Source: Spirochaetota bacterium (GTDB lineage Bacteria > Spirochaetota > UBA12135 > COTS27 > JAFLEE01). Taken from it: a stretch of 41,674 bases of DNA. The position numbers were made by a program, and so were the translations under genes. This document shows, piece by piece, positions 1-41,674 of the stretch (position 1 is the first letter of the stretch; every line of letters starts with the position of its first letter). The notes under the pieces were generated by a model. The model was not told the origin of the DNA. It was given only the letters and a program-made list of their open reading frames with translations, and did not search any database. The stretch covers positions 1 to 41,674 of the forward strand of contig JAFLEE010000044.1 of the NCBI GenBank assembly GCA_017302015.1, read 5' to 3'.

Positions 1-4
1 GTGA

Positions 5-55
5 GGCTCATAGCCCCATTTTTTTCCATTTCCACGATTGGCTCCTAAAAGAGCC
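5..55. other. Non-coding left edge with two small hairpins
   Basis: The first 130 bases hold no gene. GGCT at 5-8 can pair with AGCC at 12-15 and is followed by seven T at 19-25, which resembles the tail of a rho-independent terminator of a gene lying left of the window, but the stem is only four base pairs. A second hairpin pairs GGCTC (40-44) with GAGCC (51-55) around a six-base loop. Neither can be assigned with confidence. Confidence 0.25.
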
Positions 56-59
56 GACC

Positions 60-131
60 GTTTCGTCCGGATTTTTAGTTGAGGCAATGGGGGGCTTTCG
101 TCCGGAATTCTGGTGATGCAATGCGCCCCCT
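60..131 (+). repeat. Imperfect direct repeat upstream of the osmC-type gene
   Basis: TTTCGTCCGGA occurs at 60-70 and again at 97-107, one repeat unit every 37 bases. The similarity continues after the shared core (a GCAATG follows about 16 bases later in both copies). The pair ends just before the -35 box of the promoter at 131, a position where a tandem activator or repressor site could lie. No regulator is identified. Confidence 0.45.
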
Positions 132-159
132 TGACTTTTGTCTTTTTAGGATATATAGT
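131..159 (+). promoter_or_regulatory. Sigma-70 type promoter of the OsmC-family gene
   Basis: TTGACT at 131-136 and TATAGT at 154-159 are separated by exactly 17 bases, a near-consensus sigma-70 promoter. Transcription should start near 166, leaving a leader of about 65 nt before the ATG at 231. The -10 box overlaps a short dyad, TATAG-T-CTATA (154-164), a possible operator. Confidence 0.7.
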
Positions 160-230
160 CTATAGATAATAAGGTCTAAAACGGAAGCCGATCCAAATCC
201 CTTCCTAAACCAAAGACCCGGAGTCTCCCC

Positions 231-749
231 ATGTCCAACGCCGTCAAACTCAATAACGTCCAGATCGAATCCGTGGTCAGCCTGATCCAGAAGGTCCAGA
301 GCAAACCCGAAGTGGCCAAGACGAATTGGAAGGCCTCCGTCCAATGGAAGGGCGCCTTCCAATCGGAGGCCAAGGTGCGGGATTTCGCCCCCGTCAAATC
401 CGACGAGCCGACCTCCCTGGGCGGCGGCGATTCCGCGGCCAATCCCGTGGAGCAACTCCTCGGGGCCCTGGGCAATTGTCTCGCCGTCGGCTACGCCGCC
501 AACGCCACCGCGGCCGGCATCGCGATCAAGGACCTCCGCATCGAACTCGACGGAGACCTCAACCTCCACACCTTCCTCGGCCTGCGCGAGGGAGGGAATG
601 CCGGCTACGAGAAAATCCGCGCCAAGGTCCACCTGGAATCCGATGCCCCCGCCGATAAAATCGCCGAACTCCACAAGAAGGTCATCGGCACCTCGCCCGT
701 CGGGCACACGCTCTCCCGCCCGGTGCCGGTGAGCATCGAACTGGCATAG
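231..749 (+). CDS. OsmC-family protein
   Basis: A 172-residue OsmC/Ohr-fold protein. Classical members reduce organic peroxides in the cytoplasm with two cysteines. The first-cysteine helix is clear (LGNCLAVGYA, C83), preceded by the GGGDSAANPVEQLLGAL stretch typical of the family. The usual second-cysteine motif (CPVxxxL-like) reads TSPVGHTLSRP, so serine 155 stands where the second cysteine would be. The protein is therefore probably not a canonical dithiol peroxidase; one-cysteine relatives are common and of unclear function. GGAG lies 7 nt before the ATG, supporting this start. It has its own promoter and a strong terminator, so it looks monocistronic. Confidence 0.9.
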   Translation: MSNAVKLNNVQIESVVSLIQKVQSKPEVAKTNWKASVQWKGAFQSEAKVRDFAPVKSDEPTSLGGGDSAANPVEQLLGALGNCLAVGYAANATAAGIAIKDLRIELDGDLNLHTFLGLREGGNAGYEKIRAKVHLESDAPADKIAELHKKVIGTSPVGHTLSRPVPVSIELA

Positions 750-773
750 GCCTCCCCGCGCCGCCAACACCCG

Positions 774-822
774 ACCCGGCCCCGCGCCGCGATTGAAAAA
801 TCGCCCGGGCCGGGTTAAATTT
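774..822 (+). terminator. Stem-loop terminator after the OsmC-family gene
   Basis: ACCCGGCCC (774-782) pairs with GGGCCGGGT (807-815). Inside it a second short stem, CGATT (790-794) with AATCG (799-803), closes a GAAA loop. The stem is followed by TAAATTTT. The element lies between the OsmC-type stop at 749 and the FabF-type start at 849. Confidence 0.7.
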
Positions 823-848
823 TAACGCCCGAAAAGAGGCGGGAAGGG

Positions 849-2111
849 ATGGCGGCCATGTTCATGAACGAGCGGCGGGTAGTGGTGACCGGCATGGGCG
901 TGGTCACCCCGGTGGGGATCGGCGTTCCCCGTTTTTGGGACGCCCTCCGCGACGGGAAAAGCGGCGTGCGGCGCCTTCGGCGCATCGAACTGCCCGAGTA
1001 CCACGTGCAGATCGGGGCCGAGGTCGACCTGACGCCCGACGACCTCAAATGCATCAAGAGCCCCAAGATGGCCCGGAGGCTGGACGACTTCATCATCTAC
1101 GGCTACCTCGCGGGCGCCGAAGCCATCGTCGACTCGAAACTCGACATCGAAGCCGAGAGCGAACGCGTGGGGGTGATCATCGCCAGCGGCGAGGGCGGGC
1201 TCAAGACCCATTATGAGATGATCCGGCGCATCATCGACAAGCGCCTCAGCTCCGTCTCCCCCTTCTACGTCACCAACGTCATCCCCAACACCCCGGGCGC
1301 CTTCCTCGCCCAGGAGCGGCATATCCGCGGGCCCAGCTTCGCCATCAATTCGGCCTGCGCCTCGAGCAACCACGCCCTGGGCACGGCGAGCACCCTCATC
1401 AAGGCGGGCCTGGCCGATGTGATGTTCACCGGCGGCGCCGAGGCCGTGGCCACCCCCCCGGGCATGGCCGCCTTCGGGAATATCGGCGCCCTCTCGGCCC
1501 GCAACGACGACCCCGAGCGCGCCAGCCGCCCCTTCGACAAGAACCGCGACGGCTTCGTCATGGGAGAGGGCGCCGGCGTCCTCTGCCTCGAGGAGCTCTC
1601 CCACGCGCAGAAGCGCGGCGCGAAGATCTACGCCGAACTGAGCGGCTTCGGCTTCAGCACCGACGCCTACGATCTCGTGGCGCCCCACCCCGAGGGCGAG
1701 GGCGCCGCCCGGGCCATGCAGAACGCGCTCTCCATGGCGCGCCTCGGCCCCGAAGATCTCGGCTTCATCAACGCACACGGCACCTCGACCCCCGCGGGCG
1801 ACCGGGCCGAATGCCGGGCCATCCAACGCGCCCTGGGCGACCTGGGCGCGAAGATCCCGGTGCACTCCACGAAGAGCATGATCGGGCACCTCATCGGCGC
1901 CGCCGGGGCCGTCGAGGCCATCGCCTCGATCATGGCCTTCGAGCGCGGGCTCATCCACAAAAATGCCAATTACCAGGAGCCCGACCCCGAGATCCCCCTC
2001 AACATCCTCCGGGAGAACGCCGACGGCCGGTCGGTCAAGCACGTGCTCTCCAACGCCTTCGGTTTCGGCGGCCACAACGCCTGCGTGATCCTCTCGCGGT
2101 TCGAGGGCTAA
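849..2111 (+). CDS. fabF: Beta-ketoacyl-ACP synthase II (FabF-type KAS)
   Basis: A condensing enzyme that joins malonyl-ACP to a growing acyl-ACP in fatty acid (or related) synthesis in the cytoplasm. At 420 aa it has normal FabF length. The thiolase-fold landmarks are all present: VVVTGMGVVTPVG near the N-terminus, nucleophile C170 in NSACASSNHALG, H310 in NAHGTSTPAGD, and K342/H347 in TKSMIGHLIGAAGAVEA. The glycine-rich end (NAFGFGGHN) is also normal. Three ATGs are possible (849, 858, 864); GGGAAGGG at 841-848 is well spaced for 858 while AGAGG suits 849, so the first few residues are uncertain. No acyl carrier protein or reductase gene is nearby, so a role in a specialised lipid pathway cannot be excluded. 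It converges on the next gene with a 13-nt gap. Confidence 0.92.
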   Translation: MAAMFMNERRVVVTGMGVVTPVGIGVPRFWDALRDGKSGVRRLRRIELPEYHVQIGAEVDLTPDDLKCIKSPKMARRLDDFIIYGYLAGAEAIVDSKLDIEAESERVGVIIASGEGGLKTHYEMIRRIIDKRLSSVSPFYVTNVIPNTPGAFLAQERHIRGPSFAINSACASSNHALGTASTLIKAGLADVMFTGGAEAVATPPGMAAFGNIGALSARNDDPERASRPFDKNRDGFVMGEGAGVLCLEELSHAQKRGAKIYAELSGFGFSTDAYDLVAPHPEGEGAARAMQNALSMARLGPEDLGFINAHGTSTPAGDRAECRAIQRALGDLGAKIPVHSTKSMIGHLIGAAGAVEAIASIMAFERGLIHKNANYQEPDPEIPLNILRENADGRSVKHVLSNAFGFGGHNACVILSRFEG

Positions 2112-2114
2112 GGG

Positions 2115-2137
2115 GCGCGGGCCGTTAGCGGCCGCGC
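2115..2137. terminator. Hairpin at the convergent gene ends
   Basis: GCGCGG plus CCG (2115-2124, one bulged G) pairs with CGGCCGCGC (2129-2137) around a TTAG loop (2125-2128). The loop holds the TAA stop of the leftward glycosidase gene, and the 5' arm begins four bases after the FabF stop. There is no T-run on either side, so it may be a bidirectional transcript-end hairpin rather than a classic terminator. Confidence 0.35.
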
Positions 2138-4869
2138 GTGAAGCGCACCCCCAGATTGCCCTGGGTTTCGGTGACCAGGATCTCCACAAGCCCGGGCCCC
2201 TTGCCCGGCACGATCCAGCGGACCCGGCTCGTGCTATAGGCTTCCGTCGCGATCGCCTTTTCCTTCGGCGCGCCGAACTCCTTCTCCCAGGCGGCCAAGA
2301 GCTGGGCCAGGGGCGGGGGCTGGGTGAAGGTATACGCGATGCGCGCCAGGCCCCCCTGGTCGAAGGCGAGCTCCACATCCGCGCTGGATTTGAAGATCAC
2401 CTGGGCCTCCGAAAGGGTGATCCGCTTTTCCGCCCGCGGCGAATCGTCGAAGCGGCTGATGGAGGATCTGAGGAGGTTCCCGTCGCGCAGGGCCTGGTGG
2501 GCCGAGGCGTAATCCTGGTTCCAATCCACCCCGGGGAGCGGATTCCACAAGCCCGAGGGCGCGAAGGCGGCGCCCTTCGCCGAAGGCGCCGTCCCGCTCC
2601 GGCGCGTCGAAACCGCCGCGCTTTGGGCGCCATCCTGGACGGCCCCTCGGCGCTCCACCGTGAGCACGCCCATATAGACCGCCTCTTCGCCCGTCATGAC
2701 GGCGCGGGCGTCCTTTTCCTTTTTGGAGGCGCATTTTCCCAGGGCGAAATCGAACCCTTCCCATGCGTAGTCGACGCGCGTCGGGAAGGCGAGTTCCAGG
2801 CCGACCTTATCTTGGATCACCGGGGCCGCGCCCTTCTGCTTCGTCCGGGCGCCCTGGGCCGAGGGGCCGATGAAGCCGCCATTGGCGGGGGCGCCGCTGA
2901 AATCGAAATCGAAGCCGGTATTGCGCGCGTCGTAGACGGCGTTGACCAGCATGCGCGTCGAGGCCTGCGGCCCCGTCAGGGGCCTTCCATCGGCGCTCGC
3001 GAGGGCGAAGGTGACGAACGGCACGCCGGAGGCCTTGGCGAGCACGATCCCGTCTTTGAAGCGGTACGGAAGGCCGTCCGTCGGACCGACATAGGCCTTG
3101 GCCGTGGGCGTGTCGATGAGGAGGCGGCCATTGGGCCAATCCCACAGGATCTCCTCCCCCGAGGCCACCGCCTCGCTCACTTGCTCCGAAAGGGGTTCCC
3201 CGTCGATTTTCGAGCCACGAACCGCGGGCCCCGCGAAGGAGATTCGCGCCCCCCGGGCGAAGGCCGCCCGGGTCTGCTTGATCCCGCTGAACCCGTCATA
3301 CCCGAAGACCAGGTCATCGCCCACCTGGACGCGCGACGGGGCGGGCGACGGCGCCAGATGGAAGCCGAGGAAGAGCCGGCCCGCCAGGGCGAGGGAGGCG
3401 CACATGACGGGGTCGGTGGCGTGGGTGAACCCCGTATCGCCGATGGCATCCGACTTGTCGAGGATGGGCAGGGGCGATTCGAGGTACTCGCGGTCGGGGA
3501 TGGCCCGCGGCAATTGGAAGCGCGCATCGCCCTTGGCGCCGGCCTCGTTCCAATAATGCCAGAACACCCCGTCCCAATCCTGCCAGGAAGCGAAGGCGGC
3601 GAGGCGCATGGGGAACTCGGCCCTCGCGGGATTGGGGCGGCTCGTGTTGATCTCGTAGATGATGAGGGGCTTGCCCTCCACCGTATTCCCGTCGACCACG
3701 TACATCGACGGCGGCGCGGTGAGCGAGGAGGTAAGCGCCCACTGGTAGATCCCCGCATGGGTGACGTCGGCCTTCGCGTTGGCGTAGAGCCAGGGGAGCG
3801 TATTCTTGAACTGGGTATCGAACGAGAAGGGAACCACGGCGGCGCCCTTCCCCGCCGGGGCGAGGCTTCGGCAATGGGCGCGGAAGGCCTCGTTGTATTC
3901 GCCCACGAGTTCCACGAGGAAGCGCATGAGGTCCGCGCCGCGCGCCGCGGGATATTTGTTGCGCTCGGCGAAGAGCGGCTTCAGGGCCAGGTTCCCAGAG
4001 GCCCAATCTTCCCCCTCCTCCACACGGCCCCATGCGGCGAGGAGTTTTTCACCCGAGGCGTAGCGCGCCCCGAGCCAGGCGTTCCACCGCGCCGCGAGTT
4101 CCTCCCGGAAGAAGGCCGGCCATTTCTCGGCGCCCTGCTCGGGGAACCAACTGAGGAATCCGTTCTCGTTCTCGACCTCGTAGGTGGCGATGGCCTCCTC
4201 TTCGGCGTAGGCGCGCTTCGTGTACGGGTTCACGTGGGAGAGGATCCCCGCGGCGTGGGCGAAATTGATCTTGCGGATGCGCGGATCGAAATACCTAAAA
4301 AAGCGGTAATAACGGCGCACCTCCTTGTCGGCCAGGGCGGCCTTCCACGCCCCCCAGTCCGCCCCGCCGGAGACGAACGATCCGTCGGCGAGCGCTCCCG
4401 GCTCCGCCTTGAAGACGCCGCCCTCGTAATAATGGAGCGATGGGAACAGGACGAAGAGGCCCTCCTGCTTGCAGGCGGCGAAGAAGCGGTCGAACCGGTC
4501 GAGGCCGGCATCCTTTCCCGGATCGCCCACCGGCGCCGCGCTGAGTTTCCCCCGCGCGGCCGAGTCGCTGTCGTAACCGTTCACGGGGCCCCACAGGCGG
4601 ATGGCGTTGAACCCCATCTTGCGGATGCGCGCGGCGGTATCCACGTTCACGCTGTCGTGGCGGCAGACGCCCCACAAACGAAGGCGCTTCTCGCCATAGG
4701 TGAGGTGGCCGGCCTTCACCGTGGTATAGACCCCGTCCACCGGACGCAGCGGATTCTCAAAAATAGATGCAGCGTATTGAGAATCCGCAAGGAGATTCGC
4801 TTGGAGCAACAGGAATAATGACATTAGCATTCTTCGAAAAATTAGGGCGTCATCCCAAAGGGTCGTCAT
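2125..4869 (-). CDS. Secreted GH5-like (clan GH-A) glycoside hydrolase
   Basis: A 914-aa exported protein with a TIM-barrel glycosidase domain resembling distant GH5/cellulase-like families. The N-terminus has a charged start and a hydrophobic stretch (about residues 14-27), a signal peptide or anchor. The barrel starts around residue 35. The putative acid/base is E235 in EVENENGFLSW and the putative nucleophile E406 in PLIIYEINTSRP, placed as expected for a retaining clan-A enzyme. Roughly 350 C-terminal residues look beta-rich and may include accessory domains. GAGGAG lies 5 nt before the ATG, which fixes the start. It is the last gene of the leftward run, 52 nt after the GH2 gene. Substrate cannot be predicted. 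Confidence 0.75.
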   Translation of the reverse strand: MTTLWDDALIFRRMLMSLFLLLQANLLADSQYAASIFENPLRPVDGVYTTVKAGHLTYGEKRLRLWGVCRHDSVNVDTAARIRKMGFNAIRLWGPVNGYDSDSAARGKLSAAPVGDPGKDAGLDRFDRFFAACKQEGLFVLFPSLHYYEGGVFKAEPGALADGSFVSGGADWGAWKAALADKEVRRYYRFFRYFDPRIRKINFAHAAGILSHVNPYTKRAYAEEEAIATYEVENENGFLSWFPEQGAEKWPAFFREELAARWNAWLGARYASGEKLLAAWGRVEEGEDWASGNLALKPLFAERNKYPAARGADLMRFLVELVGEYNEAFRAHCRSLAPAGKGAAVVPFSFDTQFKNTLPWLYANAKADVTHAGIYQWALTSSLTAPPSMYVVDGNTVEGKPLIIYEINTSRPNPARAEFPMRLAAFASWQDWDGVFWHYWNEAGAKGDARFQLPRAIPDREYLESPLPILDKSDAIGDTGFTHATDPVMCASLALAGRLFLGFHLAPSPAPSRVQVGDDLVFGYDGFSGIKQTRAAFARGARISFAGPAVRGSKIDGEPLSEQVSEAVASGEEILWDWPNGRLLIDTPTAKAYVGPTDGLPYRFKDGIVLAKASGVPFVTFALASADGRPLTGPQASTRMLVNAVYDARNTGFDFDFSGAPANGGFIGPSAQGARTKQKGAAPVIQDKVGLELAFPTRVDYAWEGFDFALGKCASKKEKDARAVMTGEEAVYMGVLTVERRGAVQDGAQSAAVSTRRSGTAPSAKGAAFAPSGLWNPLPGVDWNQDYASAHQALRDGNLLRSSISRFDDSPRAEKRITLSEAQVIFKSSADVELAFDQGGLARIAYTFTQPPPLAQLLAAWEKEFGAPKEKAIATEAYSTSRVRWIVPGKGPGLVEILVTETQGNLGVRFTRGR

Positions 4870-4921
4870 AGTTGCTCCTCACAATGTGTCGCTAAACTGG
4901 GAAGCCACGAACGATTACCAT

Positions 4922-7900
4922 CTATTTGCAATCAGATTCCGACATTTCAAGCGTATATTCGATTGTGATTTCCTCGCCCATCGCGAGTCGTTCCATTCCC
5001 ACCTTCCCCGGTGTGACGCCAAAACGCCCTTTGTCGTCGTACCACACTCCATCCTTGTGGCGCTCGTAGCGCTCGTCGAAACGAACGATCGCCATGCCGT
5101 GTGAGGTGGGCAACACCAGTGATCCAGGATGAGAAGCCCCTTTCGCCATCGCGGGCGCCCCCCCGAGAAAGCCGGGTGCGAGTTCGGCCCCGAGTGACAG
5201 ATCGACGACACCCCCCTTCAACTGTGCCCGCCCCTCGGGGGTCAAGCGCAGCGTAAGTCGAGCATGAATCGAATGGTCGCCCAATCGAATGATTTGGGAA
5301 TAAGTGCATTGGGGTAGCTTGACGGGCCCCCTCCGGATCGTCGGTTCCGGCCCATCCTCGAACTTCCAGGGTTCAGGCCCGGAAGGATGCGCGAGGAATT
5401 GGAAATTGGCACCTGCGCGAACCCTTAATTGCCAATAAGCTAGATCGCGCCAAAGAGGAGCCCCTTTGCATGTCCCGAACCATGGAATGCGCAGGGACGG
5501 TGTGACATAGAAGCGCCACGGTCCCCATTCGATTTTCTGCAGTCCGGGGGAATTGGAAAGCCCGGTTGGGAGCATCCCTGCTTCGGCCACGGAGACGGAA
5601 AGGCTTTTTACCTCCACCTCGCTTCGAATCCGATTCGCCGCGGTGAGGCCGATGAGAAAGTATTGAGCCTTGGTCGAGCGGCTCTCGACTTCGATGGCGA
5701 CGACCTCCTTTTCTGGAAATGGATTGTCCCACTCGACAAGCAATGCCCCGGTATTCTGGCGAGGCGGGGCGGAGCGCCATCCCACCCGGGCTTCCGGCAG
5801 GGGCCGTTCACCGTCCTCGATCTTGTCGATGAACCACCAATCGTCGATATTGATTCGGTGTCGAATGGATATTTCAGCGTAGGGGTCGGGTTTCCCCGGT
5901 ATCCATGAATCGCGTTCCTGATAATATAGCCGGAGGCGCGCCATCTCCTCTCCGGCCTTGAGGTTTACCCATGCCGCGCTGTGCAAGATGAATAATTTTT
6001 CGAATCGCCCACGCACGGGGAGTTCCGGGGAGCGATTGGATCGCGAGGGCCATGAATGGCCTTGAACCGTGACGAGTCCACGCCCATCATTCAGGGAGGG
6101 ATCGGCGATCTGGAATGGAACGCCGCCAAACGCACACTTGCCGACAGGGAAATTCACCAAACCCTTCCCGGCCCCCTCATCAGTCCAACCTCCCTTTGCA
6201 TTTTGGGACACTTCGTCATCACGAAATCCCGTGTTCACGATGGGTGAGAGCGGGAGTTCGGTGAAGGAGAGGCGGCTCATGCGTTCGCGCAATCGAATTT
6301 CTTCCTCCCTCCCCGAGAAGTCGCCTCGAACCCCCAGATTGTGCAGGAGCGTGAAGGCGAATCGCTTTGCCTGTTTCAGGCCCACTTCCCGCCAACGAGT
6401 ATGGTCGAGGAGCAGTCGCCCTTTGCCCAAGGGTATTTCGACCAAATAGGCCGGCGCGAGGAGAGGACGAGAGACGGCACCCTCCACTCCAAGAGTGACC
6501 CGTCCCACGTCCATAGGAGATTCTTTCCCGGGTTGGCCTGCGGCGGGGCGGCGCCCTTCGATCGTGGCCCATGCCAGGTCATATTGCGAGAGACCTTCCA
6601 ATAATAGGTGTCGGGAAATGAGATAGGCTTCTGTTGAGTAAAGCGCGTTCGTCCTCAGCGAAATCCCGAACTGTTCCTGAAGGCTCAACGCCGTTTGACC
6701 ATCCGGGCCGTTGATCCAGAGCGTCGCACCGTTCTCCACCAGGGGCCGTGTTCCCGCCGGAATCTTCCCTCCGGCGATAAAGATGACCGGGTCCACTCCC
6801 GCCTCGTCGGGGAGGGGTAAACGAAGGAAACTCGCCATTTCTTGGCGAAGGGCATGCGCGGGAACCCACAGGGGATGAATCTCGGGGGAACGGTAGTCGA
6901 GACCCCAAGCGATGATATTCTGGAAGAGGCGTTGTGCCGCAGGATCCCGTGAGAGGGACGTTGTCAATTCCAATTGGCAAAATAAGAAGGCGCCCTTCCC
7001 GTGCTGGGCCTCGAGGAGGGGACTATACCTCAAATCCCCATGGAATTCTGTCTGTCCACTCAGCAGGATCGGTTTCACGCCCGGGGAAAGCGGCGCGAAC
7101 GGTGCATTGACTACCGTGACCCAAGAGCGATCTTCGTCCATGAAATAGCGCAAATCTTCCGGGAGTAGTCCCGCGATCGTTCGATGCCACGGCGCGGCCA
7201 CGACCGCACCCGCACTGTGGCTTGAGTGGAAGCCGTCTTCTAGGCGAACGGGGAAGCGGGAAGAGAATCGCTCCTGACCGAACACGATGACGCGCAACCC
7301 CTTCTCGACAGCGGCGCCCAGCAGGGGAGCCAACACCTCGTCATCTTCCCTGCATGAACCAGGGGCCATCAAGAGCACCTCAAGGGCGGACACTACGTCG
7401 GCATCCATCGAACTGATTTCGTCGATCGTATTCCCGCTAGCCTTGAGGGCTGCCCGCATCGTCCCGCGAGGATCGTATAGTTTGACCCCCGTTCTCCTCG
7501 TGGGCTCCTTTCTGGCCGGGAAGACCGTGTAGCGACGTTGCCACTTGTCGGTAAAGCCGCTCGTTTCGCCCCGCGTGGAGACTTCCAGTCGGCAATAACT
7601 CGGCGTCGCCACCTCGGGCATGGGAAGCTGGATGGGAACTTCGCACCGCGAGGCGCAAGCCAAGCGACTCGTTCCCCGTCCTTCTCCGAGGTTTTTCCCA
7701 TCTTCCCCCTGGAGCGTCCAAGACCAGGCGACATTCTCCTCTGATTCTGTGTCATTCAAGACGAGGAGGGTCTGGGGGAACCGGCCGGGAAATGCGCGAT
7801 GATCCTCACCCATCACCCACGCCGCCACCGGGGCGAGGCCATTCCAACCAGCAGCGAAACCGATGTGCCCGGTCGCGGCCGCAATATCCAATTCACGGTG

Positions 7901-10384
7901 CTTGCGCCAAAGTAGTTCGCGCATCCCATCCATGCACACCTTGACGCCGGTCGGATACCGACCCGCATCGCTCGGCAGGCAACGCCAAATCTCGTCCCCA
8001 AAGAGCCAGGGAACCCATTCTTTGCCATCGGTAACCGAAAGCCCTTCGCTATCCCAAACGGGCTTCTGTGCCTTTTGCCACTCCCAGCGCGCCACCTTTT
8101 CATACTCGTCCTTCACAACCTCGATTTCCTTCTCCAACCTCGCACGAACGCCGGGCGGTTGGGCGGAGGGCGGTACCTTGAACCACTGAAGATCCACGGG
8201 CAGGGCGTGGTAGTAATAGAGATAATGCGGGCTGACCATGCGCGAAGCCCCAAGGAGATCGTGTCCCCGTGAAAAATGGACGAAATGGCGTGAGTCGAGT
8301 CCCTCCACCCGACGTTCCAATGCAGCCATGAAAGAGACAGTCGTCGGGTCAGAAGTGGGAGGTTCGTTCCCGAGGGAGTATGCAAACAGAGCGGGGTGGT
8401 TGCCATCGGCGCGTACGATACGTTCCCATTCGCAGCCCATACGTTCCCAGAGGAGTGGATCCCTCATTTCATACATTTGCCCGCCGAACGGGGAGAAGAA
8501 ATTTTCCCAACAGGCGAAATACCCCAGTTCGTCGGCCTGGTGGAGGGCCTCCAGTTCCTGAGCGCGTACGAAACTGAGACGCTCCAAGCGATTGTAGTTA
8601 TTCGAGCGAACCGGGTGCAAGTAGGCTGCGGCTTTCCGGCCATAGCCATTGCCATAAGGGCGGATGCGATTTCCGTTCAGGAGAAAGTCTGTCCCGGCGA
8701 TGCTCAGTTCCCGGAAACCGAAGCGCTCCCGATGCGTATCGAGGACGCCTTCGCCCGAACGCACGACGCTACGGCACTCGTAGAGCGTGGGTCTTTGGGG
8801 GGACCATTCTCGCGCCTCAGGCCAGGGGGCGACATTGGTGATGATAAGACGCCCCCCAGATGCCAAGCGCACCCGAATCTCGGGGAGCGTCTTAAGGAGA
8901 ATCCCCCTGTGAAAAATGGTTTGCTCCACAACGACCTCGCGATTCGGTTCGCTCGCGTCATTGACGATCTCCAAGCGAGCGGTGAAACGTTTCTCGGGAA
9001 CCACCCGGCACTCCAGGTCGACCTGATCGATTCGAATCGTGGGGACAACCCGTAGCTCGGGGAGATGATTCATGCCGATGGCGAATTGACGGGGGAGGGA
9101 TGGCACCGCTGCGCAGAATTGAGCGGCAGCATGTACGCCATCAGCCAGTTTGCTGGCTTTAGAGGAAAGGGTCGCCGAGTAGTCGACGAGGGCGTAAGCC
9201 AATTCGTGGTTGCGCTCGGCGGCGAGGGCGCTGGTGATATCGAGGGTATCGGGCAATTGCCAACTGAAGCGTGTCCCGACCGATTTCCCATCCACAAAGA
9301 CCTCTGCGGCGCTCATGACGTCACGCATCGAGAGAAGGACCCGCTGGCCTGGAGCGGGTGTGTCCAGGCTAAAACGGCTCACGAGCCAAAGGCGATGGGC
9401 CGGCATTCGGTCAGCGCCGCTGATGATCGGCGTGTAAGGCGGACTTCCGGATGGCGGTGAGAAATTTGTTTGCCAGGCATCAACCGGGAGCGGGTATGAG
9501 AAGGATTCCCCTTGACGCACCCAGCGATACTTCCAGGAAGAATTCGCCATCATTACGGATCGATTCGATCCCGTGTTCGCGAATCGGAAGGCCTCCGTGA
9601 ACGTTGCGAGGTATGGGAGTGACCGACCGAGCGGTCCTTCCAGGCACGCACGCACGCGGTACTCCCGGGGATTTTCCTGGCGGACCGCAACCGCCGCGCC
9701 GAATCCAAAGGGCGAGGCAGAGAGGGGGAGACGCACCTCGCGCAAGCGCGTCCCAAAATAGTCATCGATCTCAACCAGCAATGCGCCTTTGAATGCTTCA
9801 CCCACGCGATTTCGAACCGAGAATGACACCGTGGAAGCCCCCGGTGGACCGATGACCCGTAGATCGAGTGCCGTCGCGGAATTGGCATCCACTCTCCTCA
9901 GGACCGCACTCTCAAAATGGTTGGGGAATCGCGAATCGAAATCGCGAACCGCCAGGGTGATGCGACGCCCGTCCTCGAATCTGCCGAAAAAAAGGCGGCC
10001 GGTGCGCTCTCCCGTAAAGCGCCCCCAACTCCCATGGCTCCCGTCAAAAAGCATACGGCCATCGAGCCAAGCTCCGAGTACCACAAGCGGATACCCGATT
10101 TCCAGCATCACATTGCTGAGAACAGGACGGGGCAAGCCCTCGAGGTCGAATCGATACCATATCACGCCACCTCGCACCCTGGGATGCGCCAATTGCCAAG
10201 ATCGAGTAAGGACTTTCCCCAAGGGAACCCAATTCAAATGAGACGGAGGAATTTGGTAATCATCTGTTTCGGCGAGTGCGAATTCAGTTCGTGCCTCGCC
10301 AAGAATGGTTCCTTCACCACGAACGAATCGAATACCCAGGAGAAGAAGAACACAACCAAACAGACAGGCAGAATGTCGTTTCAT
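4922..10384 (-). CDS. Giant secreted GH2-like glycoside hydrolase (1820 aa)
   Basis: A very long GH2-family-like protein; typical GH2 enzymes have about 600-1100 residues. A signal peptide covers about residues 1-23. Two jelly-roll sugar-binding-like regions lie around 55-165 and 290-400, followed by an immunoglobulin-like domain and a TIM barrel. Putative acid/base E674 is in AYSLGNEPPTS and putative nucleophile E780 in PVWDSEGLSV. After the barrel, segments around 1000-1110 and 1210-1250 look like glutamine-amidotransferase-like folds as in beta-galactosidase trimerisation domains. The last 500 residues are beta-rich and unrecognised. The start is 3 nt after the previous stop, with AGGAAGG as ribosome site, so it is translationally coupled. 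Codon use is less GC-rich at third positions than in its neighbours. Substrate unknown; a galactoside or glucuronide is only a guess. Confidence 0.8.
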   Translation of the reverse strand: MKRHSACLFGCVLLLLGIRFVRGEGTILGEARTEFALAETDDYQIPPSHLNWVPLGKVLTRSWQLAHPRVRGGVIWYRFDLEGLPRPVLSNVMLEIGYPLVVLGAWLDGRMLFDGSHGSWGRFTGERTGRLFFGRFEDGRRITLAVRDFDSRFPNHFESAVLRRVDANSATALDLRVIGPPGASTVSFSVRNRVGEAFKGALLVEIDDYFGTRLREVRLPLSASPFGFGAAVAVRQENPREYRVRACLEGPLGRSLPYLATFTEAFRFANTGSNRSVMMANSSWKYRWVRQGESFSYPLPVDAWQTNFSPPSGSPPYTPIISGADRMPAHRLWLVSRFSLDTPAPGQRVLLSMRDVMSAAEVFVDGKSVGTRFSWQLPDTLDITSALAAERNHELAYALVDYSATLSSKASKLADGVHAAAQFCAAVPSLPRQFAIGMNHLPELRVVPTIRIDQVDLECRVVPEKRFTARLEIVNDASEPNREVVVEQTIFHRGILLKTLPEIRVRLASGGRLIITNVAPWPEAREWSPQRPTLYECRSVVRSGEGVLDTHRERFGFRELSIAGTDFLLNGNRIRPYGNGYGRKAAAYLHPVRSNNYNRLERLSFVRAQELEALHQADELGYFACWENFFSPFGGQMYEMRDPLLWERMGCEWERIVRADGNHPALFAYSLGNEPPTSDPTTVSFMAALERRVEGLDSRHFVHFSRGHDLLGASRMVSPHYLYYYHALPVDLQWFKVPPSAQPPGVRARLEKEIEVVKDEYEKVARWEWQKAQKPVWDSEGLSVTDGKEWVPWLFGDEIWRCLPSDAGRYPTGVKVCMDGMRELLWRKHRELDIAAATGHIGFAAGWNGLAPVAAWVMGEDHRAFPGRFPQTLLVLNDTESEENVAWSWTLQGEDGKNLGEGRGTSRLACASRCEVPIQLPMPEVATPSYCRLEVSTRGETSGFTDKWQRRYTVFPARKEPTRRTGVKLYDPRGTMRAALKASGNTIDEISSMDADVVSALEVLLMAPGSCREDDEVLAPLLGAAVEKGLRVIVFGQERFSSRFPVRLEDGFHSSHSAGAVVAAPWHRTIAGLLPEDLRYFMDEDRSWVTVVNAPFAPLSPGVKPILLSGQTEFHGDLRYSPLLEAQHGKGAFLFCQLELTTSLSRDPAAQRLFQNIIAWGLDYRSPEIHPLWVPAHALRQEMASFLRLPLPDEAGVDPVIFIAGGKIPAGTRPLVENGATLWINGPDGQTALSLQEQFGISLRTNALYSTEAYLISRHLLLEGLSQYDLAWATIEGRRPAAGQPGKESPMDVGRVTLGVEGAVSRPLLAPAYLVEIPLGKGRLLLDHTRWREVGLKQAKRFAFTLLHNLGVRGDFSGREEEIRLRERMSRLSFTELPLSPIVNTGFRDDEVSQNAKGGWTDEGAGKGLVNFPVGKCAFGGVPFQIADPSLNDGRGLVTVQGHSWPSRSNRSPELPVRGRFEKLFILHSAAWVNLKAGEEMARLRLYYQERDSWIPGKPDPYAEISIRHRINIDDWWFIDKIEDGERPLPEARVGWRSAPPRQNTGALLVEWDNPFPEKEVVAIEVESRSTKAQYFLIGLTAANRIRSEVEVKSLSVSVAEAGMLPTGLSNSPGLQKIEWGPWRFYVTPSLRIPWFGTCKGAPLWRDLAYWQLRVRAGANFQFLAHPSGPEPWKFEDGPEPTIRRGPVKLPQCTYSQIIRLGDHSIHARLTLRLTPEGRAQLKGGVVDLSLGAELAPGFLGGAPAMAKGASHPGSLVLPTSHGMAIVRFDERYERHKDGVWYDDKGRFGVTPGKVGMERLAMGEEITIEYTLEMSESDCK

Positions 10385-10387
10385 CCT

Positions 10388-11629
10388 TTAATCCTTCCTC
10401 AATTCGGGTTCCGCCCAATAACCATGATTCTTCCAGAATGAGCGCCCTTCGTTACCGTCTTCCACCACGAGGGTGAGGGAAGAAGCCCCGCCCAGGTCGA
10501 GCACCACTGGCACGGCGTCGTCTGCCCCGGTGAGACGGGGGCTGCGGAATGCCTCGCGGTCGTCAAGTATAACAGAAAAAATTCCGGCGCCCGCCACGGC
10601 GAGTTCCGCATGCATCCCCACACGGGCAGTGAATCTGCGAAAGACGCCCGTCGGCAAGGAGAAGCGCATCCAGGCGCTGCGCGCCCCCGACATCCCGCTA
10701 TGGGGCAGCATGCCGAAACCGGGCGGCGAGGAAAAACCGCCCGAAGCCTCGCGCAATTTCGCCGCGACCAACGGACCGTTATTAGGCGGCACGGCCCGGT
10801 TCCCCCCCGCGATCGGCCCGCCGTAGACGAGGTCGTGGAACTCGGCTTCCGGCGGCAGCGATGCCAGGTCGACCCGCCCCAGCCGAGCGCGCTCCTCCGC
10901 CGTGAACGCGCCCTCCGCGATCTTCCAGGCGCTCAGGATCAAGTCGGCGCTTAGCTGGGCGGCGCGGGTCACCGGTCGGGACGCCTCGGCGCGGGCTGTG
11001 ATTTCATCGCCCAAGAAGATCGCCCGCAATGTAGGTATGATATGGCGCCGGCATTCTTTCATGGCCCGCGCGTGGTTCAGCGACACACGCCAGGCGCATT
11101 CCTCCGCGTCGCCTCCGAGGAACGCCGGGGCGGGAAACGGGAGGCATTCCCCGGTGACCGCTTCCAAGTCGGTGTGGTAGTGGAAATCCCGCCGGCCATC
11201 GGGAGGCGGCATCAACTCACGTAGGAGTTCCAGGTCCATCAAATGGGAGCTCTGGGTGACGTCACCCGCCCAGTGGCTGAGGCATCCGAGGTACTTGACG
11301 AACGACGCGGTATCCCCCGCGCGGAAACAGTCCACCGCCCTCCCCAACCAATGCCGGGTGATGGGCTGCCACCGAGACTGCTGGTCGGGCGGATGGGGCC
11401 AGAAATGGAGCCGGGGCCCGTCGAAGCCTTCGGGGAACTCGGTGAAACGACGCCAATCCGGATCGATAGCGGCCTTCGTGGCTTCGTCCTTGGTGGGATC
11501 GTCGAAATGGTCCGGGTAATTGGCCGCACGGTGAAGCAAGAGGTCGGTGAGCGGCACTTTTTGCCGCAGGGCCTCGGGCATGGCGGCCCAGGCGCCCCGA
11601 TAGATGTTGAAATGCGCCTCGGCGTTCAT
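10388..11629 (-). CDS. P1-nuclease/phospholipase-C-like protein with C-terminal NPCBM domain
   Basis: 413 aa. The N-terminal half resembles the zinc-dependent phospholipase C / S1-P1 nuclease superfamily, which cleaves phosphodiester bonds with three zinc ions. The diagnostic H-x3-D-x5-H is present as H119, D123, H129 in LSHWAGDVTQSSHL, followed by H150/H152 and E156. An upstream YPDHFDD (38-44) and H75/H79 may supply other ligands. Residues about 300-413 form an NPCBM-like carbohydrate-binding domain ending FWKNHGYWAEPEL. The reading frame is open further upstream, but that part lies over the previous gene. The ATG at 11629 overlaps the previous stop as ATGA and is the real start. No signal peptide and no N-terminal tryptophan ligand are visible, odd for this superfamily and for an NPCBM protein. 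Activity is inferred, not certain. Confidence 0.65.
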   Translation of the reverse strand: MNAEAHFNIYRGAWAAMPEALRQKVPLTDLLLHRAANYPDHFDDPTKDEATKAAIDPDWRRFTEFPEGFDGPRLHFWPHPPDQQSRWQPITRHWLGRAVDCFRAGDTASFVKYLGCLSHWAGDVTQSSHLMDLELLRELMPPPDGRRDFHYHTDLEAVTGECLPFPAPAFLGGDAEECAWRVSLNHARAMKECRRHIIPTLRAIFLGDEITARAEASRPVTRAAQLSADLILSAWKIAEGAFTAEERARLGRVDLASLPPEAEFHDLVYGGPIAGGNRAVPPNNGPLVAAKLREASGGFSSPPGFGMLPHSGMSGARSAWMRFSLPTGVFRRFTARVGMHAELAVAGAGIFSVILDDREAFRSPRLTGADDAVPVVLDLGGASSLTLVVEDGNEGRSFWKNHGYWAEPELRKD

Positions 11630-12528
11630 CGGTGCGCGATCCTCTCCCCGTCGCTCTCCACGGTCACGCGGCCCCGATCCCCGGTGATGCGCACGGTGGC
11701 GCCGGACGCCTCGAAGAGGGTCTTCGCCGTGCAATTCGCCAGCCACCGGTCGAAGAGGCTCACCACCACGAGGGAAGGCCGCGTCGCCGCCACGAAGTTC
11801 TCCGCCGTGTGGAGCCCATGCCCCGGGGCGACGAGCACGTCGCATGCCAGGGCCCCGACCGGCAGGGAGGGCACCAAGAGTTCCTCTTGGTCTTCCTTCT
11901 CGATATCGCCGCCCAGCACGAAGGATTTCTTCCCGTGGCGGATGCCCAGGATGAGCGCATTGGAATTGAGCATGTAATGGGATGCGGGATCCTTCGGGTT
12001 CCTCTTTTCGGGATGGGGATCGGGGAAGAAGCCCCGCGGCGGGGCCAGCACCTTCACCTCGAGACCGGGATCCATGGGGATGGGATCGCCCCCGAGGACC
12101 GCTTTCCATGCGCCGCGGGCCTTGAACCGTTCACGGATGCCGTTAAAATCGGAGAGTTCCCTCTGGTAGCCCGCGCTCATGGCGCCGGTGAAATCGTAGC
12201 CGCTATCGACGAGGAGGGCGATGGGGAAATGTTTCTCCAGCCAGAGGAGTCCCCCGAAATGGTCGTAATGGGCGTGGCTGACGACCACGCCGTCGATCTT
12301 CGTGAATCCGCGTTCCCGCAGGAACGGCGCGATGAGGTCGCGGCCGGCGTTGAAATCGCCCACCCACTGGTGCGGCGCGCCGTCGGGCCCGATGCCCGTG
12401 CCCATGGGATAGCCGCAGCCGGTGTCATAGAGCCAGACCCCGCCCCCCGGGAGTTCGAGAACGAGGGCTAAGCCGACGCCGCGCCCCGTGTCGGGGGATG
12501 GTAGGCAAGTGAGGATGAACGGTTTCAT
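11626..12528 (-). CDS. Metallo-beta-lactamase-fold hydrolase (ComEC-like catalytic domain)
   Basis: A 300-aa soluble protein with the metallo-beta-lactamase fold. The HxHxDH zinc motif is SHAHYDHFGG (H85, H87, D89, H90), with further ligands in VLGGDIEKE (D208) and VAPGHGLHT (H237). The order and spacing resemble the hydrolase domain of the DNA-uptake protein ComEC, but the membrane channel part is absent. Such stand-alone proteins are often phosphodiesterases or nucleases of unknown substrate. No signal peptide is seen. Its stop overlaps the next start as ATGA, so translation is probably coupled to the P1/PLC-like NPCBM gene. AGGA lies about 8 nt before the ATG. Confidence 0.8.
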   Translation of the reverse strand: MKPFILTCLPSPDTGRGVGLALVLELPGGGVWLYDTGCGYPMGTGIGPDGAPHQWVGDFNAGRDLIAPFLRERGFTKIDGVVVSHAHYDHFGGLLWLEKHFPIALLVDSGYDFTGAMSAGYQRELSDFNGIRERFKARGAWKAVLGGDPIPMDPGLEVKVLAPPRGFFPDPHPEKRNPKDPASHYMLNSNALILGIRHGKKSFVLGGDIEKEDQEELLVPSLPVGALACDVLVAPGHGLHTAENFVAATRPSLVVVSLFDRWLANCTAKTLFEASGATVRITGDRGRVTVESDGERIAHR

Positions 12529-12597
12529 GGGGGTTCCTATGGAGTACTGGATTTTCCTTGATGGGGGATGGTTTTTGAGCGTCGGTCGGTTAGGTTA

Positions 12598-13596
12598 CTA
12601 TCTGGCCCAATGAGTCCCGATTTCGAAAGCCGCGGGCAAAGGCGCCGGGACATCGGCGAGCCAATCCCAGAGGGTGAAGGCGGGCCTTCCCCGGTCGACA
12701 CCGAGGATGAGCGCATAGGATTCTTCATAACGCTTCGCGTGGATATCCGCGCGCTCGCGGCGGACATTCCACCGGGAAGAGGGGCAATGGGCTTGGAGGA
12801 GATTGGGGGCGACGAGGCGCAGGCCGGCGTCGGGATGGTGGGGGCTCAGGTGGACGTGCCCGGAGCACCAGAGCACGGGAACCCCGGCCTCGCCGATGCC
12901 GTCGAGGGTTTCGTCCTCTAGATAGAGGCAGGGATCGCGCCCCGGTTCGTAGTAGACGAAGTCCGTGGGAAGGCTTGCGGCGAGGGGCAAATGGCAGAAG
13001 GCGATGATCGGCCTTCCGTCCGATCGGGAGGCCTCCAGGGCACCGCGGATGAAGGCGCCGCCCCCCGGGGGGAGTTCTTTGAGGGCGTCATGCTCGTGCT
13101 TCACGCGGCGGCGCTCCATGACGGAGGGGTCCCAGTCGGTCAACATAAAATGGAGGAAGCGGACGCCGACCGCCTCTTCCATCCAATATGAATCGTGGAT
13201 CCCGAAGAATCTGGTAAATTGATCGAGTTGATTCCGGCGCGACTCGGGGGAGCCCGTCTTCCAGATCCGCCCGTACTGGCCCCCTTCCGGCGGATGCACT
13301 TCGAAGGTGAACTCGTGGTTTCCGATCACCGCCGAGTAGGGCTTCCCCAGGCGGGCGATAAAATCGCCCAGGGCCCGGTATTCGTGGTCGGTCCCGTAAT
13401 AGGCCACCGTATCCCCGAGGAAGACCACCTGGTCCACCGTCCCCAGCGCGCGCGAGGCGAGGATCCGCTCCAGGATATCCGGGGACGACGGCACGTGGAG
13501 ATCCGGCAGGAGCAGGAGGCGCGCCGAAATTTTTCCCGCCAGCGACTCCGCGAGGGGGGTCGGCGGGGGATGGACTGCGGGCGTGGCCCCCGTCAT
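12598..13596 (-). CDS. Calcineurin-like metallophosphoesterase
   Basis: 332 aa. Bimetal phosphoesterase of the calcineurin superfamily, which hydrolyses phosphomono- or diesters. Motifs in order: D32/H34 in LPDLHVPSS, GD in FLGDTV (D62), GNHEF (N93, H94), CHLPLA, and the final SGHVHLSP. The ATG at 13596 overlaps the previous stop as ATGA and is preferred over the upstream in-frame TTG at 13608. No signal peptide, so probably cytoplasmic. A 69-nt gap to the metallo-beta-lactamase gene is the largest inside this run. Substrate unknown; the context of glycosidases and other phosphoesterases suggests a sugar- or nucleotide-linked phosphate. Confidence 0.88.
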   Translation of the reverse strand: MTGATPAVHPPPTPLAESLAGKISARLLLLPDLHVPSSPDILERILASRALGTVDQVVFLGDTVAYYGTDHEYRALGDFIARLGKPYSAVIGNHEFTFEVHPPEGGQYGRIWKTGSPESRRNQLDQFTRFFGIHDSYWMEEAVGVRFLHFMLTDWDPSVMERRRVKHEHDALKELPPGGGAFIRGALEASRSDGRPIIAFCHLPLAASLPTDFVYYEPGRDPCLYLEDETLDGIGEAGVPVLWCSGHVHLSPHHPDAGLRLVAPNLLQAHCPSSRWNVRRERADIHAKRYEESYALILGVDRGRPAFTLWDWLADVPAPLPAAFEIGTHWAR

Positions 13597-14384
13597 GGCA
13601 GCACCCAACCGTTTCGGGCGGCCAGGCGGTGGAAGGCCTCCATCACCCCGTCGCTGAAACCGAGGGTGCCGACGGCGCCCCCGTTTTTTTCCACGTGGGC
13701 CTTCACGTCGGCGTGGGCGTTTTCGGGGCAGAGATGGTGGCGGGAGAGTTCGGGCCGCATCATGGCAAGGTCGGCCCGTTCGTCGCCGGCCACCACGACC
13801 TCCTCGGGCTTGTAGCCGCGAAGCCGCAGCACCTCGCCCAAATTGGCGTGCTTCCCCAGGAAGCCGGGGACGACCGAGATGCGGTTCTCCTTATGCCCGT
13901 AGAGGGAAAGGCCCCTCGCGTTCCAATCGACGGCTTCGACATGGGCGCAGAAGGCTCGGGTCTCCTGCGGGATGCAGGTCATATCGAACCAGTGTCCGTA
14001 ATAATTGAGGCGCGCCGGCGTGAAGCGGGCCGCCATGTCCCGCATGAAGGGGATGAGGCCGGTGGCGTTGGCCTCGGCCAAGCGCTTTTCCATGGCGGCG
14101 TTGAAGGGCTCCACGGAGACCGGGCCCGCGTCGCCCGGCGTCCACAGGCGGCAGCCCAATTCGGCCATGAAATAGAGCGGGCGGCTCTTCACCGCGCTGG
14201 ATTTCAGCAGATGCCATTGCCCGAGGGCGTCCCAGGCGGTATTGATGGCCCAGCGGCAACCGGCCGCATCCAGTCGATCGAGGAAGGCGCTGTAGGCATC
14301 GGGGAAGCGGCCGTAGGGTTCGTAGCCTCCGCCGAGGGACGTGCCGTCGAGGTCGATGACGAGGAGTTTGGGGAGGGGGGGCAT
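13593..14384 (-). CDS. HAD-superfamily hydrolase (Cof/sucrose-phosphatase-like)
   Basis: 263 aa. Haloacid dehalogenase-type phosphatase. Motif I is VIDLDGTSLGGG (nucleophile D11, acid/base D13); K178 in GFLGKHANL and D201/D205 in VAGDERADLAMM complete the active site. The large cap between motifs I and III resembles the C2 cap of Cof and sucrose-6-phosphate phosphatases, which act on phosphosugars. Earlier in-frame starts exist up to 14450, but they overlap the previous gene; the ATG at 14384 has GGAAG 7 nt upstream and leaves a 32-nt gap. Cytoplasmic. Probably removes phosphate from an imported sugar phosphate (inference). Confidence 0.85.
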   Translation of the reverse strand: MPPLPKLLVIDLDGTSLGGGYEPYGRFPDAYSAFLDRLDAAGCRWAINTAWDALGQWHLLKSSAVKSRPLYFMAELGCRLWTPGDAGPVSVEPFNAAMEKRLAEANATGLIPFMRDMAARFTPARLNYYGHWFDMTCIPQETRAFCAHVEAVDWNARGLSLYGHKENRISVVPGFLGKHANLGEVLRLRGYKPEEVVVAGDERADLAMMRPELSRHHLCPENAHADVKAHVEKNGGAVGTLGFSDGVMEAFHRLAARNGWVLP

Positions 14385-14416
14385 GGGGATCTTCCGTGGG
14401 TGGAACTCTCGGGAGT

Positions 14417-16660
14417 TTAGCGATCCCATCGCAATCGCGCCAGACCCCACGCCTTCATGTCGAAGCGGAACTCCCCGTCCACCGCCCGAAGTTTCACAAG
14501 GGGCGGGATGCGCTCCAACGCGTCCATCTTCTGGGCCTCCGGCGACGACATGTCGATGCCGTTATAGGTGACGTCCTCGTCCTTCACGCTCCCCTTGGCG
14601 GGCGCGACCTCATCCACCGCCATCTCCGCTCCCAGGCCCGCCGCGGCGAGGCGCAGCAACTGGGGTTTGCCCGACTTATTGACCGCGATCACCGTGACCC
14701 GGCCGCCCTTCGTACCCGCGAAGATCGAGATCTGGTTCGTGGCGTCCCAGGGATTCTCCACGGCCACGAGTTGGTCGCCGAAATCCCTCCAAAGGGCGAA
14801 GGCGTAATAGGAGGGCCAGCGGAAGGCGGTGGGGCGGTCGTAGATCCCCTCGCTGGCGGGGCTCTTGCGGTAATCGCTGGCGTTCATGGGGCGCAGGAGG
14901 TTCATCCACCCCCCGTCATTGCCGTGCTTCGTGTCGAAGGGGCCGTAGGCGCAATTGAAGGCGAGTTTTTCCTCGAGCATGATGCCGAGCATGTCGGTGA
15001 GGTAGACGGCCGAGGCCATGCGGATGGAACCGGCCTTCAGAGGCTCGTAGCAATGCCACTCGGAATTGGCAAGGGGGGCCGCGCCGTTCCCGGTGTCGCG
15101 CATATGGGCGCGGATGGCGGTGATGTAGGTGCGCCCCTCCTTCCCGGCCTGGAGCGCCACGCCCTCCTCGTCGAGGGTGCTGGAATGGGTGTAGCCGTGG
15201 TAGGTGAAGAGATCGACCACGCCCTTGAGGCGCGTGAGCAGCACCTCGTTCCAATCCCAATGCCATTTGGCCTTGTGCTCGGGGGCGAGCATGGCGGCGA
15301 TCTGGATGGACGGGTCGACGCGCTTCATCGCCGCGGCGTAGGCGAGGAAGCCCTCGCACTTTTCCCCATTATAGTCCCGGCCCTCCAGGAAAAGGCGCGC
15401 CCGTTCGGCGCTATTGCGCCCCGGGGCCACATTGTCGTAATTCTCCAGGAAGAGCCAATTGCTCCAGGGCACGGCGTTATGGGCGTAATAATCCTCGTTG
15501 CCGATCTCCCAGTACTTCACGCAGAAGGGCGCCGGGTGCGGGGCGTGGCGGTCATCCCCCTTGGCCCTCTGCTCGGCCCAATAGCCCACGGTCTTCCAAT
15601 CCTCGCCGCGCTTGTCCACCCCGATCACGGCGGGGTCGCCGACCTTGCCGTTGGCGTAGGCCACCGCGGCCATGGCGGTCTCCTTCGTCTGGTGGGGCCA
15701 ACCCGGGGCCACGACGAAGAGGTTCGCGCCGAGGGATTCGGCCCAGCCCAGCAGCATCCGGAAATCGCTTTGATAGTAGCGGTAATTGGCTTCGGGGCCC
15801 CAGCCCCGATCCTGGTCGCCCGATTGGAGATGGCCCCACCAGGTGCGGTTGGGGCGCTCATAGGTCACCCCGCCCTTCACCTCGGTCTGCTTCGGCTTGG
15901 AGGGGAGGAAGCAACGCAGCATCGCGCCCTTGCCGATGCCCATCGACGGGAAACGGCGGGGCACGACGAGTTCCCAATCCAGGGGCATGATGCCGCCGGC
16001 GCTGAAATGGGTCCCCAGATAGCCGGGGGGCACCGGAGCGACCGCGCGTTCGGGGAAGACTCGCACGGGCGCCTTCGGGATGGCGTAGACCTTCTCGCCG
16101 CCGGAAACCGGCTTGAGCCCGGCGGGAAGGGCCGCGAAGATCACCTCCAGGTTCTTCTGCCCCTGGGTTCGCACGCCGGTCTGCTTGTCTTTATAGTAGA
16201 TCTCGACGACGAGTGCGGCCTTCCCCGCCGCGGGGCACGGTGGAAGTGGCGCATCCACGAATTTTTTCTGGGCGTCATCCCAGCGATTGCCCTTACCGAT
16301 CGCGCCCTCCGCCCGTTCCCCGAGATCGAGGATGAAATCGACCGTGCGCACCGTCTTCGGGATCCAGGGCGGGTCGCGGCGCTGGAGGAACCATCCATCG
16401 CTCCACACCGGCTTGCCCGAAAGGGCGCTGGCGAAATCTTCCCGGCTCTTGATCGTCGCGTACCAATTCCCGTCTTGGGGCTCGAGTACGGGATCCCCGC
16501 ACGTCAAGCGCACCAAGACCTTGCCCGGTTCCTTCATATAGATCGGAAGCCCATAAAGCGTCTTGCCGTTATCGGGGCTCCAGAACGCCTCCACCTCCAC
16601 GGCTTCGAGGAAGGCGAAGAGGGCGAACGAAATCCAGGTCCATTTCCATAAAGCGCGCAT
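14417..16660 (-). CDS. Secreted GH51-like (clan GH-A) glycoside hydrolase
   Basis: 747 aa with an N-terminal signal peptide (about residues 1-25). Residues 30-200 form a beta-rich N-terminal region. The TIM barrel starts near 210 and carries putative acid/base E389 in KYWEIGNEDYY and putative nucleophile E534 in LANSEWHCYEP, a pattern close to GH51 arabinofuranosidases, though overall similarity looks distant. The C-terminal 130 residues form a beta-sandwich typical of GH51/GH39-like enzymes. GAAGGA lies 5-6 nt before the ATG. It sits between the secreted P1-like protein (35-nt gap) and the HAD phosphatase. Arabinosidase activity is only a guess from fold. Confidence 0.75.
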   Translation of the reverse strand: MRALWKWTWISFALFAFLEAVEVEAFWSPDNGKTLYGLPIYMKEPGKVLVRLTCGDPVLEPQDGNWYATIKSREDFASALSGKPVWSDGWFLQRRDPPWIPKTVRTVDFILDLGERAEGAIGKGNRWDDAQKKFVDAPLPPCPAAGKAALVVEIYYKDKQTGVRTQGQKNLEVIFAALPAGLKPVSGGEKVYAIPKAPVRVFPERAVAPVPPGYLGTHFSAGGIMPLDWELVVPRRFPSMGIGKGAMLRCFLPSKPKQTEVKGGVTYERPNRTWWGHLQSGDQDRGWGPEANYRYYQSDFRMLLGWAESLGANLFVVAPGWPHQTKETAMAAVAYANGKVGDPAVIGVDKRGEDWKTVGYWAEQRAKGDDRHAPHPAPFCVKYWEIGNEDYYAHNAVPWSNWLFLENYDNVAPGRNSAERARLFLEGRDYNGEKCEGFLAYAAAMKRVDPSIQIAAMLAPEHKAKWHWDWNEVLLTRLKGVVDLFTYHGYTHSSTLDEEGVALQAGKEGRTYITAIRAHMRDTGNGAAPLANSEWHCYEPLKAGSIRMASAVYLTDMLGIMLEEKLAFNCAYGPFDTKHGNDGGWMNLLRPMNASDYRKSPASEGIYDRPTAFRWPSYYAFALWRDFGDQLVAVENPWDATNQISIFAGTKGGRVTVIAVNKSGKPQLLRLAAAGLGAEMAVDEVAPAKGSVKDEDVTYNGIDMSSPEAQKMDALERIPPLVKLRAVDGEFRFDMKAWGLARLRWDR

Positions 16661-16695
16661 GGTTTTCCTTCAGGAGTTTGAGTTTTACGTCGTGG

Positions 16696-18363
16696 TCAGT
16701 TCGTAAGCGTTTTGAGGGCCGCCGCGAGGACCGAAGCGCCCATGGAATCGAGCCGGGGGCGGGAGAAATCGGCCATCGATTCCCCCGTGGTCCACGCGAA
16801 GGGCGCCAAGAGGTAGATCGGGAGGAAGAGCGACCGCACGCGACCGGTTTCATCCTTCCCGGCCGCCGCAATGCAGGCGCGCTCCCCCCCGTTCTCCGTG
16901 AAGGCCAAGGGGATCAGATCGCCCGCGTCGAGATCCACCGTGAGGGCGCAGCGGGGCACGTGCCAGCCGGCGCGGGTATTGGGATTATGGGCCAATCGAA
17001 ACGGGGATCCGGGAATGGAGGCCGCCCAATCGGCCGCGAAAACGAGGCGTAGGGAGCCCACGGTTTTTTCGTTGAGATCCCCATATTTTTGGGAAATAGG
17101 GATGAGCGCCGTAGAACCCGGCTTCAGCGCTTTGGAAAGCGCGCCCAGTTGGCCGCCATCCTTCCCGCCGATCCAGAGGATTTTTCCCCCCGCTTGATAG
17201 AAACGCGCCGCCGCCTTCTTCACGGGTTCGGGCACCCCTTGGTTTGCGGCGCACACCACCAAAAGCCGCGCGTTCGCCGGGGCCAGGCGCGCCAGGGACT
17301 CCCCATCGCGGAGGTCGAGGACGCGGGAGGGGATCTTCGCGGAAGCCCATTCCCGCAGGATCGCCGAAAGGATGGTCTTGGCGTTGAACCCGAACGCCCC
17401 GCGGTCCATGGCGACCGAAGGCTCCACCAAGACGGCTACGGGCGCTTCCCCGGGATAGCCCTCCAGAGCCCCCGCATAGATCGCATCGTCGGCGAGGGGG
17501 CGCTCGCGCACCACGCGGGCCGCCCCTTCCTCGGCCCGATGCAGGAGCGCTTCGTTTAATTCCATCCCCGGGGCATCCCCGGAATATTCCCACGCCGCCC
17601 GCGTGAATAAGAGGGCCGTGCGCACGCCTTCCGCCCCGCATTCGGCCAAGGCCGCTTGGGCCGAACGGAGATCCTCGGGCGAGGCGCCCTGGTTATAACT
17701 TCTTGCGATGGCGCCGCCGCGGCGCGTGAGGAATCGATTGGCCTCCATGGGCTGGGCATAGACGGCGAGGATCGCCGCTTCCAAGGATGCGGGGACCCCC
17801 GTGGGCGGAAGATCCCGCAGCGCGGTCTCCCATGCGTTTTTTCCGTCGGGGCTCTTCACTAGATCCGCGAGATCGAGGGGGCAGCCGTCTTTCATGGGGA
17901 GGCCGTAGGGCAAATAGGCGAACTTGATGGGTTCGAGGAGCGGGTCGTGGTTGCACGCCGCTTCGTCGGCGAGGGTATGGGAGAGCGCCGCAAACCAGGT
18001 CCCCGCGCGTAGGGGATCTTTCTGGGCGAAGGCCCGGGCGAGCAGGAGGAGATTCACCGCCTTTCCCGTCTCGCTGTGGAGGCTATAGCGATGGGGGAGT
18101 TTGTGCTTGGCCAGGAGGGCCATCGCCTCTTCCCCCACTTCCGCGGGGGTAAACTTGGTGAAATCGTCCGGGTAATGGGATTCATGCAAGATCGCCTCGC
18201 GGCTTTTCCCGGAGACGAGGAAGGCGAGGATGGCGGGCGGCAGGAGATCCATCACCTGGAGCAGGTGCACCTCGTGCCCGTCGCCCCAGGCGAAGGCGCT
18301 GGCGGGCGAGAGCGCGATGAGAAGCGCCATGCGCCGCACGGATGCCGGCATCCCAATCTTCAT
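16696..18363 (-). CDS. Secreted S1/P1-nuclease/phospholipase-C-like protein with C-terminal Rossmann-like domain
   Basis: 555 aa. A signal peptide ends ASAFA, so cleavage would expose WGDGH, placing a tryptophan at the mature N-terminus exactly where zinc-dependent PLC and P1 nuclease use Trp1 as a metal ligand. Other candidate ligands are D66/D67 in HESHYPDDF, H96 in SLHSETG, and H129-x3-D133-x5-H139 in ALSHTLADEAACNHD, with the family's spacing. Residues about 320-555 look like a Rossmann or glutamine-amidotransferase-like domain (LLVVCAANQG, KILWIGGKDGG). It overlaps the LacI gene by ATGA, so it is the first structural gene of the run. Probably an exported phosphodiesterase; substrate (nucleic acid, phospholipid or teichoic-like polymer) unknown. 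Confidence 0.7.
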   Translation of the reverse strand: MKIGMPASVRRMALLIALSPASAFAWGDGHEVHLLQVMDLLPPAILAFLVSGKSREAILHESHYPDDFTKFTPAEVGEEAMALLAKHKLPHRYSLHSETGKAVNLLLLARAFAQKDPLRAGTWFAALSHTLADEAACNHDPLLEPIKFAYLPYGLPMKDGCPLDLADLVKSPDGKNAWETALRDLPPTGVPASLEAAILAVYAQPMEANRFLTRRGGAIARSYNQGASPEDLRSAQAALAECGAEGVRTALLFTRAAWEYSGDAPGMELNEALLHRAEEGAARVVRERPLADDAIYAGALEGYPGEAPVAVLVEPSVAMDRGAFGFNAKTILSAILREWASAKIPSRVLDLRDGESLARLAPANARLLVVCAANQGVPEPVKKAAARFYQAGGKILWIGGKDGGQLGALSKALKPGSTALIPISQKYGDLNEKTVGSLRLVFAADWAASIPGSPFRLAHNPNTRAGWHVPRCALTVDLDAGDLIPLAFTENGGERACIAAAGKDETGRVRSLFLPIYLLAPFAWTTGESMADFSRPRLDSMGASVLAAALKTLTN

Positions 18364-19400
18364 TTCGCGCCCCTTCCCCGGGGAGCCCGGATGCTATCGC
18401 CATCGACGCAGACCCCCGGGATCGGGTGGGAGGGAATGGGCTTGCCCGGCGCGTCCAGGCGTTCGAGCACCAGGCGCGCGGCGAGTTGCCCCGCGGCGAA
18501 TCGGTCGTACGGAACGCCCCCCAGGCGAAAGCCCCGGGCGGGGATGCGGGCCTCGAGGTCGAGGCTCGCCAGGCTGAGATCTTCGGGGATGGAGAGGCCC
18601 GCGCGGGATGCGGCGAGGAAAAAACTCTCGCTCACCGCGCCCATGGAGACCACGGCCGTGGCCTCGCTTTCCGCCAACCCCCGCTGGAGTTCCTGGATGC
18701 CGTACCCGGCGAGGGGCAGCACGGGAAGGCCGCGGGATTCGAGGAACGCGGTATACGTTTGGAGGCGCTCCGCGAAGCTGTAATGCACGGCTTCGCCCCT
18801 TTGGTAGCGCCCCCACCCCTCTTCCCCCACCAGGAGCGCGATGCGCCGATGGCCGAGTTCGAAGAGCCGCTCCATGAGGATCCGGGTCACCTCGGCCTCG
18901 TCGCGGTAGAGCGAGGCCTCTTTCGCGCCGGGGCGGCAATCCCACCACAGCACGGGGGTCTTGGACCGCCGGGCCCATTCCCCCAATCGCTCCGGCGCCC
19001 CGTAATGGACCACGAAGGCGTCGAAGAAGCGCTCCTCGAGGATGCGGGGCAGGTCGAGGCCGCCGTCGGCCCCCATCTCAGAAAGTTCGACCATGGTGAG
19101 ATGGAAGCCCCCTTCGGTCAGGCCATGGCTAAGGCCCACCATGAACGGCAGGATCCCATAATTGTCGAGCCGGCCCCCCGCGGATGCGTTGACGGCGGCG
19201 AAGCCGACCATGCGGCTTTTTCCGGCGCGCATATTCTGGGCGGCCCGGTCGGGGCGATAGCCCAGTTTCTGGGAGGCCTTCACTACCCGGGAGCGGGTTT
19301 CCGGGCTGTATTTCTCGGCGAGGCCCCGATTGAGGATATTGGAGACCGTGTTGGCCGAGAGGCCCAGGCGGGTGGCGATATCCTTGATGCCGACGGCCAT
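18360..19400 (-). CDS. LacI-family transcriptional regulator
   Basis: 346 aa. The N-terminal helix-turn-helix is KDIATRLGLSANTVSNILN with a normal hinge (PDRAAQNMRAGKS), followed by a periplasmic-binding-protein-like effector domain (about 65-335). The effector is probably a sugar. It is the first gene of a ten-gene leftward run and is joined to the next by an ATGA overlap. Its promoter holds a perfect palindrome typical of LacI-family operators, so it very probably represses its own operon. The ATG lies 8 nt after the -10 box, so the mRNA is probably leaderless and there is no ribosome site. Confidence 0.93.
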   Translation of the reverse strand: MAVGIKDIATRLGLSANTVSNILNRGLAEKYSPETRSRVVKASQKLGYRPDRAAQNMRAGKSRMVGFAAVNASAGGRLDNYGILPFMVGLSHGLTEGGFHLTMVELSEMGADGGLDLPRILEERFFDAFVVHYGAPERLGEWARRSKTPVLWWDCRPGAKEASLYRDEAEVTRILMERLFELGHRRIALLVGEEGWGRYQRGEAVHYSFAERLQTYTAFLESRGLPVLPLAGYGIQELQRGLAESEATAVVSMGAVSESFFLAASRAGLSIPEDLSLASLDLEARIPARGFRLGGVPYDRFAAGQLAARLVLERLDAPGKPIPSHPIPGVCVDGDSIRAPRGRGAK

Positions 19401-19408
19401 GATGCATA

Positions 19409-19437
19409 AGGATAGGGTGAACGTTCACATAAGTCAA
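19409..19437 (-). promoter_or_regulatory. Promoter with embedded LacI-type operator
   Basis: On the minus strand TTGACT (19432-19437) and TATCCT (19409-19414) are 17 bases apart. Between them lies GTGAACGTTCAC (19417-19428), a perfect 12-bp palindrome with the central CG typical of LacI/GalR operators. Binding there would block RNA polymerase directly. The start codon at 19400 begins 8 nt after the -10 box, which predicts a leaderless transcript. The rest of the 260-base gap (to 19660) shows no gene or clear terminator. Confidence 0.8.
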
Positions 19438-19660
19438 GGGTTTCGGGCTACGGGACGATTGTTAGGTGATACAACACGGGGTTTCGTCCCCTTTAAGCCG
19501 TTCATCCAAGGCAACGATTGCACGGAAGCCCGGCGCCATCCATCTGACTCGCCGCGCCGACCTTGGCGGCCAGTCCCGTCAAAACGAGATTTTTCCGGAC
19601 TGGAAGTGGAAGACGATGGGCTCCCCCGCGCCTTCAGGGGGAAAACCGCCGACCGAATGT

Positions 19661-21187
19661 CTAGCGGTCCAGCTGGGCCACCAACGACGTCACCGAACAA
19701 CCCGGTAATTGGAAACGCAGCGGTCCGGGATTCAGGTTCGTCGTTTCAGAAACCCCGCATTTTTCGCCCCAGACCTGCTCCCCCGAAAAAGTCGATTGCA
19801 ACAGGTGGCGGGGGCGCGCCGGGCCCGCCAGATCCACCGCGACCTCCAATTCCCCTTCGAGCTTGTTCACGAGCAGGATGGAGAGCGTGCGGCCTTCCCG
19901 CGCGGCGACGACATCGAGGCCGGGCGTACCGGAACCGGCCTTCACGATGCTGTACTTGTCGTGGTCGAAGGTCGGCCCTTGCACCGCGCAGGGGAGAAGA
20001 CGCCCGGAAAGCGTTCGGGCATAGAGCGACAGCACCTGCCAGGAGGGCCGGTAAAGCCACTGGTTCTCGCTGGGGTGGGCGAGTGCAGAGAAGCGGCCCC
20101 AGCCCGAGGTGGCCAGGTCCCAATAGCAGACGATCGGGAGGCCGAGGCGCGCGAACTCGTTCATCATGGAGGCGACGAGCACCCCGTTGATCGTGTGCCC
20201 CAGGGGCCGGCACATGCCCCCCTCGCCATAATAGCCGTTGAATTCGGTGAGCCAGATGGGGAGCCCCGCCCTCCCCGCCGCGGCGAAGGAGGCGCGCACC
20301 TCCGCGAGTTCCCGCGCCATCTGCGGGGGCCAGCCCAGCACCGTTCTCATGAGCCCGGGCGTGCGCTGCTCGGGCGTGGGCTTGGGGTCGATCCAGCAAT
20401 AGGCGTGGATGATGAAGGCGTCGAGGTACGGGCCCGCGATGGCGAGGACGGTCTCATTCCAGGGGTCGGTGTCCTTGGTGTAGTGGCTCTTCCAACCCGG
20501 CCAAGCCCAGCCGACCCCGCCGACGAGGATGCTGGGATCCGCCGCCTTCATGGCTTTCGCGAAGACGGGCACCAGGGTCGCGTAGTCGCGGGCCTTCATC
20601 GAGACGTAATTCTCGTTTCCGATTTCCCAGTAGCGAACCCCGTACGGCTCTGGGTGGCCGTTCTCGGCGCGGAGTTTCCCCATCGGGGTGCCCGCGGCGC
20701 CGTTGACATATTCGACCCACTCGGCGGCCGCCTGCGCCCCCGCGCCGCCATTCACGGTGATCAGGGGAACGGCCCCGAGCCGACGGCACAACTCGAGGAA
20801 CTCGTCGGTACCGAAACTCCAGCGGCTGCCGGCGCCCCCGCGCTTCGGGCCCACCGCCGCCTTCCAGTCATACTCCTCGGCCTTGGACCCGCCCGGGAAA
20901 CGGAGCACCCGGGCCCCCAATGGGGCGAGTCGCGCGAGGGCCTCTTCACGGAATGCCTGGCGGTTGGTATCCCAGACGAGTTCGCCGGTGCCCGTGCCCC
21001 AGGCCTTGACGTTGTTTCCGTTCATGAGCGGAGCCAGCAGCGGCCCGGGAGCTCCGGGGTCGATGGTCACGCGCGCTTGTGAGGGTCCTGCGGCGAGTGG
21101 ATGCCACAAAGCGATGGAGCAGACGAGGAAAAACAGATGGGGAAGAGGAAGGAGTCTTGATGGGGAGGGAGGTACCATTTTGGCCAT
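19661..21187 (-). CDS. Secreted GH51-like (clan GH-A) glycoside hydrolase
   Basis: 508 aa from the ATG at 21187. A signal peptide covers about residues 1-37 (hydrophobic LFFLVCSIALW). The TIM barrel resembles GH51 alpha-L-arabinofuranosidases: RFPGG near residue 98, acid/base E192 in RYWEIGNENY, nucleophile E315 in IWLTEFNGYYG. The C-terminal 120 residues form the usual beta-sandwich. An in-frame GTG at 21274 would add 29 residues but lies before the promoter; the chosen ATG is 7 nt after the -10 box. A single-gene unit with its own promoter, between the two LacI genes. Related in fold to the enzyme at 14417, but clearly a different gene. Confidence 0.78.
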   Translation of the reverse strand: MAKMVPPSPSRLLPLPHLFFLVCSIALWHPLAAGPSQARVTIDPGAPGPLLAPLMNGNNVKAWGTGTGELVWDTNRQAFREEALARLAPLGARVLRFPGGSKAEEYDWKAAVGPKRGGAGSRWSFGTDEFLELCRRLGAVPLITVNGGAGAQAAAEWVEYVNGAAGTPMGKLRAENGHPEPYGVRYWEIGNENYVSMKARDYATLVPVFAKAMKAADPSILVGGVGWAWPGWKSHYTKDTDPWNETVLAIAGPYLDAFIIHAYCWIDPKPTPEQRTPGLMRTVLGWPPQMARELAEVRASFAAAGRAGLPIWLTEFNGYYGEGGMCRPLGHTINGVLVASMMNEFARLGLPIVCYWDLATSGWGRFSALAHPSENQWLYRPSWQVLSLYARTLSGRLLPCAVQGPTFDHDKYSIVKAGSGTPGLDVVAAREGRTLSILLVNKLEGELEVAVDLAGPARPRHLLQSTFSGEQVWGEKCGVSETTNLNPGPLRFQLPGCSVTSLVAQLDR

Positions 21188-21194
21188 GGGCAGA

Positions 21195-21223
21195 ACTATA
21201 CCGCAGCCACCCCAATTGTTCAA
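21195..21223 (-). promoter_or_regulatory. Sigma-70 type promoter, probably leaderless
   Basis: On the minus strand TTGAAC (21218-21223) and TATAGT (21195-21200) are 17 bases apart. The ATG at 21187 begins 7 nt after the -10 box and no ribosome-binding sequence precedes it, so the transcript probably begins at the start codon. Confidence 0.7.
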
Positions 21224-21499
21224 ATTCCGTGATGCCTCACCTGGAATCGACTCGTCACAGGGCCGTTGCCTCACGGCGCAAGTTGACCCGAAATCCCCGA
21301 TCCGGGAGAAAAATCGAATCGCAATCGAATTTTCGGGGGGGCCAATCCCTGTTCAAGAGTGCCGAAGGGTTCGACGGGACGGTCCCGAGCTTCCGAGAGG
21401 TGCATTTGGGCTAAAATCCATCATCGACGAAAGAATCTTTTCGCCATGACGAACCTCGGAGGCCTACGCGAGGGCTCTGGCGAGACTCCGGCCTATCCC
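21224..21499. other. Intergenic region between two glycosidase genes
   Basis: Together with the promoter above this is a 312-base gap. It contains a repetitive AT-rich patch around 21309-21333 (ATCGAAT-type repeats flanked by G/C runs) and a weak hairpin-like stretch around 21425-21445. No open frame with a convincing protein and no T-run terminator for the upstream 960-aa gene were found. Confidence 0.4.
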
Positions 21500-24382
21500 C
21501 TACCTCCCCGGCATCACCTTAAGCGCCACATCCCGCTCGAAGCCCGGCACCTCGAGGCGCAAGACGCCGCCCTGGCTTCGGGCCTGGCCGCCGCGCACGA
21601 GGGCTCCGGTCCAGGTATTCCACCATTCCAGCCGGTATTCCCCATCGGGGAGGCGGAGGCTCACCACGAGGTCTTCGAACCGGGCGGGCCGCTCGCCGCG
21701 CAGGAGCATGTTCTCCACGGAGGACACGGGGTCTTTGATCCACAGGAGCGCCGCGGGACCGGGACCGGCGGCATCCACGAGGGCCCAGGTGAATAGCGGC
21801 GGCGCCGAACGCTTCACGCTCACGGGCTCGTAGGAAACCTCGAACCAATCCGCCCCCAAATTGTCCACGGTGACCTCGTGCTTCCCCGGGGAAAGGGGAA
21901 CCGCGTAGAGGCCGTCATGGTCGCGGGAGGCGCCGCTTTGGACCATGGCGTGGTTGGTGAAGGGCTTCACGAGGCGAACCACGCCGTCCACGGAGATCTG
22001 GAGGATCGCCCCCCCGTAGGTCGAGACGCCGGCGACGACGACGCCGAAGCGGTCCTCCCGGGCGCATTCGACGAAGAAGGTCGCGGGATTATTCCAATCG
22101 GCGTGGTTTCGCTTGCCGTGGAGGTTGCGGCTCAGGTTCTCGGCCCCGGTGACGGTGCCGTCCGCGGCCACCGTGATGCGCTGGGGACGGTTGGAAGGAT
22201 GGGGCCCCCAGGCGCTCTGGAGCCCCTTCACGCTCACGGGATTGAAGAAGGCCCGGCCCGACTTGGTCGATAGCGGGGCGGCCGCGGGCGCGTAATGCTT
22301 GGAGGCGAAGGGGATCTCCTTCACGAAGGCCGCGGGGGGCGCGAAGCGGTGGTAGAGGTTCGAGGGATTCACCAATGTATTCCACCACCACAGCATGCCC
22401 GTGCCGGCGGACAGGGTGAAGATGCCCGCCCACAGGCCGTTATGCAGGTGGATGCCCTCGCCATCCTTCCCGTCGACGATCCCCTTCGTATCCAGGCCGA
22501 ACTCGCCGAAGAAATGGGGCTTCTGGAAGGTCGCGGCTTTTTCGAGGGAATACTTGGCGATGAACTCGGCCGAGTCCATGCTGGAATAACTATGGGATTG
22601 CAGGAAATCCATCTCCGGGAGCGCGTCGGAGAGCGGCTCGCCCTTCGTGTGCCCCCAGCCCGTCGTTTGTAGGTGCCCATAGGGATCGATCCCCCGCAGG
22701 AAGCGTGCCATCTCCCGGTGCCAGTCGCGGTAGATCTCGGGGGTGAAGCCGTCGACCTGCTCGACCTCGTTGAAGAACTCCCAGGCGAAGACGGCCGGAT
22801 GGTGGCCGTAGCGGGCGACGATATAGGAGAGGCGCTTCTTGAAGATCGCCTTGGGCGCCGCCTCGGTGAAGAAATCCCTGGCGCCCGCGCACGGGCCGCC
22901 ATGCTCGGCGTTATAGGGGCACCGGTCCCAGAGGCCATGGGCCGATTTGCTGGCGAAACTATTGAAGGAATCGATGCAGAAGAGGATCGTGATGCCCTTG
23001 CGCGCCGCGAGGTCGAGCACGTAGTCCATGCGCCATGCATTGAGGAGGTCGTAGCCGACGAGGCCCGCGGCGTCGCGGCTGCCGGTGGGGATGCGCTCGA
23101 GGGTGAAGAGATCGAAGGGCCCCACCCAGATGCGGGCGAAATTCCCCCCGGCGGCGGCTAATTTATCGAACCATTCGTCATAATCGGCCAGGGACTGGCC
23201 CCAGCAGACGTTCTCGCCCACCGGAAAGCAGGTCGACCCGTCGTCGAAGGCGAAATAATTCGGGTTGGCCTTGGAGAGCCGGACGAACCCGCGGGGGGCT
23301 TTGCCCGGGGCCGCCGGGGTACAGGAGAACCTCTTCGGCGGCAAGTCCAACCGGCTCTTCCGATCTTTGAGGGAGAGGGCCAAGGTCCACGAACCGGTTT
23401 CCGTGGGGGTGAAGCGGACCTTGAAATAGGGCTCCCCTTCCAGGCGCTCGCTCTTATTGGAGCGCACCACATTTCTATAGAAGAAAGCCGGCAGGATGGA
23501 TTTATTTCCCGTGGGCGAGGTGAACACGGCGCGAACCTCCAGGTCTTCCGGATCGAAGGGATTTTGGAAGGTCCCCTTCACCTCCAGGTCCGCCTCGTAG
23601 CGGCCGAAGACTTGGGCGGCCTCGGGCGCGGAAAAACCCGAGACCGAAAGGGCATTTTCCTGGGCCCAGGGGCGCAGCGGGGGCCGCACCATCGCCTTCA
23701 TGACGGGCGCCGCCGCCATGTCTTTCGCCCCGTCGCCTTCGGCGGCGATCCTCAGGGAAAGGGCGAGGGCCTCGGAGCGGGGGTCGATGCGCAATCTAAT
23801 GGTGAAGGTCTCGCCCTTGAAGACCCGGTCATCCTGGAAATTCGCGGCGAAAGTACCCGCGAGCACGAGCCGACCCTCGGCGAGGGGAATCTCCAGGCGC
23901 CGGCAAGCGGCCTGGGTGGGGATGGGATTCTTCGTGAGGAAGTTCTCGGGGATGGGGGCCTCCTTCCCATCCACACGGAGGGCCTTCCCCTTCACCATCG
24001 CCAAGGGGAGCACCAGATTCACCCATGATTCGAGGAGTTCGAGGCCGTCGGGGTTTTCGAGGCGCCACACGGCCGTGAGGCTGCGCTCGCCGACCCTCTC
24101 GAGTCTAACCCCCAGTCGCACGGCCTTGCCCGCCTTGCGCAGTTTGAAAGCCCCGGCATACTCCTGGGCATCCGCGGTAAGTTTCGGAAACCCCGCGTCA
24201 TGGACGAAGGAAGAGGCCTCGGGCACGGTGCCCGTCCAACCGGGCTCGAAGAGCGTGGGGACGAAGCGGATGCCATCCACCGAGAGATTGCCGCAGCCGT
24301 CCACCTGGAACCCCGCGAAATCCGCGGCGAACGCGGTGCCGGCGAAGAGGAGGCAGGCCAAGAGGGCGCGAAGGTAGCTCAT
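21500..24382 (-). CDS. Secreted DUF5060/GH5-like glycoside hydrolase
   Basis: 960 aa. Signal peptide about 1-19 (ending TAFA). A beta-rich region (20-240) is followed by a DUF5060-like domain (about 255-355; DLEVKGTFQNPFDPEDLEV) and a GH5-like TIM barrel (about 365-690) with putative acid/base E539 in FAWEFFNEVEQ and nucleophile E627 in HFFGEFGLD. The last part is beta-sandwich. This architecture is seen in mannanase- and glucanase-like enzymes, but substrate is open. The frame runs further upstream over the LacI gene; the true ATG at 24382 has AGGAG 8 nt upstream and overlaps the LacI stop as ATGA. So regulator and enzyme form a two-gene unit. Confidence 0.82.
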   Translation of the reverse strand: MSYLRALLACLLFAGTAFAADFAGFQVDGCGNLSVDGIRFVPTLFEPGWTGTVPEASSFVHDAGFPKLTADAQEYAGAFKLRKAGKAVRLGVRLERVGERSLTAVWRLENPDGLELLESWVNLVLPLAMVKGKALRVDGKEAPIPENFLTKNPIPTQAACRRLEIPLAEGRLVLAGTFAANFQDDRVFKGETFTIRLRIDPRSEALALSLRIAAEGDGAKDMAAAPVMKAMVRPPLRPWAQENALSVSGFSAPEAAQVFGRYEADLEVKGTFQNPFDPEDLEVRAVFTSPTGNKSILPAFFYRNVVRSNKSERLEGEPYFKVRFTPTETGSWTLALSLKDRKSRLDLPPKRFSCTPAAPGKAPRGFVRLSKANPNYFAFDDGSTCFPVGENVCWGQSLADYDEWFDKLAAAGGNFARIWVGPFDLFTLERIPTGSRDAAGLVGYDLLNAWRMDYVLDLAARKGITILFCIDSFNSFASKSAHGLWDRCPYNAEHGGPCAGARDFFTEAAPKAIFKKRLSYIVARYGHHPAVFAWEFFNEVEQVDGFTPEIYRDWHREMARFLRGIDPYGHLQTTGWGHTKGEPLSDALPEMDFLQSHSYSSMDSAEFIAKYSLEKAATFQKPHFFGEFGLDTKGIVDGKDGEGIHLHNGLWAGIFTLSAGTGMLWWWNTLVNPSNLYHRFAPPAAFVKEIPFASKHYAPAAAPLSTKSGRAFFNPVSVKGLQSAWGPHPSNRPQRITVAADGTVTGAENLSRNLHGKRNHADWNNPATFFVECAREDRFGVVVAGVSTYGGAILQISVDGVVRLVKPFTNHAMVQSGASRDHDGLYAVPLSPGKHEVTVDNLGADWFEVSYEPVSVKRSAPPLFTWALVDAAGPGPAALLWIKDPVSSVENMLLRGERPARFEDLVVSLRLPDGEYRLEWWNTWTGALVRGGQARSQGGVLRLEVPGFERDVALKVMPGR

Positions 24383-25455
24383 ATTCGTTTCTCCTGTTGG
24401 AAGCATTCGATGGATAGAGGACGCATGCGGGATACGGGAAGGAGGGAATCGCCCTCGGTGAAGGACACGGGGATCCGCACGATGCGGGGCCGCGCGGCGC
24501 CGCGGGCGAGCACCGCGTCGAGAACTTCGCCGACGGCCTCCACGAGGTCTTCCGCGCGGAAGGAGGCGCGGGCGATCTGGAGGTCGAGATGGGCATACAC
24601 CGGGAAATCGTCGAATCCCGCCAGCCCCAATTGTCCGGGAAGATCGACGCCCCGGCCCCGAAGCCAGCGGTAGGCCACCGTGGTCGCGTGGGCATCGGTG
24701 CAAAAAAGCGCCGTGGGGCCCGGGTCGGCCTTGGAGAAATAACGCCCCAGCGCCCCTTCCATCTCGCGCACTTGCTCGCCGCGCGCGAGCGTGTGGTAGC
24801 GCGACGGGATGAAATCGATGCGCACGCCCGGGTCGAGGCGCAGCAGGGCGCGGGCCAAGGCTTCGAGGCGCTCCTGGGGAACCCCTCCGACCTTCGCGCC
24901 GAAGACGGCCACGTGGCGGTGGCCTCCCGCGAAAAGCTTCTGGGCCAGGCATTCCCCCGCCGCCGCCTCGTCCGCCCCGATGCGGGCGGGGAGGGTCTGG
25001 TTGAGCACGCCGAGGACGGGGAGGGATTTGGGGAGGCGCGAGAGCACGGCTTCGGCCCGGGGCTCGAGAAAATTAAAGACCACGAGGGCGGCGCACCCAT
25101 CCAGGCGCCCCGGGGCCCCGGGGGCCGCGAGATCGACCTGCTCGCAGCGCCGCCCGGCCTCTTCCATTCGTTTCTTGAACAAGAAATAGAGCCGCGACCA
25201 GAATTGCAGGAGGGGATCCTCCAGCAGCATCGACTCGGTCATATGGAAGACGATCTTCGGCGCGCCCAGGCGAACCGCCGGATCGGGGACCGCGAAGCCG
25301 AGTTCCTTCGCCAGGCGCACGACGCGAGAACGGGTTTCCTCCGCCACCGTCCCGTGCCCGCGCAGGGCGCGGGAGACGGTCATGGGGCTGAGGCCCAGGC
25401 GCTTGGCCAGGTCGGTGGCGCGCACGAGTTTACGGCGGGTGGATTTCACGGGCAT
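24379..25455 (-). CDS. LacI-family transcriptional regulator
   Basis: 358 aa. Helix-turn-helix ATDLAKRLGLSPMTVSRALR at about 13-32, hinge to residue 65, then a periplasmic-binding-protein-like effector domain ending in a FDDFPVYAHLDLQIA segment typical of the family. The gene is coupled to the DUF5060/GH5-like glycosidase by an ATGA overlap and should control it. No ribosome site precedes the ATG; the upstream DNA is AT-rich and holds two dyads that could be autoregulatory operators. Confidence 0.9.
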   Translation of the reverse strand: MPVKSTRRKLVRATDLAKRLGLSPMTVSRALRGHGTVAEETRSRVVRLAKELGFAVPDPAVRLGAPKIVFHMTESMLLEDPLLQFWSRLYFLFKKRMEEAGRRCEQVDLAAPGAPGRLDGCAALVVFNFLEPRAEAVLSRLPKSLPVLGVLNQTLPARIGADEAAAGECLAQKLFAGGHRHVAVFGAKVGGVPQERLEALARALLRLDPGVRIDFIPSRYHTLARGEQVREMEGALGRYFSKADPGPTALFCTDAHATTVAYRWLRGRGVDLPGQLGLAGFDDFPVYAHLDLQIARASFRAEDLVEAVGEVLDAVLARGAARPRIVRIPVSFTEGDSLLPVSRMRPLSIECFQQEKRI

Positions 25456-25477
25456 GAAATTGTTATGATAGGATATT

Positions 25478-25506
25478 AATGATATTTATATCATTTTGGA
25501 CCAAAA
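25478..25506. promoter_or_regulatory. Two adjacent dyads upstream of the second LacI gene
   Basis: AATGATAT-TT-ATATCATT (25478-25495) is an 18-bp dyad perfect except for its two central bases. It abuts TTTTGG-A-CCAAAA (25494-25506), a second perfect inverted repeat. Both lie 23-51 bases before the ATG at 25455, in the only strongly AT-rich patch nearby. A TATCAT at 25465-25470 on the minus strand is a candidate -10 box. Probable operator region of the LacI gene. Confidence 0.5.
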
Positions 25507-25659
25507 CGGGGCCGCTGTCAAATTTCCATCCCCAACCGGGAACTTCCCAACCGAGGACCCGAGTCATCGTCGGTCTCCCTGCGGAAACACTCTCAGGGCG
25601 CGGGTGGATTGAAACCGCCCTCCCCCATCGAGCCGCTCGTTCCCGAACCCACCTGAAGG

Positions 25660-25739
25660 GATCGGCGCCGTGAGGTCTTTTCAGCGGGACCGCCGCGGGC
25701 ATATTCCGGACCGACCAGGCGCGAGAGATCGGCGCCGTG
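25660..25739. repeat. Direct repeat of GATCGGCGCCGTG in an intergenic region
   Basis: The 316-base gap 25456-25771 holds no credible gene. Beyond the dyads, the 13-mer GATCGGCGCCGTG occurs at 25660-25672 and 25727-25739, 67 bases apart. Each contains the palindrome CGGCGCCG. They could be binding sites of an unknown regulator, but this palindrome is not improbable in GC-rich DNA. Confidence 0.4.
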
Positions 25740-25771
25740 GTCATGTGTACACCAAAAAGGAAGGGAGGCGC

Positions 25772-27742
25772 CTAAGGTTCCTCGAGCAATTCCAACTTCA
25801 CCTCATCGAGGTAGGCCTCGAGTTCCCAGGCCTTCGTATTGTCTCCGGTTTCCCAGCCGAAGACGAAGGCTCCGATGCCTTCTCCCGGGGTGACGGTGAG
25901 CGAGAGGCTCTGCCATTCCCCGGCCCGGCGCATCGAGTACTTGGCGCTATTGACGTTCTCCACGTGCTTGTCGGCGAGATCCCGGAGGTCCAATTTTATA
26001 TGGGGAGGCAGCGCGTCGGGTGGGGTCAGGGAGACGACCTTCATCTGGGCGGACAAGCGGTAGAGCGCGAAGGGCTTTACGTTGGAAATCATCGGACACA
26101 TCGCATAACTCCACCCTCGGGTCTTTCGTCCGGCGATCTTGAGGGCGCGGCCGCCCTCCACGCCCCGGCCTTCCGCCAGGGTGGGCTTGAGGCCCTCGCA
26201 CGCGCCGGCCCAGCCTTCCATTCCCTGCTCGAAGGACTCGCGCCGCAGGAGGAACGGGCCCTGGCGGTCCGGTTCGACGGCGGCGACCCGCAGGTCGGCC
26301 ACGGCGTAACGCGCGTCCTTGGACGGCCCCTTGAGATCGAGCCCGACGGCGAGGCCGTCCTCGGGCCGGAACAGCGAGACCCGCAGGGTGTAGCGGCCGG
26401 GGAGCAGGCCGGCGGGGACGGCGAACTGCTCGGACACCGCGTTCGTCATCCCCGAATACCACATCGTGGTGGGAAGCGTCGGGAAACTTTCCGATTGGGC
26501 CCGGTTACTTCCCGCGGCGTCGTGGAGCGACCACCGGAGGGCCAGGTTCATCGAAGGCGCCGCCGTGCCCGCGTTCGACCACATGCTCAGGATCGGAAAA
26601 CGCGACGGCCTGGACGGATAGGATTTGATCTCGATCGGCAGGCGCACGCTCATGGGGCGCAAGCGGTACCCCACGCGCATCGAAGCGCGCCTCAATTCGT
26701 CGACGACGATCCGGGGGGTGTCCGATCCGAAGGTGCCGAGGTTGGCGTTGAGGTAGGAGATCGGGGCCGAGAGCGCCCGGTCGATCGTGGCCGGCAATGA
26801 AAAGCCGCGCTCCACCATTTGGGGGTAGTAGCCCCAAAACTCGAGGTTGCACAGCACGCCCTTTCGGGAATAGGGGCGGAACAGCCACTCCTCGCAATTT
26901 CCCATGGCCCCATCGGGCCCCAGCCCGTCTTGGCGGAAGTTCAGGCCTTTGGCATAGGCGTAGTCCATGATGGTCTGGTACTGGGGATAGCCGACGTTGA
27001 GGAAGAGCCGCGTCCCCGGGAAGGCGCGCCGGTAGGCGTCGATGACGCGGCGGTGCGCCTGGATGTATCGATATTCCGTGAAGCCGTTGGCCTCGCGGCG
27101 TTCCTTATCCCACCGCATGAAATGCATCTCTCCCCATTCCCCGATGGCGCCGATGTCCACGAACTCGAGGCCCGGGCGGCCCTCGAGGTAGGCTCCGAGT
27201 TTGGCGACGAAGGCGCAATAGACGTCCAGGTACGCGTCGGACCAGGGGACCGGCATCACCTGCCGATCGGTGAACTTGACCAGATCGGTCGTTTCGACCC
27301 CGGGCACGCAGGCCTTCTCGAAAATCCACTTCGGCGAGACGTATTCGAGCGCGGAGCAATAATTCTGGCTCATCACGCGGAAGGCGACCCGTTTCCCGCG
27401 GCCTTTGACCCAGGCGTCGAAATAGGGCTTGAGGATCTCGTCGAATCGGTAGACCCCGGGTTCCGGGTTCAACGGCGCCCAATCAAGGCGGTAATAGGCG
27501 ATATCCGCCACCGCGTTCATCCAGTGGTCCGGCGGGAGGGTCAGGGGCGGCATTTGCATATAGACGCCCATCCCCGGATTGAAGACCGCGCCAGGCGCAG
27601 GCTCCAAGGCGATGTTCGTCAGGCGCACGGCGCCCAAGGGAAGGGCGAGGAGGAGCAGCGCGAACAAGGGCGGGAACCGGCGGACAGCCGGGACGGCCCC
27701 GCGATTGGGGGACTTGGGCGGCGCGAGGGGGGGCTGTTCCAT
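25772..27742 (-). CDS. Secreted DUF4832-type glycosidase-like protein
   Basis: 656 aa. A signal peptide or anchor lies around residues 24-39 (LFALLLLALPLGA). The central domain looks like a TIM barrel of the GH42-like/DUF4832 type: VYRFDEILKPYFDAW strand-helix, E202/E205 in IGAIGEWGEMHF, and E301 in LCNLEFWGYY as a candidate nucleophile. A DUF4832-like beta domain follows (about 340-480). The final 150 residues resemble a carbohydrate-binding beta-sandwich (ESFEQGMEGW onward). An upstream frame start at 27811 lies beyond the promoter, so the ATG at 27742, with AAGGAG 9 nt upstream, is chosen. Divergent from an AraC regulator that probably controls it. Substrate unknown. Confidence 0.72.
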   Translation of the reverse strand: MEQPPLAPPKSPNRGAVPAVRRFPPLFALLLLALPLGAVRLTNIALEPAPGAVFNPGMGVYMQMPPLTLPPDHWMNAVADIAYYRLDWAPLNPEPGVYRFDEILKPYFDAWVKGRGKRVAFRVMSQNYCSALEYVSPKWIFEKACVPGVETTDLVKFTDRQVMPVPWSDAYLDVYCAFVAKLGAYLEGRPGLEFVDIGAIGEWGEMHFMRWDKERREANGFTEYRYIQAHRRVIDAYRRAFPGTRLFLNVGYPQYQTIMDYAYAKGLNFRQDGLGPDGAMGNCEEWLFRPYSRKGVLCNLEFWGYYPQMVERGFSLPATIDRALSAPISYLNANLGTFGSDTPRIVVDELRRASMRVGYRLRPMSVRLPIEIKSYPSRPSRFPILSMWSNAGTAAPSMNLALRWSLHDAAGSNRAQSESFPTLPTTMWYSGMTNAVSEQFAVPAGLLPGRYTLRVSLFRPEDGLAVGLDLKGPSKDARYAVADLRVAAVEPDRQGPFLLRRESFEQGMEGWAGACEGLKPTLAEGRGVEGGRALKIAGRKTRGWSYAMCPMISNVKPFALYRLSAQMKVVSLTPPDALPPHIKLDLRDLADKHVENVNSAKYSMRRAGEWQSLSLTVTPGEGIGAFVFGWETGDNTKAWELEAYLDEVKLELLEEP

Positions 27743-27775
27743 AGGTGTGATCTCCTTGCGCTCGGATTTCCGGGA

Positions 27776-27804
27776 ATTATAGGGGCAGGCGGCACGGGTG
27801 ACAA
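27776..27804 (-). promoter_or_regulatory. Strong sigma-70 promoter of the DUF4832 gene
   Basis: On the minus strand TTGTCA (27799-27804) and a perfect TATAAT (27776-27781) are 17 bases apart. Transcription should begin near 27769, giving a leader of about 27 nt that contains the AAGGAG ribosome site. The neighbouring AraC promoter faces the other way only 20 bases further on. Confidence 0.8.
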
Positions 27805-27824
27805 TGGCCAAACGTTAGCGGGGG

Positions 27825-27853
27825 ATGAAGAAAACTAAACCCCGGGTTACACT
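27825..27853 (+). promoter_or_regulatory. Candidate promoter of the AraC gene at 27860
   Basis: ATGAAG (27825-27830) and TACACT (27848-27853) are 17 bases apart. The match is weaker than in neighbouring promoters. The GTG start follows the -10 box by only 6 nt with no ribosome site, so the message would be leaderless or nearly so. The short distance to the divergent promoter suits control by one bound AraC protein. Confidence 0.45.
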
Positions 27854-27859
27854 GGGCCC

Positions 27860-28591
27860 GTGAAGAGCCTCCTCCGGGTCGGCCGCGGCAAGAGCGGTCC
27901 CCGCCTCAACACGCCGCACACCCACGACACGTGGGAATTGGTGCTCTACACCCAGGGGCACGGCCAGGTATTGGCGCCCGACCGGGCCTTCCCCTTCCAG
28001 CGGGGGGCCGCATTCTTGATGCCGCCGGGGTTCCTCCACGGGGAACGCTCCACCTCGGGCTACGAAAGCTATTGGGTCTCCTTCACGGGATTCCGGGTCC
28101 CGAAGCGCTTCCTGCACGCCTGCGAACCGCCCCACCGCCCCCTCACCCAGCTCTTTCGCCTGCTCTACCACGAGCACAAGGTCGGGCCCCAGGAGGCCCT
28201 CTGCGCGGAGTACCTGGACTTGTTCCTCAGCTGCTTCCTGTCCCTGGCGGGCCGATCCCACGAGGACCGGTTGGTGGAGGATCTCAAGCACCTCCTCGTC
28301 GCGAATATCGACAACGCCTCCTTCCGCTTCAAGGAGAACATCGCGGCCTTCGGCCTCTCGGGGGTGACCCTCCACGCGCGCTTCAAGGCGTCCGTGGGGA
28401 TGACGCCGATCCAATACCTCATCGACCAGCGACTGCGCGAGGCGTGCCGCCTATTGTCCATCCCGGAACTCACCGTGGCGCGGATCGCGGAGCAGGTGGG
28501 ATTCGCCGATGCCTACCATTTTTCACGCCTGTTCAAGGCCAAACTGGGCGTCGCCCCCGCGCCGTACCGAAGGACGCTCTTCGGTCCCTGA
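27860..28591 (+). CDS. AraC-family transcriptional regulator
   Basis: 243 aa. A cupin-like sensor domain (about 15-120; HTHDTWELVLYTQGHGQV and MPPGFLHGE) is joined to the two-helix-turn-helix AraC DNA-binding domain (about 145-240; VARIAEQVGFADAYHFSRLF then GVAPAPYRR). The start is a GTG; no later ATG fits the cupin. It is divergent from the secreted DUF4832 protein across 117 bases with a promoter each way, so it very likely activates that gene in response to a sugar. Confidence 0.92.
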   Translation: MKSLLRVGRGKSGPRLNTPHTHDTWELVLYTQGHGQVLAPDRAFPFQRGAAFLMPPGFLHGERSTSGYESYWVSFTGFRVPKRFLHACEPPHRPLTQLFRLLYHEHKVGPQEALCAEYLDLFLSCFLSLAGRSHEDRLVEDLKHLLVANIDNASFRFKENIAAFGLSGVTLHARFKASVGMTPIQYLIDQRLREACRLLSIPELTVARIAEQVGFADAYHFSRLFKAKLGVAPAPYRRTLFGP

Positions 28592-28663
28592 CGCCTTCCG
28601 CCACCGGCACCACCGCCGGCGCGGCCCACTCGGGAGGCTGGCCGGTCGCGGCCCGATGCGGCC

Positions 28664-28700
28664 ATGACTAATTCCCGCTCCGATATTATAGTCCCGGAGC
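28664..28700 (+). promoter_or_regulatory. Promoter and dyad before the second AraC gene
   Basis: ATGACT (28664-28669) and TATAGT (28687-28692) are 17 bases apart. GCTCCG (28677-28682) and CGGAGC (28695-28700), a perfect 6-bp inverted repeat with a 12-base gap, bracket the -10 box, so a dimeric regulator could bind across it. The ATG at 28731 lies about 32 nt after the expected start; no ribosome site is visible in that leader. Confidence 0.5.
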
Positions 28701-28730
28701 GTCGGCCTCCCAGCCCCCCGGGCGCGCCCC

Positions 28731-29591
28731 ATGAAAAGCCAACTCCTCCACCTGAAAGCCGCCGACTTCTTCGAGCGCGGGCTCCCCTTCGCGGCCATGC
28801 GCATCCGCACCGACGCCGTCTCCCCGCTCTGGCACGACCATGATTTCTTCGAGATGGTCTTCGTACTGCGGGGCACCGGGGTGCACAAGACCCTCGCGCG
28901 CAAGACGCCCCTTCGCCGGGGCAGCGTCTTCTTCATGAACCGCGGGGAGCCCCATTCCTTCGAGACGACGGGGCTCCTCGAGAACCTCACCCTCCTCCTC
29001 TCCCCCAAACTCTTCTCAGAGGCCCCGCTGCGGGAATTGATCGCGCGCCAACCGCAATTCCTCCTTCCCCGCTTCGTGGAGGGGAAAACCGGCGGCTTCC
29101 ACACCCTCGCCCTCACGCTGCCCCAACTCGCCGCCATCCATCCGCTCCTGGAATCCATCCTCTCCGAGTACCTCGCCAAGCGCCAAGAGCACCCGACGGT
29201 CATCGCCTGCGATCTGGCCAAACTCCTCATCCTGCTGGGGCGCTGCGGCGGGCGCGAGACGGGCATCGTCCCCGACTCCCACGCAGCGCGGGTCATGGAC
29301 TACGTGCGCCAGCATTTCCACGAAGACATCACGCTTGATTCCCTCGCCGAGGGGCTGGACTTAAGCGCCGCCTACCTTTCGCGCCTTTTCCCGAAAAAGA
29401 CGGGCTTCCGCGTCATGGAATACGTAAAAGACGTGCGCATCCAAAAGGCGACCGAACTCCTTAAGCATTCCGACCACCCCGTCGTCCAGGTCGCCCAGGA
29501 AACCGGTTTCGGCGGGCTCTCCGCGTTCTACGAAGCGTTCAAGAAGGCGACGGGCATCTCCCCCACCGCGCTCAGGAAGGCCCATGGATAA
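28731..29591 (+). CDS. AraC-family transcriptional regulator
   Basis: 286 aa. Cupin-like sensor region (about 25-90; WHDHDFFEMVFVLRGTGVH, NRGEPHSFETT) and a C-terminal AraC DNA-binding domain (about 185-284; LDSLAEGLDLSAAYLSRLF and VVQVAQETGFGGLSAFYEAF). The gene overlaps the DUF4838 gene by 8 nt, so regulator and enzyme are co-transcribed and probably translationally coupled. It is the likely regulator of the whole rightward cluster to about 36946 or 40212. The same 14 bases, ending in the start codon and two following codon bases, precede the deacetylase gene. Confidence 0.92.
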   Translation: MKSQLLHLKAADFFERGLPFAAMRIRTDAVSPLWHDHDFFEMVFVLRGTGVHKTLARKTPLRRGSVFFMNRGEPHSFETTGLLENLTLLLSPKLFSEAPLRELIARQPQFLLPRFVEGKTGGFHTLALTLPQLAAIHPLLESILSEYLAKRQEHPTVIACDLAKLLILLGRCGGRETGIVPDSHAARVMDYVRQHFHEDITLDSLAEGLDLSAAYLSRLFPKKTGFRVMEYVKDVRIQKATELLKHSDHPVVQVAQETGFGGLSAFYEAFKKATGISPTALRKAHG

Positions 29592-31653
29592 GATCGCCAT
29601 CGTCCTGCCCTACCCGGGCGCCGAAACCCAAACGCCCCTCTGGGCCTTCGCCGAAAACACCATCGATTTCCGCGCCCAGCCCGCGGAGGCCGCGCGCTGC
29701 ACCCTCGCCTTCGCGGCCGTCGAACTGAAAAACTACCTGCAGCGGACCCTCGAATCGGCGAGCATCGCGTTCACCGACCAAACTTCCGGCGGGGGCCTGC
29801 GCATCCACCTCGGCGTCGACGACCCCGGGAGCAAAGACGGGGCCTTCAGCCTCGAGGCGATCCCGGGCGGCGTTTCCATCCGGGGCGCGGGACGCGCGGG
29901 CGCCCTCTACGGGGCCTACGAGTTCCTCCGCCTCCAAGGCTGGCATTGGTTCGCGCCGGGGGTCGACGGCGAAATCGCGCCGCCCAAGGCCGCTGCATGC
30001 CGCCTTCCGGCCGGTAAGATTTCCGCGCAGCCCTCCTTTCCCCTGGGCCGCGGATTCGTCTTCGAGTGCGTCTCGCGGGAATCCGCCCAACTCCTCCTCT
30101 GGATGGCCCGAAACCGCATGAACCTCTCGGGGTTCCGCCCGTCCACCGGCCCCCTGGGCGAAAAACTATGCATGAGCCCGGCCATCGGCGGCCACCTCTT
30201 CGAGCCCATCCTCCAACCCGATCGCCTGCTCCCTTCCGGCCTGACGCTTTGGGAGGAACGGCCCGAGTGGTTCGGCCTCCCCGAAAGCGGCGTCCGCAGG
30301 AAGGAACTCGCCCACGCCACCCAATTCTGCGTCAGCCAAGAATCCCTCATGGACTTCCTGGCCGAAGAACTCCTGGGCTATCTGCGGGGCCCATGGCGCC
30401 GCTCGGATCGCGTCGACGTCTGGGGATTCGACACCTGGGGCGGTATTTGCAAGTGCCCCGATTGCCGGCGCCTCGGCAACGGCAGCGACCAGAGCCTGCA
30501 TTTCGTCTCGCGCCTGCGCCACCGCATCGACGACGCGAGGGCCCGCGGGACCCTCGACCACGACGTGCGCCTGGTCCTCTGCGCCTACGAGGGCACCTCG
30601 ACGATCGCCGGACCGCTCCACTCCGTGCCCGAAAATCTGCTAGCGGCCGGCGATTACGTCACCTTCTACCCCATCAAGCGATGCTACGCCCACGATTTCA
30701 CCGCGGATCGCTGCGCCACGAATCGCGCCTACCGCGGCCACCTCGAATCCTGGCTGGCGGCCCGCGGGGCCCTCCCGGTGATGATCGGTGAGTACTACAA
30801 CGTCTCCAAGTACGAAGACCTTCCCCTCCTCTTCACCCGGCGCCTGGCGGCCGATCTCCCGGCCTACCACCGCATGGGCGCCCGGGGGATGACCTACATG
30901 CACCTCCCCCTCGTCGCCTGGGCGATGCGCACCCTCACCCAGGCGCTCTACGCCCAACTCTCGTGGGATGCCACAACGGATGTGGCGGCCTTCCTCGAGG
31001 CCTATTTCCGCCTCTGGTACGGGCCCCATGCCGCGCCCATGCGGAAGGCTTATGAGCTTCTGGAGGAAGCCTGGTCCCACGTCGGCCAGTGGCGCAATTG
31101 GGGGCCGGCGAGCGTACTCTCCCAGCTCCAAGCCTGGGATGGAGCCACACCGGAACAACCCCTCGCGGGAAACGATGAACTCACGCCGGGTACCCTCGCC
31201 GCCGCGGGCGCGAGATCCCTGGGGCTCATGGAAGAGGCCCGAGGCCTCATGGAGGAAGCGGCCCGCGCCGAACGGCGCCGTCTCGCCCAGGGGCCCGAGG
31301 CGGCATCCGCCGCGGCGCTCAACCCGATCGAAGCGAGGGAGCGGGAAATGCGGCGCGGCCAATACGAGAGGCGCCTCGGCGAAGACCGCCGGCTACTGCG
31401 ATACGGCATCGAGGTCATGGACCTCATGGCGCAAGCCGCCGCCTACCACGACGGGCTGGCCTCGGGCGACGCATCCGCGGCCGAATCGGCCTGGACCCGC
31501 ATGGAGGCCCTCGAGGAGCAGCTCGACGCCTATTATCTGCCCATCGATTACGAGCAGCCGGGGGCCGGCCTCGTCGCCCGCGACGCGCTCACGCGCTCCC
31601 AGCTGCGCGACTTGATGCGCCGTTGCCGATGCGCCCGGGCCGCACGGGGATGA
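29584..31653 (+). CDS. DUF4838-family glycosidase-like protein (cytoplasmic)
   Basis: 689 aa, no signal peptide. The N-terminal 140 residues resemble the GH67/GH20 N-terminal beta-alpha domain (ELKNYLQRTLES; GAGRAGALYGAYEFLRLQGW). The central domain is DUF4838-like with GGHLFEP and the cysteine cluster GGICKCPDC (C289, C291, C294) that marks this family and may bind zinc. A long helical C-terminal region (about 490-680) is rich in Arg, Glu and Ala. DUF4838 proteins are thought to be alpha-glucuronidase- or hexosaminidase-like, but activity is not established. The start has AGGAAGG 3 nt upstream and overlaps the AraC stop. Confidence 0.75.
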   Translation: MDKIAIVLPYPGAETQTPLWAFAENTIDFRAQPAEAARCTLAFAAVELKNYLQRTLESASIAFTDQTSGGGLRIHLGVDDPGSKDGAFSLEAIPGGVSIRGAGRAGALYGAYEFLRLQGWHWFAPGVDGEIAPPKAAACRLPAGKISAQPSFPLGRGFVFECVSRESAQLLLWMARNRMNLSGFRPSTGPLGEKLCMSPAIGGHLFEPILQPDRLLPSGLTLWEERPEWFGLPESGVRRKELAHATQFCVSQESLMDFLAEELLGYLRGPWRRSDRVDVWGFDTWGGICKCPDCRRLGNGSDQSLHFVSRLRHRIDDARARGTLDHDVRLVLCAYEGTSTIAGPLHSVPENLLAAGDYVTFYPIKRCYAHDFTADRCATNRAYRGHLESWLAARGALPVMIGEYYNVSKYEDLPLLFTRRLAADLPAYHRMGARGMTYMHLPLVAWAMRTLTQALYAQLSWDATTDVAAFLEAYFRLWYGPHAAPMRKAYELLEEAWSHVGQWRNWGPASVLSQLQAWDGATPEQPLAGNDELTPGTLAAAGARSLGLMEEARGLMEEAARAERRRLAQGPEAASAAALNPIEAREREMRRGQYERRLGEDRRLLRYGIEVMDLMAQAAAYHDGLASGDASAAESAWTRMEALEEQLDAYYLPIDYEQPGAGLVARDALTRSQLRDLMRRCRCARAARG

Positions 31654-31684
31654 ACCCGCCCCCCGGCCGCGGGTCAAAAACCCG
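31654..31684 (+). other. Mutually exclusive hairpins after the DUF4838 gene
   Basis: GCGGGT (31669-31674) can pair with ACCCGC upstream (31654-31659), or its CGGGT part (31670-31674) can pair with ACCCG downstream (31680-31684). The two stems exclude each other, as in attenuators, but the following sequence is A-rich, not T-rich, so termination is not obvious. Confidence 0.3.
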
Positions 31685-31732
31685 GAAAAAGAAGTAAAAA
31701 CGGCGGAAGAAGCCCCGGGGCCCCCGGCGTAT

Positions 31733-31755
31733 CCTTTGACCATCACGATCAAAGG
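31733..31755 (+). promoter_or_regulatory. Inverted repeat overlapping the M24 ribosome site
   Basis: CCTTTGA (31733-31739) and TCAAAGG (31749-31755) form a perfect 7-bp stem with a 9-base loop. The 3' arm includes the first bases of AAAGGGAG, the ribosome site of the M24 gene that starts at 31765. In RNA this hairpin could hide the site; in DNA it could be an operator. Confidence 0.45.
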
Positions 31756-31764
31756 GAGCCACCC

Positions 31765-32937
31765 ATGGGTTATCTACACGAAAGCGAATCCGCCGCCCGC
31801 ATCGAACGCGTCAAACGCCTGCTCGAGGAGCGGGACCTCGACCTCGCCCTCGTCTATTACGACGAGTTCAATATCGGCAACGGCTGGTACCTCACCGGCT
31901 GGTGCCCCCAATTCGAGAGCGGCGCCGTCCTCGTGCCGCGCAAAGGGAAGCCCATGCTCCTCGGCGGGCCCGAGAGCGAACCCTTCGCCCAATTGGACAG
32001 CGCCGTCACCGAGACGCGCAATTTCCCCGTCTTCATGGTGCCCGACGAGGAGTACCCCAACGCCACCATCATCGATTTCCCCGCCCTGTTCGCCGAACTC
32101 TCGGCCCAACTCGGGAAGGTGAAGCGCGTGGGCCTCGTCGGCGCCTCCCGCATGCCCGCCGCCTGCCACCGCGGCATCGTCGAGGGCTTCGCCGGGGTGG
32201 AACTCGTCGACCTCACCGAGCCCTACGTGCGCCTGCGGTTCCAGAAATCCCCCTGGGAGATCCAGCAGATCCGCGCCGCCTTCGCCCTGGCCGACCAGTG
32301 CTATGCGGCGATGAAGGGGAAGCTCGCCGCGGGCGTCTCGGAGATCGAGGTCGCCGCGGTGGGCGAATACGCGGCCCGCAGCCGCGGCGCCAGCGGCTTC
32401 GGCTTCAGCGCGATCGTGGGCAGCGGGGCCCGGGCCAACGCGGTGGTGCCCACCGCGAGTTCGAAGAAGTTCGCCCCCGGCGAGACGGCGATGATCGGTC
32501 TGGCGCCCAAGGTCAACGGCTACGCCGGCGTCATGGGCGACTCCCTGCCCGTCGACGGGACCTACACGGCCTCGCAGAAGGAATGCATGCGCCACGTGCG
32601 CGAGGCCTTCCGTCTGACGAAGGCCATGCTCGTCCCCGGCAAGACCGGCCGCGAGATCGACGCCCCGGCCCGCGCCTATTTCAAGAAGCACGGCCTCTCC
32701 CCCTATCTCGTCTGCCCCTTCGTCCACACCATCGGGCTCCACGAGGCCGAGTCGCCCTTCTTCGGGCCGGGGAGTTCCGACGTGCTCGCCCCCGGCATGA
32801 CCGTCTGCGTCGACGTGAGTTTCTTCGGCCACCCCGCGTGGCACGGCGTGCGCATCGAGACGGGCTACGAGATCACCGAGAAGGGCGCCGTGCCCTTCAG
32901 CCCGATGATGGACGCCCTCCACGTCGGTGAAATCTGA
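31765..32937 (+). CDS. Creatinase-like M24 family protein lacking most metal ligands
   Basis: 390 aa with the two-domain creatinase/prolidase layout (N-terminal about 1-155, pita-bread domain 160-390). Metal-dependent aminopeptidases of this fold need D, D, H, E, E. Here the aligned positions read G245, V256, H321 (in FVHTIGLHEAES), D350 (in CVDVSFFG) and E365 (in VRIETGYEI). Three ligands are changed, so it is probably not an Xaa-Pro peptidase; creatinase itself is a metal-free relative. It may hydrolyse a small amide or ureide. GGGAG lies 6 nt before the ATG. It is followed 15 nt later by the deacetylase. Confidence 0.82.
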   Translation: MGYLHESESAARIERVKRLLEERDLDLALVYYDEFNIGNGWYLTGWCPQFESGAVLVPRKGKPMLLGGPESEPFAQLDSAVTETRNFPVFMVPDEEYPNATIIDFPALFAELSAQLGKVKRVGLVGASRMPAACHRGIVEGFAGVELVDLTEPYVRLRFQKSPWEIQQIRAAFALADQCYAAMKGKLAAGVSEIEVAAVGEYAARSRGASGFGFSAIVGSGARANAVVPTASSKKFAPGETAMIGLAPKVNGYAGVMGDSLPVDGTYTASQKECMRHVREAFRLTKAMLVPGKTGREIDAPARAYFKKHGLSPYLVCPFVHTIGLHEAESPFFGPGSSDVLAPGMTVCVDVSFFGHPAWHGVRIETGYEITEKGAVPFSPMMDALHVGEI

Positions 32938-32952
32938 ACGCGCGGGCGCCCC

Positions 32953-33858
32953 ATGAAAACCAAGGGAGTCCCCGGCGGGTTCGACGTCGTCTTCGGTTTC
33001 GATATGGAGACCGATATCGGATCCTTCACCCCGTTCTACGAGGGAGTGAAGCGCGGCACCCCGCGCCTCCTGTCCATCCTCAAGAAGCACGGGGCGCCGT
33101 CGACCTTCTTCTGGACCGGGGATGCGGCCGAGCGCCACGGGGCCATGGTGCGCCGGGTCGCCCGCGACGGCCATGAGACCGGCTGCCACGGCCTCTACCA
33201 CGAGACCCTGGGCGACCCCATCTTCCCGCTCCCGAACCTGCCGCCGATCCTTCCTTCCGAAGTGGAGGGCAGGATCCGGGAGGCGACGGAGCGGGTGGCG
33301 CGGGTGAGCGGGACCCGGCCGGTGAGTTTCCGCTGCCCGCGGCTTTGGGGAAGCACCCGGGTGGTGAACGTGCTGGAGCGCCTGGGTTACCGGGCGGATG
33401 CGTCCCTCCCCCTTTATTACTATAATAAACAAACGAAGCCCTACCACCCGTCCCGCCGGGATTGGACGAAAGCCGGAAACCTCAAGATGCTCGAGATCCC
33501 CAATTTCTGCGATCTGGCCATGGAGAGCCGGGACCCCTACGGGCGCGACCGCGACCAATGGCCCCTCTTCCGCACCCGAAGCGCCGCCTTCCTCGGGAAG
33601 ACCATCGATTCCTTCATCGCCACGGTGCGGGCGAAGGGGGAACGGCCCGTGCTATGCTTCTATTTCCATCCCTGGGAATTCCACGCCATGCCCACGGGCG
33701 CCCTGGATTTCGGCGAGGTGAAGGTCTCCCCCAAGGCCTTCATCACGAAGCATTGCGGCGTCTACGCCTGCCGGCAATTCGACGAACTTTGCGCCTCGCT
33801 CAAGACCCGGGGCGCGCGCTTCATCACCTGCAAGGATCTCGCCCATGAATACCGATGA
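32953..33858 (+). CDS. Polysaccharide deacetylase (CE4/NodB family)
   Basis: 301 aa. Removes N- or O-acetyl groups from sugars using a metal ion. The family motifs are in order: FGFDME (D17), GCHGLYHET (H79, H83), SFRCPRLWGS (R127), ADAS (D149) and CFYFHPWEF (H239). No signal peptide, so it acts in the cytoplasm, unlike most cell-wall deacetylases. The large insertion between the second and third motifs resembles the PuuE/allantoinase-like subgroup, so a small amide substrate is possible. No ribosome site is seen. It overlaps the 716-aa gene by 14 nt. Confidence 0.85.
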   Translation: MKTKGVPGGFDVVFGFDMETDIGSFTPFYEGVKRGTPRLLSILKKHGAPSTFFWTGDAAERHGAMVRRVARDGHETGCHGLYHETLGDPIFPLPNLPPILPSEVEGRIREATERVARVSGTRPVSFRCPRLWGSTRVVNVLERLGYRADASLPLYYYNKQTKPYHPSRRDWTKAGNLKMLEIPNFCDLAMESRDPYGRDRDQWPLFRTRSAAFLGKTIDSFIATVRAKGERPVLCFYFHPWEFHAMPTGALDFGEVKVSPKAFITKHCGVYACRQFDELCASLKTRGARFITCKDLAHEYR

Positions 33859-35995
33859 ACTTCCCGTCGGCTCCCACCCGAAGGCCCTCACGTTCCCCCA
33901 TTTCCCCGCCAGGCACCAAGCGGTGATCTTTCGGAATTGGGAACTCGTGCCCGTCGCCGCCCTGGCGAGGGTCCTCGGGGCGACGGAGGGGGAGATCCTC
34001 GCCGCGGCGGGGGAACTCGGCCTCGCGGTGCCCCCGGCCGTGGAACCGGCCTGGCTCGCCCGGGGCTACGTCACCATCCTCCGCGCGAATTGGCAACTCC
34101 TTAATTATGGCCAACTACTAGATCTTTTGGGATGGACCGCCGATCGCCTCGCCCTGCACCTCAAAGAAGACGATTTCCTCTGGACGAAACTCGGCGAACT
34201 CAAGCCCGATTGCGCGCCCGTAGCCTACCGCCCCCTCACGCCGAAGGAAGCGGAGGCCACCCGCGCCATCCGGGGCCTCATGCAGTCGCATTTCGGCGCC
34301 CTCCGCCGCACCGAAGCGCCCTTCGGCTTCCTCGAGACCTACGCCGCCCCCGAGCCGATGGCCGCGGCGGCGAAACCGCCCCGATCCGATTTCGATCCCC
34401 AATTCCTCTATTCCTATTCCGCCGTCTACGGCGACCCGCTCCTGCTCCCCGAGAACGACCCCTTCCCCGAGGGGCTCCTCAGCCGCTACGCCCGCATGGG
34501 CATCACCGGGGTCTGGCTCCAGGTGGTCCTCTATCTGCTCGACCCGATCCCGGGCATGGAGCACCTCTCGACGGGATGGGAAAAGCGCCTGGCCAACCTC
34601 GAGGCCATGGCGGCGCGGGCGAAGAAATATGGCATCGGAATCTACCTCTACCTGAACGAGCCCCGCGGCATGGAGGAGGCGTTCTTCAAGCAGTTCCCGG
34701 CATGGAAGGGGAACACGAAGGCCTACGCCGGCAATTTCGCCCTCTGCACCTCGGAACCGGCGGTCCTCGAGCGCCTGAAGGCCTCGTGCACCCGGGTCTT
34801 CCGCGCCGCGCCCGGCTTGGCCGGTGCCTTCACCATCAGCATGTCGGAGAACGTCACCCATTGCCATTCCAAACGCAGCGGCGCCGAATGCCCGCGCTGC
34901 CGCGAAAGGCCCGTCGCCGAGGTGGTGGCCGAGGTGAACCGGAGCATCGAGGAGGGCATCCACGCCGCCTCGCCGCGGGCCGAGGTGATCGTGTGGACCT
35001 GGGCCTGGGACCCGGCCTGGGCCCCCGACGCCATCGCCCGGCTTCCCGCGGGGGTATCGCTCATGAGCGTGAGCGAGTGGGGGAAGGACATCCAGGTCGG
35101 GGGCGTCGAGAACAAAATCGTCGACTACAGCATTTCCCAACCGGGCCCCAGCGGCGAGAGCGAGGCGGTCTGGGGCCTCGCGGCCAAGCGCGGGCTCAAG
35201 ACCCTCGCCAAGGTCCAACTCAATAATTCCTGGGAATGCTCGGCGATCCCGTACCTCCCCGTGCCCTATCTCGTGCGGGAACACCTGGACAACCTGAAGA
35301 AAGCCGGGGTCGGCGGCCTCATGGCCTCCTGGACCCTGGGCGGTTTCCCCGGCGGAAACCTGGCCCTGCTGCGCGCGACGCCCGAAGAACTGGCCCGGGA
35401 ACAATTCGGCGAAGGCGCCCCCGAGATCTTGCGCGCGTGGAAGACCTTCAGCGAGGCCTTCCGCGAGTTCCCCTTCCACGTGGGCGTCCTCTACCGCGGC
35501 CCCCATAATATGGGCCCGGCGAATCTCCTCCACCGCACCCCCACCGGGTTCCAGTCCACCATGGTCGGCTTCCCCTATGACGACCTCACGGGTTGGCGGG
35601 CCAATTACCCGCCCGAGATCTTCGAGGCCCAATTCCAGAAGCTCAGCGAGGGATGGAAGGCGGGCTTGGACGGCCTCCTCGCCGCCGAAGGGAAGATCCC
35701 CGCCCCGTGCCTCGCCTCCTACCGCTCCCTTTGCGGCGTCTCCACGGGGGTCTATTGCCATTTCCGCAGCGCCTTCCTCCAAGTACGCTTCCATCGCCTG
35801 CGCGCCGAGGGGTTCCGCGACGCTGCGGCCGTTCAGGCCCTCCTGGCGGAGGAGATCGAGTTGGCCAAACGCCTGGCCGCCGTGCTCGCCGCCGATTCCA
35901 CCATTGGGTTCGAGGCCAGCAACCATTATGCCTACACGCTGGGCGATCTCCAGGAAAAAGTCATCAGCACGGCCGCGCTCATGGAAACCTTCTGA
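33845..35995 (+). CDS. Large cytoplasmic protein of unknown function, glycosidase-like
   Basis: 716 aa, not assigned to a named family. The N-terminus carries two similar segments: FRNWELVPVAALARVLGATEGEI (about 29-51) and LRANWQLLNYGQLLDLLGWTADRL (about 79-102), an internal duplication of helical units. A conserved-looking EDDFLWTKLGELKP follows. The middle (about 185-500) looks like a TIM barrel: GITGVWLQVVLYLL, YGIGIYLYLNEPRG, AFTISMSENVTHCHS, and a cysteine group C340, C349, C352 that recalls the cysteine-rich motif of DUF4838 proteins. The C-terminus is helical. No signal peptide. AAGGA lies 8 nt before the ATG; the gene overlaps the deacetylase. Possibly a hexosaminidase-like glycosidase, by shape and context only. 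Confidence 0.6.
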   Translation: MNTDELPVGSHPKALTFPHFPARHQAVIFRNWELVPVAALARVLGATEGEILAAAGELGLAVPPAVEPAWLARGYVTILRANWQLLNYGQLLDLLGWTADRLALHLKEDDFLWTKLGELKPDCAPVAYRPLTPKEAEATRAIRGLMQSHFGALRRTEAPFGFLETYAAPEPMAAAAKPPRSDFDPQFLYSYSAVYGDPLLLPENDPFPEGLLSRYARMGITGVWLQVVLYLLDPIPGMEHLSTGWEKRLANLEAMAARAKKYGIGIYLYLNEPRGMEEAFFKQFPAWKGNTKAYAGNFALCTSEPAVLERLKASCTRVFRAAPGLAGAFTISMSENVTHCHSKRSGAECPRCRERPVAEVVAEVNRSIEEGIHAASPRAEVIVWTWAWDPAWAPDAIARLPAGVSLMSVSEWGKDIQVGGVENKIVDYSISQPGPSGESEAVWGLAAKRGLKTLAKVQLNNSWECSAIPYLPVPYLVREHLDNLKKAGVGGLMASWTLGGFPGGNLALLRATPEELAREQFGEGAPEILRAWKTFSEAFREFPFHVGVLYRGPHNMGPANLLHRTPTGFQSTMVGFPYDDLTGWRANYPPEIFEAQFQKLSEGWKAGLDGLLAAEGKIPAPCLASYRSLCGVSTGVYCHFRSAFLQVRFHRLRAEGFRDAAAVQALLAEEIELAKRLAAVLAADSTIGFEASNHYAYTLGDLQEKVISTAALMETF

Positions 35996-36019
35996 TCGAT
36001 CCCCAAAGGAAGCCCTCCG

Positions 36020-36946
36020 ATGAAACTCGACGAACTCCTTTCCCTCCTCGATCGCTCCCATCGTCGCCACCACTTCGCGGGCACCGACGCCTTCGGCGTC
36101 GTCTGCGGCCTCGACTTGGAGGGGCGGCTCTTCACCGTGGTGGGGGGCGAGGTGGTCAGCCGGGTCCATCCCGACGCCATCCGAAATTTCTCCACCCGGC
36201 ACAAGTACCAGAACCCGGGGGGGGATGTGCTGTGGCCCGCGCCCGAGGGCACCCGCTTCGGGTACGAGTACGCCACGGGCGCCTGGCGCGTGCCGCCCTC
36301 CATCACCGGGGCCCGCTACCTGGTGGTAGAGGACCACCCCTCTGCCTGCACCATCGAAGCCGAGATCGATCTCATCAATAGCGCGGGAAAGGGCCTGCCT
36401 TGCCTCTTCAAACGCGAGATCCGATTGGAGCCCGACACCACTCTTGCGGTCGTTGAATCCATCACCTATCTCGGGGCCGCGTCTTTCGGCAAGGGCGAGT
36501 TCCTCCTCGCGCCGTGGTCCCTCTGCCAATTCGATAGCGGCGCGGGGGCCGAAGTCGTCTTCCCGAACCTCCCGGATTCGGTGCGGGATCTCTACGACCC
36601 CAGCGACGCCCAGCGCCGGGTAGAAGGCACCTTGTGCCGCACGAAGACCGACGGGGCCCAGCGCTACCAGATCGCCCTCGCCGCCGGGGTCGATTTCATC
36701 GAGTACCGCTATCCCGCCGCACATCTCACGGTCCGCCGGACCGCCTCGCTGCCCAAGGGCGGCGCCTTCATCGACATCGCCGACGCGCCGCCAAATGCAG
36801 AACCCTCCAAAGAGGGGGTGCGCTTCAGCGTCTATAGCGACCTGAGCGGCTTCATGGAGATCGAAGCGGTGGGCGGCTGCGGGGAAACCCTTCGCCCCCA
36901 AGACCGGCTCTCGGTGGAGATCCGCACCCAATTCAAACGGGGATGA
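36020..36946 (+). CDS. Galactose-mutarotase-fold-like protein (DUF6786-like)
   Basis: 308 aa, rich in beta strands and without a signal peptide. The segment NPGGDVLWPAPEGTRFGYEY (about 65-84) resembles the conserved GGDRxWLAPE-type motif of DUF6786 and related aldose-mutarotase-fold proteins, which bind sugars. No catalytic His/Glu pair was confirmed. AAAGGAAG lies 7 nt before the ATG, 24 nt after the 716-aa gene. In context it may convert anomers, or recognise the sugar released by the two large hydrolase-like proteins. Confidence 0.45.
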   Translation: MKLDELLSLLDRSHRRHHFAGTDAFGVVCGLDLEGRLFTVVGGEVVSRVHPDAIRNFSTRHKYQNPGGDVLWPAPEGTRFGYEYATGAWRVPPSITGARYLVVEDHPSACTIEAEIDLINSAGKGLPCLFKREIRLEPDTTLAVVESITYLGAASFGKGEFLLAPWSLCQFDSGAGAEVVFPNLPDSVRDLYDPSDAQRRVEGTLCRTKTDGAQRYQIALAAGVDFIEYRYPAAHLTVRRTASLPKGGAFIDIADAPPNAEPSKEGVRFSVYSDLSGFMEIEAVGGCGETLRPQDRLSVEIRTQFKRG

Positions 36947-37008
36947 GGCCCGCTCCGTACCTCGCGTCGGTGGTGGAAGCAACACGCCATTACCTCTAAG
37001 GAATTCGC

Positions 37009-40000
37009 ATGTCACCAAACGCTCCCTTCCATTGGCGATACGTTCTCGCCCTATTGATCGTTTGGCTCCCGATGGCGGCCTTCACGGCGCCGCCGACCTT
37101 CTCGATCAACGTGAGAGAACACGGCGCCAAGGGCGACGGTAAGACCGACGACACCGCCGCCATCCAGGCCGCCATCAACGAGGGCGGGCGCCTGGCGAAA
37201 ACCTTCCCCTTCCCCTGGGCCGGCGGCTATCCCGAGGTCGTCTTCCCCGAAGGCACCTACCTGATTTCTCGGCCCCTCGTCTGGGGCCTGGGCGCCGATC
37301 CCGCCAAGGGGATGCAGACCAATGGGCGCCCTTGGAGCGTCGGGGCCGTACAGGGCGCGGGCTTCACCTACGCGCGCGGCATCGGGAGGGCGGTGATCAA
37401 GCAGACCGACCCGAGCCAAGACATTTTTTATATCGGCCACGCCTACCGGGCCGTCGTGGAGGGCCTGGCCTTCGAGGGCGGATACCGGGGGATCCGCCTG
37501 TGGAACGGGAACCACGACAAATGCGTGGTCGTCATCCGCGACTGCACCTTCTCCAAAACCACGAGTTTCGCCGTCGAGATGACGGAGATCCACGTGAGCC
37601 TGCCGGGGAAGAATTATGTGGGATTCGCCCTCGCCGATTCCTCGGGGCGCCTGACGGAAGTGCAAAATCCCGCCGCCGCGCCGCTCATGTTTTCCTCGAC
37701 CTACCTCCATGTCTACGGCTGCGAGTTCCGCGCTTGCCGAGGCGTGCTCTCGAGCGCCTGCGACATGGCGACCCTGGAAGATTCCACCATCGAGACCTCC
37801 CCCGAGATGGAGGGCGCCGCCATCCGCACCGTCGGCCTCCTCAAGGTCGAGAACGTCCGGGGCCTGGCGCGGGTGAAGGCGGGCCGCCAACAGCGGTGGA
37901 TGGACCTCGCCTTCGGCAATTCGCCCCAGATCTACGGCCGCGGCCTGAAACTCGAGGCCGAGGGGGGCCTCGGCATGCCGGTCGTCTATAGCTTCGCGCG
38001 GCTTCGGGGAACCGGGAACGTCAATTGCGCCTCCGTGGTCCTCCAGGATTCCGAGTTCGCGGTATCCGGCTGCCCCGAGAACGCCGTGGTCTATTGCCCC
38101 GAGGTGCCCAATCGGATCGTCCTCTCCGGATGCGTCCAAACGGGGAAGACGCCTGTGGCCGCCATCGGCCTCGCCGGTTCCCACTTCGACGAAGATTATT
38201 TCCAATCCTACGACAATATCGGTTCCCTGGATCTCACCCCGCTCACCAACCGGGGCGCCTGGATCCCGGTGGCCCCCCAGGCCCTCGCCTACCTCGTCGA
38301 CGACGGCAACCGGAACATCGCCGCGTCCCTACCGGCCCCCATGGTGCCCTATGCCCGACCCGCCCTTCCGAAAGCGACCCAAGAGGCCGTTCGCCGATGG
38401 ACCGGCCTGGCGAAAAGAGATTTCCTCTGTGAAAAAACTCTGGCGTCCAATGTCACCCGCCGCGTATTGGCCTCCGATTTCGGCCTCGTCGGCGACGGCA
38501 TCGCCGACGATAGCGACGCCGTCCAGAAGGCCTTCGACGCCGCCGCGGGCGAAGGCGTCTGCGAACTCGTCTTCCCCGGCGCCCTCTACCTCATCACCCG
38601 CCCGATCCGCTTGCCCTCCCGGATCATCGTGCGCGGAAGCGGCCGGGCCGCCTTCCTCACCCCCAGCGGCGTCGCCGGAGGGTTCGTCGTGCCCGATGCC
38701 CGGGCCGTCGCGCTCCTCAACCTGACCTTCGATTCCGGGAAGAAGCAGGTGCAAGTACGCATCCTCCGCGGCCAGGAGGCGCGCGTACTCGTCGACAATT
38801 GCGCATTCCAAAACGCCGGGGAAATCGCCCTCGAGTGCCGCGCCGAGGGTGAAAAATGGGCGGAAAGGTCCCGCTCGAAGCTTCGGGCCATGAATTGCGT
38901 CTTCGACAATAATGGGCGCGAGATCGACCAGAACATCGACGCGGTCGTCGACTCCCATTGGATCGGCTCCTACAAGTTCACCTACCGGGAGTTCCGCGAC
39001 GTGAAGACCCGCACCGCGGAAGGCTACCGATGGGACGGCGGTTTCCAGGGCGCCGAGGATTACCGCGAGCGGGCCCTCGTGCGGAACGAGGGGCGCCTGC
39101 GCATCGAGAACGTCGTGGGCGTTCCCTCGGCGAAAACGTTCCGCAGGGAGATCCGGTGGATGGACACCCGCGGCCCGCTCCTCGTCGACTTCTTCCGCTT
39201 CGGCGGCGAAAATGGGGGCCTCCCCGCCGTCTATCTGGAGCCAGGCGCGCCCGATCTCGGGGCGGGGGCGATCATCCAGAACAGCTGGCTCAACCACAAG
39301 CTCGGCAGTTTCTACTACCCCGGCGATCCCGAGGCGGTCAAACCCATCGCCGCCCTCGTCTACGCCCGGGGTCTTTCGGAGAACCTGGTGCTGGCCAATA
39401 ATTGCGGCTTCGAAAAGAGCCAAATCCCGGCGGCCATCCTGGGCCCCACCGTGCAATTCGACCCATCCCGAGTGCGGCTAGAAGACATAAAGACTCGCCT
39501 TTCTTTCAGCGCCAATACCATCCCGGAAGATCTCGCCACCCGCGTCCCGGGCGAGTCGGCCGCGGCGGTCGTGGTGACACCGATCCCTCCCGAGCGGAAA
39601 ACCCGTTCATCGGTGCGTGCAAACCTCCTCAAGAACGGCGATTTTGAAAAGACGCGCACGCTCTCCATCGAGCCTTCTACCACGGGGGGCTGGGGAGAAG
39701 TGGCGCGCCGCGGCAGTCGGGTGGGCCTGGGCGCGGGGGGCCAAGAACCGCTTCCGAAGGATTGGACCCCGAACCCCAACGCGGGGTGGGCCCCGGGGAG
39801 CCGCAGCCGCGCGGCTTTGATCACGGACCCGAGCGGCAAAGAATTGCGTTCCGGGACCAACGCGATCCTCCTCGGCTCGGACCAGTACGCCGTCCTTCTT
39901 TCCGACGCGCCCATCGCGGTGAGCGATGATCCCGGGGACCGCGAACTCTCCCTCACGAAGCCGAACCGGTTCTCCTTTTGGGCCAAGGGAAGCGGTCGCC

Positions 40001-40212
40001 TGACGCTTAGCATGACCACGTATTTAAAGGTCGGGGTCCAATACAACGCCTGCCGGGCGACCCCGGCTGAAATCAATTTAGACAGTACATGGAAAAAATA
40101 TGAAGGAACCCTGGAGTTCACCGACGCGGGCGTGGTGGAGGCGCGGTGCTTTCTACGTGTGACCGGGGGAGAGACGGTGGTGGATGGGGTGGAGATCAGG
40201 GGGGCGCCATAG
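37009..40212 (+). CDS. Secreted double pectate-lyase-fold (beta-helix) protein
   Basis: 1067 aa. Signal peptide about 1-26. Two pectate-lyase-3-type right-handed beta-helix units follow in tandem: the first begins VREHGAKGDGKTDDTAAIQ (about 35-53), the second SDFGLVGDGIADDSDAVQK (about 487-505). Both have the GDGxxDD signature of this superfamily. The C-terminal 190 residues begin NLLKNGDFEKT and look like a carbohydrate-binding beta-sandwich. Related proteins include polysaccharide lyases, polygalacturonases and phage tailspikes, so a lyase activity is not proved. TAAGGA lies 7 nt before the ATG. The 62-nt gap before it makes co-transcription with the rightward cluster likely but not certain. 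Confidence 0.78.
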   Translation: MSPNAPFHWRYVLALLIVWLPMAAFTAPPTFSINVREHGAKGDGKTDDTAAIQAAINEGGRLAKTFPFPWAGGYPEVVFPEGTYLISRPLVWGLGADPAKGMQTNGRPWSVGAVQGAGFTYARGIGRAVIKQTDPSQDIFYIGHAYRAVVEGLAFEGGYRGIRLWNGNHDKCVVVIRDCTFSKTTSFAVEMTEIHVSLPGKNYVGFALADSSGRLTEVQNPAAAPLMFSSTYLHVYGCEFRACRGVLSSACDMATLEDSTIETSPEMEGAAIRTVGLLKVENVRGLARVKAGRQQRWMDLAFGNSPQIYGRGLKLEAEGGLGMPVVYSFARLRGTGNVNCASVVLQDSEFAVSGCPENAVVYCPEVPNRIVLSGCVQTGKTPVAAIGLAGSHFDEDYFQSYDNIGSLDLTPLTNRGAWIPVAPQALAYLVDDGNRNIAASLPAPMVPYARPALPKATQEAVRRWTGLAKRDFLCEKTLASNVTRRVLASDFGLVGDGIADDSDAVQKAFDAAAGEGVCELVFPGALYLITRPIRLPSRIIVRGSGRAAFLTPSGVAGGFVVPDARAVALLNLTFDSGKKQVQVRILRGQEARVLVDNCAFQNAGEIALECRAEGEKWAERSRSKLRAMNCVFDNNGREIDQNIDAVVDSHWIGSYKFTYREFRDVKTRTAEGYRWDGGFQGAEDYRERALVRNEGRLRIENVVGVPSAKTFRREIRWMDTRGPLLVDFFRFGGENGGLPAVYLEPGAPDLGAGAIIQNSWLNHKLGSFYYPGDPEAVKPIAALVYARGLSENLVLANNCGFEKSQIPAAILGPTVQFDPSRVRLEDIKTRLSFSANTIPEDLATRVPGESAAAVVVTPIPPERKTRSSVRANLLKNGDFEKTRTLSIEPSTTGGWGEVARRGSRVGLGAGGQEPLPKDWTPNPNAGWAPGSRSRAALITDPSGKELRSGTNAILLGSDQYAVLLSDAPIAVSDDPGDRELSLTKPNRFSFWAKGSGRLTLSMTTYLKVGVQYNACRATPAEINLDSTWKKYEGTLEFTDAGVVEARCFLRVTGGETVVDGVEIRGAP

Positions 40213-40318
40213 ACCGGGGCTGCTCCCTTCGCGACGAAGTTTCCGCCGCGCTCCAAGTCGAGGCTGGATCATCCCGCAGGGGAAGAATCAGTAAAGATTA
40301 TTGGCACGAGAACTATAC

Positions 40319-40347
40319 TTGACAATGGTAACGATTTTCGATACTAT
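40319..40347 (+). promoter_or_regulatory. Sigma-70 promoter of the toxin-antitoxin pair
   Basis: A perfect TTGACA (40319-40324) and TACTAT (40342-40347) are 17 bases apart. The GTG start at 40356 follows 8 nt after the -10 box without a ribosome site, so the transcript is probably leaderless. The base composition changes here from GC-rich to AT-rich. Confidence 0.78.
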
Positions 40348-40355
40348 CCTAGAGC

Positions 40356-40640
40356 GTGATCACCAGTTTCAAGGACAAATCGACGGAAGCCATCTGGAAT
40401 GGTGAATTCGCCAAGAAAATCCCACCCCATATTCAAGAAATTGCCCGTCGAAAACTCAGGATGATAAACAATAGCCATGGTGTCTTAGACCTAAAAATCC
40501 CCCCAGCAAACCACCTTGAGAAACTCAAAGGGAATCGGGATGGGCAATTTAGCATCAGAATAAATGACCAATACCGGATTTGCTTTAATTTTGCAGATGG
40601 AAACGCCACGAACGTTGAAATTACGGACTACCACATATGA
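40356..40640 (+). CDS. higB: HigB-type toxin (RelE/ParE superfamily)
   Basis: 94 aa, normal HigB length. HigB toxins are ribosome-dependent mRNA endonucleases that stall translation. The protein begins ITSFKDKSTEAIW and ends with the family's DGQFSIRINDQYRICFNF segment and the EITDYH tail. The toxin gene comes first, as in hig operons, and its stop overlaps the antitoxin start as ATGA. Start codon is GTG. Low-GC codon use sets it apart from the glycosidase genes. Confidence 0.88.
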   Translation: MITSFKDKSTEAIWNGEFAKKIPPHIQEIARRKLRMINNSHGVLDLKIPPANHLEKLKGNRDGQFSIRINDQYRICFNFADGNATNVEITDYHI

Positions 40641-40942
40641 AAAGAATCAAAAATATCCACCCTGGGGAAGTTCTTCAAGAAGAGTTCCTTACGCCCTCGG
40701 GCATCTCCTCCTATAAATTGGCAAAGGAGACGGGAATGCCGATCACCCGGATTATGGATGTCATTCACGGAAAACGGGGAGTCTCGGCGGATACTGCCAT
40801 TCGTCTTGCTGCCTATTTTGGCAATACCCCTACTTTCTGGCTTGGCCTCCAGAATGATTATGATCTGGAGGAAGAGATGAGGGAGAAGGTTGGGTTATAC
40901 AGGAAGATTCATCGGGCGACATTACAGGAGGCACTTTCTTGA
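40637..40942 (+). CDS. higA: HigA-type antitoxin
   Basis: 101 aa. An XRE-type helix-turn-helix protein of the HigA/VapI family: HPGEVLQEEFL at the start, then YKLAKETGMPITRIMDVIHG (about 26-45) as the DNA-binding unit and FGNTPTFWLGLQNDYDL after it, the family hallmark. It binds and neutralises HigB and usually represses the operon promoter. Coupled to higB by an ATGA overlap. Confidence 0.9.
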   Translation: MKRIKNIHPGEVLQEEFLTPSGISSYKLAKETGMPITRIMDVIHGKRGVSADTAIRLAAYFGNTPTFWLGLQNDYDLEEEMREKVGLYRKIHRATLQEALS

Positions 40943-40955
40943 TTGGAAAGATCAG

Positions 40956-41615
40956 ATGTATCTAATCCTAAAAGTGAAGCAAACTTTTAAGGCTATTTGG
41001 AAGGATCCAGTAGGATCCAAGCTGATTGCGATGGGGATAGTTGCAGCAATAGGAGCATTCCCGTTGCTATTCTCTTCGGTAAGAAGGTTTTTGGCTAACC
41101 TGATTGGAAAATTCAATTTATATCATTGGGCCATTACTTTTCTCAGCATCTTGGTGTTAGCACTCACGAGCACTTTGATTTATTTATTATTAAGTAGGAG
41201 GATGACTAATAGACAGACTCACCCTAAAACCCCTACTGAGAAATACTTTGAAATATCAAAAGACAATAGCACTACAAATATCCTTGTGTGGTTTCTTTAC
41301 CATAAAATCCTTGTTACGGAACAATTTCCGGGCTACTCGAATGCAAATGTATTCCAAAATTTCCCAGAAACTAAAAGGCTTTTAGATGCAGAAATTTTAA
41401 CAACAACAAGAGTTGGTCGCCTTGGCTTTCGTTTGGAAATTAATTCCGAAATCTATGAATTACTTTCAAAAGAGGTAGACTTTAACAAACTAGATGAAGA
41501 AATTGTGAATGTTGTCTCTTCAAGGAGTTTTGGAGAGGCTTTTAGTATTTGGCAGTGGCTCACGATTTCGAGACGGTTTTTCGAGACCTTTAAGGTGGAA
41601 CCTCTTCGGGGTTGA
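40956..41615 (+). CDS. Two-span membrane protein of unknown function
   Basis: 219 aa from the ATG at 40956. Two hydrophobic helices (about 22-41 and 58-79) are joined by a short basic loop. A soluble C-terminal part (about 85-219) looks alpha/beta, perhaps winged-helix-like, and lies on the same side as the N-terminus. An upstream in-frame TTG at 40890 would overlap higA by 53 nt; GGAAAG 6 nt before 40956 favours the ATG. Family not recognised; layout resembles some superinfection-exclusion or phage-defence membrane proteins, but no motif proves it. AT-rich like the hig pair, 13 nt downstream of it. Confidence 0.6.
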   Translation: MYLILKVKQTFKAIWKDPVGSKLIAMGIVAAIGAFPLLFSSVRRFLANLIGKFNLYHWAITFLSILVLALTSTLIYLLLSRRMTNRQTHPKTPTEKYFEISKDNSTTNILVWFLYHKILVTEQFPGYSNANVFQNFPETKRLLDAEILTTTRVGRLGFRLEINSEIYELLSKEVDFNKLDEEIVNVVSSRSFGEAFSIWQWLTISRRFFETFKVEPLRG

Positions 41616-41619
41616 TTTT
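41599..41619 (+). terminator. Possible terminator at the end of the membrane-protein gene
   Basis: AACCT (41599-41603) pairs with GGGTT (41609-41613) around CTTCG, followed by GATTTT. The stem overlaps the TGA stop. Short, so only moderately convincing. Confidence 0.4.
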
Positions 41620-41644
41620 CGACTGACTTGCTTGAAAAAGTCGA
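41619..41644. repeat. Inverted repeat at the right edge
   Basis: TCGACT (41619-41624) and AGTCGA (41639-41644) are a perfect 6-bp inverted repeat with a 14-base gap. The last 30 bases hold no gene. It could be part of a terminator or the end of the accessory patch. Confidence 0.3.
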
Positions 41645-41674
41645 GCGAGGATGCCATTGGGCGAGCGAGATCAG

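Follow-up and report, generated by a model that had tools for sequence, protein, structure and literature searches.

A LacI-led gene run of a Spirochaetota bacterium that combines glycosidases with phosphoesterase-type proteins

Phosphodiester-bearing sugar polymers, such as teichoic acids, phosphocholine- or phosphoethanolamine-substituted glycans, and phosphomannans, are widespread in microbial biomass. The locus described here, in which a LacI-type regulator gene heads a run of glycosidases and phosphoesterase-type proteins, raises the question of whether the two groups of enzymes belong together and whether their substrate could be a glycan of this kind. The window, a 41,674-nt stretch, stems from contig JAFLEE010000044.1 of a Spirochaetota bacterium (GCA_017302015.1; GTDB Bacteria; Spirochaetota; UBA12135; COTS27; JAFLEE01).

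Organization and control of the run

The run extends leftward and uninterrupted from position 19400 to position 2125. A preliminary description of this DNA had counted ten genes and four ATGA overlaps; the unbroken run is confirmed, with nine co-oriented genes and three such overlaps (LacI/PLC1, HAD/MPE, and MBL/PLC2), and every gap is indeed 69 nt or less. The features, in order from the promoter, are as follows.

19409–19437, minus strand: promoter of the run (−35 TTGACT, 17-nt spacer, −10 TATCCT)
19417–19428, no strand: predicted LacI operator, palindrome GTGAACGTTCAC, in the promoter spacer
18360–19400, minus strand: LacI-family regulator, 346 aa (PF00356 3.9e-9, PF13377 4.9e-12)
16696–18363, minus strand: PLC1, 555 aa, predicted exported P1/PLC-like domain with mature N-terminal Trp and a C-terminal Rossmann-like region
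14417–16660, minus strand: predicted exported GH51-like glycosidase of clan GH-A, 747 aa
13593–14384, minus strand: HAD-superfamily phosphatase-like protein, Cof/IIB type, 263 aa, no signal peptide (PF08282 2.5e-4, at the cut-off)
12598–13596, minus strand: MPE, calcineurin-like metallophosphoesterase, 332 aa, no signal peptide (PF00149 about 5.5e-13 to 5.7e-13)
11626–12528, minus strand: MBL-fold hydrolase of the ComEC/phosphorylcholine-esterase type, 300 aa, no signal peptide (PF00753 2.3e-12)
10388–11629, minus strand: PLC2, 413 aa, zinc-PLC/P1-fold domain (1–244) and NPCBM/CBM51 domain (295–413), leaderless, Met in place of Trp1
4922–10384, minus strand: GH2-type very large exported protein, 1820 aa (PF00703 5.4e-8)
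2125–4869, minus strand: exported GH5/GH42-like glycosidase of clan GH-A, 914 aa

The listed Pfam matches bear out the earlier GH2-like, metallophosphoesterase, and metallo-β-lactamase calls, and the HAD call at its cut-off only. Localization was judged by eye and from hydropathy.

The single operator-bearing promoter claimed previously was also recovered. TTGACT-17-TATCCT at 19437–19409, with the palindrome in the spacer, is the one promoter-like site that the minus strand has between 2125 and 19500, and the ATG of lacI follows 8 nt past the −10 element. Promoter-like sites are about as frequent in the sequence as in shuffles, and the promoter call is therefore based on the operator with its position and on the conserved regulon described below. 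No second exact copy of GTGAACGTTCAC exists anywhere in the 5.43-Mb genome, and an Rfam search of the window gave no match. With a lacI gene and a predicted operator within the promoter, the run has the features of a LacI-controlled operon, as judged from sequence.

Related loci and the conserved core

Related loci occur in two of 393 Spirochaetota genomes, G162 and G146, both from one other family. In G162, genes for a GH51-like protein, a histidine phosphatase, an MBL, and a PLC/P1-like protein lie beside a LacI homologue, and a GH5-like gene adjoins. In the G146 locus, LacI, phosphatase, MBL, and PLC are retained; the GH5-like gene of this genome is on another contig, and a GH51-like gene is absent beside the phosphoesterase unit. 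Identities to the window proteins are 64% (G162) and 58% (G146) for MBL, 47% for the GH51-like protein (G162), 40–43% for the GH5-like protein, and 37% over the full length for LacI. PLC2 has the same place after MBL in both loci as in the window, and is present in three of the 393 genomes, the same three that contain a close MBL.

The regulators are conserved together with their operators. Window LacI scores 234–239 bits against the LacIs of the two related loci, and none of the other LacIs in the comparison exceeds 71. The operator in the related loci is ATTAACGTTAA, which shares an AACGTT core with GTGAACGTTCAC, and four of its five exact copies (three in G162, two in G146) precede genes of this set. 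In G162 it lies upstream of both the GH51-like/phosphoesterase unit and the GH5-like gene, and in G146 it precedes the GH5-like gene on the separate contig as it does the phosphoesterase unit. The third G162 copy, at C1:206922, has another LacI gene and a large glycosidase-like gene downstream of it and is left out of the regulon. Because G162 keeps glycosidases and phosphoesterases, with the same operator before both glycosidase units, a functional link between the two groups is supported; with part of the set kept under a related switch in both relatives, their mixture is probably real. LacI-type control favours carbon use over phosphate scavenging.

Both putative GH-A glycosidases have retained their catalytic-type residues. 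Glu-389 (WEIGNE) and Glu-534 (NSEWH) of the GH51-like protein are shared with the G162 orthologue, and Glu-235 and Glu-406 of the GH5-like protein are conserved in the G162 and G146 counterparts. These pairs (acid/base and nucleophile) identify both proteins by sequence as clan GH-A type; the GH51- and GH5-like labels given earlier thus stand at clan level, with the exact CAZy family short of settled. To GH51 arabinofuranosidases there is a weak PDB profile match over a short stretch (E 0.0017) and no Pfam match. A search of its own class, four genomes, returned the GH51-like protein itself only.

HAD, MPE, and PLC1 are missing from both related loci. HAD gave no match in either genome as a separate query, the MPE orthologue of G162 (56%) is unlinked to the locus and lacks the operator, and no GH2 orthologue was seen in the fetched neighbourhoods. 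The concatenated query that found the two genomes scored few candidates per genome, so an absence from it alone was not taken as evidence, and the GH51-like protein, HAD, MPE, and PLC2 were each searched again individually. The phosphatase slot is occupied by unrelated folds, HAD/MPE in the window and a histidine phosphatase in the relatives. By sequence comparison, the conserved core consists of LacI, the GH5-like protein, MBL, and PLC2 together with a phosphatase slot whose occupant varies, and HAD, MPE, PLC1, and GH2 fall outside it. This core is smaller than the set proposed initially, in which two of five phosphoesterase-type families (MBL and PLC2) are conserved in place. The preliminary description would have given up its proposal if loci that keep the glycosidases had lost the phosphoesterase genes: G162, with both GH-A glycosidases, retains MBL and PLC2, arranged as in the window, and has a phosphatase in the corresponding slot, but its locus lacks HAD, MPE, and PLC1. 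The conservation across genera that it looked for is not wide: three genomes from two lineages, all within a single phylum.

The same comparison bears on the idea that mostly unrelated genes have accreted behind a single promoter and that a functional link exists between LacI and the glycosidases alone. The lack of HAD, MPE, PLC1, and GH2 from the related loci and the unlinked MPE orthologue of G162 agree with this idea, as do the unrelated contexts of MBL homologues in other phyla. However, both relatives keep the PLC2-MBL-phosphatase order and the operator, even G146 without its GH51-like gene, and we consider accretion very improbable.

The phosphoesterase-type proteins

MBL carries the complete active-site set of its fold, HAHYDH (HxHxDH) with conserved downstream Asp and His. 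Its PDB profile matches are the MBL domain of ComEC (1.5e-22) and Pce (9.7e-4), a relationship that had gone unmentioned before. Pce is an MBL-fold enzyme that removes phosphorylcholine from GalNAc, and CDD cd07731 corresponds to Pce/CbpE (PMC10704324). MBL homologues of Verrucomicrobiota, Planctomycetota, Armatimonadota, Acidobacteriota, and Lentisphaerae were rejected as an extension of the locus, as no other window family is adjacent to them. In 14 of these 22 genomes, a homologue of PLC1 or PLC2 is encoded at another location, a count that, without a background rate, is not co-occurrence evidence.

In an AF2 model of PLC2 (mean pLDDT 61), residues 1–244 show the all-helical PLC/P1 fold and superpose with bacterial zinc PLCs (Z 12–13, rmsd 3.6–4.3 over ∼200 residues) and with the P1-type nuclease SmNuc1 (Z 9.7). 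The C-terminal domain, also absent from the preliminary description, aligns with CBM51 (Z 10–12; PF08305 2.3e-15). His-6, Asp-40, His-119, Asp-123, and His-129, which are metal-ligand-type positions, are invariant in 13 family members; the HxxxDxxxxxH motif is present, and all three operonic copies contain the HxxxE pair. A His68-type ligand is missing from the G162 and G146 copies. Most homologues in other phyla have a signal peptide and WG-x-x-H. Window PLC2 lacks a leader and has Met at Trp1, and it is therefore a fold relative rather than a canonical member of the zinc PLC/S1-P1 group. It is just 24–27% identical to the PLC2s of the relatives, and an AU test does not decide for or against a single clade of the three operonic copies (p 0.287).

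PLC1 starts with a signal-peptide-like sequence followed by WGDGH, and Trp-26, His-30, Asp-66, His-96, His-129, Asp-133, and His-139 are invariant in five homologues, so that signal peptide, Trp1, and HxxxDxxxxxH are all in place. Beyond His-139, the five-homologue comparison revealed no conserved HxxxE/D pair. PLC1 matches the PLC2 family by profile (97%, E 1.6e-11), and in 296 genomes of the same phylum it was its own single match when searched alone. In a Lentisphaerae genome, a PLC1 homologue is flanked by GH42-like and GH5-like genes. A single-sequence structure model was discarded (pLDDT 37). The earlier assignment of both proteins as zinc P1/PLC-like is upheld by homologues and ligand motifs, and for PLC2 by the fold; neither window copy has a PLC or nuclease Pfam match (PF00882 matches eight of the 13 PLC2 family members, best 2.8e-6).

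These features also bear on glycan utilization without any phosphodiester chemistry, in which MBL, PLC2, and the phosphatase act on ordinary intracellular intermediates (e.g. lactones or sugar phosphates after uptake) or their folds are binding or structural. Phosphatases and MBL lactonases are frequent neighbours of sugar loci, and the missing Trp1 of PLC2, the missing His68-type ligand of the G162 and G146 copies, and the missing last His/Glu pair of PLC1 leave catalysis uncertain. Against this stand the full HxHxDH, Asp, and His set of MBL, whose nearest kin are phosphodiesterases, the five invariant positions of PLC2, and HxxxE in its operonic copies. We regard this explanation as rather unlikely.

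A substrate from dead cells is suggested by the closest solved structures, phospholipases C, SmNuc1, and ComEC nuclease domains, and by environmental groundwater Spirochaetes that ferment dead biomass (PMC6052044). Here the glycosidases would act on cell-wall or extracellular glycans and the PLC/P1 and MBL proteins on phospholipid head groups or nucleic-acid fragments of the same cells. Against this, none of PLC2, MBL, and the phosphatases starts with a signal peptide in any of the three Spirochaetota loci, so that lipid or DNA outside the cell would be beyond their reach; PLC2 also has a domain of sugar-binding type, and the regulator in control is LacI-type. Such scavenging of necromass appears distinctly unlikely.

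Proposed function and known systems

We tentatively favour, at somewhat short of an even chance, a LacI-repressed utilization locus for a glycan bearing phosphodiester-linked groups or phosphodiester links. Such a substrate, which the preliminary description had put forward, is plausible by analogy, given the kinship of MBL to a teichoic-acid phosphorylcholine esterase and the precedent in PMC10704324; the variants with nucleic acid or phospholipid that it also named may yet apply. The exported GH-A glycosidases, here with PLC1 and GH2, would cut the polymer outside the cell, and phosphorylated or phosphodiester-bearing fragments would be taken up. As the run contains no transporter genes, this import is an assumption. 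In the cytoplasm, leaderless MBL and PLC2 would open the phosphodiester, with the CBM51-like domain of PLC2 binding the sugar moiety. The phosphate left over would be taken off by a phosphomonoesterase, in this genome HAD and/or MPE and in the relatives the histidine phosphatase, and a sugar product would release LacI. Several points speak against this reading. The core is known from three genomes, and two of these belong to the same family. The related loci do not share HAD, MPE, PLC1, or GH2. The closest kinship of MBL is to the nuclease domain of ComEC, and nucleases and other hydrolases are likewise built on MBL and PLC/P1 folds. Finally, the G146 phosphoesterase unit stands without a GH51-like gene.

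Like Bacteroidota PULs and Flavobacterium phosphate utilization systems (PMC8115612), the locus is a local set of exported glycosidases or phosphoesterases, under a dedicated regulator as in PULs. In contrast to these systems, its regulator is LacI-type, most phosphoesterases are cytoplasmic, and Pfam scans of the genes in the run revealed no SusC/SusD pair. No described locus with this set that degrades phosphodiester-bearing glycans was found in the open-access literature. The sugar-specific phosphodiesterase GlcNAc-PDase shows that bacterial enzymes do strip phosphorylcholine or phosphoethanolamine from sugars; by description it is set apart by its EEP fold, another superfamily (PMC10704324).

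MBL resembles Pce/CbpE and the ComEC domain over the catalytic part, including HxHxDH and the downstream Asp and His, but it is a stand-alone, leaderless protein in a LacI-led glycosidase operon, without choline-binding repeats or a membrane channel. The conserved regulon provides named, testable enzymes for the chemistry of phosphodiester-glycan breakdown.

The zinc PLC/P1 family is usually pictured as binding metal through its free N-terminal Trp. PLC2 shares the fold and the HxxxDxxxxxH and HxxxE motifs of the zinc-dependent phospholipase C/S1-P1 nuclease superfamily (PF00882, PF02265), whereas the operonic copies lack signal peptide and N-terminal Trp and contain a CBM51-like domain; PLC1, in turn, keeps Trp1 and lacks the last His/Glu pair. 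It is possible, if on the doubtful side, that a PLC/P1-fold enzyme moved to the cytoplasm, with loss of both the signal peptide and the metal-binding Trp, and that it removes phosphodiesters inside the cell together with an MBL of the ComEC/Pce type, likewise cytoplasmic, and an exchangeable phosphatase, the three forming a module of a LacI regulon for phosphodiester-bearing glycans. If true, such a leaderless enzyme without N-terminal Trp would alter the usual picture of the family.

Organization of the LacI-led run

The window is one entire contig (C105) of a genome (5.43 Mb, 165 contigs, completeness 93%) from a class represented by four genomes in the compared collection; the helix-turn-helix model of LacI matches this genome 34 times. 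On the minus strand, from 19400 to 2125, nine genes encode LacI, PLC1 (zinc-PLC/P1-like), a GH51-like glycosidase, a HAD-superfamily phosphatase-like protein (HAD), a calcineurin-like metallophosphoesterase (MPE), a metallo-β-lactamase-fold hydrolase (MBL), PLC2 (a second zinc-PLC/P1-like protein), GH2, and a GH5-like glycosidase. The intergenic gaps are, in order, -4, 35, 32, -4, 69, -4, 3, and 52 nt, which gives three ATGA overlaps, and a convergent ORF (849-2111), ketoacyl-synthase-like when read by eye, terminates the run. Upstream of lacI lies one minus-strand promoter-like site, the spacer of which contains the palindrome GTGAACGTTCAC; a search of the whole genome returned no second exact copy. 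The lacI ATG follows the -10 box by 8 nt (19400-19437), and the transcript may therefore be leaderless.

A second LacI-led leftward set (19661-25455) is located directly upstream of the run:
24379-25455, leftward, LacI2, the second LacI regulator
21500 to about 24400, leftward, DUF5060 protein
19661 to about 21190, leftward, ASD1/GH51-type protein
A rightward plus-strand run (28731-40212) starts with an AraC regulator, followed by DUF4838, an M24 peptidase, a polysaccharide deacetylase, a second DUF4838-like, a DUF6786-like, and a rhamnogalacturonase/epimerase-type β-helix protein.

The conserved core and its operators

Searching 393 same-phylum genomes with six concatenated proteins recovered G162 and G146, both from another family. 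Read leftward, G162 carries a GH51-like gene (47%), then a histidine phosphatase (PF00300), MBL (64%), and PLC2; a LacI homologue (37%) is oriented divergently to these genes, and on the far side of lacI the GH5-like gene (40%) forms a unit of its own. G146 combines the histidine phosphatase, MBL (58%), PLC2, and LacI; its GH5-like gene is on contig C144, and a single match at E 9e-4 was all that was found of GH51-like. The PLC2 profile matched in these two genomes and the window genome only (393 genomes). Taken over the three genomes, the core consists of LacI, GH5-like, a phosphatase, MBL, and PLC2; two of them also have GH51-like.

The operator ATTAACGTTAA precedes the GH51-like unit and the GH5-like gene in G162, and the phosphatase-MBL-PLC2 unit and the GH5-like gene in G146; near matches occur at the lacI starts, and the operator of the window has the AACGTT core in common with ATTAACGTTAA. 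Joint regulation therefore appears to be conserved despite the different layout, which is a single run in the window but several units in G162 and G146. One more G162 site lies upstream of another LacI gene; this third site (region L093:6996-11712) is also ahead of a large glycosidase-like gene, and a sugar-isomerase-like neighbor resembles the one preceding the GH5-like gene in G146.

Outside this core, neither HAD nor MPE was found at the related G162 and G146 loci (the G162 MPE orthologue, 56%, is unlinked and has no operator), and PLC1 had no other copy in 296 same-phylum genomes. PLC1 homologues are present in Lentisphaerae and Verrucomicrobiota genomes, where one is flanked by a GH42-like and a GH5-like gene. 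That the run is largely an accretion of unrelated genes is very improbable. The nine-gene run is real, and its conserved co-regulated core ties glycosidases to a PLC/MBL/phosphatase module. The phosphatase slot is filled by different folds, which would fit a need to remove phosphate monoesters.

The PLC-like proteins and MBL

PLC1 starts with a signal-peptide-like sequence followed by WGDGH, and four homologues have the residues W, H, D, H, H, D, and H in common with it; its last ligand pair is not present. Profile comparison of PLC1 with PLC2 gave 97% (E 1.6e-11). In the PLC2 family, NPCBM occurs in 13/13 members and PF00882 in 8/13 (best 2.8e-6), and H6, D40, H119, D123, and H129 are invariant. 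The operonic copies retain the HxxxE pair; the His68-type ligand is not present in G162 and G146. A locus working without phosphodiester chemistry, for which the missing ligands speak and against which the retained ones do, is rather unlikely. In the predicted PLC2 model (pLDDT 61), the helical domain resembles zinc PLCs as well as the nuclease SmNuc1, and the C-terminal domain resembles CBM51. Scavenging of lipid or nucleic acid, favored by the PLC and nuclease resemblances and disfavored by the CBM51-like domain, we consider unlikely.

Most PLC2 homologues from other phyla carry a signal peptide and then WG-x-x-H; those of the three Spirochaetota loci have no leader and begin with Met. The window copy forms a long branch, and a single clade of the three is not rejected (p 0.287) and not demonstrated. 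On an Armatimonadota contig (L131:6262-10365), two diverged PLC2 homologues with ambiguous start codons lie close together and apparently lack the usual signal peptide and Trp. The MBL copies of the three loci form one clade (SH-aLRT 99), which groups with copies from Lentisphaerae and Armatimonadota that apparently have no leader; several other sampled copies have a signal-peptide-like sequence in front. In a Lentisphaerae genome (L045:818-4067), an MBL homologue and the start of a gene for a glycyl radical enzyme of pyruvate-formate-lyase-like type overlap.

A putative two-compartment pathway

The glycosidases have signal-peptide-like N termini, and a leader is absent from MBL, PLC2, HAD, MPE, and the histidine phosphatase. 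For a phosphodiester-bearing glycan, the exported glycosidases and PLC1 would act outside the cell, and the five leaderless proteins would act inside. The run contains no transporter genes, and substrate uptake is therefore an assumption. Dead microbial biomass is a plausible glycan source for groundwater Spirochaetes (PMC6052044). Among solved structures, MBL is related to the MBL domains of ComEC and to the teichoic-acid phosphorylcholine esterase, an MBL-fold enzyme that takes phosphorylcholine off GalNAc (PMC10704324).
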